Origin: Fidelibacterota bacterium
Lineage (GTDB): Bacteria; Fidelibacterota; UBA8477; JABMPR01
Assembly (NCBI GenBank): GCA_021734325.1
Contig: JAIPJF010000023.1
Span: 1 to 53,571 of the forward strand
Reading direction: 5' to 3'
Length of the DNA stretch: 53,571 nucleotides
Position 1 is the stretch's first letter. Every line of letters begins with the position of its first letter. The notes under the pieces were generated by a model. That model made no database searches. It saw only the letters and a program-made list of their open reading frames with translations, and was not told where the DNA came from. The position numbers were made by a program, and so were the translations under genes. Shown in pieces: positions 1 through 53,571 of the stretch.

Positions 1-86
1 ATGGTTTTGGTGATGAAAATAATTACGACTGGCCAAAGCAGGTTGATCACTGGCTGGTTGAAAAATGGCTAAAGACGAACGCCTAA
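1..86 (+). CDS. PilX-like membrane protein, C-terminal end only (paralogue of 17346..18275)
   Basis: Only the last 27 codons lie in the window. The frame runs from base 3 to a TAA at 84-86; the 5' part is outside. The translated end (GFGDENNYDWPKQ, then a W/K-rich tail) aligns without gaps to the last residues of the protein at 17346..18275 (GFGDQSDYDWPKQ, then WKVNKWIKN). This is seen directly and makes the two genes paralogues. By analogy it would be a single-pass membrane protein with a PilX-like N-terminus, but that part cannot be seen here. A strong terminator follows about 40 bases after the stop. Whether it has the same sigma-54 promoter as its paralogue cannot be tested in this window. 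An overlapping ATG in frame 1 gives only a 23-residue peptide without similarity and was not called. Confidence 0.75.
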   Translation, partial: GFGDENNYDWPKQVDHWLVEKWLKTNA

Positions 87-125
87 TAAAACTCTGATCA
101 GATCTTGATTGGACTCTCGGAAAAA

Positions 126-153
126 CCCCGGCACCTGTGTCGGGGTTTTTTTT
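126..153 (+). terminator. Rho-independent terminator, probably bidirectional
   Basis: An eight-base-pair GC-rich stem (CCCCGGCA pairing with TGTCGGGG, one G-T wobble, four-base loop) is followed by eight T residues. It sits 40 bases after the stop of the PilX-like fragment. Five A residues precede the stem, so it also has a T-run on the minus strand. It could end read-through from the kinase at 423..3791. Confidence 0.85.
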
Positions 154-228
154 ATGTCCTCCGATTCAATACTCACCACCAGATTTAGTAGCAACCGAAT
201 TAAAGATATCCCCGGCCACTGCATGATA

Positions 229-312
229 TCAGGCAAAATCTAATGTGTTTATTGCTTTCAGCATCTCACCTGTAGTCCAAGGTCTTCTGATGAATACATA
301 ATTATTTTGTAT
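229..312 (-). pseudogene. Remnant of a hybrid-kinase receiver domain (C-terminal end)
   Basis: Read on the minus strand from about base 300, the frame gives YVFIRRPWTTGEMLKAIN then TLDFA and a TGA at 231-229. This aligns with the ends of the hybrid kinases in this window: [17 protein letters not shown] in 24693..28850 and NFVRKPWSASDMLEAV then SLDFD in 423..3791. In-frame stops a few codons upstream (TAA, then TGA further back) break the frame and no start is available, so this is a decayed fragment. The KPW motif carries the conserved lysine of receiver domains. It lies 110 bases beyond the stop of the intact kinase at 423, which suggests a tandem duplication with loss of one copy. The flanking bases 154-228 and 313-422 show nothing else I can support. 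Confidence 0.7.
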
Positions 313-422
313 TTACGGTAAGCATTCTTTTGAACACTTAATTGGTGATCATTCTGGAATAAACGTCACCAGCCCTCTTGCCGGCAATGATCCGTTGGCT
401 GGTCCAAGAATACAGTCAGGAG

Positions 423-3400
423 CTAGTCAAAATCCAAGGAAGCAACTGCCTCAAGCATATCGGATGCAGACCAGGGTTTTCTGACAAAATTGTTGAATCC
501 AAGGGATTGGTATTCCTCCTGGAGCTCAGGATTAAGATTTCCGCTGGTCAGGATCATATTAATATCCATTGAGTGCTTACGGATTTCCCGCCCAAGTTCC
601 AGACCGGACATCCTGGGCATGGTCAGGTCCGTGATGATAAGATCGTATCTCTGCTCATCCTTTGTGAAGCGTTCCAAAGCAGCAAGTCCATCATCCGCAA
701 TCTCCACACTATGTCCTTTTGCCTCGAGTATGTATTTTCCTGCCTCAGTTATCATTTTATCGTCATCTACCATCAGTATCCTTAAACGTCTGACCGGGAT
801 ACCGTCTGATGCTTTCTCATCCTCTACTGCCTCTTGGTCTTCACTCAGGGGAAGCAGAATCCTGAAAGTACTTCCCTTCCCCGGTTCGCTCTCCACCTTG
901 ATCTGACCCTGCATATCCCTGACGATCCCATAAACAATGGACAAGCCCAATCCCGTGCCTTCGTTAACCTTCTTGGTACTGAAAAAGGGATCAAATATTC
1001 TTTCCAGAGTCTCTGCATCCATTCCCTCGCCCGTATCACTCACTGACAATTCCAGGGTCCCAAGGCGACTCAAAACCGACTTGCCCGGTACTTGTTCAAT
1101 GGGAGTTTCCGCCTGATGCAGGCTCACACTGAGTGTACCCCCCCTATCCCGCATGGCAAATGAAGCATTATTGCAGAGATTGACAACTACTTGATGAAGC
1201 TGGGAAGCATCACAAAGGACTGATCCACAATGGTTATCAATTTTTTCAACTATGTCAATGGAGCTTGGAATCGAGGCTCTTATTAACTTCAGGGCATTCT
1301 TAAGCAAATGTTGAATTCTGGTTGGTTTCAGCTCAGCATCTTCGATACGACTGAAGGTAAGAATATGCTTAACCAGGTCTCTGGCTCGTTCGCTGGCATT
1401 AATGATTTGTTGAAAATTCGAACGCAGTTGTTCATCATCGGGCAGTTGATTTTTAACAATGTCCGAATAGAGAAATATGCCCTGTAAAAGATTATTAAAA
1501 TCGTGGGCTATCCCCCCGGCCATGGTTCCAACGGCTTCCAGTTTCTGGGATTGTCGCAGCTGGGTTTCCAATTTAAGGCGCTCTTCCTCGGCTTCTTTAA
1601 TTTCAGTAATATCAATAAACGTAATGATTATTTCAATAAGGACGTTTTGGGGATCTATTACAGGGAAGCCATTTACCAGAAGCCAGACAAGATCACCCGT
1701 ATTGGGTCGTGGAACACCAACAACCATATTCTTCAGGATTTGACGCCGAGATACAATCTGATTAACCGGATATTCTTCCAAAGGCAGGATCGATTGATAT
1801 TCGTTAACAAATTTCCACTCAGGGTCAAAAGCCTTTCTACCCCTCAATTGATCGTCATCCAGACCAAGTAATTCGGCTGCTTTTGGATTGTTCAGTGTGA
1901 TAGAGGTATCTGGGGCATGAACAACGACCCCTGCATCCAGATTGTTAAGCAGATTACGGAGCTTTGCTTCATTTTCTCGAACGGATTCTTCCGCCTTTTT
2001 ACGATCGGTGATATCAATCCACTGGCAAACCACCGAACTCAAGTTCTGATCCCCATCAAGAATGGGAAACATGACGACATCGATCCACTGACTGCGAGCC
2101 CCTTTGTATTGAAGATCCCCACTTTGTTCAGCATCCCACCAGATGGAAAATCGTGCTGTCTGGAGATCTCCATAGACTGCCTTAACCAGGTGCACTACCC
2201 CCTGCACCTCAATATTTTTATCATTAAAGACGTTATACTTTCCAACGATTTGTTCATTGCTTAACCCCAACAAGTTCTGCAGAGTCTTGTTCGTCCGCTG
2301 TACGGTTCCCGACGTATCAGAAATCCACATGGCGAAGGGGCTTTCATCGATTATGCTGTTTACGAATAAGAGATTGTCCTTAATCTGTCTTTCAGCCTGC
2401 AGGCGTTTGCTGATATCCTGAGACGTACCAAAAACGGACACGGCCTTACCGTCTTTATATTCAATATTGCCTTCAGTGTGAACGTGAATGATCTCCCCAT
2501 CTTTTCGGATAAGTCGATATTCATTGGGAGTAAGCTTTTTATTTCCTGAGGCCAGATTCTCCTGCAACCAGGCAGTTACTCTTTCCAGATCATCAGGATG
2601 ATGGATTTCCTGATTCACTTTTGCATAATCTATGGCTTCATCTTTATCGTAATTCAGCAAGTTAAACATACCTTCTGACCAGGTGACCTCATCAGTAATG
2701 ACATTCCAGGTGAAATCACCAATTTTCGCTAATTTCTGGGCTTCGATCAATTTTCGGTGGGAGGTTTCGCTTTTGGTTACATTGTGGCAAACCATGAGTC
2801 GCCCTATGGGGTTCCCTACTGTTTTTTCTATTGTGGAAACCCGAACCTCAAAGAATGATTCCTGACCACCAATCTTAGTAACAAATCGATTTTGAAATTC
2901 GAAATACTCGTTAAGGGATGATAATAATTCTGGCCAATTCTCAAACACCACAGAGGCTGATGATCCAAGTGCATTCTCAATATCCTGATCAATGATTTGT
3001 GACATGGCAGGATTGAGATCCACGATTCTATTATCCATATCGAGAACCATGACACCTTCAACAATGGTATCCACCATCAGATCACGAGCAACTGGAACAA
3101 TTTTGAGTAGATCGAAACGTAAAATTCCCAGGGCAAGGAGGAGACTGGAAATGCTGAAAGCTACGGGAGTCCAATCCAAACCAGGGATCGGGTTGATATT
3201 AAAAACATAGATGACATTTGCCACTAAGGGGAGCGATGCACCGAGGAGGAGTGTAAAATTCTGACCTCTTAAAGGAGCTGAAATCCTTCTAACATTATTG
3301 AATATGAGTGCCAAACCGACGAGGATCAGCAGGTATGAATAAAACGCATTCACGTAGAACCAGAATCCGTGTTCGTATAAGCCAATATTACCGTTTTCAG

Positions 3401-3791
3401 AGATGCTTATACTCAGCCAAAGCCACTGCTGAAACTTAGGGGTAATAGCAATGATAAAGGTCAACGCGGGAACGAGGGCAAGAAGAGCGATAAGGCGTTT
3501 CTTGAGAAAGTTCTCATGCTGTCCGTGTGATAATGCCAAAAGCAGGTAAAAAAGAGGGGTGAGCACAATACCAAGGTATGAGATTCTGGTCCACAGTATT
3601 TTCAGGTCAATTGATAAGGCCGCTGTCTCAAAAATCCCGGCGAAGGCCCATTCAGAAATGGCCAGGGTCAGAAGGATCAGATATATGGTGGATTTGCTTT
3701 TGCGATGTGTGAACGAAAAGACAGCAACACTGATGCTGATCAGAAATGAAATAAAGAGGCTCCAGCTGAGCAAATCAAATTGGTAGTTCAT
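423..3791 (-). CDS. Hybrid sensor histidine kinase: 7TM sensor, PAS domains, HisKA, HATPase, receiver
   Basis: An inner-membrane sensor kinase of 1122 residues. Residues 1-230 form seven hydrophobic segments of the histidine-kinase 7TM type. PAS-like domains follow at about 240-340, 350-465, 475-600 and 610-735. The dimerisation/phosphoacceptor box GGIAHDFNN has H763. The ATPase domain shows the N box (NLCNNA, near 871-876), a DTGEGM G1 box (near 919-924) and GTGLGLS (near 945-951). A C-terminal receiver (about 1003-1122) has the acidic pair in MVDDD, phospho-acceptor D1055 (IITDLTMP) and lysine in RKPW. The start ATG is preceded by AGGAG at good spacing. It follows the barrel gene on the same strand with a 148-base gap. 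The output partner is not adjacent. It shares its kinase and receiver core with 21394..24612 and 24693..28850, so the three are paralogues with different sensory parts. The ligand is unknown. Confidence 0.93.
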   Translation of the reverse strand: MNYQFDLLSWSLFISFLISISVAVFSFTHRKSKSTIYLILLTLAISEWAFAGIFETAALSIDLKILWTRISYLGIVLTPLFYLLLALSHGQHENFLKKRLIALLALVPALTFIIAITPKFQQWLWLSISISENGNIGLYEHGFWFYVNAFYSYLLILVGLALIFNNVRRISAPLRGQNFTLLLGASLPLVANVIYVFNINPIPGLDWTPVAFSISSLLLALGILRFDLLKIVPVARDLMVDTIVEGVMVLDMDNRIVDLNPAMSQIIDQDIENALGSSASVVFENWPELLSSLNEYFEFQNRFVTKIGGQESFFEVRVSTIEKTVGNPIGRLMVCHNVTKSETSHRKLIEAQKLAKIGDFTWNVITDEVTWSEGMFNLLNYDKDEAIDYAKVNQEIHHPDDLERVTAWLQENLASGNKKLTPNEYRLIRKDGEIIHVHTEGNIEYKDGKAVSVFGTSQDISKRLQAERQIKDNLLFVNSIIDESPFAMWISDTSGTVQRTNKTLQNLLGLSNEQIVGKYNVFNDKNIEVQGVVHLVKAVYGDLQTARFSIWWDAEQSGDLQYKGARSQWIDVVMFPILDGDQNLSSVVCQWIDITDRKKAEESVRENEAKLRNLLNNLDAGVVVHAPDTSITLNNPKAAELLGLDDDQLRGRKAFDPEWKFVNEYQSILPLEEYPVNQIVSRRQILKNMVVGVPRPNTGDLVWLLVNGFPVIDPQNVLIEIIITFIDITEIKEAEEERLKLETQLRQSQKLEAVGTMAGGIAHDFNNLLQGIFLYSDIVKNQLPDDEQLRSNFQQIINASERARDLVKHILTFSRIEDAELKPTRIQHLLKNALKLIRASIPSSIDIVEKIDNHCGSVLCDASQLHQVVVNLCNNASFAMRDRGGTLSVSLHQAETPIEQVPGKSVLSRLGTLELSVSDTGEGMDAETLERIFDPFFSTKKVNEGTGLGLSIVYGIVRDMQGQIKVESEPGKGSTFRILLPLSEDQEAVEDEKASDGIPVRRLRILMVDDDKMITEAGKYILEAKGHSVEIADDGLAALERFTKDEQRYDLIITDLTMPRMSGLELGREIRKHSMDINMILTSGNLNPELQEEYQSLGFNNFVRKPWSASDMLEAVASLDFD

Positions 3792-3939
3792 AATCAGCTC
3801 CTAATCTGACAGAGTATTCGTTCGGGTGAATTGATACACAATGATTGTGGGGTTACCTGTAGCAGGAAGCTAATCATTTTCCCTATTGGGCCATGGGAAA
3901 TTATTGTCATACAGGATGGGTTTACCTCATCTCTCTGAA

Positions 3940-6900
3940 TTAATGCCAATTAAAGATATCCTCACTGAACTTCAGGTGAATTGAAATGTAAAAATCATGA
4001 AACTGGTAGTCGTGGAAGGAGAAGTCCCGGTCCTCAAAATTACTGAAGATATATCCCACGCCCACCTGTGTATTCGTCTTGAGCAGATAATCCACCTCCA
4101 GGGCCAGACCGGTGCTGTTTTGGTCAAGGGGGGACATGCTCATGTAGCGAATATCCATGGCTGTGCTCCATTTCAGATTCCAGGCGATCTCAGGTCTCAG
4201 ACTGACAAATAATGTTCGCGTTGTATCGCTGAACAGATCGCCCTCTTCATCATAAATCGTGCGCTGGGCAATGCGACCACTCAAGCCCAGGCAATCAAAA
4301 GCCTGCCAGTATGTATGGATAGAGGCAATGAGACGGTCCTGACGAAGGGTGGGTGTACTGTGCGTATTATCTTCTGCAATGTAGGCCAATTTGGCCAATA
4401 CATTGACCACATCGTTTTCTTCCGGTCGATAGGCCAGTCCGGCCTGAAAACTTGTCCGAATGAGTGTTCCTGCATCATCGCCTTTATAGGAATTATTGAA
4501 ATGTTCAAATTTGCTGATCAGGCCAAAACCGGCAAACAGGCGCACATCTCCGCCCAGGCTGCTCACCCTGCTGAGACTCATTTTATCTTTCCGCTGTTCA
4601 TACTTGCCAGCGAGCTTCCAGGGTGCTTCCGGGAGATACTCTCCAGCCAGTGCCAGGGAACGGTGGTCCGGTGTGACGATTTCAAAGGAGTCTATGATCG
4701 CTGTACTCTCAAAGGCAATATTCAGACTAAGATCATCATTGATCTGCCATTTGTTGTTGAGACCGATGCTGGCGCGGTTCCGCGCTTCTGAACTGATCCC
4801 ATTGATCTCATACCTACCTGTAATTTGCGTGTTTTCTGAGATCTTTGAATCAAGACCGACAATATTCTGATGCTCATACTCAGCTCCTGGAACTAATCTG
4901 TATTTCCAGTACAGACTTAGACGCTCAGCCAGCATATAACTCAGCCCCAGGCTCGTATTACTTGGTTTTGCCATAGCATCTGAGGACAGGTTCTGCTGAT
5001 GTTCCAGAGATCCGGTCAGTTTGTCATGCAGTTTCAGGTTGATCCCTCCATACAGCGAATGGGCCTGATAAGTGGACAGACTGTCGATGACAGAAGTGGC
5101 CTTTTTGCGTTCGGAGTTTTCATACCCAAGTTTTAATCCATTCCCATCCATTTTTCCGAGGAGGTATTGAGTCGTAAATACCCGATTTTCTGTCTGCTGC
5201 GAGGTACCAGAATTGGATTTTTGTTCATAATATTCTGATTGTAATTCACCTTTTTTCTTGAGTTGATAACGACCCTTGAGGCCAAATTTTTCAGAGCCAC
5301 CTTCAGAGGACTTGCCTACCTGGGAATTGTTTTTGAATGCCTCATCCACAGATCTGTAATAGCCCTTGAAGGTCGTTCGTGTTTGCGGTGTGAATACGAT
5401 CTCACCACGGAAAGCGCGGGCTATTGTTGAACTATCAAGCAGCACTGGATCTCTGGATTCGGCCAGTTCGCCATTCACACTCAACCATGGACTTATTGGA
5501 AGATCTGCATCAACACCATACAGATAATAGTTCATGTCCCCTTTATCTTCTGCGATGAGAGTAGCGCCAATTTCTAAATCATCACCGATCAGTCCCTGAT
5601 ACCGTAATCCACCCACCAGGGACTCTCGAGACTGGGATTGGTGCTCATAGGAAACAACGATGAATACAGGGTTCCCGTTTGCATCAACGCCGGGCACTGC
5701 TTGTTTGAACATCAGGGTCCCATCCACATAATTTATATCATAATCCAAAAACCTGGTTTGCTCTTTGGTGTTGAGAATGGTCTCACTATGATAGCGATCC
5801 CTGACGATGAGCCTGATCTTTTCAGAGAATCGCGTAATGCCCCCATCACTTAGATAGTAAAATCCGCTAATCCCCTGGCCAAGGATCTCTTCCTGATTTT
5901 GCTCCCTGTCAGTCAGAGAAGCAAACCCACGCATCTGATGATCTCCTTCATGCCAATCGGCCTGGAGACCATTAAATGTGCGGTTATAGGCTGTAAATTC
6001 ATTATTGGTGAGAGCAGTATTAAAATCACCTATGAGGAGATGGGATTCATCGTGTTCAAGTTTTGCATACAGCTTGGATCGTGTTTGTGCATCAAAAAGA
6101 AGTGTGCTGGCATCCCCATAGAGCGGATAAGGATCGTCTGGATCCACATCGGCAAATAATTGATCCATGTATCCCCGATCTGAATCGAAAGAGGCCGTGA
6201 GACGATACCCTGGTTTTACACCGCCTTTTGCATAAAATGCCGTTCTACCGCCAATTAAGGCCTGGTCAGTGAGATTCCTGCTGTTCCGATCATAGAGCCC
6301 GATATTGGAAAGATCGGATGCTTGATCCCCTGATCCATGATAGCTCAGGGCAGCATTCAAGGTACCCAGTAGCATGAATGGTTCTGATGGCGTCTTGAAC
6401 AGAATCGGGAACTGTTCTTTATGACCATTCACCTCCAGTGCCAGAACGCCCCTGCTGGCCTCGTTGGGGCTCTGGATGTTCACTTCACAAACCCCATTAT
6501 TTACCGCGATCTGGGTACCGACCTGTGAGTTGTCAAGGTCAGTATTCAATAGTACACCCATATCCAACTGAGCGCTGAATATGAGTGTATTGTTTAAGAC
6601 ATAGCCCCATTCATCCTGAATGTGAAATCGGAAGGCGCCAGTGCTGCGACCATCAGCTGGCAGAGAGATATCCTTCTCGTCGGCTACGATCTGATATACA
6701 GGACCAATTACATGGATGTGTCTTTCGGTGCTGAAACTTTGCCCCGTCGTCCCAATGGTTGTAATTTTTAATTCAACGGGGCCATCTGGGACTTCAATGT
6801 TTACGAACTCGACGATGCCATCAATCCGAAATGTATCTTGAGCTACCTCTTCACCGTTGACAAACAAGGTTGCCACAGTATTTCTCTTCCCCAGTGCTGA

Positions 6901-7026
6901 TACCGCGATATGATTTATATCTGTTGATGAATCCTCAAGGGGACTCAGGATCACGGATTGGGCGCTGAGAACAGCACTTAGAAGGAACAGGAGGAGATGA
7001 ACGATAAATTTGCCTGGTTTATTCAT
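3940..7026 (-). CDS. Outer-membrane beta-barrel protein, partner of the DUF11 protein
   Basis: A 1028-residue exported protein. Residues 1-22 are a signal peptide ending at SAQS. Residues about 25-105 look like an immunoglobulin-type sandwich. About 108-205 resemble a bacterial Ig-like (Big_1) fold. From about 215 to the end the protein alternates short polar turns with amphipathic strands, as in a large beta-barrel, ending with strands such as FYISIHLKFSED. The segment YPLYGDASTLLFDAQTRSKL is of the kind I recall from the C-terminal barrel region of large DUF11-repeat surface proteins in FCB bacteria. Here that barrel is a separate gene, starting five bases after the DUF11 gene's stop. I infer that it anchors or exports the 1722-residue DUF11 protein at the outer membrane. 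The Shine-Dalgarno is weak, so translational coupling is likely. A TonB-type plug was looked for and not seen. Confidence 0.75.
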   Translation of the reverse strand: MNKPGKFIVHLLLFLLSAVLSAQSVILSPLEDSSTDINHIAVSALGKRNTVATLFVNGEEVAQDTFRIDGIVEFVNIEVPDGPVELKITTIGTTGQSFSTERHIHVIGPVYQIVADEKDISLPADGRSTGAFRFHIQDEWGYVLNNTLIFSAQLDMGVLLNTDLDNSQVGTQIAVNNGVCEVNIQSPNEASRGVLALEVNGHKEQFPILFKTPSEPFMLLGTLNAALSYHGSGDQASDLSNIGLYDRNSRNLTDQALIGGRTAFYAKGGVKPGYRLTASFDSDRGYMDQLFADVDPDDPYPLYGDASTLLFDAQTRSKLYAKLEHDESHLLIGDFNTALTNNEFTAYNRTFNGLQADWHEGDHQMRGFASLTDREQNQEEILGQGISGFYYLSDGGITRFSEKIRLIVRDRYHSETILNTKEQTRFLDYDINYVDGTLMFKQAVPGVDANGNPVFIVVSYEHQSQSRESLVGGLRYQGLIGDDLEIGATLIAEDKGDMNYYLYGVDADLPISPWLSVNGELAESRDPVLLDSSTIARAFRGEIVFTPQTRTTFKGYYRSVDEAFKNNSQVGKSSEGGSEKFGLKGRYQLKKKGELQSEYYEQKSNSGTSQQTENRVFTTQYLLGKMDGNGLKLGYENSERKKATSVIDSLSTYQAHSLYGGINLKLHDKLTGSLEHQQNLSSDAMAKPSNTSLGLSYMLAERLSLYWKYRLVPGAEYEHQNIVGLDSKISENTQITGRYEINGISSEARNRASIGLNNKWQINDDLSLNIAFESTAIIDSFEIVTPDHRSLALAGEYLPEAPWKLAGKYEQRKDKMSLSRVSSLGGDVRLFAGFGLISKFEHFNNSYKGDDAGTLIRTSFQAGLAYRPEENDVVNVLAKLAYIAEDNTHSTPTLRQDRLIASIHTYWQAFDCLGLSGRIAQRTIYDEEGDLFSDTTRTLFVSLRPEIAWNLKWSTAMDIRYMSMSPLDQNSTGLALEVDYLLKTNTQVGVGYIFSNFEDRDFSFHDYQFHDFYISIHLKFSEDIFNWH

Positions 7027-7031
7027 ATTGT

Positions 7032-10000
7032 TTATTCTTTATCGCCTTTTAAGAAATCTCCTTGATCCGCTGGCGTTGACAGCGAATCTGTGGAAATGAT
7101 TGATAGTGAATCAATTTGCTCGATCCCAAGCCGTAAAGAATCTCCCCCTAAAGTAACCTGAGAAGTGCTTAAATTCTTCAAACTCATTGGCACATTCAAT
7201 TCACTATCTTCTTCAATATTCAGCTCATGATGCATAGGTGTCATCCCGGTTAATTGCAGACTATCCATTTCCAGCTCAGAAGCTGAATCATTCTCTAACG
7301 AATCGAGAGTCAAGATGTGGGACCCATGAATTATATCTTTGAAAAGGTAATAACCGGAAGAATCGGTAACTGTACGGATCGAGTCATCCAGGATCAGATG
7401 GATGCCACCTTTTCCGCTCTCGTTTTCATCAAAGTGGTTATTTCTATTTTCATCTTCATAGACCACACCACTGAGTTGAGATGTGACTGTCATTCTCGTG
7501 ACGCTAAAATTGACCTTGGCCATACTTCCGGATTTTATCCAGAATATTTTGCTGCGGGCATCGTTCAGATTATCAGGAGAATCCAGCAAAAGTTCACAGC
7601 CCTCAGGCAAGGTGCTTTGATTTACCCTGATGGCATGCATGCCAGCAGCAATATCCGGTATTGAGTATTTGCCGTACTTATCAGTGGTAACGCGCACACC
7701 ATTTTCAGTGAACAATTCCACACCAGCCACAGCTTCTTCTCCCCGGTTATGGTGTCCATTGCCATTGTCATCAAAAAAGACTTTGCCAATGACAAGCCCG
7801 CGGTCACTGAAAAGTCCCCGCTGGAAGACCACAGAGGCCTCCGCGATATTGGATTGGAGCTGAAAGCCACTCTTTGTAGCGGCAAAGGTCTGGACCTCAT
7901 TCACCAGGGTTCCTTCCCTGGCTTCGATTCCACAGATCACTCTGTATTTCAACTCAAGACTTTCACCAGGTTTCAAGGTATCATCGAAGGCCCATTCTAG
8001 CTCAGTCCTGTACTTGGTGGATTGTCTACGATCAGGATTTGCATATTGATCTCCCTCCAAGCGACTGCTGCCGGCACGATAAGTAAATCCCCGAGGCAAA
8101 ACATCAACGATGGTCAAGGCATAGGCAGATTCAACCGTATTGGTATTCTCGACCTTCACTGTATAGGTGAGAATGTCACCGGTTTCAACGATACGTCGGT
8201 TCACGCTTTTGGACATCTTGAGGAATGGATAGACAATACGAGTTTTAGCCAGACTTCGACCATCCCGACGACTAAAAACCGTATCAATCCCATCTGTGAG
8301 CATGGCAGTATTTTCCAGCAAGGTGTTTGCTGACTGATCATGTCTGGCAATGAGAGCCTTAAGTGTCAACACTGGTGTTTCATTGACATTTAAACCCAAA
8401 GCATGAAAGAATACTTGGTTCGTTTGCGTATCATAATGATCCAGGCTCAGACCTGAACCTGTTTCCAGGCTCGATCCCACAAATTCCAATCCGGCAGGCA
8501 GATAGTCTACCAGGTAAACTGAATCAGCGATACTCATCTGGTTTGATCCATAGTGAATGCTATAGGTCAGGGTATCACCGATAGATGCTTCAGGTTTATC
8601 CACAGTTTTATACATATAAAATGCTGATTGTCTGATGGCGATATTGGCATTGGCCACAAACAGACCACTTGAAGTAAAATTAATATCCAGAGTCCCATCA
8701 CTATAGGATCGAACACCATGGTATTTTACAGACATCTGGTATCTTCCCGGAGAAAGATCTGAAAATAAATAGGCTCCCGTTGAATCTGTATATGTCGTGT
8801 CTGATACACCAGTCTCACTTTTTTTAAGCAATCCATCGGAAACGCTTTGGAGGACGATCTCAATACCTTCTTCCATAACGGGAGCGCCTGTCACTGAATC
8901 ACAGATCCATCCTGAAATAGAGTTGGTATTCGTGAGCACAGAACCATTTTCAGGAATGCCCAGACTCACTGGCTGAGTCACTGAGACGGGATTTCCCTGG
9001 CCATCGATAAATGTGAAAACAAGATTGAACACGCCGCTTCTGGGAAAGAAGATAAAATAATAGCCTGAGGCATCACTTGTCGTTGTTGCCAGTATCTCTT
9101 TTGTAATCCTGTCTTGGAGCTCAATCACAACGTTGGAAACTGGGTTCCCCTGATAATCCAGAACACTGCCTTCGAGTCCGCCCATCATGAATTTGACCGT
9201 GGTCGTATCACTGGCTGATCTCGTATCAGAGAAACGGGCTTCGGCATAAATAGTAGCCTGGATGGCATCACTCAATACTGTATCTGATATGAGAGTACTA
9301 AAAGAGCTGCCAGATTGTGTTGAAACTGCTTGCAGCGCTGTCGGAATGGTTCCATGATCCGAACCAAAATGGACTGGAAAGCCGTCAGGTACAGGATTCC
9401 CAGAATAACTGAGAACCTCAGCCTGCAGGGTTGAGCTGGCAATTCCATTCCCCAATATCTGATTTGGCCGAGCTGAAAGTTTCAGACTCATGGGCAATAT
9501 ATTGGTCGAAACTACCTGAGCTGAGAGCGGTGCTGTCTCGGCAGATTTTATCCAGGTTCTGTTACTGAAATTAGACCCGTCCTCAAAGGATGGATCGATC
9601 AGGACCTTGATTGAAAAGACCCCATCATCCAGGCTGTTCAATTCACCCAGGTCCCAGGTCAATACGCCCACGATTGGATCATAAACATAGAGACCTGTTG
9701 CTGACTGGAAGTGGGTCACATCGGACAAGGTATCAATAATTTGAACATCCCTTGCCATATCAGATCCAGCATTCATGTAGGAAACCTGATAGATGAGTGT
9801 ATCCCCTGGAAAGACCTCTTCCTGCGTTGCGATTGAAAGTTGGAGACTGGGACTGGAATTCACTACCAGGTCGATGTACGAGGTGGATTCATTTCCTTCC
9901 TGGCACTGCAGGTGGATCTTGTTGCTAATGAGGGATCCATTCTCAAGGGGAGAGTTGACCTGTAACACGACAATGAGAGAATCATGTGCAAAAGCTAACA

Positions 10001-12200
10001 GATCCTGAGGATACCAGATGACCAGGTGATCTTCAGAGTCGTATAAACCTCCGCCAGAAGCACTGATAAAACTGACGCCATTCGGCAGTGTATCTGTAGC
10101 CATAATTTCAGTCGCAGTTGTATCACCAAGGTTCCTGTACATGATCGTATAGCCGAAGGTCTCACCTGGAATAGCCGTAGCAATCGTGGCACTCAACGCA
10201 ACATCAAGAAGTGGCGAATGAACGATGGTGGAGCCAGTGGTCCCGGCCAAAACGCCTTCATTACAGCTTATGGTAGCCGAATTTGAGATGCTTGATCCAG
10301 GCGCCATGGGTTTCGAAATTTTGGTCTGCAACAATACTGAAGCCGATGAATCTGGATTCAGCTGACCTATTGCCCAGGTCACCGTTCGGGTCACAGGATC
10401 ATAACTCGTGTTCCCTGATCCACGGATAAAGCTTAGATGGGTAGAAAGTGTGTCTTTGATCTCCACACCAGTGGCGATGCCATTCCCCTCATTTGAAAAT
10501 GAAAATACATACTCCAGAGTGTCGCCAGGCAGCAGATGTGATTCGCTCTGATGCTCAAGGGTAAGAGCCGGAGCTGCGAGAACCATCGTATTTGATCTGG
10601 CTATACTTACCTCATTCTCTGCACAGCTGATCCGTGCAGCGTTCACAAGTTGGGTGCCATTAGGCGTAAGTGGCAAAACCCTTGTCGTGACGGAAAGCGT
10701 ATCTCCCTGTAAAACATCGAGATCTGCTAAGGTGAATTCAACACTATGGTTGGTTTCATTATAGCTGTGATTGTGACTGGCTGAGACGAACTCAACTTGA
10801 GAAGGAAGCGTATCTACCAGACTAATACCTGTGGCACTCACCTGACCTGAATTATCATAGATCAGGCGATATGTTAGCAGTTCACCAGGAGCTGTTTCTG
10901 AGGGTGCTGCGTTTTGCAGATTTAAATCCGGTGCTTTACGAAGAGAGACAATATATCCGTCTCTGCTTTTACCTGCATTGAAGGTCTCCACCGATGCCAC
11001 ATTGACCAGATCACTAAAATTTCCCACTGAAGCATCAAGCCTGGTGTCAAGCGTCAGGGTCATGGAAGTGCGAGGCTCCATTGCTCCCAGGCTCCAGGTT
11101 AAAACTGGAGCGGAATAATCGGCGCCATGGGAAGCTGAAATAAAACTGAGACCTTCTGGCAGTGTATCTCGAACCACAATCCCTGTAACCTTCCATTGGG
11201 AGGTATTATTCAAGGTAATGGAGTAGGAGATCGTATCACCTGCTTCATATTCGCCCGGTTCAGCTATTTTGCTGATGGGCAGTGTCCAGGGATTAATCAG
11301 CGCAGAAATTTCTGCTGAACCGATCACCTTTTCACGATTACTGACATAGGTGTAGTTTGTGATGGTCGTATTTATGGGTACAAATGAGGCAACCTGAACC
11401 ATGAGCGTATCTTTCCAGGCAGCACCAATTCCAAGCGCGCCAATGGACCAGCTGATAATACTATTTTGCCGGGAGGCAGCTGACGATGTGGAAAGGAATT
11501 GAACATATTCCGGCAAATCGGTGTACAGGTATGTCTCATCAGAAGCGATGTTCCCCGTGTTTTGGATGGAAATCGCATACATAAGCGTATCACCCATGGT
11601 GGCGATGCGCTTATCCATGGACAGATCCAGTTTGAGTTCCGATGCTGCTCCAGTGATAACCGAGATGCTTTCGGAGGATCCTGAACGACCATCTTCCAAA
11701 ACATACCAGGCGTGATTCTGTAACATAAATCCGGCGGGAAGATCAGGACTTGCCCTGAGCTGGAAATCTAATTGCCTTGTTTCGCCAGAGCCCAGATCAG
11801 TCAAAGTCCACTTGATGATATTCCCTTGAATTAGAGCCTCAGACTCAGTTGAAACTGCTTCCAGACCGGTCATGAGGGTATCCAGAATAGAATATTCAGG
11901 GATACTGATATTTCCTGTATTGGTGAGTTGGATATGATAAACAAGTGTGTCCCCGGGATAAACGACAGAAGCATCAACCTGCATCTGTATTTTCATTTGA
12001 TATCCGGGGTCAACCATGAATTCGACCAGATTGGTCGAACCTGTATAGCTGATTCCTCCTGAAGATCGATAGCTCGCATGGGCAATATTCTGGATGACGG
12101 TACCAGCAGGTACCTGCCCAAAGAGAGCAATACTTCGCAGGAGGAACAGGATCAGGATGATCCTGTTCCAAACCCTTGAAATATCAGGAGAATTTATCAT
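7032..12200 (-). CDS. Giant secreted DUF11-repeat surface protein
   Basis: A 1722-residue protein with an N-terminal signal segment (hydrophobic residues about 13-28, cleavage near FGQ). Seven DUF11 (conserved repeat TIGR01451-type) domains follow between about 70 and 905. Each has the signature PGDTLxYxxxxxNxG and an LPxGxxFxxAS-like strand. Then come an invasin-like Ig domain (about 910-1015), two carboxypeptidase-regulatory-like domains (about 1020-1190), two more DUF11 domains (about 1195-1440) and two SdrD-B-like domains with DDNGNG and DENRNN calcium-type loops (about 1445-1600). A low-complexity Ser/Leu/Asp tail ends it. DUF11 proteins are generally extracellular stalk or adhesion proteins. 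There is no YPNPFNP sorting domain. The barrel gene follows five bases later, which suggests cell-surface display through that barrel. Its exact role (adhesion, sheath or fibre) is not shown by the sequence. Confidence 0.88.
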   Translation of the reverse strand: MINSPDISRVWNRIILILFLLRSIALFGQVPAGTVIQNIAHASYRSSGGISYTGSTNLVEFMVDPGYQMKIQMQVDASVVYPGDTLVYHIQLTNTGNISIPEYSILDTLMTGLEAVSTESEALIQGNIIKWTLTDLGSGETRQLDFQLRASPDLPAGFMLQNHAWYVLEDGRSGSSESISVITGAASELKLDLSMDKRIATMGDTLMYAISIQNTGNIASDETYLYTDLPEYVQFLSTSSAASRQNSIISWSIGALGIGAAWKDTLMVQVASFVPINTTITNYTYVSNREKVIGSAEISALINPWTLPISKIAEPGEYEAGDTISYSITLNNTSQWKVTGIVVRDTLPEGLSFISASHGADYSAPVLTWSLGAMEPRTSMTLTLDTRLDASVGNFSDLVNVASVETFNAGKSRDGYIVSLRKAPDLNLQNAAPSETAPGELLTYRLIYDNSGQVSATGISLVDTLPSQVEFVSASHNHSYNETNHSVEFTLADLDVLQGDTLSVTTRVLPLTPNGTQLVNAARISCAENEVSIARSNTMVLAAPALTLEHQSESHLLPGDTLEYVFSFSNEGNGIATGVEIKDTLSTHLSFIRGSGNTSYDPVTRTVTWAIGQLNPDSSASVLLQTKISKPMAPGSSISNSATISCNEGVLAGTTGSTIVHSPLLDVALSATIATAIPGETFGYTIMYRNLGDTTATEIMATDTLPNGVSFISASGGGLYDSEDHLVIWYPQDLLAFAHDSLIVVLQVNSPLENGSLISNKIHLQCQEGNESTSYIDLVVNSSPSLQLSIATQEEVFPGDTLIYQVSYMNAGSDMARDVQIIDTLSDVTHFQSATGLYVYDPIVGVLTWDLGELNSLDDGVFSIKVLIDPSFEDGSNFSNRTWIKSAETAPLSAQVVSTNILPMSLKLSARPNQILGNGIASSTLQAEVLSYSGNPVPDGFPVHFGSDHGTIPTALQAVSTQSGSSFSTLISDTVLSDAIQATIYAEARFSDTRSASDTTTVKFMMGGLEGSVLDYQGNPVSNVVIELQDRITKEILATTTSDASGYYFIFFPRSGVFNLVFTFIDGQGNPVSVTQPVSLGIPENGSVLTNTNSISGWICDSVTGAPVMEEGIEIVLQSVSDGLLKKSETGVSDTTYTDSTGAYLFSDLSPGRYQMSVKYHGVRSYSDGTLDINFTSSGLFVANANIAIRQSAFYMYKTVDKPEASIGDTLTYSIHYGSNQMSIADSVYLVDYLPAGLEFVGSSLETGSGLSLDHYDTQTNQVFFHALGLNVNETPVLTLKALIARHDQSANTLLENTAMLTDGIDTVFSRRDGRSLAKTRIVYPFLKMSKSVNRRIVETGDILTYTVKVENTNTVESAYALTIVDVLPRGFTYRAGSSRLEGDQYANPDRRQSTKYRTELEWAFDDTLKPGESLELKYRVICGIEAREGTLVNEVQTFAATKSGFQLQSNIAEASVVFQRGLFSDRGLVIGKVFFDDNGNGHHNRGEEAVAGVELFTENGVRVTTDKYGKYSIPDIAAGMHAIRVNQSTLPEGCELLLDSPDNLNDARSKIFWIKSGSMAKVNFSVTRMTVTSQLSGVVYEDENRNNHFDENESGKGGIHLILDDSIRTVTDSSGYYLFKDIIHGSHILTLDSLENDSASELEMDSLQLTGMTPMHHELNIEEDSELNVPMSLKNLSTSQVTLGGDSLRLGIEQIDSLSIISTDSLSTPADQGDFLKGDKE

Positions 12201-12234
12201 TGTTCACAGCCTAAGAGTCTTCCAACAACTTCTG

Positions 12235-13977
12235 CTATTTAACCTTGACATCAAACGTAAGGTAAATCGCCCCACTGGGACCAATAGAGGGAAGATTGAA
12301 GACCACTGAATTCCCAACCAGGGTACCTTGATCACCATCAGCAGCGTCTGTTTTCGCTACGCCATTCAGTTTCATTGAACCGGCAACATAGGTCGTATTC
12401 GTTGGAATATTATCTGTCATGAGGACTGAAGTTGCCATACCGGAACCTACATTGACTGCATCGATCCGGTATCTGAGTACGGCTCCTGGAGGCTGGTTTC
12501 CAGATGGGGTAACAGATTTAGCCAGCGTCAGGATAGGTGCAGTAATTGTTGTGGTGATAGTGGCTGAATCAGACACATCATCATCATCACCATCGTCATC
12601 CGGTTCAGCGCCAACTTCGCCAGTAATATTGGTAATATCAACATCGCCATCGCCTGTTCCAGTTTGAACAATCGCTTTTGCAATGACGTATATTACCTGG
12701 CCAGTAGCCATGGTGCCGACATCAACCTTACCATCCCCCTCTGTATCGATAAGCAGGTCATCCTCGGCATCGATCACCCCATCAGCATCATAATCCTGGT
12801 ACATTGTCCATTCCAGAAAGGTAGAGGTATAGAACAAATTCACCAGACAGGGTGTATTCCCGGCATTGGTCACTGACAATTTATATATCACCACGTCACC
12901 TGGATCGGCAATCACGGATTTATCAGCACCGAGTGTCAGGATATGCAGATGTCCCACTGTGGCAACGCCACCACCACCGCCAACCATGATTTCCGGATAG
13001 GCGACACCAATGTTATTCTCGAAATTCACATAAGAGACATTCGGTATATTGGTTCCGGCAAGAACACCATCATTCACCACTGTTTTTCCAAACACGACCA
13101 CTGAAGCTCCAGAAGCCAGATCACCCAGGCCGAATGTAATGGCGCCTGAGGTAGTTATGTTGTAATCAGATCCATCACCATCGTCGGCATCGGTCAATGG
13201 TGTTGCGCCAGCATAGTCTCCTGCTGTCGACCCTAGGCGTATGCTTCCCGGTATATAGGTTGTGGGACCAGGAATCGGTGATGTTATGACAACATTATAG
13301 GCTGTTTCAGAACCATTATTTGAGACGGTCATCCAGTAGGTCATAACCTCCCCGGGTTTTGGGGAAATTGGTTCGCCGGAGACTAAAATATCCAGTGTCG
13401 CCGCAGTGATTGATGTTGTACTTGAACCAGCATCAGAAACCGTTCCATCAAAATTGGAGGTCGCTGTAACGGTGACTTTAACCTCGTCTTTATCTGGCGC
13501 CCCATCGCCACCTGTAATATCGGTGATCTTTAGCACGCTGTAACAGGTTGCATCTGCAGCCAGAACCATGGTACTGGTCATCAATGCCTCACCTGGATCA
13601 ATGACACCATTCACATTCATATCATGGTACATCTCCAGTTTGAAATCTCCATCCTCATTCCCGTCTGTGGTGGCAACGAGGGCAAAGGAATCAGTTCCGT
13701 TTCCTGTATTGGTAACATTTATTGAATATGTTACAAATGCATTTGCAGACATACCTTTTGAGGTGGATGTCGGTGAAATGTCCACACCGGCAACTTGAGC
13801 GACCAGCGTGGTCACCGTGTTTGAGGTAACCCTGGGAAGGGCATTACTGTTCGCATCCTTGTAATCTCCGGTTGCGTAGGCTGTAATTGCCGTTCCTGCT
13901 GGCGTACCTGCAGCATAGATCATTGTGCTCATTCCAACCAGAATGAGCAACAACAACATTAAACGTGTAGGTTTCAT
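12235..13977 (-). CDS. Secreted DUF11-repeat protein with calcium-binding-type loops
   Basis: About 580 residues from the chosen ATG at 13977, which has a near-perfect AGGAGGG six bases upstream and begins a clean signal peptide (MKPTRLMLLLLILVG, cleavage near IYAAG). An in-frame start at 14070 is possible but would add 31 polar residues before the signal. Four DUF11 domains are visible. Each has a YxxxVxNxGxG strand, and two have the TTYxxGS strand. Between them lie Asp/Gly-rich loops such as DGNEDGDF and DYDADGVIDAEDD, typical of bound calcium. It ends right after the last DUF11 strand (YLTFDVKVK), without a sorting domain or anchor. It is the third gene of the operon, 34 bases before the 1722-residue DUF11 gene. 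It is probably a structural subunit of the same surface assembly. Confidence 0.85.
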   Translation of the reverse strand: MKPTRLMLLLLILVGMSTMIYAAGTPAGTAITAYATGDYKDANSNALPRVTSNTVTTLVAQVAGVDISPTSTSKGMSANAFVTYSINVTNTGNGTDSFALVATTDGNEDGDFKLEMYHDMNVNGVIDPGEALMTSTMVLAADATCYSVLKITDITGGDGAPDKDEVKVTVTATSNFDGTVSDAGSSTTSITAATLDILVSGEPISPKPGEVMTYWMTVSNNGSETAYNVVITSPIPGPTTYIPGSIRLGSTAGDYAGATPLTDADDGDGSDYNITTSGAITFGLGDLASGASVVVFGKTVVNDGVLAGTNIPNVSYVNFENNIGVAYPEIMVGGGGGVATVGHLHILTLGADKSVIADPGDVVIYKLSVTNAGNTPCLVNLFYTSTFLEWTMYQDYDADGVIDAEDDLLIDTEGDGKVDVGTMATGQVIYVIAKAIVQTGTGDGDVDITNITGEVGAEPDDDGDDDDVSDSATITTTITAPILTLAKSVTPSGNQPPGAVLRYRIDAVNVGSGMATSVLMTDNIPTNTTYVAGSMKLNGVAKTDAADGDQGTLVGNSVVFNLPSIGPSGAIYLTFDVKVK

Positions 13978-14066
13978 GATAAACCCTCCTTTTGATATTT
14001 GTTTTTTCACGTTTTTTTTATTTAGTGTTTCCTTGGTGGGCTGAACAAAGGCGATTCTTTGAATAC

Positions 14067-14552
14067 TCATTTGTTCACCTCCACCATAAATTCCATCTCA
14101 GTGAATTCATTGGATTCCAGCGATTGATTTATAATCCACTTGATATGAGTGATCATATCAGGCGTGGCTTCTCTGACAGTAATTTTTCCATTTGCTTCCC
14201 GGACCCGATACGTGGGTGGCCAATCCATATATTCCCCGCCGGCATCGATGGAGAATTTTGCCTCGGCCGTAGATGAGCGAGCTGAACCAGGGACAAAGGT
14301 CGTCCCTAAGGGAATGGGATCTGTTACTGAGGGCTCGGTCATGAGACCTTCACCTGTATTTATAGCTTTCACCAAGTAGCGGATCGTATCGCCTGGTTGG
14401 TAAATGATATCCACTTTACCACTTCGCTCTTCCATCGATTGATTCACTTTTTCTTCTTGAATGGATATTTCAAGCTTTGGTTTCCCCTGGGCATAGACCA
14501 GGGTCGTCAACATTAAAAAAAGCATGAGTGTGACACCTGATTTTTGGGTCAT
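14067..14552 (-). CDS. Small secreted single-DUF11 protein
   Basis: About 161 residues from the ATG at 14552. That start has GAGGAGG five bases upstream and opens a signal peptide (MTQKSGVTLMLFLMLTTL, cleavage near VYAQG). A start at 14597 overlaps the previous stop but lacks this ribosome site. After cleavage there is a charged stretch (EEKVNQSMEERSG) and one DUF11 domain with PGDTIRYLVKAINTGEG and PLGTTFVPGSARSS. It lies between the 725-residue and 580-residue DUF11 proteins in the operon. Its size and single domain suggest a minor or capping subunit of the same surface assembly, but that is inference. Confidence 0.82.
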   Translation of the reverse strand: MTQKSGVTLMLFLMLTTLVYAQGKPKLEISIQEEKVNQSMEERSGKVDIIYQPGDTIRYLVKAINTGEGLMTEPSVTDPIPLGTTFVPGSARSSTAEAKFSIDAGGEYMDWPPTYRVREANGKITVREATPDMITHIKWIINQSLESNEFTEMEFMVEVNK

Positions 14553-14593
14553 TGCAACCTCCTCGGTTATTGATTTAAAAATCTTAACATCTA

Positions 14594-16771
14594 TCATCGT
14601 ACAAGCACCTTGTAGCGGACACTGCCAGACTCAAGTGGTGCCAGTTCTAAACTTCGCTGGTATTGAATACTGGTTACGGGAGCGGTTTGATCACTATTGT
14701 AGGTGAATCCACCATCGTGACTGAACAAAATGGACATACTCTCGCCAGACGCCGAATTTTCCAGATAGATCGTGTTGGCGGGGATGCTCTCACTGATGAT
14801 GATCAGTTTTGCATCAGCAGAACCAATATTTAGATATGTGACTGTATAACTAAGTGTATCCCCAGGAAATGAACTTCCATTGTCCACACTTTTTGCCAGG
14901 GTAAGGTGTGGAACAAGGACTTGCACCGGTGCAACTGAACCAGTACTCAAGAGGCTCATCTCGGGACCGCCAATTGTCACTGAATTAAAATATTTATCTG
15001 CAAGCTGGGGCACAGTAACTGTAAAGACCAGGGAGTCAATATTTGAACCTGCACCCTCACTGACAGTCCATTCACCTTCCCAAATAAGCCGTGAATCGGA
15101 AACAACAGGGTCAGCTGTTGTTAAGCCACTGGTCGTTCCAGGGACATAGCTGAAACCGATGGGTAGATCATCCTGGATCAGGGTGATGATGCCTGCTGCA
15201 GTTCCTGAATTTGCAATCAGAATCTTATAATCAATCAGGGAGCTGCTAACGGCTGAATCAACAGAGGCTGTGCAGCTGACGGTCAGGTCTGCAACACCTG
15301 GTTCCGGGGCTGTAACTGTGACCTGGGCAGTCGGGCCGGTTTCAACGAGATCAAAGTTTGAACCCAGGATTGAAGCTGCATTTAAGAAATCACCTGACTG
15401 ACTCCCCACCGTAGCGCTAAACGTAAGTGAAATGGAATTCGGGGGCGTTCCCTCGGGGTTCACTGTCCAGTTGCCATACCAGATGAGACTCGCACCTTCA
15501 GATACAGGATCAATGGTAGTAAATCCCGAGCTTGATCCAGGCACATAGGTAAAACCTGGAGGCAGGATGTCGCGTACTTCTGTGATCAGTCCACTCCCTG
15601 TGCCGGTGTTGCTGATGGTAATGGTATATTGAATTTGAGTCTCGGCTTCAGCAGTATCACTGGAAGCAATTTTTAAAATGGAAATTTCAGGGACTGTGGG
15701 AGGCGGTACAGTGACTGTAAACGTATCATAGGCATAATAGACTCCTGTGTGGATGGGGTTTTCGACTGTAATGGTGTAGGTCCCTGCGCTAGCTGAATTA
15801 TTCAGGGTCCACAAATCGACTGGAGCGATCGTTCCATTGCCATCTGAAGTGACACTACCATACCAGGCCAGTTCGCCGTGGGAGTCCACTATCCGAATTC
15901 GACGCACGCCAGCATTAAAATATGCTGAGCTAGAAATGGGCCAGCCTTCACCTTGAAGACTGATAACTTCAGGCGATGTCCAGAGTCCTTCGTTTGAGAA
16001 AGGGGCAGGATCTCTGGTATCATAGATAGATCCGTATTGCCCGCGAGCAATTGGGGGCACATTTGAAAAGGCCTCTGAGATTGAGCTAAAATTCCCGCTT
16101 AGATCGCTAAAGGAGAGATTGGCATCCTTCGCTGTTCCGAAAAACATTCTGAATGGTGTTGACAGGCTGATATTGTTTTCATATCCAGGGAGTTGCAGGG
16201 CAGAAAAGGGAACCTGAAAATCCAGATAGACATAGTTAGGAAGTTCAACAATTCTTATTTCACCGCTTGAAATGGGGTTTTCAATTGAATAGTACTTCAA
16301 TTCCGGATCCTCATCTACAGCACTGTTGTAGGAGGTGGACAACTCCTCACTCCAGCCATCAGCGATGATTGCCCAGTCTGGGAAATCATTGCCATCGACA
16401 TCCAGAGCAGCAAACCAGGTCCAGAAGTTAAGACTGCCGCGCTTTAGCGGTGTTTCCTGGAGAACAATCCGAATGTAAATAGTTGATTCTGAACAGTAGA
16501 AATAGGAGTCGTTTCCATCATCATCAACGATGATATCAGTATATCCCTTCCGTTGATCATTAGCATCCTGGAGGGGTGACCAGGCAACATCGACCATGGG
16601 AATCCATTCTGATTCCAGGGGCCAACTTGCAGCTAGCAGTCCTTCAAATGGTAGAAAAACACCGAGAAGGATGAGCATCCATGGTAACAACCCGATTTTA
16701 ATATGCTTGAAAATGATCTTATCTCCCCTATGCCAACCAAAAATGAACGAAATCTGCAGGGAAGAGTGCAA
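14594..16771 (-). CDS. Secreted protein with N-terminal beta domain and three DUF11 repeats; first gene of the operon
   Basis: Up to 725 residues. A hydrophobic signal segment (LLPWMLILLGVFLPF, cleavage near LLAAS) is followed by a domain at about 50-350 rich in Trp, Tyr and Asp. It contains DVDGNDFPDW and resembles the N-terminal domain of other secreted DUF11 proteins. Three DUF11 repeats fill about 360-725, with PPGFTYVPGSSSG, PIGFSYVPGTTSG and FPGDTLSYTVTY. The start is uncertain. The longest frame opens with TTG at 16771 behind a weak AGGGC. The best Shine-Dalgarno (AGGGGAG) lies just before an ATT codon at 16714 that would begin a textbook signal peptide. The first ATG (16678) leaves no charged N-region. 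The promoter is the sigma-54-type element at 16902-16916, whose leader contains no other convincing gene. Confidence 0.82.
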   Translation of the reverse strand: MHSSLQISFIFGWHRGDKIIFKHIKIGLLPWMLILLGVFLPFEGLLAASWPLESEWIPMVDVAWSPLQDANDQRKGYTDIIVDDDGNDSYFYCSESTIYIRIVLQETPLKRGSLNFWTWFAALDVDGNDFPDWAIIADGWSEELSTSYNSAVDEDPELKYYSIENPISSGEIRIVELPNYVYLDFQVPFSALQLPGYENNISLSTPFRMFFGTAKDANLSFSDLSGNFSSISEAFSNVPPIARGQYGSIYDTRDPAPFSNEGLWTSPEVISLQGEGWPISSSAYFNAGVRRIRIVDSHGELAWYGSVTSDGNGTIAPVDLWTLNNSASAGTYTITVENPIHTGVYYAYDTFTVTVPPPTVPEISILKIASSDTAEAETQIQYTITISNTGTGSGLITEVRDILPPGFTYVPGSSSGFTTIDPVSEGASLIWYGNWTVNPEGTPPNSISLTFSATVGSQSGDFLNAASILGSNFDLVETGPTAQVTVTAPEPGVADLTVSCTASVDSAVSSSLIDYKILIANSGTAAGIITLIQDDLPIGFSYVPGTTSGLTTADPVVSDSRLIWEGEWTVSEGAGSNIDSLVFTVTVPQLADKYFNSVTIGGPEMSLLSTGSVAPVQVLVPHLTLAKSVDNGSSFPGDTLSYTVTYLNIGSADAKLIIISESIPANTIYLENSASGESMSILFSHDGGFTYNSDQTAPVTSIQYQRSLELAPLESGSVRYKVLVR

Positions 16772-16901
16772 TACGCGCCCTGCTTTCTTCTCTACAAAAG
16801 ACTAAATGCCTTTCAAGGCCTTCAGGACTCTGTATGTCTCAGATGTGGCTTTCATGAACCGTTCTTTTGAATTGATTGGCCTATACATATACATATAAAT
16901 G

Positions 16902-16916
16902 TCAATTATGGTGCCA
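16902..16916 (-). promoter_or_regulatory. Sigma-54-type promoter of the DUF11/barrel operon
   Basis: On the minus strand it reads TGGCAC CATAA TTGA, the sigma-54 -24/-12 layout (TGGCAC-N5-TTGC) with A instead of C at the last position. Expected transcription start is near 16891, which gives a leader of about 120 bases to the TTG start. The split-repeat pair begins 111 bases upstream. Confidence 0.8.
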
Positions 16917-16992
16917 ACCTTCATTTATTGATCTATCATATTATATATATTATATTTAAAGCGTTAGTTGAATTTACAAAATGTTAACGTTT

Positions 16993-17027
16993 TGCATGTT
17001 TTACATGGGAATTTGCAAACATTGCAA
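16993..17027 (-). promoter_or_regulatory. Upstream activator site, two split repeats (DUF11 operon)
   Basis: Minus strand: TTGCA ATGT TTGCA (17027-17014) and ATGTA AAAC ATGCA (17006-16993), starts 21 bases apart. Each unit is NTGYA-N4-NTGCA with half-sites nine bases apart. The upstream copy starts 111 bases before the -24 box, as at the four other promoters. A Fis-type helix-turn-helix of an NtrC-class activator is the likely reader (inference). Confidence 0.72.
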
Positions 17028-17187
17028 AACGTTTATAAAACGCGTCAGAATAGCTGGTCTTTTCGTTTGCAGCCCAAAAAACAGGATCCAGGCCAGGGAG
17101 ATAATATAAGTAAAATTGACCCCTGATTGAGATGGCAAACATCACTCAACAGGTCGAGATCCTGCTTTCATATTTTCAATTTAAACT

Positions 17188-17223
17188 ATGCATATTTTAC
17201 ACTTAGGCCGTGTATTTATTGCA
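17188..17223 (+). promoter_or_regulatory. Upstream activator site, two split repeats (PilX-like operon)
   Basis: ATGCA TATT TTACA (17188-17201) and GTGTA TTTA TTGCA (17210-17223), starts 22 bases apart. The first begins 113 bases before the -24 box. One half-site (TTACA) departs from the consensus. Confidence 0.7.
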
Positions 17224-17300
17224 TTGTCAGTGAAATCACAGATCACTCGAAACAATCATAAATATATATATATCAATATTTTACAACTGTGCATTTTTTT

Positions 17301-17315
17301 CGGCATGAGACTTGA
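17301..17315 (+). promoter_or_regulatory. Sigma-54-type promoter of the PilX-like operon
   Basis: CGGCAT GAGAC TTGA keeps the two invariant G residues of the -24 box and the TTGA -12 form shared by all five promoters here. Expected start is near 17326. The leader then contains the very strong AGGAGG ribosome site just before the ATG at 17346. It is the least canonical of the five at -24. Confidence 0.72.
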
Positions 17316-17345
17316 CCTATTGGAACATGACAACAGGAGGTCACC

Positions 17346-18275
17346 ATGTTCGCAGCCGTCATCATGTTTTTCGTCATTTTTTCCTTTACCGGGGTCGCTG
17401 TTTTAGACATCTCAGCTAAATCAAGTCTTAGCTCCCTGGAAACAGTCAATAATATCAAACTGCAATACGAGGTAGAGTCTGCCATCAATGAAGCTCTGTG
17501 GCGCATCAATACCAGTACGGATTCATTGGTAAATTTTACTTCCGATGATCTCACCTGTAGCTGGAATCCAACGGACAATATTTTATCCGTGGAAGTTGAC
17601 ATGTATGGCGTGGAATCTGCGATCGAACTGGATCTGTCTGAGGATAATCATTTTAAACGGGGACTTGCCACAAATCAGCTGGTCAATCCCTACGGATATA
17701 CAAGCGGGATTGAAGATGAGCATCAAATGCGTCAGTTTGGATTTATGCCTCAGGTTGATGAACAATACTTCAGAGACAATGCCGTAAAAATTCACAATGC
17801 CAATGATCAGTCATGGAAAGAAGGTGAAGTTAGTCAGGAGGGCATCCATGTCTTTACCGGCAACAATATTGAGATAGACAGTCTTATTCTGAATAACTCA
17901 ACTCTCGTCTTCACCGGCAAGGGAATCACAATCACCGGGACAAACACGATTCGGGCAGGAATTCCAGCTGACGCTGTTGCGGCCCTTCCGGCTCTTGTGT
18001 TCACAGATCCTGAGGCCGTGGTCACGATTGTACGCGGGACCCACATTGAAGGTGCCATTTACTGTGCCGGACAGATCATACTTGAGAATGCCACTCTCAG
18101 TGGACCCATTGTGAGTCCATCTATCGCCCTGGCTGAAAATCTGGACCTCCTGGATGCTGAAAATGATGTCTATTACCGCTGGAACCTAGGATTTGGGGAT
18201 CAGAGTGACTATGACTGGCCCAAGCAGATCAACCGCTGGAAAGTCAATAAATGGATAAAGAATTCAGCAAGCTGA
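17346..18275 (+). CDS. PilX-like single-pass membrane protein
   Basis: 309 residues behind a near-perfect ribosome site (AGGAGG, six bases before ATG). Residues 2-22 form a hydrophobic helix followed by an amphipathic stretch with Ser, Leu and Glu and then YEVESAINEALWRIN. This is the layout of PilX-type pilus-assembly proteins (hydrophobic helix, then an alpha-helical spine with AE..A.EAL). No prepilin-peptidase motif (G/FTLIE) is present. The rest is beta-rich and ends with a Trp/Lys-rich tail. The tail is nearly identical to the fragment at 1..86, so at least two paralogues exist. It is transcribed from a sigma-54-type promoter, as pilin genes often are. Role as a minor pilin or an envelope scaffold is inference. 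The gene at 18292 follows after 16 bases. Confidence 0.7.
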   Translation: MFAAVIMFFVIFSFTGVAVLDISAKSSLSSLETVNNIKLQYEVESAINEALWRINTSTDSLVNFTSDDLTCSWNPTDNILSVEVDMYGVESAIELDLSEDNHFKRGLATNQLVNPYGYTSGIEDEHQMRQFGFMPQVDEQYFRDNAVKIHNANDQSWKEGEVSQEGIHVFTGNNIEIDSLILNNSTLVFTGKGITITGTNTIRAGIPADAVAALPALVFTDPEAVVTIVRGTHIEGAIYCAGQIILENATLSGPIVSPSIALAENLDLLDAENDVYYRWNLGFGDQSDYDWPKQINRWKVNKWIKNSAS

Positions 18276-18291
18276 GTTTCTGAGCCTGAGG

Positions 18292-18969
18292 ATGAACAAA
18301 ATGAAACCTGAGATGAAGCTTCGATTCGCGACTCACTTAAGCTTCACAATTGTCCTCATGTGCTCGATAGCTGTGACTACGCTCTCAGCAGAAGATGACG
18401 GGGCAGTTTATCGGACAGAGGTGATCACAGGTTCAAGTCTCGAAAATCGCACACCTTCAAGCCCCTCTACCGGATCGGTAAAGACCTTTATAACCGAGAC
18501 TGGTCTTGTTCCCTTAATGCCCATTTTGCTTGACGAGTTATCCAACCCAACCCTGCCGCAAAATCGGAAAAAAATAGCCATTAATGTCATCCAGACGAAT
18601 CAGGATCTCATGAGCGGGTACTTAATTGAGGCCAATAGTGAGTATCTTCTTTTCCAGGACAATATTGATACTGCTATTCATATCATTGATCGGGCTGAGC
18701 TTGAATTGCTTGAGGCGAATACAAATATTGATCTGCTTGCTTTTATAAAGAATCAAGATTCCTCAAAACTCACAGATGTCATAGAAATGATCGACGGTTC
18801 CAGGATCGAATGCATCATTCTGGATATGACCCAGGGAGCTGTCCAGTATTTCACAGGGGGTGGCCTCAGACGTCAGCAAGTATCCACAGACATTATATCC
18901 ATGCTTCATTTCAGCAACGGTGATGTGGACATACCCTTCCAGGATTTAGCTCTCAGCAGCCTGGACTGA
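18292..18969 (+). CDS. Secreted protein with two Sm-like beta repeats, function unknown
   Basis: 225 residues; not recognised as a named family. A signal peptide occupies about 1-33 (hydrophobic run from LSFTIVLMCSIAV to TLSAED). A Ser/Thr/Pro-rich linker follows (NRTPSSPSTGSV). Two similar segments come next: about 97-143 (SGYLIEANSEYLLFQDN, then a Leu/Glu-rich stretch) and about 162-212 (DGSRIECIILDMTQGAVQYF, then ISMLHF). Their pattern (introduce-a-change strand, charged turn, hydrophobic strand, I..I) resembles short Sm/LSm-like barrels, but this is a weak guess. An alternative ATG at 18301 is better placed after GAGG. It is co-transcribed with the PilX-like gene and probably acts with it in the periplasm. 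Confidence 0.65.
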   Translation: MNKMKPEMKLRFATHLSFTIVLMCSIAVTTLSAEDDGAVYRTEVITGSSLENRTPSSPSTGSVKTFITETGLVPLMPILLDELSNPTLPQNRKKIAINVIQTNQDLMSGYLIEANSEYLLFQDNIDTAIHIIDRAELELLEANTNIDLLAFIKNQDSSKLTDVIEMIDGSRIECIILDMTQGAVQYFTGGGLRRQQVSTDIISMLHFSNGDVDIPFQDLALSSLD

Positions 18970-19053
18970 TGCTCAGGAGCTATTGCTCCATCAGCACGTA
19001 ACCCTCTACACCTAAACTCCTCCCCAAGGCTCCCCATTAGCCCAGGCCCAACC

Positions 19054-19090
19054 ATGTATTATATGCATGATTTGGTATGTATTATATGCA
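19054..19090 (+). promoter_or_regulatory. Upstream activator site, two identical split repeats (19235 gene)
   Basis: ATGTA TTAT ATGCA occurs at 19054-19067 and again, unchanged, at 19077-19090, starts 23 bases apart. It is the clearest copy in the window. The first begins 113 bases before the -24 box. Confidence 0.78.
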
Positions 19091-19166
19091 TTTCCATGTT
19101 TAGTGATACTATCATGAATGTCTGTATACTCTTTATTATTAATAGTTTATCTGTGTGCATATTTCC

Positions 19167-19181
19167 TGGCACAGAGATTGA
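19167..19181 (+). promoter_or_regulatory. Sigma-54-type promoter of the YfiM-like gene
   Basis: TGGCAC AGAGA TTGA. Transcription would start near 19192. That is downstream of the longest in-frame ATG (19118) and only a few bases before the ATG at 19196, so the usable start is 19235. Confidence 0.8.
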
Positions 19182-19234
19182 AATATAAGGAGCAGATGCA
19201 GACTAAACTAAATAATGAAAAGGACCCATCTAAA

Positions 19235-19714
19235 ATGAAAACTGCAATTAAAAACATCGCCTCCTCCGCCCTGCTCTCAGCTTTTGGTCGCATGAGTACT
19301 TTCATGATTGTGGTCCTTTTGGTAATGCTTACCGCTACCACTTCTGTTAAAGCGCAGGGACTTGCCAAAGCCATCATGAGCCTGGATACAAAAATGACCG
19401 AAGCCATGCCGATCAATACTTTTGATAGATCGACAGCCTTTCATCTATATGGTGGAGTTGCCTATGGGAAGATCCGCAACAGTGAAACCTTTCAGAATTT
19501 AACCGGTATCAAACCAGCTTCTTCAGGACGCATGCTCGTTGAGACATTTATTTGGGCAGTTGCCTTTGAAGTCTTAGAGTATAAAACCGAAGCAAATTTC
19601 AGCGCCAAAAAATATGACGAGATCTATGGTTCAAGGGATACAGCAATTTCAAACAATGCTGCTGACATCCTCGCCGCTGCTCTCGGCTCAGTCTCTATCA
19701 GCTTTACTTTCTAG
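19235..19714 (+). CDS. Small exported YfiM/DUF2279-like protein
   Basis: 159 residues from the ATG at 19235 (AAAGGA upstream). This start is chosen because the sigma-54 promoter lies between 19167 and 19181 and because it opens a signal peptide (hydrophobic MSTFMIVVLLVMLTATT, cleavage near VKAQG). The mature part shows FDRSTAFHLYGG, then FIWAVAFEVLEYKTE, then NNAADILAAALGSV. This series (D.(S/K)..H/F..G, an E..E helix, then D...N..AD..A..G) resembles YfiM-type envelope proteins (DUF2279). The match is by eye only and the function of that family is poorly known. It ends with a FTF tail. In-frame upstream starts at 19118 and 19196 would include the promoter or leave a four-base leader. Confidence 0.68.
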   Translation: MKTAIKNIASSALLSAFGRMSTFMIVVLLVMLTATTSVKAQGLAKAIMSLDTKMTEAMPINTFDRSTAFHLYGGVAYGKIRNSETFQNLTGIKPASSGRMLVETFIWAVAFEVLEYKTEANFSAKKYDEIYGSRDTAISNNAADILAAALGSVSISFTF

Positions 19715-19785
19715 GGGATTGATCGGGCGAATGAGAGTCCCCTCGATCGAACGCGTATAATTGTCTCCCCGGACATAGCAACACA

Positions 19786-19819
19786 GAATCAGCCCCGATA
19801 TCGGGGCTGATTCTATTTT
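19786..19819 (+). terminator. Rho-independent terminator
   Basis: A perfect 28-base palindrome (arms GAATCAGCCCCGAT and its complement, 19786-19813) followed by TATTTT. It ends the 19235 gene. The 310-base convergent gap 19715-20024 holds only this and the hairpin at 19943; nothing else was seen. Confidence 0.75.
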
Positions 19820-19942
19820 AGGGCTTATTCAATTGTCCTGTATAGTTTTTAAAGCAGGATCTGTGATCAGAGCCAGGACATAGCCAAGCTGTCTATCCAC
19901 TGCTGCTTTTGAGTCCTCAAGGAGTTAGAAAAACAACAGAGA

Positions 19943-19960
19943 AGCCCCCTGAAGGGGGCT
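19943..19960 (-). terminator. Terminator hairpin of the kinase/NtrC operon
   Basis: A seven-base-pair stem (AGCCCCC with GGGGGCT, four-base loop). On the minus strand it is followed by a pyrimidine-rich stretch that ends in five T residues. It lies 65 bases after the stop of the NtrC-type regulator. Confidence 0.65.
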
Positions 19961-20024
19961 AGAACTGATCGAGATGTAAACCTGTATCTTTTTTGTCAAC
20001 TCAACCTAAAGTCGACGATTTGAC

Positions 20025-21374
20025 CTAATTCTGAATCTCATATTTTTCGAGTTTGTTATACAGGGATCTGAGACTGATACCAAGGGCTTTAGCCACATGA
20101 GTCTTATTCCCGCCCAGTTCCCGATACACCTTCATAATATAATCGCGTTCAACCTCCTCCAATGTCTGTCGCTCAGTGGCATCCGAACTTCCACCAATTT
20201 GAGAGGTGATATCCTGAATTTCAGGTGGAAGATGCTCAAGGCTTGGACTCTTATCACCGGCGATCAGAAAGACTCTTTCCAGAGTGTTCTGCAACTCTCG
20301 AATATTTCCGGGCCAGTTATAATTCTGCAGTGCATTTATAAAGTCATTTTCAACTTCATTCTTTGGATCATGACGACCTTTGCGAACACTGAAATAGTCA
20401 ACGAGTATTGGTATATCAGATTTACGTCTGCGCAAAGCGGGAACATCAATAATAAAGGGACTCAGCCGATAGAACAAATCCTCACGGAATCGTCCCTTAT
20501 CGACCTGAGTAAGAAGATTTCTGTGGGTTGAGGAAATCACCCTGAAGTCCGAACTTATCTCTTTCTGAGCGCCAAGTCTTCGGAATTGTTTGGATTCGAT
20601 AGCTCTTAAGATCTTTGGCTGAAGTTCCATTGACATTTCACCAATTTCATCCAGCAGGATGGTTCCCTTGTTCGCAACTTCAAAGAGTCCGTATTTACGG
20701 ACAACTGCCCCGGAAAAGGCTCCCCGTTCATGGCCAAATAGCTCACTTTCCAATAGATCGGATGGAATCGACGCGCAATTTATCGCTACAAAAGGTTGAT
20801 CCCTTCGGGGACCCTGATCATGTATGGATCGAGCGACAAGCTCTTTGCCAGTTCCAGTTTCTCCCGTAATCAGTACTGGAATATCAGATTTGGATACCTG
20901 CTTGATCTCTTTTTTTACCTTTTTAATTCCTACTGATTTTCCAATGATCTGTACAAACTTCGTCCGCAGCATCTGCTGCCTGAGCATATCATTATTAATC
21001 TTGAGTTCATGTCGATTATATATGCGCTTGACCATTGCCAGAAGTTCATCATTATTAATGGGCTTTTGGAGATATTCGGCAGCACCTGATTTTATCGCCT
21101 CTACCACATTATCTATGGTGGAAAATCCTGTAAACAGAACCACACTTGTATCTGGATTGTATTGTTTAATTTCCTTGAGCATATCCAGACCGGTCATCTT
21201 CGGCATCATGATATCCGACAGAACCAGGGCATATTCATGCTCCTTAAAAAGAGCCAAACCCTCTTCCCCATTCGTGGCGGTTTCAACATCATATCCCTCT
21301 GCTCCCAGAAGCGCTCGCAACCCTTCGCGAATCGTTTTTTCATCATCGACGATTAGTATTGAAAATGTAATCAT
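20025..21374 (-). CDS. Sigma-54-dependent response regulator, NtrC class, intact
   Basis: 449 residues from the ATG at 21374; a GTG four codons upstream is possible, but the paralogue at 30886 aligns to the ATG. The receiver spans residues 1-120, with phospho-acceptor D54 (VLSDIMMP) and lysine in LQKP. The AAA+ domain spans about 140-370, with Walker A GETGTGKE (171-178), the sigma-54-contacting loop GAFSGA (218-223), Walker B LLDEI (241-245) and FREDLFYRL arginine fingers. A Fis-type helix-turn-helix lies at the C-terminus (KTHVAKALGISLRSLYNKL). It activates sigma-54 promoters when phosphorylated. It is the last gene after two hybrid kinases and lies close to five sigma-54-type promoters. 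It is the best candidate to bind their split repeats (inference). Confidence 0.95.
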   Translation of the reverse strand: MITFSILIVDDEKTIREGLRALLGAEGYDVETATNGEEGLALFKEHEYALVLSDIMMPKMTGLDMLKEIKQYNPDTSVVLFTGFSTIDNVVEAIKSGAAEYLQKPINNDELLAMVKRIYNRHELKINNDMLRQQMLRTKFVQIIGKSVGIKKVKKEIKQVSKSDIPVLITGETGTGKELVARSIHDQGPRRDQPFVAINCASIPSDLLESELFGHERGAFSGAVVRKYGLFEVANKGTILLDEIGEMSMELQPKILRAIESKQFRRLGAQKEISSDFRVISSTHRNLLTQVDKGRFREDLFYRLSPFIIDVPALRRRKSDIPILVDYFSVRKGRHDPKNEVENDFINALQNYNWPGNIRELQNTLERVFLIAGDKSPSLEHLPPEIQDITSQIGGSSDATERQTLEEVERDYIMKVYRELGGNKTHVAKALGISLRSLYNKLEKYEIQN

Positions 21375-21393
21375 GACCTGTACCACCTATCTT

Positions 21394-24300
21394 TTATTTG
21401 TTCTCCCCTGATTTCCCTTCATCAAACAAGGAGGCCACTGCCTGTATCAGAATTTCCTGCGACCAGGGCTTCTGAAGATACCTATCAATTCCCTGCTTTT
21501 TAAAATCTTCCAGCACATCTGCTTCAACAACCCCACTCGTTAATAAAACGCATACCGTTTTTGAGAGTTTACGGACTTCCTTCACAAGCTGTAAGCCTGT
21601 CATCCTGGGCATGGTCAGATCCGTTATAATGAGGTCATAGCTATGAATATCTTTCTGGAACATCTCTAATGCTGCTCGGCCATCATTCGCGACATCAACG
21701 GTATTTCCCAGGTTTTCCAGGATCAACTTCCCTGCTCCAGATATCATTTTGTCGTCATCAGCATAGAGAATTCTTAATCCACTAATCGATTTCTGATCCT
21801 CAGTATTTTCTTTGGAGTCAGTTGCAGCTATATCCTCCACGGGCATAAATATTCTTACACTGGTCCCTTTACCAGGCTCACTCTCAATGTCAATCTTACC
21901 CCCCATATCGTGGATAATTCCATGAACAATGGAGAGGCCCAAACCCGTACCTTCGTTCACATCCTTTGTGCTGAAGAATGGATCAAATATCTTCTCCAGG
22001 GTCTCAGCATCCATACCTCGACCAGTATCACTCACCAGTAATTCTACATATTTATTCCCTGCTGCCAGGGAGTCTATGGGTCCAATACTGCCGTTAACCT
22101 CCCTTTCATGGAGTTCTACCTTCAGCATACCGCCTGTCTCATGCATGGCATAGGTGGCATTGTTGCACAGGTGGACAAAAAGCTGATGAACCTGGGAAGC
22201 GTCGCACTTGACATACCCACACTGTGTATCAATGTGATCCACGATGTCAATTATGCTGGGAGTTGAAGCCCGGATAAGTTTGATGGCGTCCTTAATCAAA
22301 TATTGGATCTGGATTGGTTTGCGTTCAACAGCTTCCTGACGGCTGAAGGTAAGGATCTGTCTAACCAATTCCTTGGCACGATCTCCAGCCTCAATAATCT
22401 GTTGAAAATGCGATCGCAGCTCTCCTTCTTCCGGCAGTTGATTTTTTATGATGCCGGCATAGAGAAAGAAGCCCTGTAGTATATTGTTAAAATCATGGGC
22501 GATCCCTCCAGCCATCGTCCCTATGGCCTCAAGCTTTTGGGATTGTCGAAGTCGTTTCTCAAGGTCGGCCCGCTCATCTTCAGCCCGCTTCATTTCCGTG
22601 ATATCACGGGTGGACACAACAAGACCCAATAATTTTTGGTCACTATCAAAATGAGCATTATAGCTGGTGTCCACAAAACGTTTCCCATATGCCGGATAAT
22701 TGACCCAGGTTTGGTAATGGACACTCTCTCCTGCCAGACACCTGTCAATATTCGCTTTGATGACCGATTCAAAAAATGATTTCCCAAAAACATCGCCTAT
22801 CGATTTACCTATAATATCTTCCACCGTCGTATTGACAGCCTTCACGTAGGCAGTATTGGCTGCCAGGTAGGTATAATTGTGATCAATAAACGCCAGCATA
22901 TCCGAGGTGCTGGAAACAATATATTTATATTGATTAAGTGCTATTTCGGCCTGTTTCCGGTCGTTGATATCACGGTTATTGCTGCGTCTCCCTATAAAAT
23001 TGCCCTGAGCATCGAAAACGGGGCTGCAATTGTGTTCCAACCATCGTGTTGTCCCGTCTTTGTGACGTATCGGGAATTCTTTTGTAAAAAAAGGGTACTC
23101 TCCATGTTTCTCATCCTCCCAATTCAAATGCTCAAACATACTCTCCCGGTAATCTTCACGGATCATTTTTAGGAATAGCGTCGGATCACTGGTGATCTCG
23201 TCAATGCTGTAGCCTGTAATGTTTTCACATGCAGGGGACATATACACATATTCACCATCCGGTTTTCTCAAATACTCCCAGTCATGGGTATAATCAGCGA
23301 ATAATCGGAATCTGGCTTCACTCTCCTTTATTTTTTGCAGATTGAGTGTATGCTCCGTGACGTCCTGTATCGAGCCTCGCATCCAAATCGGTTTACCATC
23401 TTGAATTTCCGGGTCAGCGAGTTCTTCATGCATGTAACGAATTTCCCCACCTGGGAGAATGATGCGGTAATCGGTTCTCTTAGAAAGATGAGACTTGACT
23501 TCCTGTTTAAAAAGCTCAACGTCATCTGGATGAATTCTGTCTGTCATATGCTCAAGCTTTACCTGCGAACCAGGATCGATCTGAAACATGCGATATAGTT
23601 CTTCAGACCAATAACTACTGTCAGAGATGGGATCATACTCCCAGGTCCCAACATGGGCCAATTTTTGGGATAGATTCAGACGGAATTGATTTCTGCGAAG
23701 ATCCACTTGTTCCTGTTTCAATTTTTCAAAGGTTATGGCCCTCAAAAAAGCACCACCGATCAGGTTGGCAAATATCTGGAGCTGAGCCAGACTCTCCTCT
23801 GTATATTTATGGAAGGTGTAACTTTGAGCGGTAACCTCGCCTACTTTGGTGTCACCCCATACGATTGGGACAAACAGCAGGGAAGCACTTTTTCTATCAA
23901 CGGCTCCGAAGGGACGGTCCATAGGTGTTTTTAAAAATTTTTCAGGGGTTCGATTAATGAGCTTCGGATTTTGAGAACCGGCTATACTGTCTGAATCCAA
24001 TATGTCAAAGGCTGAGGAAAGTGGTTCAAATTCCTGCGGTTCTTCGTTTCCCAGGGCTGTATCTTCTGAATAGATACCCCTGTTTATCCTGGCTTTGTGA
24101 TCGATGTAGTTTATGGCTATGGCATCGCTTTCAAAGAAACTTCTGATCGATTGTGCTGCTACCTTCCCTATGGATGTCATATCCATGAGCGTGGTTAATT
24201 TTTCCGTGAGTTCAGACGTGGCTTTTTGTAGTCGCTCGGCCTGCTTAGTCTTGGTGATATCTCTCCATATGGCATGGAGGTAATCCCCATCTCCCTCTGT

Positions 24301-24612
24301 GCTGATGGCTGTCAACAGTACTTCTACCGGAAATACTTCTCCATTTGCCCGTATATGTTGCCATTCAAATCGATGGTTCCCTATCTGTCGTGCTTTGAGC
24401 ATCATCAGATCAGCCTGTTTATGGGAGTCAGATCCATCTGCCTGCAACGGGGGAGAAAGTTCTGCCGGATGAGAATCCAAAATTTCCGACTTAGTTTTAT
24501 AACCGAGCATTCGAACTGCAGCATCGTTACAATCGATGACCCTGCTGTTCTTAATAATCAGAGAAGCATCAGCTGACTCTTTGAATAATTCAGTATATTT
24601 TGTCGGAGTCAA
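21394..24612 (-). CDS. Cytoplasmic hybrid histidine kinase: PAS, GAF, three PAS, HisKA, HATPase, receiver
   Basis: 1072 residues without membrane segments. Visible are a PAS domain at about 5-120, a GAF domain at about 130-290, PAS domains at about 315-420, 430-550 and 560-672, and the phosphoacceptor box GGIAHDFNN (H706). The ATPase domain has NLCNNA-like HLCNNATYAM, DTGRGM and GTGLGLS. A receiver occupies about 950-1072 with D998 (IITDLTMP) and the QKPW lysine. The start is TTG at 24612 (ATG is not available in frame), with GAGG eight bases before it. It overlaps a short frame at 24609..24680 that may couple its translation. It stands between the LytS-type kinase and the NtrC regulator, which starts 19 bases after its stop. 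Phosphotransfer to that regulator is likely but would need an intermediate such as an Hpt step; none is seen here. Confidence 0.92.
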   Translation of the reverse strand: MTPTKYTELFKESADASLIIKNSRVIDCNDAAVRMLGYKTKSEILDSHPAELSPPLQADGSDSHKQADLMMLKARQIGNHRFEWQHIRANGEVFPVEVLLTAISTEGDGDYLHAIWRDITKTKQAERLQKATSELTEKLTTLMDMTSIGKVAAQSIRSFFESDAIAINYIDHKARINRGIYSEDTALGNEEPQEFEPLSSAFDILDSDSIAGSQNPKLINRTPEKFLKTPMDRPFGAVDRKSASLLFVPIVWGDTKVGEVTAQSYTFHKYTEESLAQLQIFANLIGGAFLRAITFEKLKQEQVDLRRNQFRLNLSQKLAHVGTWEYDPISDSSYWSEELYRMFQIDPGSQVKLEHMTDRIHPDDVELFKQEVKSHLSKRTDYRIILPGGEIRYMHEELADPEIQDGKPIWMRGSIQDVTEHTLNLQKIKESEARFRLFADYTHDWEYLRKPDGEYVYMSPACENITGYSIDEITSDPTLFLKMIREDYRESMFEHLNWEDEKHGEYPFFTKEFPIRHKDGTTRWLEHNCSPVFDAQGNFIGRRSNNRDINDRKQAEIALNQYKYIVSSTSDMLAFIDHNYTYLAANTAYVKAVNTTVEDIIGKSIGDVFGKSFFESVIKANIDRCLAGESVHYQTWVNYPAYGKRFVDTSYNAHFDSDQKLLGLVVSTRDITEMKRAEDERADLEKRLRQSQKLEAIGTMAGGIAHDFNNILQGFFLYAGIIKNQLPEEGELRSHFQQIIEAGDRAKELVRQILTFSRQEAVERKPIQIQYLIKDAIKLIRASTPSIIDIVDHIDTQCGYVKCDASQVHQLFVHLCNNATYAMHETGGMLKVELHEREVNGSIGPIDSLAAGNKYVELLVSDTGRGMDAETLEKIFDPFFSTKDVNEGTGLGLSIVHGIIHDMGGKIDIESEPGKGTSVRIFMPVEDIAATDSKENTEDQKSISGLRILYADDDKMISGAGKLILENLGNTVDVANDGRAALEMFQKDIHSYDLIITDLTMPRMTGLQLVKEVRKLSKTVCVLLTSGVVEADVLEDFKKQGIDRYLQKPWSQEILIQAVASLFDEGKSGENK

Positions 24613-24680
24613 TTCAAGGCCCTCGTGATCTTGTTTATTGGGAAGAATATTTTGATATCAGGCTTAATTATTTCATTCAT
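24609..24680 (-). CDS. Possible 23-residue leader peptide before the TTG-started kinase
   Basis: The ATG at 24680 follows AGGTGAG at good spacing, immediately after the stop of the LytS-type kinase. The frame of 23 residues (MNEIIKPDIKIFFPIN, then a basic end) stops with a TGA that overlaps the TTG start of the next kinase (TTGA). This would couple translation. It could equally be the original N-terminus of the kinase separated by a one-base frameshift. No similarity was recognised. Confidence 0.35.
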   Translation of the reverse strand: MNEIIKPDIKIFFPINKITRALN

Positions 24681-24692
24681 AATCATCTCACC

Positions 24693-27600
24693 TTAATCTG
24701 AAAAGACTGCGTCAATTGCCTTCAGCATCTCATCTGCAGTCCAGGGTTTTCTGATAAATCCGTTGACCCCATAGGTCTCGAATTCTGACTGTAATGCTTG
24801 GTCCAGATTTCCACTTGTCAGAACGATGGGGACATTCTTTGAGTACCCCCGGATCTCTTTTGTCAGTGCCAAACCGGTCATTCTTGGCATGGTCAGATCC
24901 GTAACGATCAGGTTATATCCATCAGGATCTTTAAGAAACATTTCAACGGCCACCTGACCATCCCTGGCAAGATCTACGGAGTAACCTTTATTTTCGAGAA
25001 TGAATTTTCCTGCACTGGCGATCATCTGATCATCTTCGACAAAGAGAATTCTCATCCCTTCCGGGATCGTAATTGAATGCTCCTGGACAACTTCCGGGAC
25101 GATCTCGTCCTCAGTCAGGGGCAATAGAATTCTGAATGTGCTTCCTTTTGTGAGCTCACTTTCTACTAAGATTTGTCCCTTCATCTCCTTGATGATCCCG
25201 TGGACAATGGACAAACCAAGGCCGGTCCCTTCGTTGGTATCCTTGGTGGTAAAGAATGGATCGAATATTTTCTCCATAACCTCATCTGCCATCCCATGCC
25301 CCGTATCACTCACGCATAGCTCAGCAACGCCACTTGCCTCTGAATTAATTGCTCCTGGTTCAACCTCAATTTTAGCATCAACTTCTTTATAGCTGACTGT
25401 GAGCGTCCCCCCGGTCTCTCTCATTGCGTGAATGGCATTGTTACAAAGATTGATGAAAATCTGATGGATCTGTGTTGAATCGCAAAGAATGGGCCCGCAG
25501 TTGCTGTCAATATTGTCCCTGATCTCAATCGTGGATGGTGTGGATGCCCGGGTCAGTTTCAGTGCATTCTTGATCAGGAATTGAATTTTGGTTGGCTTGA
25601 GTACGGCCTCCTCTCTGCGACTAAAGGTGAGGATCTGCTTAACCAGATCTCTCGCCCGATCACCAGCATCTATGATATGCTGGAAATTTGATCTCATTCT
25701 CTCATTGTCAGGCAGTTCCTTTTTGATGATTCCTGCGTAGAGATACAGCCCTTGCAAGATATTATTGAAATCATGGGCAATGCCTCCCGCCATGGTGCCT
25801 ACGGCTTCCAGTTTCTGGGATTGGCGCAATTGGGCTTCCAATTCCAACTGTTTTTCTTCCTGTATTCTTTGATCAGTTATATCTGAAATTATCGCCAAAA
25901 AAGTCAGCTTTCCCATATAGCTGCTCATCTGCAGACTTACACTGACTGGATACAAGGAATTATCTTTACGGCGATGGATCGTCTCAAAGTGTAGATTGTC
26001 AATCTCTCCTGCCATCAAAGGTTTAAGCAGCTGCCTGAATGAAGTCTCATCATGGAGTGGCTTGATATCGAGTGGAGTCAACTCCTTTATCTCTTCGAGA
26101 GAATATCCAATGTTTTCTTTCGCCCCCTTGTTGATAAATACGAACTGCAGCGTTTCTGCATCGAATAGATAGATTTCATTCAGGGAGTCCTCAATAATGC
26201 GGCCCAGGTCATGAGACATTTCTTCTGAGGCTTCCCTGCTCCGTATCTCACGCTTCAGAATATCATGAGTGCGGGCATTATTTATGGCAGCGCTTACATA
26301 AATAGCTATTGTTGAAGCATAGTTCAACTCATCGTTTGTAAAGGGGTCACTGCGACGCAAGAGTGAGATGACTCCGATGACTTTATTCTGAGCCACCAGG
26401 GGAACGATGAGCAGATTGTCATCATCTTCAACGGGTGTGCCCGGGATATGATAAGCGCCTGGTTGCTGAGAAGCCTGATTAAAGATCATCCCTTTGTTTG
26501 CTTTGACAACCTGTCCACTCAGAGAGTGATCTACTTTTACCCGGGTTTCCATGATCTTCTTACTGTGCTCCGGCTCCAAGGAAACCGCCGGGATAAGCAA
26601 ATCGCCTGGGTCATCCAAAAAATAGACAGTGACTCCTTCACATTTGAGGAGGGATTGGATCTCGTGGCCAACTTTCTCAAGGACTACGTCGATATCAAGT
26701 GATGACGCCAAACCATAGGCTGTTTGTAATAATTGCTCTTGTCGCTCTGAGTAGCGCTGTAACTCTCTTTCAGCTTTAATACGCTCACTAATGTCCCGGA
26801 TGATTGCAAAGGTGGCAGGCTTTCCCATGTAATCAATAATTTCATATTTGACATCTACCTGAATGTGAAGACCATCTTTCCTGACAAAGGTCGCTTCATA
26901 ACTTCCTGAGCGGCTCTCAGTTTTGTGCCTTTCCTTCGCTCTTTCTTCAAGTTCAAGCAACCCCTCTTTGGTGAAAATCTTTTTGAAGGATATTTTTTTT
27001 ATTTCATCCACTGAATAACCAAGCATTTCGGCAAAGCGATTGTTGGAGTAAAATATTTTATCATCCTGTGATATCTCAATGCCATCATTGGCATTTTCAA
27101 CAATCATACGGTATTGTTCTTCGCTCTGGCGGAGCAGCTTTTCTGCATATAAGCGTTCTGAAATATCCCGTGTATATCCCTGGATAATCTGTGGCTCTTT
27201 TTTGTGGTCATAGATAATAGTGGCTTGTATTTCAACATCGAATTCCGTTTTGTCTTTACGCAGATTTTTAGATTGGAACTTGATTCCAGGATGGGGTGCT
27301 CCTATTTCAAGTTCTGATAAGAGGAGAGACTGGATTCTTTCAAATTCGGCAGAAGTGAATAATTCCGCTGCATTTAGCTTCATGATCTCTTCCGGAGTGT
27401 ATCCAAGTATTCTCTGCGCTGAATCACTGGCATAGGTCATATTGAAATCCATATCGATCGTCCAGATGAAATCGGTGGCATTTTTAGTGATGATCTGAAA
27501 GATGACCTCATTCTTTTTGAGTGCTTCTTCAGCAATTTTGCGCTCCGTGATGTTCTCTTTGACTGCCATATACTGAATGGTTTCACCGGCCTCATCGAGA

Positions 27601-28850
27601 ATCGGGGATATTCTGGCAGCTTCCCAATAGGTTTCCCCATTTTTCTTTTTATTCCTGAATTCGCCTGACCAGGTTTTCCCTGCACCAATGGTTTCCCATA
27701 GATCCCTGTAGAATTCCTTCCCCTGTTCCCCTGATTTTAAAATTCTGGGGTTCTTGCCTAACACCTCCTCAGCAGTGTACCCGGTGAGCTCTTCAAACTT
27801 TGGATTAACATACTCAATATTGCCTTTAGTATCTGTCACGACTATGGAAGCTGGACTTTGATTGACAGCCTGGGAAAGTGTGATGAGTTCCTGGTCTTTG
27901 ATCCTGTTCAGGGTAATATCGACAAGTGTTATCCTGATACATATCTCACCTTCTTCAACCACATGGGCTTGATTGACTTCAAACCAGGTCGGTTGTTTAG
28001 ATTTAGAAATGGTTTTTATCGTAAAGGGACCCAGCGTCCCCTGTAGGACCTTATCAAACTTGTCCACATGCTGCCCCAATAAACTGATCTCGGAAAAGTG
28101 CTTACCGATCAGATCTTTTCTAGGCATTCCGAAAATGTTCTTTGCATGATTAAGATCAATTATGATCCCGTCCAGTCCGAGAAGAACAATGGTTTCCGGC
28201 GCTTGTTCAAAAAGCCCGCGGTATTTGTTCTCACTGGATGCAATTTTTCTTTCGGCAGCAATGCGTTCATTCCGACTCAGCAGAAAAAGACCCAATACCA
28301 GCGTACTGACCGGATAAATCAGCATTACCGGCAGGCTGATTTGGGTAATCACATGGTAGGCTTCAGGTTTTGGTAATATCAGCATCCATAATATCATGAC
28401 CACATGGACCAAGACTCCAAAGCCAAACAGCTCCATTGCAGTGATATTTGTTAAATTTCTGTATTGTCGGTTTCTTAACTTGAGTTGTCGAATTACAACA
28501 CCGATCAGGGCTGATGAACCAATCACTCCCAGGCCCATATACATACCAATCCCACCCTGATAGATGCGCAATGTTGCTGTCATAATAACAGATATTAAAG
28601 CTGGGATTGTCCCAAAGAAAAGCGCGCCAATACTTAATACGACAGATCGTGTATCAAATATAAGTCCAGGCTTGTATTCCCAGGGAGTCAACATCACTAA
28701 CACCCCGATGAGACCAATGACTATGCCTGAGAGGCTTCTGTATAAGTTATTCTCCACCCAATATTTGAAGATCATCACATCATACACGAGACCCATGGCG
28801 AAAAGCAGGACAGCATTATTGATCAATCCAACAATCAGATTGTTATCCAT
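24693..28850 (-). CDS. LytS-type membrane hybrid histidine kinase with multiple PAS, GAF and receiver
   Basis: 1385 residues behind GAAGGA. Residues 1-125 form five helices of the 5TM-LYT type, with the diagnostic [20 protein letters not shown] segment. A further membrane region reaches about 190. PAS domains lie at about 205-312, 320-438, 445-565 and 575-692, a GAF domain at about 705-862 and another PAS at about 870-995. The kinase core has GGIAHDFNN (H1026), NLCNNA, DTGHGM and GTGLGLS. The receiver has D1318 (IVTDLTMP) and RKPW. It opens the three-gene signalling operon that ends in the NtrC regulator. Signals could be small ligands or redox/oxygen through PAS/GAF. No cofactor ligand was identified by eye. 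Confidence 0.92.
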
Positions 28851-29226
28851 GCTGCGAATCCTTCCCGTTTTGAAACCCGAAAGTATTGATAAGTGATTCT
28901 AGTGCAAAAGGTCGTCGTCTTCATTTCCAGGCAGTTCTTCCGGCAGTACCAGATATTTGATGAAGTCTTCTGTTGTAGATTTGTCTTTGCTGAATATAAG
29001 AATAATTCAATCAAATGGAGGAAGAAAGGCAGGAAGAGCTGATGAATATTCATTCATCAGCTCCTGAACTAAATACATCGTTGGGACAGACCCCAAATGT
29101 GTTTCTTGAAGTTATTATCGTGTCTCCCCTGAGTTCACCTTACAGCTTAATTGATCTCCTCCATCACCACACACCGGGAAGGCAAAACTTGCCCTGAGTG
29201 ATCAGTAGTCCCGGTAATCCCTATTC
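28851..29226 (-). other. Intergenic region, no gene seen
   Basis: A 376-base gap between two minus-strand genes. It contains a perfect hairpin at 29036-29063 (listed) and the ribosome site of the LytS-type kinase. No sigma-54-type element or split repeat was found upstream of that kinase. Confidence 0.6.
29036..29063 (-). terminator. Hairpin, probable terminator of the 29227 gene
   Basis: A perfect 12-base-pair stem (GAGCTGATGAAT with its complement, four-base loop). On the minus strand a pyrimidine-rich stretch follows, but without a long T-run, so termination efficiency is uncertain. It lies 160 bases after the stop of 29227..30321. Confidence 0.5.
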
Positions 29227-30321
29227 CTATTCAAGATACATCATCTTAACCGTTTGTGAATTTGGTCCTGCTTGAATTCTTGCTATATAGATGCCGCTAG
29301 GAATGGCTTTGCCCCCTGACTCGAGTGGTTCCCACACAACTGAATACCAGCCCGCTTCCATTTGTCTCTGGATGAGTTGGATAATTTCATTTCCACGAAG
29401 ATCATATATCTTAAAACTTACATAAGCATCATTAAGTATTTGAAAATTCAGGGTTGTACTAGGGTTGAATGGATTGGGATAGGCATCCATCAAAACAAGA
29501 TCAGAAGGTTTCAGATCCTGGTTGTATTGTCTTACAGTCACACTGATCTCATCATGATAGGTGATCGTACTGTTATAATCCACATCGGCTAATCGGTAAC
29601 TGTAGAGTTCTCCAACATTCACATGAATATCAGTGAAGGTATACAGAGACCGTTCAGTGCTTGAACCCTGTCCCAGTAATTCAGGATCAGTGATAAAACT
29701 GGCGATCTCTTCCCACGCGAAGGCTGGGGTGTTCGAAGCCCGCTCGATAATGAAGCCCTGATTCTCGATCTCAGATTCGGTGATCCATTCCAGATCAACC
29801 TTTCCATCACTTGAACTGGCTGTCCAACTACCGAGCTCGACTGGAAGTGAGCTATCCGTTGATGAGGTAAATAAGCCGTCATAGGTCGCGTTGGACTTGC
29901 ATGAATAGGCTCGGTAATAATAAGTTGTGTTTGGCATGGTTGGCGTATGATCTACGAATCCGGCTCCGTCCCAATAAACAAAATAGACGCCATTTGTTGC
30001 ATCGATCATAGTATTTTGAGCAGTTCCGGCGTAATCCCCACTGGGTGTGAAAGTCCCAAAAAGACCATTCAGAGTGTAAACAATGAGAGCAGAACTATAG
30101 GGGCGAGCAGCGTTGGTCCAGGCCAGTGACATGCTTGTCCCTGAAGCATTACTCGTTGCTGTAAAGCCGGTCGGTTGCCCATAAGCGTGATGAACCAGGC
30201 TTGACACAATGAAAAACAACACTAGCAATTTCATGAGCCAGCGATGTTGAGAAGAAGCTAATAGACTTCTCGGAATCTCATGCCTTTCTGTCAGATACTG
30301 TTGGTTCACGATTGGTTTCAC
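29227..30321 (-). CDS. Secreted protein with FN3-like region and type IX-like sorting domain
   Basis: 364 residues from a GTG at 30321, chosen because GGGGAGG lies five bases upstream. The internal ATG at 30234 has no ribosome site. The signal peptide is the hydrophobic run LLVLFFIVSSLVHHAYG. The mature protein has a fibronectin-III-like beta region. Its middle (LPVELGSWTA, then W.TESEIENQGFIIERAS) is the common linker domain of secreted FCB proteins. The C-terminal about 85 residues are the sorting domain: MDAYPNPFNPSTTLNF, KIYDLRG and SGIYIAR, ending KMMYLE. Such domains direct secretion and attachment through a type IX-like system. Its promoter is one of the five sigma-54-type sites (30361-30375). 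The ligand or function is unknown. Confidence 0.82.
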   Translation of the reverse strand: MKPIVNQQYLTERHEIPRSLLASSQHRWLMKLLVLFFIVSSLVHHAYGQPTGFTATSNASGTSMSLAWTNAARPYSSALIVYTLNGLFGTFTPSGDYAGTAQNTMIDATNGVYFVYWDGAGFVDHTPTMPNTTYYYRAYSCKSNATYDGLFTSSTDSSLPVELGSWTASSSDGKVDLEWITESEIENQGFIIERASNTPAFAWEEIASFITDPELLGQGSSTERSLYTFTDIHVNVGELYSYRLADVDYNSTITYHDEISVTVRQYNQDLKPSDLVLMDAYPNPFNPSTTLNFQILNDAYVSFKIYDLRGNEIIQLIQRQMEAGWYSVVWEPLESGGKAIPSGIYIARIQAGPNSQTVKMMYLE

Positions 30322-30360
30322 CTGACCCTCCCCGGTCTTGCCCGTTTGGCTAGTTATAGT

Positions 30361-30375
30361 TCAAAGTATATGCCA
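30361..30375 (-). promoter_or_regulatory. Sigma-54-type promoter of the 29227 gene
   Basis: On the minus strand: TGGCAT ATACT TTGA. Expected start is near 30350, leaving a short leader that contains the GGGGAGG ribosome site before the GTG at 30321. Confidence 0.78.
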
Positions 30376-30450
30376 GTGAGAATCGCATTTTGTAAGTCAT
30401 TATTATTTATGCTGATAGGTGACTATATGGTTTTCCATAAACTCACCATA

Positions 30451-30487
30451 TTGCACATTCTGCATATTCAAACTGCAGTATTTGCAT
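30451..30487 (-). promoter_or_regulatory. Upstream activator site, two split repeats (29227 gene)
   Basis: Minus strand: ATGCA AATA CTGCA (30487-30474) and ATGCA GAAT GTGCA (30465-30452), starts 22 bases apart. The upstream one begins 112 bases before the -24 box. Confidence 0.74.
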
Positions 30488-30561
30488 AATACTGATTGAA
30501 TCAAGGAGGGATGCTCAAGTTCACTTTTTGTGATGCTTGAAATTTGAAATATGACGCCAGC

Positions 30562-30578
30562 ATTGATTAATAATCAAT
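30562..30578. promoter_or_regulatory. 17-base perfect palindrome, candidate operator
   Basis: ATTGATTA-A-TAATCAAT is a perfect inverted repeat with a one-base centre in the divergent gap. It is AT-only apart from one G-C pair per arm, so chance is a real alternative. No regulator is known for it. Confidence 0.35.
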
Positions 30579-30885
30579 ACAATTGAGTGATAGACCGCCT
30601 GATATTTTCCTGATAATTCTCTGCTTTCTGCGCTTGGTAAGGATATTGCTCTTCAAATTAATAGCGCGGCTTACATGATCTTAGGTCTGGAGGGTTGTGA
30701 GCGCATTTAATTTGGGGGTGGCTGGCTTTACCCCCTATGGGAAGAAAGTGTGCAAACATGCCTGAGAAAGTTTTACATTATCTGACTCAATAGACAGGTT
30801 ATATATTGTCGAGATCAGAAACTATAATTATAATAATTCTAAAATTAATAAATATTTGGCAGTAGCGTTGGAAGAGGAGTAAAAC

Positions 30886-32259
30886 ATGGCAGCATTTTCA
30901 GTTCTTATTGTAGATGATGAGAAAGTGATCCGTTCTGGTTTGAAGGCTCTGTTAGGATCTGTTGGGTACCAGGTAGATACAGCTCAAGACGGACTCGAAG
31001 CGTTAATGCTATACAAAGATAATCACTACACTCTGGTATTATCCGATATCAATATGCCGAATCTGACGGGAATTGAGATGACGAAGCAGCTAAAATTGAT
31101 GGATCCTGACGCGACGGTGGTCCTGTTTACCGGTTATTCATCCATAGAGAGCGCCCTGGAAGCGATGAAAAGCGGAGCCGAGGAATACCTTCTCAAGCCC
31201 ATCAATAACGATGAAGTCCTCAACATGGTTTCCCGGGTCTATGAGCGCTGGGATCTTAGACGTAAGAATGATATGTTGCGTCAGGAAATATTAAGAGCAG
31301 AATCCCTGGAAATTATTGGGAGTTCGGCTCCTATCAATAAAGTCAAATCAGGGATCACTCAAGCAGCTGACTCCATGCACCCCATTCTCATAAGCGGAGC
31401 TGCAGGAACAGGAAAGCGTATCATTGCCCGCGCAATTCATAATCAGGGTCCCCGTAAGGATGAGGCTTTTGTCGTATTAGATTGTGCGAGCACAGCTGTT
31501 GATCAGCTGGAAGCCGCATTATTTGGATATGAAGCCGAGACATTTCCAGAAACCCCAGGACGAAAATATGGATTACTCGAGGTTGCCCATGGCGGCACCT
31601 TGTACATAGATGAGATTTCCATGATGACCATGGATCTGCAATCCAAACTTCTGATTGCGATTGAGACGAGCCAATTATTCCGACTCGGTTCAAAACAAGC
31701 AGTCAACTTTAATTCTCGCATTATTGCAAGCACAAAGTTGAATCTTTTGCGTCTGGTCGAGGAGGGGAATTTCCGCGAAGACCTCTATTATAAATTAAAT
31801 AGCATACCCATTGACCTGCCTGCCTTAAAGGATAGAAAAGATGATATTCCCTTACTTGTCGATTATTTCAGCAAGAAAAATGGTCGCAAGGAGTCTGTTG
31901 GAGATCTCGAAGCAGACTTTATGGAGGCACTACAAAGATACGACTGGCCAGGGAATCAACGCGAACTGCAACATGTTCTGGAAAGAGTCTTCATGCTGGT
32001 TGGGAATGAACCTCCTTCTCTGGAATTTCTTCCTCCAGAGATCAGTGACGTTGATCATCAATTCAGCGGAGGGTACCGAGGCGATATCAAGCGCGCAACA
32101 CTGGCTGAAAATGAACGTGAGTATATGTTAAAGACCTTTCGCGAGTTGGGAGGGAATATGACTCATGTGGCGAAAGCTCTCGGACTCAACCTGAAGTCCC
32201 TCTACGATCATTTCGAAAAAGCGGGCTTAGGCTATCTCTATCAACGGGGTGATAAATAA
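30886..32259 (+). CDS. NtrC-class regulator paralogue with destroyed GAFTGA loop
   Basis: 457 residues, ATG behind GAGGAG. It is collinear without gaps with the intact regulator at 20025..21374 over the first 250 residues. The receiver keeps D54 (VLSDINMP) and LLKP. Walker A is GAAGTGKR (171-178), changed from GETGTGKE. The sigma-54-contacting loop GAFSGA (218-223) is replaced by ETFPET. Walker B IDEIS is kept, and FREDLYYKL replaces FREDLFYRL. The Fis-type helix-turn-helix is well preserved (MTHVAKALGLNLKSLYDHF). In known activators the GAFTGA loop is required to remodel sigma-54 RNA polymerase. This protein should bind DNA but not activate in the usual way. I infer a competitor, co-regulator or phosphate sink for the intact paralogue. 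Confidence 0.9.
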   Translation: MAAFSVLIVDDEKVIRSGLKALLGSVGYQVDTAQDGLEALMLYKDNHYTLVLSDINMPNLTGIEMTKQLKLMDPDATVVLFTGYSSIESALEAMKSGAEEYLLKPINNDEVLNMVSRVYERWDLRRKNDMLRQEILRAESLEIIGSSAPINKVKSGITQAADSMHPILISGAAGTGKRIIARAIHNQGPRKDEAFVVLDCASTAVDQLEAALFGYEAETFPETPGRKYGLLEVAHGGTLYIDEISMMTMDLQSKLLIAIETSQLFRLGSKQAVNFNSRIIASTKLNLLRLVEEGNFREDLYYKLNSIPIDLPALKDRKDDIPLLVDYFSKKNGRKESVGDLEADFMEALQRYDWPGNQRELQHVLERVFMLVGNEPPSLEFLPPEISDVDHQFSGGYRGDIKRATLAENEREYMLKTFRELGGNMTHVAKALGLNLKSLYDHFEKAGLGYLYQRGDK

Positions 32260-32434
32260 TTTTTACAGTAAACCGACAGTATTTTTGTATACACGGTTCA
32301 ATTCGGCATCCCGGTGGGAGTAAACAACTCACGACGGCAGATTCCGATGGATACCAAGTAGCCTGAAAAGAGCTTTTAATCTTTCCGAGTGCTTAAACCT
32401 TCCCTCTCCAAGCGTAGCATAATTACAGCCAACT

Positions 32435-32471
32435 ATGTATTTAATGCAATTTTATTCATGCATTTATTGCA
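32435..32471 (+). promoter_or_regulatory. Upstream activator site, two split repeats (32593 gene)
   Basis: ATGTA TTTA ATGCA (32435-32448) and ATGCA TTTA TTGCA (32458-32471), starts 23 bases apart. The first begins 112 bases before the -24 box. Confidence 0.77.
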
Positions 32472-32546
32472 TTTCTTTTTGTTTTCTTATTTACTGATCA
32501 AATCCCATCTTCTTTATATACAAATACTTACAAATTTTTCTCCACG

Positions 32547-32561
32547 TGGCACGAACTTTGA
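32547..32561 (+). promoter_or_regulatory. Sigma-54-type promoter of the stand-alone receiver gene
   Basis: TGGCAC GAACT TTGA. Start is expected near 32573, 20 bases before the ATG at 32593. Apart from this and its repeat pair, the 333-base gap 32260-32592 shows nothing I can support. Confidence 0.8.
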
Positions 32562-32592
32562 GCTAATAGAGGGAAAAACAGGGAGACCAAAA

Positions 32593-33057
32593 ATGGCAAC
32601 ATACAACGAGAAAGAGTATTATCCGGGGAGATCAAAACAAGTCCTTATCGTGGATGATAAATGCGAAGTCCGGGAAATTTTAAATGTGGTTTTAACCATG
32701 TACGGCTATTCCTGTCTGGAAGCATCCAATGGTAATGAGGCTGAGGTGATGTACACCTCAAATCATATTGATTTAGTAATTACCGATATATATATGCCGG
32801 AAAAAGATGGTTTAAGTCTCATCGAAGAATTAAAGGTCCTGGATCCAGACGCCAAAATTATTGCTATGTCAGGTGGCGATAAATTTCATAATCCCGCTTG
32901 TTTGGATTGGGCAAAAGCGCTCGGGGCTGCAAACACATTTGTAAAACCTTTTAATCATGTGAATTTTATGAATATTGTTGATTCTGTGATCAACCCAAAA
33001 GATCAACATCAACATGTTATGCCCACTCGTCAAGAGAGCTTCGCATTGGCATATTAG
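32593..33057 (+). CDS. Stand-alone CheY-like response regulator
   Basis: 154 residues from the ATG at 32593, with GGGAG eight bases upstream. A longer frame from 32389 exists, but it runs through the sigma-54-type promoter and was rejected. A 15-residue lead is followed by a single receiver domain: LIVDDK (acidic pair), D65 in VITDIYMP, a Ser in AMSGG and lysine in VKPF. There is no DNA-binding or enzymatic output domain. The tail (about 140-154) is His/Gln-rich. Such proteins act by protein contact, for example on a motor, kinase or pilus apparatus. Being made from the same promoter class as the surface operons, it could feed back on the kinases or act on the surface machinery (inference). 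A strong terminator follows. Confidence 0.88.
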   Translation: MATYNEKEYYPGRSKQVLIVDDKCEVREILNVVLTMYGYSCLEASNGNEAEVMYTSNHIDLVITDIYMPEKDGLSLIEELKVLDPDAKIIAMSGGDKFHNPACLDWAKALGAANTFVKPFNHVNFMNIVDSVINPKDQHQHVMPTRQESFALAY

Positions 33058-33086
33058 TTCCATGATTTTGGCTACATCCCTCTTTT

Positions 33087-33125
33087 AACCATAGCGGTTC
33101 AAAAATTGGACCGCTATGGTTTTTT
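33087..33125 (+). terminator. Rho-independent terminator of the receiver gene
   Basis: A long stem (AACCATAGCGGT with ACCGCTATGGTT, A-rich loop) followed by T residues to 33125. It also separates the convergent DUF1761 gene. Confidence 0.87.
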
Positions 33126-33152
33126 AATACTTCAACAAAGCTGAATAGAATC

Positions 33153-33587
33153 TTAGCGCCAAAGCCCAACAATTATTCCTGTTGATAGCATTCCAAGCAG
33201 CCAGTATCCGCCATTTATCCAAACATAGGACCAGGGTCTGTTCTCAAAAGCGGGTGCAGTCAGGAGATAAGCCAGGACAAATCCAAACCAGGCAAAAAAG
33301 CCGCTTATTAAACCCACTCGAACTGCACTTGATTCTGGGAACACAAAGGCAAGATAGTCAATAATATGTGCCAATGCCGCTGACATGAAAAGGGCGGACA
33401 CGAACATCAAACTAAATGAAACAGCCATATTGTTCTCAACCTTTCCTGATTCAAAATCCTCCTGGCTAAGGCCAACAGCTTTCATCCAGGCTTTTCCAAA
33501 CAGAGGCCCGTACCATAAGGATCCAATACCAAAAAAGACAAAGGCTGAGACAATGACAGCCCAGTAGTTAACCATCGATGTATACAT
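33153..33587 (-). CDS. DUF1761 family membrane protein
   Basis: 144 residues with four hydrophobic segments (about 6-25, 52-72, 86-108 and 122-143). The pattern is that of DUF1761: an N-terminal GSLWYGPLFGKAWMKA motif after the first helix, and a closing G.WLLGMLSTGIIVG helix. The ATG at 33587 has AAGGAG five bases upstream. A second ATG four codons in is less well placed. The family is a small inner-membrane protein of unknown function. It is monocistronic between convergent and divergent neighbours. The 263 bases upstream to 33850 hold nothing I can support. Confidence 0.85.
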   Translation of the reverse strand: MYTSMVNYWAVIVSAFVFFGIGSLWYGPLFGKAWMKAVGLSQEDFESGKVENNMAVSFSLMFVSALFMSAALAHIIDYLAFVFPESSAVRVGLISGFFAWFGFVLAYLLTAPAFENRPWSYVWINGGYWLLGMLSTGIIVGLWR

Positions 33588-33850
33588 GCAAACTCCTTCT
33601 AGGTTGGGGAAGACAATAATCTTCCATTTCAGTCCCCCTGAAAGTCATCAAACAAGCTATAGAAATATGATAAGCAGAAGATATTTGAACATAGCAGTGG
33701 GGTCAAGCAAACTATTGCACTTCATTTTCATTACTTGCCAACGCTAACATTCTCCTTACATGTGAAGCGCGACCAATTATCTTTAGCTTGCCCAAGATGA
33801 ATAATATCTGCCTAAATAGAGAAGTAAACATAAATCCCGGAGCTAGAATC

Positions 33851-36800
33851 ATGCCCACAAAATGTACTGTGAGCTTCCTCACCAAACTTTCCCTCATGCT
33901 CATTATTTCGATATACCCAAACACAGAGGCGATGGCTCAAGGTACGCCACAGCTGCCTGGCTTCACACGCAGTGCCTATTTCGGGGAGCAGGTAGTTACC
34001 TTTCAACTGAGCGAGGATATGACCATTCATATCAACGCCGCCTCTCTGGAAACGTTCATGCCTGATAAACCTGCAGGACTGGCCCTCTTTGCACTGCCCA
34101 ACGGAAACACCATTGAGCAGACGGTTGGTAAGACCCTCCAGCCCAGTGATGACTGGCACTATGATATTCAGCATATTGGTGCTCAAACACGCTTTCTTCG
34201 AAACAGAATACAGGATCACAATCTGATCACGGTTTATCTGGAAGCCAAGCAGAGGAGCTGGCCGACCTGGAAAACAAACTATGTCAATTATGATGATATT
34301 ATCAGAACAACGATCGAATATTTATTGGGCTGTTTCAAGGATTATGACCCCTTCATCATATTGACCGGTCACAGCGGAGGCGGACGTTTCATATTCTCCT
34401 ATTTGGATGGTGTCACAGATATTCCGGATTATGTGAAACGGATCTGTTTTCTTGACAGCAATTATGGATACGAACACGTCTATGGTGATCAATTCATCAA
34501 GTGGTTAAACGATGCCCCAGACCGATTTCTTTCAGTTATTGCCTATAATGATAGTGTTGCCCTGTACAATGGCGCTCCCATCGTTTCGGCAACCGGTGGG
34601 ACCTGGTATCGAACCCGCATGATGCAGCGTTATCTGGCAAATCAGTATACCTTTACCAGCGTTGAGGATGAATCCATGATCATTCACAAGGCCCTGAACG
34701 GACGGATAGAAATTCAGTTAAAAAAGAATCCAACTCAGGCGATCCTCCATACTATCCAGGTTGAGCGGAATGGTTTCATTCACACAATATTATCAGGCAC
34801 ATCGCTGGCTGAGGTGGACTATACGTATTATGGGGAGCGGGCATATTCTGATCTGATCCAATCCGGTGTGCTAAACCGACCCAATTATCAAATTCCCCTC
34901 AGAAATATGGATGCTCCGAATGGGTCACAATTCATGACATCACTGATCGGCATGAGTTTTAGTGATCGGGAAAAAGCCATTTTAAATCAATTGCTCACAG
35001 GGAATGTACCTTATTTCCTCCGTGAGCTTAACACACACACCACGAGCGCTCTTGATGCTCAGGGAGCTTCCCATACGGTGAGCTATCGCTCCATGCCTGA
35101 CTATCTGTCAATCGGGACGGATTCCAATTATTGTCGCGTGCCCATGGGACCCATTACCGCACAGCAGGCAGCTGATTTTTTTGGCATGAGCATGCCAACC
35201 AGGAAACTGGTAAATCAGATTTATGTAGACACAGATATCAAGCTGGCTCCTGTGACTTATCCGTGGGTTCCCAATGAGAGTGAAAGTGTTGAGAAATTCA
35301 TGCAACACAATGATAGTATTGAGGTTCAGCTCAGTAATGCAGGCGCCAGCCTTGGTCAAAGTGTTGGGGGAACCAAGAAAGATGTGGTACTCAGCAATTT
35401 AATTATCGACCCTACGAGGTTCGGACATGTCACTATCTATGGATGGCATCAACTGAATGGCAGCCCCATCCAACCACTGACAAATATCCACATCAACACC
35501 TATGTGGACTATAGCCATGGCATCCGGTTGCTGGATGCCCAGGTGACTGTGGATGGTGAGATCAAGACCCTGTCAGAAGTTCTTAAGGATCCGCTTCTTT
35601 TTTCACTGCTGAGTGACGAATCAGGCAGAATGGTTCAACCCAGCTATATTTCTGACGGTGCCCTGCCCGCCCGTCCCTCCTCTTTTGGCGCCGTAACTAC
35701 CAATCCCGGAAGGGTGGACATCTCGATCAAACCTGATCCAAATGTGCAGCAGTATCAGGTATATACCAGTACGGATGGGCTACAGTTCTCGGATGCACTT
35801 CTCTTTAGCTCAAACACAATCAGCATAAGCGATCTTGATCCGGACGCCATTTTCTATTTCAAATTGAGTGCCGAGAATTCGGCAGGGATTTCATTAGAGT
35901 CTGAGATACTTGCTGTTTTACCCTCAGGATTGAGTGATAAAAAGGTGCTGATCGTCAACGGCTTTGATCGTAATTCGACTGGCAATACCCATGATTTTAT
36001 CCGCCAGCATGGAGGCGCCTTGATGGAGAACGGCATTTCATTCGAATCGGTCACCAATGATGCAATCATCGATGGTCTTGTGGATCTGAAAAATTATCTG
36101 ATCGTGGATTGCATTTTGGGAGAAGAATCTACCGTGGATGAAACCTTTTCGAACAGCGAGCAAATCCTGTTCGCAAATTATCTGAAACAGGGAGGCAGAC
36201 TCTTCGTCTCAGGCGCAGAGATTGCCTGGGATCTTGATTATAAGGCGATCACCAGCAGCGATCGGAGCTTCATGCACGACTACCTTAAAGCGAGCTACTC
36301 GGCAGACGCCCCTGGTGGGAGTTCAGGAATTTATTACGAAGCGGAAGGGATTGAGGGAGACATCCTGGGCTCACTGGCTTCAATTCAGTATGATAATGGG
36401 TCTCATGGGACATTCAACGTGAAGTATCCTGATGCACTTATCCCGGAAAATGGAGGTCAGAGTATTGTACGCTACAAACAGGTGAATACCCACAATATTG
36501 GAGGTATCCGATTTGAAGGTGTTTTTCCTGGGGGAAATCAAGCCGGGAAACTTGTGTATTTGGGATTCCCTTTTGAAACTGTTTATCCTGCAGGCACCCG
36601 TAATGCGCTGATGAAGGATATAATGGATTATCTCACCCTCGCGCCAAGTTCAACACGGGAGCAGATCAATCAGCTTCCTGAGGATTTTGTTCTGGAACAA
36701 AATTATCCAAACCCTTTCAATCCGAACACAACCCTACAGTTTGGGATTCCCACCCCTTCTCAAGTCAGGGTGAGCATCTATGACACCAGAGGCAGAACCG

Positions 36801-36976
36801 TTAAAAGTTTTTCGCCTGGATACTATCCTGCTGGCTGGCATGAGCTGGACTGGACTGGTCATGATGATCAAGGTCAACTCGTTGCCACAGGAATGTATCT
36901 TGCCAGAATGCAAGTCGTGGACCCTTCCACCTCCTCCCATACATCTCAAAGTATAAAAATGCTCTATTTGAAATGA
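33851..36976 (+). CDS. Large secreted hydrolase-like protein with FN3, GATase-like fold and sorting domain
   Basis: About 1041 residues from the ATG at 33851 (GGAG eight bases upstream, then a signal peptide ending near EAMAQG); a start at 33788 lacks a ribosome site. An alpha/beta-hydrolase-like part follows, with GHSGGG (a GxSxG nucleophile elbow) near mature residue 170. A conserved region at about 390-620 contains VTIYGWHQLNGSPIQPL and YSHGIRLLDAQVTVDG. I recall such a segment in uncharacterised secreted proteins annotated as hypothetical or xanthan-lyase-like. Next come a fibronectin-III domain (about 625-710), a glutamine-amidotransferase-like fold (KVLIVNGFDRN, then LKQGGRLFVSGAEIAWDL) and the sorting domain (YPNPFNPNTTLQF, ending MLYLK). 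Whether the GxSxG serine is catalytic is not established. It lies beside, but convergent with, the beta-glucan operon. Confidence 0.75.
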   Translation: MPTKCTVSFLTKLSLMLIISIYPNTEAMAQGTPQLPGFTRSAYFGEQVVTFQLSEDMTIHINAASLETFMPDKPAGLALFALPNGNTIEQTVGKTLQPSDDWHYDIQHIGAQTRFLRNRIQDHNLITVYLEAKQRSWPTWKTNYVNYDDIIRTTIEYLLGCFKDYDPFIILTGHSGGGRFIFSYLDGVTDIPDYVKRICFLDSNYGYEHVYGDQFIKWLNDAPDRFLSVIAYNDSVALYNGAPIVSATGGTWYRTRMMQRYLANQYTFTSVEDESMIIHKALNGRIEIQLKKNPTQAILHTIQVERNGFIHTILSGTSLAEVDYTYYGERAYSDLIQSGVLNRPNYQIPLRNMDAPNGSQFMTSLIGMSFSDREKAILNQLLTGNVPYFLRELNTHTTSALDAQGASHTVSYRSMPDYLSIGTDSNYCRVPMGPITAQQAADFFGMSMPTRKLVNQIYVDTDIKLAPVTYPWVPNESESVEKFMQHNDSIEVQLSNAGASLGQSVGGTKKDVVLSNLIIDPTRFGHVTIYGWHQLNGSPIQPLTNIHINTYVDYSHGIRLLDAQVTVDGEIKTLSEVLKDPLLFSLLSDESGRMVQPSYISDGALPARPSSFGAVTTNPGRVDISIKPDPNVQQYQVYTSTDGLQFSDALLFSSNTISISDLDPDAIFYFKLSAENSAGISLESEILAVLPSGLSDKKVLIVNGFDRNSTGNTHDFIRQHGGALMENGISFESVTNDAIIDGLVDLKNYLIVDCILGEESTVDETFSNSEQILFANYLKQGGRLFVSGAEIAWDLDYKAITSSDRSFMHDYLKASYSADAPGGSSGIYYEAEGIEGDILGSLASIQYDNGSHGTFNVKYPDALIPENGGQSIVRYKQVNTHNIGGIRFEGVFPGGNQAGKLVYLGFPFETVYPAGTRNALMKDIMDYLTLAPSSTREQINQLPEDFVLEQNYPNPFNPNTTLQFGIPTPSQVRVSIYDTRGRTVKSFSPGYYPAGWHELDWTGHDDQGQLVATGMYLARMQVVDPSTSSHTSQSIKMLYLK

Positions 36977-37024
36977 TTGGATCTTAGGGTCAAAAAATAA
37001 TTCAAGTATTTGGCTACTCAGAAT

Positions 37025-39040
37025 TCAGGGCAGGTAGAGCATTTTTCCTGTTTGAACTTCTTCAAGGTTTTTCAGTCGATAATAGTAAACCCCAGCCGGC
37101 AAGGGCAGGTCTCTGTCCGTAAGCCCGTCCCATTCAATCCGTGTTTCTCCAGCTAAGCTTCCTGATAACTCAAACTGATGCAATTCCCGTCCTAAAATAT
37201 CCATGATTGTTAGTTTGAGATCTTTGGAACGATTGATCTCCACTGGAATATGTGTCATTGTGTTAAATGGGTTGGGATAGTTTTGGCCCAGAGTAAAGCT
37301 TTTGGGGAACAAGTCTCTGGTAGCTTTTTCATTTTCCGTAATCTTGAGTGTTCGAAAATTGATACCGCCTCTGTTGAAATAAATTTTAAGCTCATGCTCA
37401 CCGGCATAGATGATCTGGTCCTGAAGAGAGACATATTCCCAACCACTTCCAATAGTTGTGGAAGAAGCTGAGAATGGATCCATTTCGATTCCATCCACCT
37501 CAAGTGTGATATCACCTGGTGAGCTAGGTCCAGAAATTTCCAGCGCTATTTCAAACACCCCATCTTGAGAGAAAAGGACTGTGTATTTCAACCATTCACC
37601 TGAATCTATCCATCCCACATTAGGCTGGCCTCCTTGAGACTCGTATTGAATATCAACACCATCGTTGCGGTATTGATAACCTGTGTTCCAGGCAGTGTAA
37701 TTATCCCAGTGTTCAGTCTGGAACACATTATCATGATAGGCTACGCCCTGCCCACCGATGTCATAATTGGCTGCCAAAACTGTCCCTGGAACAATCTGGG
37801 TACTCAGAGGCTTGCTTTTAGTGTCATAGTCGATATCAAATAATGCCGGTATTACACCTGGGCGGCGGATGCAATTCTCTGTTTTCAGAGCCTCAGCCAT
37901 GGACATCAAAGCCGCTTCAGCCAATGCTTGAGTGGGTTTAGCCCCTGACCCAGGTCGATTCTTCTCAGCCTCCCAATATTCAAGAACAAGGGACATGATA
38001 TCCGGCATTGTTGCTGACAGCGGACTGGTAATTGTCTCGAACTTTTTGTGAGTCCACCAGCACCAGCCAATCTCATTTTCTTCAAAAAGGCGGACTGCTT
38101 CGTGATACCAGTTATTAGAATTCTCTCCAGATTCACTCATCCACAGGGGCACATCAAAGCTGGAACGTCTCTGAACGTGCTCCTGAATTGAGGCCTGACT
38201 GTTTACACTCCAATATTTGTGGAAACTATATACCATGTTTGTGTCAAAGGGAGGTGTGAGCCTGTCAAAGTCGGTTGCATACCAGTTCCCCTCAATAAAC
38301 ACTGCATGGTTGGGATCGACCTCACGAATTGCGTTGACCATATCAATATATACAAGTCTAATTTGATATCCTCCGACCGTGGTTGCCGGTTCATTCAGCA
38401 GATCATAGCCTGCAATTCGCTCCTCGTTGACATATCTCGTAGCAATCTGCCGCCATATTTCAATGGCGTGATCCTTATTACTCTCTTCCAGCCAGAATCT
38501 GGCTTCATTGCCATCGCTGTCACTGATATCATTGGGGTTTTGACCCCCTGGGGCACAATGCATATCTAAAACCAGCAGCATGTCCGCTGCCTCACACCAG
38601 GCCAGGAGACTATCCACAATTTTAAAACCCGTATCATTCCATACACCTGGTTCCGGTGAAAACTGATTGTAATGAAAGGGTAACCGGATATGATCAAAAC
38701 CCCACTCCTTGATAAGCATAATATCTTCGCGTGTGACATAATTTTCCATGTATGCCTTATAGAATTTATCAGCCCCAGTTACGCCGATTAGATCTACAAT
38801 TCTTGAACGAATATTCGAGGGTGAACCATAGATTGAGGTAAACTGCAACATGTAACCTTCAGGGACCAACCATCCCCCAAGACCCATTCCACGCATTAAT
38901 ACTTTCTTTCCATCTCCGTCGACAATATCAGGACCAGAGGCATGAACAAAACCCTCAGCCCAGAGATTCTGCGGGAAGAGCATGACCACCCACAATAGGA
39001 GACATGCAATGCGATTCGTTGGAATTAGTCCCTGTTGCAT
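37025..39040 (-). CDS. GH5 beta-glucanase with CBM6 and sorting domain
   Basis: 671 residues. Signal peptide 1-28 (cleavage after LWAEG region). The glycoside hydrolase family 5 barrel spans about 33-375, with acid/base E217 in YDLLNEP, the HKYW segment and nucleophile E303 in WMSESGEN. A CBM6-like module lies at about 410-560 (GEWLKYTV, then GGINFRTLKI), and the C-terminal sorting domain at about 585-671 (LGQNYPNPFNTMTHIPV, ending KMLYLP). It hydrolyses beta-glucosidic bonds of glucans. The exact bond (1,3, 1,4 or 1,6) is not readable from sequence. It is the last gene of the operon, starting three bases after the lichenase stop with AGGTAGAG upstream. Its product is secreted and probably held at the outer surface. 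Confidence 0.9.
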   Translation of the reverse strand: MQQGLIPTNRIACLLLWVVMLFPQNLWAEGFVHASGPDIVDGDGKKVLMRGMGLGGWLVPEGYMLQFTSIYGSPSNIRSRIVDLIGVTGADKFYKAYMENYVTREDIMLIKEWGFDHIRLPFHYNQFSPEPGVWNDTGFKIVDSLLAWCEAADMLLVLDMHCAPGGQNPNDISDSDGNEARFWLEESNKDHAIEIWRQIATRYVNEERIAGYDLLNEPATTVGGYQIRLVYIDMVNAIREVDPNHAVFIEGNWYATDFDRLTPPFDTNMVYSFHKYWSVNSQASIQEHVQRRSSFDVPLWMSESGENSNNWYHEAVRLFEENEIGWCWWTHKKFETITSPLSATMPDIMSLVLEYWEAEKNRPGSGAKPTQALAEAALMSMAEALKTENCIRRPGVIPALFDIDYDTKSKPLSTQIVPGTVLAANYDIGGQGVAYHDNVFQTEHWDNYTAWNTGYQYRNDGVDIQYESQGGQPNVGWIDSGEWLKYTVLFSQDGVFEIALEISGPSSPGDITLEVDGIEMDPFSASSTTIGSGWEYVSLQDQIIYAGEHELKIYFNRGGINFRTLKITENEKATRDLFPKSFTLGQNYPNPFNTMTHIPVEINRSKDLKLTIMDILGRELHQFELSGSLAGETRIEWDGLTDRDLPLPAGVYYYRLKNLEEVQTGKMLYLP

Positions 39041-39043
39041 TCT

Positions 39044-40621
39044 CTACCTAAGCAGAAGAATTTTTCTCTGATGGACCTTATTATTGAATCTTAATCTACT
39101 AAAGTATACACCACTACCAAGATTCCCGACCGGCCAGTTGTAACGGTACTCTCCCTGAGAAAGAAAATCCGAAACAATATCAGCCACCTGATTTCCTCTG
39201 ATATCGTAGACATCAAAATCTACCTGACTTGCTTCTGGTACACTGAAGGCGAAGGTCGTGCTGGCATTGAAGGGGTTTGGGTAATTCCTGAGGTTAAAAT
39301 TTTTGGGGGTTGGGATGTCCTCATGTAAACCTGTGCTTAAGATTGGAGGACCATACAGACCATCAATATAACAGGTGTCAATGATCCCATTGTCATCACT
39401 GACTTGAATTACGATTTGATTGAAATCCAGGCGATTCAATGCTGGCGAGAAATCAAAATATAATTTTGTCCATTCATTGGCTTTTTCAACAAGGCGCTTT
39501 GATGTGACCTCATTGGAGGTCGGACTGGCAAGCCGGTTGTTTTGCAGCTTAAACGTGACTGTGGTGTTGGGGACATTCACAAGCATTTGCATTGCAAACG
39601 TGTGGCTTTCTGAAAGATCCAGTTCCTCCGGCAGGGGTGTATAAAAATAAGTGTAGCTGTTGAGCCTGATTACTTCCAGAACCTGATTGCTTGGATTTGC
39701 ACTACTGACATGAGGATTGGGTACCGTTCGGAGACTCTTACTATCCAAACCGTTCCATCTGAACCACTGGAAGGAATCATTCGATTCGAAATCGTTGTAC
39801 AAGTGAAGAGACTGATCAAAGGGGGGGAAAACAGGATCATAGCCAACATCATCGGGCTGGGTCAGGCACAGAATCATATTGCCATTGTAGAAGGATATAT
39901 TCTCATGAATAAAATCGACATTATTGCCGCCAAATGTGTGCGTCGCCTTTGCCCAGCGATCTTGATCCCACACCTTGAAATCATCTGTCCAGGAATGGGT
40001 GAAATCACCATCAGTACCATAATCACCAGAGTCTGGCGTATAGCTATAATATTTTACCCAGTCGTAGTAGGCGAAAACGGGAAGAATGTCGGGGTCAAAT
40101 TCACCCACCCAACTGACAGATTCGGATTGCCAGATATTCATCATGATTTTTTGTGGATGGATCAGAGTCTGAACGTGATTTCCTGTCTGTCGATGCACCT
40201 CCACTCCATCAATAAACCAGGCCAGATATTCAGGGGTCCATTCAAAGGCGTAGATATGATAGCTGTCGTGGGGAGAATAGCTGGTTCGCTTGGTGAAGAC
40301 ATGATTTACCTGTCCTGGAGTAATGGCATTGAATTGAACTTCGTTATTCTTTTGCCCTAATATCTCAACATCGAGTTCATTCCAGCCCAGTCCTCCGTCA
40401 TGATACGTGAAGAATGATGAAAGCAGACCACTTCCTCGGGCAGAGCGCATTTTGACCTCAAAACGGCCGTAAGTAAAGCTTTCAAAGGTTCTTAGCTCAG
40501 CACCGCGAAAATCCTTTGCTGTAATGACACTCAGACTGGCAAGCAATAAGCTGAGAAGTATGAACTTCAATGATGGGAGAAATGGATCGATTTGATAATT
40601 ATTTCTGGTAAACACGAACAT
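39044..40621 (-). CDS. Circularly permuted GH16 lichenase with jelly-roll module and sorting domain
   Basis: 525 residues. Signal peptide ends near VITAKD. The catalytic part begins in the middle of the usual GH16 fold (AKDFRGAELRTF, then YGRFEVKM), carries the lichenase active site NELDVEILG (E82, D84, E86) and continues to the WVKYYSYTP strand. Only then, at about 205-255, comes the segment that stands first in ordinary Bacillus lichenases (WAKATHTFGGNNVDF, then LCLT). This is the circular permutation known from the Fibrobacter succinogenes 1,3-1,4-beta-glucanase, with which it shares AKDF.GAEL and EWTP.Y. A jelly-roll carbohydrate-binding-like domain (about 270-430) and a sorting domain (YPNPFNASTTFAF, ending LLLR) follow. 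It cleaves mixed-linkage beta-1,3-1,4-glucan. It overlaps the preceding GH16 gene. Confidence 0.92.
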   Translation of the reverse strand: MFVFTRNNYQIDPFLPSLKFILLSLLLASLSVITAKDFRGAELRTFESFTYGRFEVKMRSARGSGLLSSFFTYHDGGLGWNELDVEILGQKNNEVQFNAITPGQVNHVFTKRTSYSPHDSYHIYAFEWTPEYLAWFIDGVEVHRQTGNHVQTLIHPQKIMMNIWQSESVSWVGEFDPDILPVFAYYDWVKYYSYTPDSGDYGTDGDFTHSWTDDFKVWDQDRWAKATHTFGGNNVDFIHENISFYNGNMILCLTQPDDVGYDPVFPPFDQSLHLYNDFESNDSFQWFRWNGLDSKSLRTVPNPHVSSANPSNQVLEVIRLNSYTYFYTPLPEELDLSESHTFAMQMLVNVPNTTVTFKLQNNRLASPTSNEVTSKRLVEKANEWTKLYFDFSPALNRLDFNQIVIQVSDDNGIIDTCYIDGLYGPPILSTGLHEDIPTPKNFNLRNYPNPFNASTTFAFSVPEASQVDFDVYDIRGNQVADIVSDFLSQGEYRYNWPVGNLGSGVYFSRLRFNNKVHQRKILLLR

Positions 40622-41627
40622 AATCCACTAGCATTGTCTGGGGCAGAATTGTCGTCTGGTCAGGATTCCCTGGCCAATCACCTCCAAGAGCAACATTCAG
40701 GATAATATGAAATTCCTGGTCGAAGGGTGCAGGCCAATCACCTCCTACGGTGAACCAATTAGTAGCCGTGAGGTAAGGTGTATCATCCACATACCATCTT
40801 ATCTTTCCCTCCTCCCATTCAAGGGCAAATATATGAAAGTCTGCAGAAAAATCTCCTTCACTCAGGCGATATGAAGTTCCAGTATCGCTTTTATCGGGAT
40901 AATGGTTGCCGTAGTGAATGGTACCGTAGATCCGATCCGTTTCATGACCCAACATTTCCATAATATCAATTTCACCACTGGTTGGCCATGATCCGTAAAC
41001 AGAATATGTTGGCATCATCCAGATAGCAGGCCAGAGTCCCTTCCCCTGCGGGAGTCGCGCTTTGATCTCAAATCTTCCATATACCCAGTCGCCTTTTCCT
41101 GCAGTATTTAATCTGGCAGAATTATAGGCTGGATTATTCAAGTCAAATGGCATCTCCTTTTTCACAACGATATGTAAATTGCCCTCTTCGACAAAGGAGT
41201 TCGACGGGTCATCAGAATAAGACTGGAGTTCGTTGTTCACGTAGCCCGGCCACCAGTTTTCATGATTCCACTTCCCTGAGTCGATGCTGTCGGCATTGAA
41301 TTCATCATTCCAGATGAGGGTCCACCCTGCAGGATTTTCAACAGCTGGGACGCATGAACCATCATCCAGAGTCGCAAGTGGATCGAAATTAACAGCCTGT
41401 GAATCCGTGCAACCGAGGTATTCACAACTCCCATCATCGACCGTTGCCAGCGAGTTGTAATTGAAGGCCAGAGAATCCATGCATCCGAATACCTCTTCTG
41501 GTTCATTTACCACATCATCCTTTACAGGGGAACAGGCATAAATCGTCCAGACCGAAATAGAAAAGATGACCATTCTCATTAGATTAGTAATTCTAAAGTT
41601 CAATTTTATTCCCGTAATCAAAAACAT
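40599..41627 (-). CDS. GH16 laminarinase-like lipoprotein with two DDGSC modules
   Basis: 342 residues. A lipobox (TIYAC) places the lipidated cysteine at C32 of the long frame. A shorter start at 41579 (MRMVIF) would give a more typical signal peptide. Two Cys-rich modules follow (GCMDSLAFNYNSLATVDDGS, then GCTDSQAVNFDPLATLDDGS). The GH16 domain spans about 98-342, with the beta-bulge active site GEIDIMEMLG (nucleophile E219, D221, acid/base E224), WP.IWMMP and the C-terminal VDYVRVYQK strand. The ExDxxE form is that of laminarinases (endo-1,3-beta-glucanases). It is a surface or periplasmic lipoprotein that probably makes oligosaccharides from laminarin for the TonB receptor. Both ends overlap neighbouring genes, so the genes are translationally coupled. 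Confidence 0.93.
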   Translation of the reverse strand: MFLITGIKLNFRITNLMRMVIFSISVWTIYACSPVKDDVVNEPEEVFGCMDSLAFNYNSLATVDDGSCEYLGCTDSQAVNFDPLATLDDGSCVPAVENPAGWTLIWNDEFNADSIDSGKWNHENWWPGYVNNELQSYSDDPSNSFVEEGNLHIVVKKEMPFDLNNPAYNSARLNTAGKGDWVYGRFEIKARLPQGKGLWPAIWMMPTYSVYGSWPTSGEIDIMEMLGHETDRIYGTIHYGNHYPDKSDTGTSYRLSEGDFSADFHIFALEWEEGKIRWYVDDTPYLTATNWFTVGGDWPAPFDQEFHIILNVALGGDWPGNPDQTTILPQTMLVDYVRVYQK

Positions 41628-43122
41628 GATCTGTATATATCTGGGGAAATGAGGGTGTCACAATGGGGTAGGCCACCCCCTCCTGGGTTACGAACATATC
41701 TACTCCCGTAAGGTCAACCGAATCAAACAAGTCAAAATTGATAAAAATCTGATCTGAGTATTCAGCTTGCAATCGATCTACCAGTGGATTCATATGTTCT
41801 TCGATAAAGGCTAATGAATTGAAATCACCTCGCTCATCAGCAGGAAGAGAGGCCAAAATGATCTGCTTATAGACATCTGCCAGATAATGATCCTTCCAGA
41901 GCTGAACATGGCTTCGGATTTCAACTCGATCAGCAAAGCCCTGCTTGTAAGCATCCTCCGTAATCGAATTGTCCCTCAACAGGTCAGCAACTGCCATCCT
42001 TAACTGATTTGCGAAATCAGACTTGGGGAAACGTACATCCCGGAATACCAGCGGGTGTTTTGCGATCATTTTGAATAAGTCCTGAACGGTCCAGGATTCT
42101 CCATCGTAGGTGAACAATACCTGATCCAGATATTCCACATCCTGCTCTATTTCACCATAGGATAGATGCGTCTTTTCAATATCCCAGATCACCTGACTGA
42201 GAATGGTTTCTTTTTGCGCATCTTTCAGCATGTAGGTGTTGGCAATATCCTCAACAAGGCGCTGGAATGTTTCCTTTTCTAACTGGAACGATTTACCACG
42301 CATGAGCCTTGTGAGATATCCTCTATATAATTCATTCCCCATGCGTAACTCAACTTTAGATACCACATCCTCCCACAGGGTTTGATTGGCAGATTCTGAA
42401 AGAGAGTACTTGTCTTCCCAACCCAGGACCTTCACCAGCATGATACTGCCATCCCTGAGTATGATGGGTGTCAATATGCTGTCTCTTGCAAGTGGCCGAG
42501 TATAGAGGGCTTCAAGAATTGCCTGCTCATCATCATCGAACCAGGATACTTTTCTTTCATTTAGAACGGGTGACCTTTTGAATTTTCTTGCGATTGATTC
42601 AAGGGAAGAATCCTGCTCGATATATGTTTGAATTGGATCCAGCTGGGATGAATTTGGCAGTGTGAAGAAGGCCACATGGTACTCTCTACGGGCATTTCTC
42701 AGTCCACGATTCAACATTTCCATGGAAGGAGATGCTTTTTTGATTCCGTGTTCATAGCGATGTAATTGTCGCATGGCTTGTTCTTTGCGACCAGTGAGAT
42801 ATTCATTAAAACCAGGAGGCGCTGAATATTCTGGTCTCGCTTCTAGATCAAGTGCCAGCAGCTTTTCAGCTATCAGCGAATTCAGTACTATTTTTTTGTG
42901 GATTTTATTGTCACTGCGGCAATAAATCGGTCTCGGTGTGTATTCTGCCCGCATGATAAAATCAGATTTAGTAATCACGCGATCACCCACCCTGGCTATC
43001 ACCTCGGCTTCTGAATATTCCACAGGCTTCTCCTTCGAGCAACTGAAGAGGAGAATCACCATGACGGATGAGTGTAAAAAAAATATACTAGATCGGATTC
43101 TGGCCATAACTCCCACCCACAT
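41593..43122 (-). CDS. SurA/parvulin-like lipoprotein chaperone
   Basis: 509 residues; 43122 is the longest start, and the ATG at 43107 is also possible. A lipobox (ILLFSC) marks lipidation. The mature N-terminus EVIARVGDRVITKSDFIMRA is the classical SurA/PpiC opening (..VN...IT..EF...). Then comes a helical domain with a long basic stretch. A segment at about 145-240 (REYHVAFFTLP, then SILTPIILRDGSIMLVKVLGW) is a decayed parvulin-like beta-sheet. Family relatives fold outer-membrane proteins. The typical parvulin catalytic residues could not be recognised, so isomerase activity is doubtful. Its place between the PorV protein and the glycosidases suggests a dedicated chaperone for this operon's barrel or secreted proteins (inference). 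Confidence 0.72.
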   Translation of the reverse strand: MWVGVMARIRSSIFFLHSSVMVILLFSCSKEKPVEYSEAEVIARVGDRVITKSDFIMRAEYTPRPIYCRSDNKIHKKIVLNSLIAEKLLALDLEARPEYSAPPGFNEYLTGRKEQAMRQLHRYEHGIKKASPSMEMLNRGLRNARREYHVAFFTLPNSSQLDPIQTYIEQDSSLESIARKFKRSPVLNERKVSWFDDDEQAILEALYTRPLARDSILTPIILRDGSIMLVKVLGWEDKYSLSESANQTLWEDVVSKVELRMGNELYRGYLTRLMRGKSFQLEKETFQRLVEDIANTYMLKDAQKETILSQVIWDIEKTHLSYGEIEQDVEYLDQVLFTYDGESWTVQDLFKMIAKHPLVFRDVRFPKSDFANQLRMAVADLLRDNSITEDAYKQGFADRVEIRSHVQLWKDHYLADVYKQIILASLPADERGDFNSLAFIEEHMNPLVDRLQAEYSDQIFINFDLFDSVDLTGVDMFVTQEGVAYPIVTPSFPQIYTDHVFDYGNKIEL

Positions 43123-43128
43123 CCGAAA

Positions 43129-44226
43129 TTAGAAGCGATATGTTAAGGAAAAAGAATCAACATAACCCAGGAGTCCCATCGATTTATAGGCATAATCTAT
43201 GGAAATACTCTGTTGCCTGAATAGTCCATATGTTAAGCCAAAGCCATAGGTTGCAGATGCGTAAGGTATCATCGTTCCAAACAATCCCAGTTCCTCATGA
43301 CTATTGACCTGATACATGCCCTTAAGCCCACCACGGATAAAAAAGTGAGTCCCTTTTATGAAGCCAAGATCATACTGGGCACCAAGATTAACAGACTCAC
43401 TATTGTTATTCGGATGAAGGACATCCATGGATACCAATAGATTGTGTGAATGGGTAAGAAAAGGATAAAATGAGATGCCAGCCCTAAAGATTACCGGGAG
43501 ATCCCAGGCCTGCATGCGAAAGGCGCCCTCAACATTACTGTAGTTCCCGTTTTCATCCGGCAGTATATCGATAGGGGTCAATAAATCGATGCCATCATAG
43601 GACATGCGCGATCCATAATTGGATATACTCATGCCAATCCTCAGACCATCTTCCTGATCCCCTGTCGGACTGAAAAACTCAGTCACAATGGCCACCCCCA
43701 GATCTACAGCCATTGCACTGGCATTGCTATGCCAGATATTGGAGGAGACATACTTGGTTGAGAAACCAAAAGAGAACCAGGTTACAATCGAGCGGGCATA
43801 CGTAAAGGCCAGAGCATATTCCATGGCATTATAGAATTCGCCAGTCCCTTCCTGGTTCGCAAGATTGGTCACTGCAATGCTCCCAAAATCGACATGGCTG
43901 ACACTTACGCCAATATTGCCAACTCTGGGGATAGAAAAGGAAGTTGCGACATATTTGTTTGAAATTCCTGCAACCCAGGGCTGGTTCATGACCAGAAGTT
44001 CCGCGCGCTCCTGAAAAGCCAGACCGGCAGGATTCCAATATATGGATGCGATATTCCTACCCACACTCACATAAGCCTCACCCATGGCCACTGCCGGACC
44101 AACACCTATTTCCAGAAAATTTGCAGCCGTGGTTCCATATCGATATGGTTTTTGCCCGTACAGTGTGCTGAGCAACAGTATTCCAAAGGTTGAATAACGG
44201 ATAATCTGTTTAATATTGTTTCTCAT
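43129..44226 (-). CDS. PorV/PorQ-family outer-membrane protein
   Basis: 365 residues. Signal peptide about 1-24. The first mature segment AANFLEIGVGPAVAMGEAYV, then IYWNPAGLAF, is the hallmark of the PorV/PorQ (UPF0164) family. A FadL-like barrel pattern of alternating strands follows to the final SLTYRF strand. PorV in Bacteroidota is the shuttle and attachment partner of type IX secretion. Homologues such as this one occur as multiple copies beside secreted proteins in FCB bacteria. The ATG overlaps the stop of the preceding gene (ATGA). It is likely to serve the sorting-domain proteins of this operon. Confidence 0.87.
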   Translation of the reverse strand: MRNNIKQIIRYSTFGILLLSTLYGQKPYRYGTTAANFLEIGVGPAVAMGEAYVSVGRNIASIYWNPAGLAFQERAELLVMNQPWVAGISNKYVATSFSIPRVGNIGVSVSHVDFGSIAVTNLANQEGTGEFYNAMEYALAFTYARSIVTWFSFGFSTKYVSSNIWHSNASAMAVDLGVAIVTEFFSPTGDQEDGLRIGMSISNYGSRMSYDGIDLLTPIDILPDENGNYSNVEGAFRMQAWDLPVIFRAGISFYPFLTHSHNLLVSMDVLHPNNNSESVNLGAQYDLGFIKGTHFFIRGGLKGMYQVNSHEELGLFGTMIPYASATYGFGLTYGLFRQQSISIDYAYKSMGLLGYVDSFSLTYRF

Positions 44227-47200
44227 TTTAGCACCGCAAATTTACCTATGTGTTCACGTCCTGATTCTTCCGATTCTACATGATAAATATACATACCTGC
44301 AGCAATCTCTAAATTTTCATCGGTCAAAAGATTCCAGTGCATGGAGCCATTTGAGGCAATATTATCAACTTCGAGTGTTTTTATCAGTACACCTGAAGAA
44401 GTAAAAATTCGGATCGTGCATTGGGCGGGCAGATGGGTAAACATGATTCTTCTCGGTTGATTGAGATAACGGTTTCGGACCGCCCCCTCCATGGCATTTG
44501 TGCCAACATAGGGATTGGGAACCACCTTAATGCTGTCCATGGTAAACGCTTCCGCGACAACATCCACCACTGTATCTAGCTTGGTGGTAAATCTGATGGT
44601 GTCCGTGCTCCAGAAAGGTCTTTTAAAACCAATTTGATATCTGTCTCCCACACCTGGATAATTTGTTGAATCACCACCGATGAAATCAATGACAAAGGCA
44701 GTCCCTTGCCAGATGCCGGCAGTATCAACACTACCAACCAGAATTTTATCCTGAAATTTATTGAATTTTCTGTCCAGGGTCCATTGAGTGCCTCCATAAT
44801 CCTGAACAACCATATCCATAATCGGGTGATTGCCGGTACTGTCCAGCAAACTGGTGTTGATCACATAAAAATCAAATGTCTCTCCCAGGATATAGCGAAT
44901 GGGGAACAATGGAAGCCAGAGCTCTTTGTCAAATTCATCGTATATGGGAATTGGACTTACCACCTTGCTGGTGTATGCCGATGTGTCTCCGGTAAAAACG
45001 ATCTCATAATCATAGGGGAATAGATTTGTCTCACGTCTTGTCAGTGAAACATTCATGAAGTTCCCATACCCTCCTTCGATCCAACCCGTGGCACGTGGAT
45101 CTGGATCCAGTTTGGGAAGCATCACATCCTGGTTGATCATCAGCTGTACACCATCAAAGGGATCGGAAATGATCGTGGTATCGGATGCCAGGCTCCATGC
45201 AGCCAGAGATTCGTCGTATACCAGGTTCTCAAGTATATAGTTGATGTTCCCCGCCGAATCCACAGCTGATTCGCTCCGCATCTCTATGGTAGTATCCTCT
45301 AATACTTTTGATATTCGGTATCCCGAGGTCATATAGAATGTTGGCAGCTTCTTTTTATTGTAAAGTGTGTCTACAATAAATGTGATCTCGTAGCTTTGAT
45401 TGTCTATGACCTGATCGCGGCCGTAAATCATGGGTTGTATTGTGCCAGTCCCCAGTATTGAATTTTGCGTGGAATCAAGTTCAATCGCAGGAGAATGATA
45501 TCCAGCAGCAGTACTTCTGGGTACCACGATCTGTACATTTTTTCCCACACCCTTGATCTGGTCATAATCATCGATACTGACGACCATATTATTCTCTGAA
45601 GGTGCAATACCAGGAGTGCTTGAATTGTCACCTGGATCCACACCGTAGTCATAGGCGACGAGACCATAGTAGTAGGTCCGGCCATTCTCAACATTATCAT
45701 CTATAAAGAAATGTTTCAGACCCGTGTCACTTCCAAGATTATAGGCTACTCCATTTACCAGTCCAAATTCCGCAAAACCATAGATATCATCAACGAGATC
45801 ACATTGAAAGATTGACTCGAAAAAAATTGGTGTCCCATAGCCATCAGTGATCAATTCCGCATCAGTGAAAAATTTATCTGTCGCTTTATATAATTTATAA
45901 CCTTCAAAATCGTTCTTATTGCCAACAAATGGATCTCGGGTCAGCTTATCTGAAGCATCATCCCAGGACAGGATGACCTGCCCATCTCCAGCGGTAGCAC
46001 TTAATGTCGGCATCTCCGGTGGCTGGGCGAAACGATAATCTGATTCGTAGATCAACTGGACAATTTTCTTTAACTGGAAGAGAGCTGGAGCCGTATAGCC
46101 CGGTGGGTTGATACCAGCTACAGGATCAGAGGAATGAATCTCAGCCATTGAGATTCTCTCGGTTCCCCCCTGCCTGAGATGAAAAGGGCCGGAGGCGAAC
46201 AATTCCACAAGGTTTGATTGATCTCCATAAAAGCCTTTAAGTGTTCCCAGGGATAATGAGTCCCACATGACATCATCATTTCTAAACCACGGTGTCCCGG
46301 ATGGTGCAGGATGCTGATTCACAAGCTCAAATAAAAGGAAAGTGTTTAAGCCGGACATATCAGATTCACTCACATCGGTCAAGGCAAAGTTCGGTTCCGC
46401 ATCACCAAGGGCCAGATCAAAATCCGGTCTGTGGTTGGCCTCACCCTGATCTGGTCCCGGATAATTGATATCCAATGGTCCCAGACCATCCAGCCCCACA
46501 TCATCACCATAGGGTTCATAGGCCTGATAGCGCCCGTCCCCATTCAGATCATCTCCATCCTGCCAGTCCTGATCCTCATCAGCATCCCAATGAGCTTTCA
46601 GCTGTGAGGTGTCCATATCATAAAAATCCAGGAAAGCAGGAAGATTATCAATACCGTCTGTGGGTCCCACAATGGCAAGGGCCACATTATCACGTCGTTC
46701 ATTCACCAGGCCATCGCCATCATTATCCTTGTCATCATAATCAATACCGGGACTTTCCAGATAGGCGAATCCCATGATACCAGCGTATCCATTGTCACCC
46801 ACTCCATCAATATCCCATGAATAGGCCAGGTCCAGCTCCTGGCTGAAGTAACCGATATCGTCATCTGGGCCTTCTCCTCCAATGGCGTTGTCAACCCAGT
46901 ATCCAAAACAGACTTCTGTCAGATCATAATCTGAGATGTTTGCGATATTGTACTCCCAGAATAAGGCATCTCGAGCCTGGGGATTGTTCCATTGAAAGCC
47001 TCTGGTTTCCACGCGAATGCCCAGACCACCCCAGGGATATCCTGCTTGAATGGTAATATCATCACCTATTTCAACACCAGGCCGGGGATAGTAGCGCACC
47101 ATGTCCTTTGGACCCAAATATTCCTGATCGTGGGCATCGTTGACTACAAAATAAGTTTCCAGATCTGCGTACTGTATTCCCCTCCCAAAACGTCCGTCCC

Positions 47201-47759
47201 ATTCATGTGACCATCTCAGACCCTGCCCTGACGGCCAGCCAGCGATAGGCCAGGATAGAGAATCGTCACTCATGGCCGGATATTCACTGGTTTCGTTAAA
47301 ATATCCAAATACTGGATAGAAACCCCACTCAACCAATCCAGCTGAATCTGCATCCATTTCTTCACGATAACTGGTTTGCAGATAATGAAGCACATGCAGA
47401 TTGGGATTGAATTTGATTTCCAGGGTATCTGTTACCGGGATGGTATCAATAGTCAATGGATCAGCATCATCCCGAATATATACCCGGGCACCGACCAGCA
47501 AGCCGACACCATCAAGCATTTTTGTTCCATCACCTTTTGGCCAGATCGATGCGAGATCATCAGGCCAGTTGGATAGTTCCGTAGTATTCTGGAATTTTAA
47601 ATGAACACGATTGCCATCCATGGTGCCTTCGCGTTCAGCCTCTTTGTCCCCTGCCGGATCATTTGGACCTTGATAAAAGCCCTGGCCGAATGTGAGTACA
47701 GCCATAGCTGTCAAGGCCATTAGAACGACAGTAAATCTGAGATATTTTTTCATTTTCAT
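44223..47759 (-). CDS. Giant secreted protein with calcium-type loops, FN3-like domain and sorting-like end
   Basis: 1178 residues. Signal peptide about 1-25 (hydrophobic VLMALTAMAVLTFGQ). A large beta-rich N-terminal part contains Asp-rich loops (DDKDNDGDGLVNER, then DLNGDGRYQAYEPYGDDVG). A fibronectin-III-like domain lies near 620-740 (GQVILSWDDASD, then FEGYKLYKA, then TYYYGLVAYD). The final about 90 residues resemble a variant sorting domain (VVPNPYVGTN, IRIFTSSGVLIKTL, AAGMYIYHVES, ending KFAVLK). Proteins of this type commonly sit with TonB receptors and PorV proteins in Marinimicrobia-like genomes and are of unknown function. The start follows the TonB receptor stop by one base. A role as a large surface scaffold or glycan-binding protein is inference. 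Confidence 0.75.
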   Translation of the reverse strand: MKMKKYLRFTVVLMALTAMAVLTFGQGFYQGPNDPAGDKEAEREGTMDGNRVHLKFQNTTELSNWPDDLASIWPKGDGTKMLDGVGLLVGARVYIRDDADPLTIDTIPVTDTLEIKFNPNLHVLHYLQTSYREEMDADSAGLVEWGFYPVFGYFNETSEYPAMSDDSLSWPIAGWPSGQGLRWSHEWDGRFGRGIQYADLETYFVVNDAHDQEYLGPKDMVRYYPRPGVEIGDDITIQAGYPWGGLGIRVETRGFQWNNPQARDALFWEYNIANISDYDLTEVCFGYWVDNAIGGEGPDDDIGYFSQELDLAYSWDIDGVGDNGYAGIMGFAYLESPGIDYDDKDNDGDGLVNERRDNVALAIVGPTDGIDNLPAFLDFYDMDTSQLKAHWDADEDQDWQDGDDLNGDGRYQAYEPYGDDVGLDGLGPLDINYPGPDQGEANHRPDFDLALGDAEPNFALTDVSESDMSGLNTFLLFELVNQHPAPSGTPWFRNDDVMWDSLSLGTLKGFYGDQSNLVELFASGPFHLRQGGTERISMAEIHSSDPVAGINPPGYTAPALFQLKKIVQLIYESDYRFAQPPEMPTLSATAGDGQVILSWDDASDKLTRDPFVGNKNDFEGYKLYKATDKFFTDAELITDGYGTPIFFESIFQCDLVDDIYGFAEFGLVNGVAYNLGSDTGLKHFFIDDNVENGRTYYYGLVAYDYGVDPGDNSSTPGIAPSENNMVVSIDDYDQIKGVGKNVQIVVPRSTAAGYHSPAIELDSTQNSILGTGTIQPMIYGRDQVIDNQSYEITFIVDTLYNKKKLPTFYMTSGYRISKVLEDTTIEMRSESAVDSAGNINYILENLVYDESLAAWSLASDTTIISDPFDGVQLMINQDVMLPKLDPDPRATGWIEGGYGNFMNVSLTRRETNLFPYDYEIVFTGDTSAYTSKVVSPIPIYDEFDKELWLPLFPIRYILGETFDFYVINTSLLDSTGNHPIMDMVVQDYGGTQWTLDRKFNKFQDKILVGSVDTAGIWQGTAFVIDFIGGDSTNYPGVGDRYQIGFKRPFWSTDTIRFTTKLDTVVDVVAEAFTMDSIKVVPNPYVGTNAMEGAVRNRYLNQPRRIMFTHLPAQCTIRIFTSSGVLIKTLEVDNIASNGSMHWNLLTDENLEIAAGMYIYHVESEESGREHIGKFAVLK

Positions 47760-47760
47760 T

Positions 47761-50619
47761 CTATATATCTACTTCCAAACCGATTTTTATTTGACGAGGG
47801 GTGCTAAACATGGATGGGTTCTTATACCGATCCTCGTATTCATTAAAGTTGCTCCGATGACTGGCCAGGTCAGAATCTCTCACGATTGCTGTATACGCTC
47901 TTCCAGTTGCACCATTTACGGCGACCTCATTATAGCGATCCAGTAAATTGTATACTGAGATATTCACCCGGGAGTTAAATCCCAATACCTGAGGAATTTG
48001 AATATATGCAGTAAGATCTACATGATAACTTGCTGACCGATATTCATTGTTGGGTGCGAGGTTAATCCTGGCCAGAGGACTCTCGCTTTGCGGAGAAAAG
48101 GTATAGGTAGTACCGGAATTATAATATCCGGTCAAATGAGCACCATAATAGGATGCGGAATAGCCGATTGATAGATTGAAAGTGTGTCTCTGATCCCAGC
48201 TCATGGCGATCATTCGATTCACTTCATCCACACTGGAGCCAGCCCGATTGAAGGTCTGTAAAGGATTGTCCGAATTTCCCTTGGTATACTGGAGGGTATA
48301 ATTCAGATTGGTCCTCAATCCACCAACTCCGTAATCCAGCTTTAATTCAAGTCCACGAACATTTCCATAATCCTTATTCGTATACAAGCCATAGCGGATC
48401 TGATTATAGGTACTGACGACAGCTGTACTTAAAAGATCATAGATATCGCGGTAATACAGATTTATTTCCAGTCCCAGTTGAGGAGTCAGCTCCTGCCATA
48501 AACCGATTTCATAGCTGACCGTCTTTTGAGCATTCAAACCAAGGGAGTCTGCACCAAGATTCGCGTTTCCCATGGTCGTCCCAAAATCAGAGGGGCCAAC
48601 AAGAAAAGCATCGTTGCTGTACATGGCATAGTAGGCCGGCATCTGGAAGAAATGTCCATAGCTGAAGTGGAGCACAGCCCGATTCCCAAGTTGATAGGCC
48701 AGGCCAAATCGGGGACTCACCTGATTGACTGTTTTTGATTTTAAATAGGTGGACATCCTGGTTTCATCGAGCACAATATTACTATCTGCATCGTACAGTG
48801 GATTCCCGGCTGAATCCTTTAATGCATAAATTGAGGAGTTCGCTGGATTCCTCCTCTGGCTTGGGTACACCGTGTTTGCATCAAAGCTGTCAAAACGCAA
48901 ACCGAGATTGATGACCATTTCATTGAATTCCATTTTATCCTGGAGATAAAATGACTTTTCAACCGGTGATTTTTTATAAATGTCTGCATATATCGTGTTA
49001 TTCCCCAGGACACGCGGACGATAGATGTTCTCATTGTCGCCACCGGCATTTTGATTCTGAATCAATTGATATTCATTGTAAATATCATGATTTGACATCT
49101 GAAAACCGGTTTTGAAGCTATGGCGGTTATTTGCCTGCCATGTCATATCAAATTTTAAATTTTTTGTATTCGTTTCTCTGATGGTATGATCTTTTGCCTG
49201 TCCACCTGTAAAGAATCCCGGTCCGTAGGTATTTGCATAGAGATCATTCACATAGGACCAGACAGTATCACCCTTTGCATACCAGGTACCCTGATAATTC
49301 ATCACTGCATCAGCAATAAAGTGGTCTTCAGGATCTTCAAATAAATAGCTCCCGTAATAATTGTCTGTCTGACTCAGCTTCAGATCATAGAACAATTTGT
49401 TGGTCAGCATGTGGTTGAATTGAAAGGTGTAAAATTCCGTGTGAGCCTGCTCCTTTATGGCACCGTCCGGATTATACTTGTAGGTATGATTGTAACCCTG
49501 CCATTGGTCATCATTCTTGTTGTACATAAATGAGGACCGCATTTTCGGTCCTAACTTGAATGAGAGTTTCACCATCAGGGATGTATTTTCGCTGGAGTTC
49601 ATAGAAACATAGGTACTATCCCCTGTATCCTCTGTTATCCAGTCACCAGGATCAGAGCCCAGGCGATAATTACTCTCATCCCAGACATTAAAATGCCTGA
49701 TCCCGTTCAAGTGTCCTGCAGTTACCTGGTTACGGTAATTGACAAAGAATCCAATCCGATCACCCAGAATCGGACCGCTGATCATGAACTTGTTGTCATA
49801 ATTTGTGTTCAGGTTGAAATGATCATCTTCATTATCAGTAAAACCAAAAGGCTCCAGCGCTAGGAAAATGCTGTCCTCTCCCTGATATTCATTGTTGGTA
49901 AAATACGTGGCAATTGAGCTTGAGACACTCATATGAAATTCAGGTGAGCCGTCCTTGGTTACGGCATTTACAATACCGCTCATGGCCTTGCCATACTCTG
50001 CATTAAAAGTACCGGTGATCACCTCCAGATCCTGTACAGCCTCCGTCTCAATGCTCACTACGGCATTGTTTCCACCGTAAACTTCATCAACTTGAATCCC
50101 ATCAATGAGATAACTTACTTCACCACTTCTTCCACCCCTGAAGTGACCGGCAACAACACCGGCCTGCATTCCTACAACTGCACCAATATTTTCAACAGGA
50201 AGGACGGCGATATCATCAGCAGAAATATTCTTTACCGTGCTGGTTTGATCTTTCTTTGTGGAAATTTTGCTGGCTGTGACAATCACTTCAGATCCTTCCA
50301 GCGTAGATGTATTCAAACTGGCATCAGCATAGGTCGTGCGATTGGTCGACACGCGAACATCTTCAAGCACATTGATTTCATAACCGATCATGGAGAATTT
50401 TAAAGTATAGCTCCCCGGTCGAATATTGATAAGGTTATAATAACCATCCAAATCAGAGATGGCTCCCTGGCTTGTACCCTCAAGGATGACATTGACCCCG
50501 ATCAGGGGCTCTCCATTACCGCCATCCACAATTTTACCGGCTATTTTTCCTGTTGTCTGGCCATAGAGACCAGCTAGGGTGAGGCAGAAAATTACAAGTG
50601 TCGTTTTGAATTTATTCAT
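47761..50619 (-). CDS. TonB-dependent outer-membrane receptor, SusC-like
   Basis: 952 residues. Signal peptide about 1-20. A carboxypeptidase-regulatory-like domain follows (GKIAGKIVDGGNGEPLIGVN, then DLDGYYNLINIRPGSY, about 22-105). The plug domain spans about 110-230 (DDIAVLPVENIGAVVGMQAG, then RGGRSGEVSYLIDGIQVDEV and AEYGKAMSGIVNAVTKDG). The barrel runs to the end, with Tyr/Asn-rich strands and a final IKIGLEVDI strand. It imports a ligand across the outer membrane with energy from TonB. From context the ligand is probably a beta-glucan oligosaccharide. No SusD homologue is next to it, unlike Bacteroidota loci, so it may differ in capture mechanism. A strong hairpin lies between it and the upstream gene. 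Confidence 0.93.
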   Translation of the reverse strand: MNKFKTTLVIFCLTLAGLYGQTTGKIAGKIVDGGNGEPLIGVNVILEGTSQGAISDLDGYYNLINIRPGSYTLKFSMIGYEINVLEDVRVSTNRTTYADASLNTSTLEGSEVIVTASKISTKKDQTSTVKNISADDIAVLPVENIGAVVGMQAGVVAGHFRGGRSGEVSYLIDGIQVDEVYGGNNAVVSIETEAVQDLEVITGTFNAEYGKAMSGIVNAVTKDGSPEFHMSVSSSIATYFTNNEYQGEDSIFLALEPFGFTDNEDDHFNLNTNYDNKFMISGPILGDRIGFFVNYRNQVTAGHLNGIRHFNVWDESNYRLGSDPGDWITEDTGDSTYVSMNSSENTSLMVKLSFKLGPKMRSSFMYNKNDDQWQGYNHTYKYNPDGAIKEQAHTEFYTFQFNHMLTNKLFYDLKLSQTDNYYGSYLFEDPEDHFIADAVMNYQGTWYAKGDTVWSYVNDLYANTYGPGFFTGGQAKDHTIRETNTKNLKFDMTWQANNRHSFKTGFQMSNHDIYNEYQLIQNQNAGGDNENIYRPRVLGNNTIYADIYKKSPVEKSFYLQDKMEFNEMVINLGLRFDSFDANTVYPSQRRNPANSSIYALKDSAGNPLYDADSNIVLDETRMSTYLKSKTVNQVSPRFGLAYQLGNRAVLHFSYGHFFQMPAYYAMYSNDAFLVGPSDFGTTMGNANLGADSLGLNAQKTVSYEIGLWQELTPQLGLEINLYYRDIYDLLSTAVVSTYNQIRYGLYTNKDYGNVRGLELKLDYGVGGLRTNLNYTLQYTKGNSDNPLQTFNRAGSSVDEVNRMIAMSWDQRHTFNLSIGYSASYYGAHLTGYYNSGTTYTFSPQSESPLARINLAPNNEYRSASYHVDLTAYIQIPQVLGFNSRVNISVYNLLDRYNEVAVNGATGRAYTAIVRDSDLASHRSNFNEYEDRYKNPSMFSTPRQIKIGLEVDI

Positions 50620-50666
50620 AGCTTACTTTTCGCGTGTTCCCCAATCATTCGTGAGCACATAAGGAG

Positions 50667-50709
50667 GGCTGGCCCATGTGGATTTTATCAATACCACATG
50701 GGTCCAGCC
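50667..50709 (-). other. Intercistronic hairpin between binding protein and TonB receptor
   Basis: A 15-base-pair stem (GGCTGGCCCATGTGG with its complement, one bulged base) around a 12-base AT-rich loop in the 104-base gap. On the minus strand no T-run follows, so it is not a standard terminator. It could act in mRNA processing, stability or attenuation, letting the two genes be expressed at different levels. Confidence 0.6.
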
Positions 50710-50723
50710 AGTGTGCATGCTAA

Positions 50724-53570
50724 CTATTTAAGCAGTGTTACTTTTGTGACCGCTGTACCTGACGCTCTGGAGACAACAATGAAGTAAATCCCTGTGCCAG
50801 CCTGATGACCATAACTGTTACGACCATTCCACTCAACACTATAGTGTCCAGGTGAGTGATGGGTCTCAACAAGGGAGGTCACATGCTGCCCCAGCATATT
50901 CACAACATCAATCTTCACATTTTCATGGGCAGGAATATCATACTGTATCGTCACATCCGGATTGAATGGATTCGGGAATGCATTCAAAGCAAACTCCTTG
51001 GGTAGCATTAATTCCTCGTCATTCGCGAGCGATCCAGACCCTGAGCATGAACCAAACCAATTGGTATCAAGTTCCATGCTTGTGGTTGTATCAATGGGCA
51101 TAATCAGTCGGCGAACAGCTAGACCGACTCCTGGATCGAGAACCGCGCAAGCTTGATCGCTCATATCCTCGAAAGTTGTGCCATAGCCGAACAAGTAGTC
51201 AAGGGTATCTCTTGACTCAGCTGTGATCGAAGCACTCCAGATACCACTTGTTGCGGTCTCGGCCAGCATGACTGGTGAGATGTAATCCCAGCCATTAAAA
51301 TTACCAAAAACGTAGGGTGTATTGGTGCTTGGATTAAAGCCTGTCTCCTGAGTCATATCCACGCTCACCGTCACTTCAATATCATGCTTCGGCGAACAGG
51401 GGTAACAGCTTGAGAAGCAAACTGCCGGGAGTACGAGATCAATATCTGTGTTGAGGACACGATCGTTGTATTGATTTCCTCCGCAACCTTCTGCTGCCAG
51501 TTGGTCGCCATCTTCCCAATTACCTCCCCAGTTGCCATCGCCCGGTCCATTTCTGAATTTCCAGAAAAAGTCTGCGCCGGGAAGGATATCGGTCAGGGTT
51601 AATTCCCAGATGTCATCACCATCGGAATCATCCATGACAAGACCTGCTTCACCAAGACCGCCACCGGCCATATAGACACCGGCTAGATCTGTTTCCACAT
51701 CCATCATATTGACCTTGAAGGTAACAGAGACATAATCCAGAATTTCACAAGTTCCATCATCAGAACATTGACCGAAACATGTCGTAATGGTCGTATCATT
51801 CACACCGAGATCAAAATGGCGATCGCTATACTCACCCCATGCACAATCCTGGCCTACGATGTTCTCCTTCTGTGACCAATTGGTATTGGCCCCATTGATA
51901 AAGGTATATTTTTCGCTGGCGTAATTTTTGAACCACCTGGAATGGGTATAGACATTATCATTGGCAACTCTATCGGGAGCCACACCATCATCCAACATTG
52001 GGTTATCGCCAGGAAGACCAAACACGCCCGCTGCGATATGAACACCTTCTTCACTCACAATTTCCTGTTCCATGTTTACTTCAAAGGTGACCCAGGCAAC
52101 ATCATCCTCCATCAGGCAGCTTCCGTCATCGACGGTAGCATCCGGGTTGTAGGTATAGCTCTCAGGATTGGTACAGCCGAGGACATCATCCGAATAGAAG
52201 GCTGTCATCTTGTCAAACCAGATGGCACCATCTACAATATCATTTGCAACCGTGGTACCCCAATCCCCGACAAGGACGAATTCAAAGCCAAACCCAACGA
52301 TCTTGTCCAGGTCCAGCTGATTATTTCCAGCCACACCGGCCCAGCCAGTGCGAACAAATCCTTCAGTATATTCTACAACAGCGCTACTTGCAGTTTTTTG
52401 CAGAGGAATTCGAATCTCAGCCCAGCCACTGTCAGGAGCATCAAAGATTCTGTCAGCTTCAATAAATGAGTAGTAATATTCACTGCCAGCCTTGGTCCAA
52501 TTGGCGGGATTGGAATCCTCACTGCTTTCCATGAGGGTCACTCTAAGTGCCATGGAATTTGGCACAGATGCAGCCTGATAGTTGCGGAAGAAAACAGAGA
52601 GATAGTTTCTACCAGAAAGGTCTATATAGGCATCACTTACATGCGACAGGGCGACAAAACCACCCCACCCCAGGTCATTCGCAACACTATATGCGAACTG
52701 GGTTGCACCCACTCCATCGTATGCATTTACTTCTGATACCAGCGCAGAGGATAAGGCATTATTGACATCATCCTCAGAATCGATAAGGAGCTGCCAGAAA
52801 TCACTGGCGCCAATAGCTATATCGCCGGCATTTTCAAAACCATTGAGTACAACGTCATCAGGTCTTACCCAGGGTGTGCCCCAGAAATACAGGTTGTCGA
52901 CATAAACATCACCATCTCCGACAAATTTGTACTGGTGAATATCGTTCAATGTCAATCCCTGGTCGAGATATTCTTTCAATGGGATATCAACACTCACCCA
53001 TTTTGCAGTTTTAATGTCCAGGACGGAACTTCTCTCTCCCGAACTCAAGCTGATCAGATAGAGTTCCAATTGAGTCGCGTTTGCTGTCCAGAAATCAATA
53101 TGGAGGAAACCCAGTCCGGAGAAGTCATTCCCGACGCCTCCATCTGTGCTGCCGATATTGATCCCCTGATAATTCAATCCACTCAGGAGGATTGTATTAT
53201 TCCCCTCAAGTGTGATTTCCGAGAATACGGTTGCCTGACCCCAGTTTGGATTCAAATTCGTTCCAGCGATGTCAGTATAGGCATCACTATAAACGGACAC
53301 GACACCGGCAGCATCCTGTGTCGGTGTGGGTGCAGCAACAACGGGCTCAAGAGCTGTAACACCTTTAATGAAATAGATATTATCGGCATAAAAGTCACCA
53401 TTGCCATCAAACTTGAATTGATGAACAAGGTCAGCCAGCAGACCGAGATCAGTGAAATATGACATGGGAATATTGAGACTTGTCCATACACCAAGCTCGG
53501 TCGGAAGGATATATTTCACTTCCGTGCCATCAGTGCTGATCAGGTATATATTCAAGTCAGTAGAGTTCAC
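50724..53570 (-). CDS. Surface glycan-binding-like protein with beta-sandwich modules and sorting domain (N-terminus outside window)
   Basis: At least 948 residues; the 5' end is beyond the window. Visible are the end of one carbohydrate-binding-like jelly-roll module, a second copy at about 75-232 (APTPTQDAAGVVSVYSDAYT, ending YKFVGDGDVYVDNLYFWG) and a third, longer module (235-455). A GCTNPESYTYNPDATVDDGS module follows. Then come three E-set/starch-binding-like modules that begin VTFEVNM, VTFKVNM and VTVSVDM, and a sorting domain (ALNAFPNPFNPDVTIQYDI, ending VTLLK). No catalytic residues were seen. The repeated VSVYSDAYTD-type module is known from laminarin- and other beta-glucan-directed proteins. 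It is the first visible gene of the operon, probably binding glucan at the surface in the role a SusD or SGBP would have. Confidence 0.78.
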   Translation of the reverse strand: MNSTDLNIYLISTDGTEVKYILPTELGVWTSLNIPMSYFTDLGLLADLVHQFKFDGNGDFYADNIYFIKGVTALEPVVAAPTPTQDAAGVVSVYSDAYTDIAGTNLNPNWGQATVFSEITLEGNNTILLSGLNYQGINIGSTDGGVGNDFSGLGFLHIDFWTANATQLELYLISLSSGERSSVLDIKTAKWVSVDIPLKEYLDQGLTLNDIHQYKFVGDGDVYVDNLYFWGTPWVRPDDVVLNGFENAGDIAIGASDFWQLLIDSEDDVNNALSSALVSEVNAYDGVGATQFAYSVANDLGWGGFVALSHVSDAYIDLSGRNYLSVFFRNYQAASVPNSMALRVTLMESSEDSNPANWTKAGSEYYYSFIEADRIFDAPDSGWAEIRIPLQKTASSAVVEYTEGFVRTGWAGVAGNNQLDLDKIVGFGFEFVLVGDWGTTVANDIVDGAIWFDKMTAFYSDDVLGCTNPESYTYNPDATVDDGSCLMEDDVAWVTFEVNMEQEIVSEEGVHIAAGVFGLPGDNPMLDDGVAPDRVANDNVYTHSRWFKNYASEKYTFINGANTNWSQKENIVGQDCAWGEYSDRHFDLGVNDTTITTCFGQCSDDGTCEILDYVSVTFKVNMMDVETDLAGVYMAGGGLGEAGLVMDDSDGDDIWELTLTDILPGADFFWKFRNGPGDGNWGGNWEDGDQLAAEGCGGNQYNDRVLNTDIDLVLPAVCFSSCYPCSPKHDIEVTVSVDMTQETGFNPSTNTPYVFGNFNGWDYISPVMLAETATSGIWSASITAESRDTLDYLFGYGTTFEDMSDQACAVLDPGVGLAVRRLIMPIDTTTSMELDTNWFGSCSGSGSLANDEELMLPKEFALNAFPNPFNPDVTIQYDIPAHENVKIDVVNMLGQHVTSLVETHHSPGHYSVEWNGRNSYGHQAGTGIYFIVVSRASGTAVTKVTLLK

Positions 53571-53571
53571 A

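Follow-up and report, generated by a model that had tools for sequence, protein, structure and literature searches.

In two-component regulons of the NtrC family (NtrC, ZraR and PilR type), the activator combines a receiver, an AAA+ domain and a Fis-type helix-turn-helix (HTH) domain, and a kinase is encoded nearby. In such regulons, inverted-repeat sites precede the -24/-12 promoter by about 100 bp. EBP regulons of the Clostridiales, described in excerpts of PMC6615313, likewise involve Fis-type HTH domains; they exhibit group-specific UAS motifs, often at multiple sites, and the likeness of the motifs tracks the likeness of the DNA-binding domains.

Here, the window is the whole stretch of DNA that was analysed (53,571 nucleotides); it belongs to a genome of an uncultured phylum (G000; 2.93 Mb, 84% complete). 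Five promoters in the window share the same sigma-54-type box, paired dyads and AT-rich element, and their likely common activator is the NtrC-type response regulator encoded at 20025-21386. As far as can be judged from sequence, the regulon is real and local, and it is new, yet of the known NtrC/sigma-54 kind. The promoters are composed as follows:

16902..16916, minus strand: -24/-12 box TGGCACCATAATTGA, promoter of the presumed DUF11 operon
16939..16958, minus strand: AT-rich third element, 42 bp before the -24 box
16993..17026, minus strand: paired dyads TGCAATGTTTGCA (17014-17026) and TGTAAAACATGCA (16993-17005)
17301..17315, plus strand: -24/-12 box CGGCATGAGACTTGA, the CGGCAT variant
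17259..17278, plus strand: AT-rich third element
17189..17223, plus strand: paired dyads TGCATATTTTACA (17189-17201, imperfect) and TGTATTTATTGCA (17211-17223)
19167..19181, plus strand: -24/-12 box TGGCACAGAGATTGA
19125..19144, plus strand: AT-rich third element
19055..19090, plus strand: paired dyads, TGTATTATATGCA twice, both units identical
30361..30375, minus strand: -24/-12 box TGGCATATACTTTGA
30398..30417, minus strand: AT-rich third element
30452..30486, minus strand: paired dyads TGCAAATACTGCA (30474-30486) and TGCAGAATGTGCA (30452-30464)
32547..32561, plus strand: -24/-12 box TGGCACGAACTTTGA
32506..32525, plus strand: AT-rich third element
32436..32471, plus strand: paired dyads TGTATTTAATGCA (32436-32448) and TGCATTTATTGCA (32459-32471)

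Scanning the window yielded four exact TGGCAY-N5-TTGA boxes, each at one of these promoters, which together with CGGCAT-N5-TTGA at 17301 are the five boxes listed in the initial annotation. They agree with the sigma-54 promoter criterion TGGCAY-N5-TTG, the -12 element being TTGA and not TTGC. Genome-wide, 39 exact boxes occur, 35 of them outside the window, and the genome encodes rpoN (PF04552, 193.5 bits, on contig C32).

The dyad unit is 13 bp long, TGYA-N5-TGCA, and every promoter carries two. With the T of TGYA and the first base of the -24 box as end points, the distal units lie 110, 112, 112, 111 and 111 bp and the proximal units 89, 90, 89, 89 and 88 bp before the boxes at 16902, 17301, 19167, 30361 and 32547, respectively. 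The fixed distance pointed out in the initial annotation is real, its values of 111-113 bp having been counted one base earlier (110-112 here), and a recount of the pair spacing again gave 21-23 bp. The pattern NTGYA-N4-NTGCA, reported there for every unit, is found in nine of ten; the distal unit of 17301 reads ATGCA-N4-TTACA.

Across the whole genome, only four places have the strict pair (gap 6-12), all within the window among these promoters; the matches number five, as one place is read on both strands. None was found at the 35 exact boxes outside the window, and the reversed motif gave 0 matches in the genome. Analytically, 0.04 strict pairs are expected per genome, while 25 random genomes gave a mean of 0 under an order-2 model of the window and a mean of 0.28 (maximum 2) under an order-2 model of five intergenic stretches. 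Four places against about 0.04-0.3 expected bear out the earlier view that the conserved distance is unlikely by chance. All four precede likely gene starts, so that in this genome the motif is not as frequent within genes as in front of them. Two boxes (19167 and 32547) and one pair of dyads (32436-32471) fall where the open frame of the respective target gene extends upstream, the gene starts having been chosen downstream of these elements by ribosome site, signal peptide and start of similarity to relatives. Outside this cluster the assembly (84% complete) has no strict pair, which marks the regulon as local: the genome scan that had been suggested finds the pair in front of predicted target genes, but no genome-wide regulon.

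We also compared the promoters of this and related modules with other boxes. The best tandem dyad falls inside the expected window in 13 of 19 module promoters, in one of 15 non-coding other boxes (L122) and in none of 20 coding ones, where coding means an open frame covering at least 300 of the 465 bases over the box. These last two counts do not support a dyad geometry common to all sigma-54 promoters of the organism. In the dyad test, seven of 20 module promoters, including two of the five in the window, did not beat all of their slid controls.

The third element covers the stretch from about 42 to 22 bp ahead of the -24 box; in 17 of 19 promoters of this and related modules it is placed at 41-43 bp. 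Its Gibbs score of 239.5, compared with at best 211.4 among 25 shuffles, is inflated by shared descent, because some of the compared promoters are orthologous. The tests on 19 promoters (third element, tandem dyad) left out the weak promoter G017 L078 8343, which has a poor -24 box, while the table of 20 promoters for the dyad and IHF tests took it in. The IHF consensus, WATCAANNNNTTR, is not enriched between dyads and box over the 20 promoters (total 145 versus 142.0 +/- 2.6 in shuffled sequences, 17% of shuffles being as high) and matches in full only once, at promoter 17301. The third element is therefore not clearly an IHF site and is named an AT-rich positioned element.

The promoters precede the following genes:

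14594..16771, minus strand: DUF11 protein, heading a run of genes on this strand
14067..14597, 12235..14070, 7032..12200 and 3940..7026, same strand: rest of the DUF11 run
17346..18275, plus strand: pilin-like protein, 309 aa, ATG 45 bp past the -24 box, with AGGAGGT
18292..18969, plus strand: second gene of the 17346 operon, 225 aa, uncharacterised
19235..19714, plus strand: exported-looking orphan protein, 159 aa
29227..30321, minus strand: T9SS type A sorting-domain protein, 364 aa
32593..33057, plus strand: stand-alone receiver, 154 aa, ATG 46 bp past the -24 box

At four of the five promoters the first possible start codon lies 29-54 bp past the first base of the -24 box. The fifth value, 145 bp, belongs to 14594..16771, whose start codon is uncertain, TTG being the first usable one; this gene and the same-strand genes after it presumably form one operon. 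For 17346-18275, the predicted structure (mean pLDDT 77) shows a long N-terminal helix at 2-56 followed by a strand-rich, solenoid-like remainder; neither Pfam nor NCBIfam gave a match, and Foldseek gave none at E <= 0.001, with the competence pilin ComZ at E 0.43 only. A 52% relative of 18292-18969 comes after the relative of 17346 in the genus genome G014. The orphan protein, called YfiM-like in the initial annotation, retrieved no homologue when one was searched for; its start at 19235 was picked for a signal-peptide-like N-terminus, the first start being ATG 19196. The sorting-domain protein qualifies as T9SS cargo by TIGR04183 (38.9 bits, curated cut-off 23), with Pfam PF18962 slightly under its cut-off (26.2 versus 27). 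The stand-alone receiver is the commonest target type among relatives.

Three regulatory genes lie among these targets:

20025..21386, minus strand: NtrC-type response regulator, predicted activator (receiver, AAA+ with GAFSGA, Fis HTH)
21394..24612, minus strand: multi-PAS hybrid histidine kinase, predicted partner, immediately upstream of the activator gene
30886..32259, plus strand: activator paralogue, GAFTGA replaced by ETFPET, predicted non-activating

The protein of 20025-21386 has the receiver, AAA+ (PF00158) and Fis-type HTH domains of the NtrC family, and its GAFTGA loop is present as GAFSGA, among the variants expected to keep activity according to excerpts of PMC4641369. From neighbourhood and co-occurrence we infer that it binds the dyads. 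In 30886-32259 the GAFTGA loop is absent, as opposed to what is found in functional sigma-54 activators; with this sigma-54 contact loop lost, it is probably not the activator, and it is possibly an antagonist. In a tree of 18 proteins, which left out five further background loci (L013, L044, L046, L047 and L049), the ten members of the activator subfamily form one clade (100/100), as do 30886-32259 and the second copy from G014 (100/99).

Members of the activator subfamily were found in seven of 19 genus genomes and in none of 13 other genomes of the phylum. Five of the six genus genomes with TGCA-type composite promoters carry it; in the two carriers without this type, G002 and G010, different palindrome pairs occupy these positions. 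Half-sites in the more distant modules differ (TGCA, GGCA, GGTA, AGAA), and the positions of the paired dyads are kept. A matrix built from the five window sites scores 31-47 at promoters of G014, G015, G016 and G017, just 14.5-20.1 in L079, L085 and L086, nothing in L081, L083 and L087, and less than 14 throughout six random windows (order-2 model). Two such promoters in G014 precede a receiver (67%) and a 43% relative of the sorting-domain protein 29227-30321. A receiver also follows the activator-adjacent promoter in both G010 modules (in one, the contig carries just the start of the receiver gene), in G016, in G002 and in one of two G015 modules, while the kinase-activator operon of G017 is itself preceded by a promoter of this type, its -12 element being TTGT. 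Composites thus recur in related genomes, often together with the subfamily activator, as the initial annotation proposed to check. Its reading of a sigma-54 regulon under one NtrC-class activator remains the best one, given rpoN, the activator domains, the co-occurrence in the genus and the targets in G014.

Several candidates were discarded. A loose scan of the 19 genus genomes gave 14 matches, two of which (L097, L099) lie inside coding frames and are taken as chance. The pairs in G008 and G019 (L029, L027) have no good box and lie in coding frames. A match on a viral contig (L036) falls inside a 460-codon open frame and is also taken as chance; a narrower pattern gave no match in the viral sequences. 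Receivers on contigs C104 and C287 of G010 have sigma-54-like boxes but other upstream sequences and were not counted.

It is unlikely that another NtrC-family protein, be it one of seven other strong ones or one encoded in the unassembled part, activates these promoters and that the cluster's regulator acts elsewhere. Nine PF00158 proteins at no less than 169 bits are encoded in the incomplete assembly, and the promoter occurs without a subfamily activator twice: in G011 (91% complete), where the best match reaches 43%, and in a KSB1 genome with a single composite promoter (L035) and 26 related activators, none of the subfamily (full-length best 42%). L035 is no proof of an orthologous system, as its neighbouring activator is GAF-type. 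Against another activator, however, speak the confinement of the pair to the cluster and its co-occurrence with the subfamily in the genus.

Quite improbable is one sigma-54 regulon whose decisive activator is the paralogue 30886-32259, by itself or in mixture with 20025-21386. This paralogue sits between two promoters, its HTH resembles that of 20025-21386, and G014 also has a second copy; yet ETFPET takes the place of GAFTGA, and the G014 copy reads GAFPGA. A threonine-to-proline exchange in GAFTGA inactivated B. japonicum NifA (PMC4641369, in excerpt). Moreover, the promoter layout is retained in modules of G002, G010, G015, G016 and G017, whose aligned subfamily activators all have GAFSGA.

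That the five promoters are recent duplicates of one promoter spread by rearrangement, alike by descent more than by selection, we regard as very improbable: paralogues, among them the two NtrC-like genes, do occur in this local cluster, but the sequence between the elements differs among the promoters when compared by eye, and diverged modules have altered half-sites at unaltered positions. That frequent sigma-54-like boxes and AT-rich words came together by chance, as might be suggested by the 24 one-mismatch boxes in the window versus 11 expected, is refuted as a full account by the rarity of the strict pair, the random-genome and matrix controls and the recurrence in G014.

Taking 20025-21386 as the common activator, the hybrid kinase 21394-24612 would phosphorylate it, and it would then occupy the two dyads, about two helical turns apart, at 110-112 and 88-90 bp before the -24 box. 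A bend between dyads and box, perhaps at the AT-rich element, would let the AAA+ ring meet sigma-54 RNA polymerase and open the promoter. The predicted output comprises exported or surface proteins (DUF11 proteins, the pilin-like, the orphan exported and the T9SS-sorted protein) and the stand-alone receiver, which may feed back on the phosphorelay. The paralogue, predicted not to activate, may compete for the dyads or act elsewhere.

More tentatively, and with considerable doubt, the rigid four-part promoter, its parts fixed within a few bases, might be passed on as a fixed scaffold within which the activator and its dyad sequence co-vary across the genus, insulating duplicated modules, and the loop-less duplicate activator of the window species and one relative might be a built-in antagonist on the same sites. 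The related modules represent a natural series in which the enhancer position is held and the recognition sequence varied; with it, one could test how paralogous sigma-54 circuits become insulated in evolution. The loop-less paralogue, in turn, could show whether NtrC-type activators can turn into antagonists. Otherwise unnamed genes of an uncultured phylum thereby gain a predicted regulator, sites and targets. A search of the full-text literature, whose scope excluded some spellings of sigma and most subscription journals, found no sigma-54/RpoN work on Marinimicrobia.

The cluster resembles regulons of the NtrC, ZraR and PilR type in its activator domains, the neighbouring kinase and the placement of inverted-repeat sites; it differs in the third AT-rich element at a fixed place and in its targets, predicted surface proteins and a receiver of an uncultured phylum, and no result of the analysis links it to a named regulator. 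The Clostridiales EBP sites lie mostly 100-250 bp upstream of the promoter (PMC6615313, in excerpt), whereas the dyads here deviate by no more than a few bases from fixed positions and half-sites vary inside a single activator clade. In the DVU2956/DVU2960 locus of Desulfovibrio vulgaris, too, two EBP genes are tied to one sigma-54 promoter, one of them with GAFPGA, and the GAFPGA protein did not bind the site in a gel shift (PMC4641369, in excerpt); here, the copy without the loop is paralogous to the activator, and the HTH domains of the two are related. Absence of the loop is also common to 30886-32259 and to the NtrC of Caulobacter and Rhodobacter, which still regulates transcription but acts on sigma-70 promoters (PMC10274813, in excerpt), whereas the cluster here encodes a complete activator next to its loop-less paralogue. 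Finally, the predicted exterior or exported targets are in line with sigma-54 as a controller of the bacterial exterior, a link that excerpts of PMC3162934 present as a general trend across genomes and not for this regulon.

Five sigma-54-type promoters in the window carry paired dyads at nearly invariant distances before their -24 boxes, measured between the T of TGYA and the box's first base:

16902 (-): sigma-54-type box, distal unit at 110 bp, proximal unit at 89 bp
17301 (+): sigma-54-type box, distal unit at 112 bp, proximal unit at 90 bp
19167 (+): sigma-54-type box, distal unit at 112 bp, proximal unit at 89 bp
30361 (-): sigma-54-type box, distal unit at 111 bp, proximal unit at 89 bp
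32547 (+): sigma-54-type box, distal unit at 111 bp, proximal unit at 88 bp

All boxes lie where the initial annotation had placed them, four as exact TGGCAY-N5-TTGA and one with CGGCAT. Its description of the units as NTGYA-N4-NTGCA holds for nine of ten and fails for the distal unit at 17301, which ends in TTACA. Across the whole genome (84% complete), a scan for the strict pair found four places, every one inside the window, against 0.04 expected (simulated mean 0.28 with intergenic composition) and none in the reversed control. Among 39 exact boxes genome-wide, the 35 outside the window score 7-15 for a dyad pair at the expected places, compared with 14-18 for the window's five; the outside box reaching 15 lies in a coding frame.

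At four of the five boxes, the first plausible start follows 29-54 bp from the first base of the -24 box. For box 16902 the first usable start is not reached until 145 bp, and where the DUF11 protein truly begins is uncertain. The open frames of the genes behind boxes 19167 and 32547 extend upstream over these boxes; there, the downstream starts are taken as real. Apart from one receiver, the target genes encode proteins predicted to be exported or at the surface. The family of 17346-18275 has 222 matches, and the named ones among 120 listed are assigned to Candidatus Marinimicrobia, the FCB group or plain "bacterium"; in its structure model a long helix forms the N-terminus and the rest is rich in strands and solenoid-like (mean pLDDT 77). 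A search of 5.8 billion proteins returned nothing for the exported-looking 19235-19714 (159 aa) other than the protein itself. Close to the regulon are two more multi-PAS hybrid kinases (423-3791 and 24693-28850); the sensor region is 7TM in one of them and 5TM in the other.

Another contig of this genome (G000:C28) carries a 53% identical paralogue of 17346-18275 (L151 6934-7815, -), starting about 80 bp after a sigma-54-type box (67882-67896, -; L123) with upstream palindromes that, by eye, are of another kind (GTCATA type); directly upstream is a piece that matches one more paralogue. Sigma-54 may thus control this pilin-like family at two loci, each through a different activator. On the same contig, a box at 12504-12518 (+; L122, L146) precedes a 122 aa exported-looking protein and has a palindrome pair that differs from the window's but keeps its geometry (dyad centres 105 distal, 84 proximal).

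The regulator encoded nearby defines a subfamily:

20025-21386 (-): predicted activator of NtrC type; its domains are receiver, AAA+ and Fis HTH, and its loop reads GAFSGA

Relatives of at least 47% identity (next best 43%) occur in seven of the 19 genus genomes (G000, G002, G010, G014, G015, G016, G017); G019, which belongs to the same family, and 12 further genomes from the phylum yielded none. The ten subfamily proteins form one clade in a tree of 18 (support 100/100).

The composite of paired dyads and box was sought in related genomes, as had been suggested, and was found as an exact match in two of the same genus. An exact scan of one genome per species (84,980 species, the window's own record possibly outside them) returned three contigs, two from Neomarinimicrobiota of this genus (G014:C165, G011:C156) and one from KSB1. 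G014 has two divergent composite promoters, one before a receiver 67% identical to 32593-33057, the other before a relative of the sorting-domain protein 29227-30321 (43% identity). A loose TGCA-type scan of the 19 genus genomes gave 14 matches in six genomes, two in coding frames, and none in the reversed control; five of the six encode a subfamily activator, G011 being the exception. A weight matrix trained on the five window sites only was applied to loci around activator relatives and scored 46.7 in G014 (L076 949+), 45.7 and 35.6 in G017 (L078 7128- and 10507-), 37.5 in G015 (L080 8599-) and 31.1 in G016 (L082 5554-). Weaker scores came from G008 (L085, 20.1, in a coding frame), G010 (L079, 19.4; L086, 14.5) and a viral locus (L036, 14.8); no site of at least 14 appeared in L081, L083, L087 or six random windows (order-2 model).

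In distant modules the promoter adjoins the activator and precedes a receiver, and palindromic pairs keep these positions but have different half-sites.

Palindromic pairs of the distant modules (distal/proximal unit; distance before the box, bp)
G010, first module: AGCATAATTTGCC/GGCATATTTTGCC, 113/89
G010, second module: GGCATAATATGCC/GGCATAATTTGCC, 112/88
G002 module: GGTAAGCGCTACA/GGTAATTCTTACC, 113/90
G015 module: AGAAAATATTGCT/AGAAATAATTTCT, 113/90
G016 module: TGTAATAATTACA/GGTAAGTATTGCA, 112/89

Each of these five pairs beats 202 of 202 slid controls; overall, 13 of 20 promoters beat all of theirs. The G002 and distant G015 modules were found by the box alone; it was the matrix that first pointed to the G016 module and, weakly, to both G010 modules. 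Among the 19 genomes, only G010 has a strict GGCA pair. The activators' HTH shows changes too. Activator and dyads may co-evolve. G010 holds two more stand-alone receivers with sigma-54-like boxes (C104, L140; C287, L141), 72-81 bp upstream of the matched start; both share TGTGTAAAWTAATTCCTAC, possibly another enhancer type.

In KSB1 (genome G060, L035 118-960), a TGCA-dyad composite precedes a T9SS-sorted protein, whose sorting domain is over the cut-off and whose start lies 57 bp after the -24 box. The adjoining activator is GAF-type. This genome has a single composite, and none of its 26 matches to the activator is of the subfamily, which suggests that another activator may read the same dyads there.

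Receivers follow such promoters in G002, G010, G014, G015, G016 and G017, the sorting-domain relative in G014, and the kinase-activator operon itself in G017. Less sure, because a short frame or long gap precedes the gene, are a G015 methyl-accepting chemotaxis protein (start at 153 bp), a G016 Hpt-domain protein (228 bp) and a large G011 protein (listed start about 570 bp away, sorting domain below the Pfam cut-off). The G014 promoter L076 949+, which matches that of 19235-19714, has no clear gene after it, nor one of the 19235-19714 kind. That receivers recur as targets may point to feedback on the phosphorelay.

Gibbs sampling over 75 bp upstream of the -24 box in 19 promoters yielded an AT-rich motif of 20 bases, which in 17 of them lies 41-43 bp from the box (score 239.5; 25 shuffles: 199.0, maximum 211.4). 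Motifs of width 12, 14 and 16 also scored above their shuffles; the numbers of promoters placed within five bases were 16, 10 and 13 of 19, respectively. The best of the 35 other boxes is outscored by 16 of the 19 module promoters, although the motif was trained on those promoters and 20 of the 35 count as coding by an open-frame criterion; descent contributes to the score, since some promoters are orthologous. IHF as ligand is not supported; a contact of the RNA polymerase alpha subunit or another bending protein is possible.

A second NtrC-like gene lies in the window:

30886-32259 (+): paralogue of the activator (55% identity)

It groups with the second copy of G014 (100/99), and the duplication is thus likely older than the split of the two species. 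The GAFTGA position reads ETFPET in the paralogue and GAFPGA in the G014 copy. A threonine-to-proline exchange in GAFTGA is reported to have inactivated NifA of B. japonicum, and the GAFPGA protein DVU2960 not to bind its neighbour's site (PMC4641369); loop-less NtrC is described as acting on sigma-70 promoters (PMC10274813). The paralogue is thus likely non-activating, and it may be an antagonist.

Full-text searches with few subscription journals in their reach found no earlier report of sigma-54/RpoN work in Marinimicrobia, the one paper matched being a biofuel review, and the main text of a 2025 sigma-54 regulon survey leaves the group unmentioned (PMC12316311). Reconstruction of EBP regulons by comparative genomics is well established (PMC6615313, PMC4641369).
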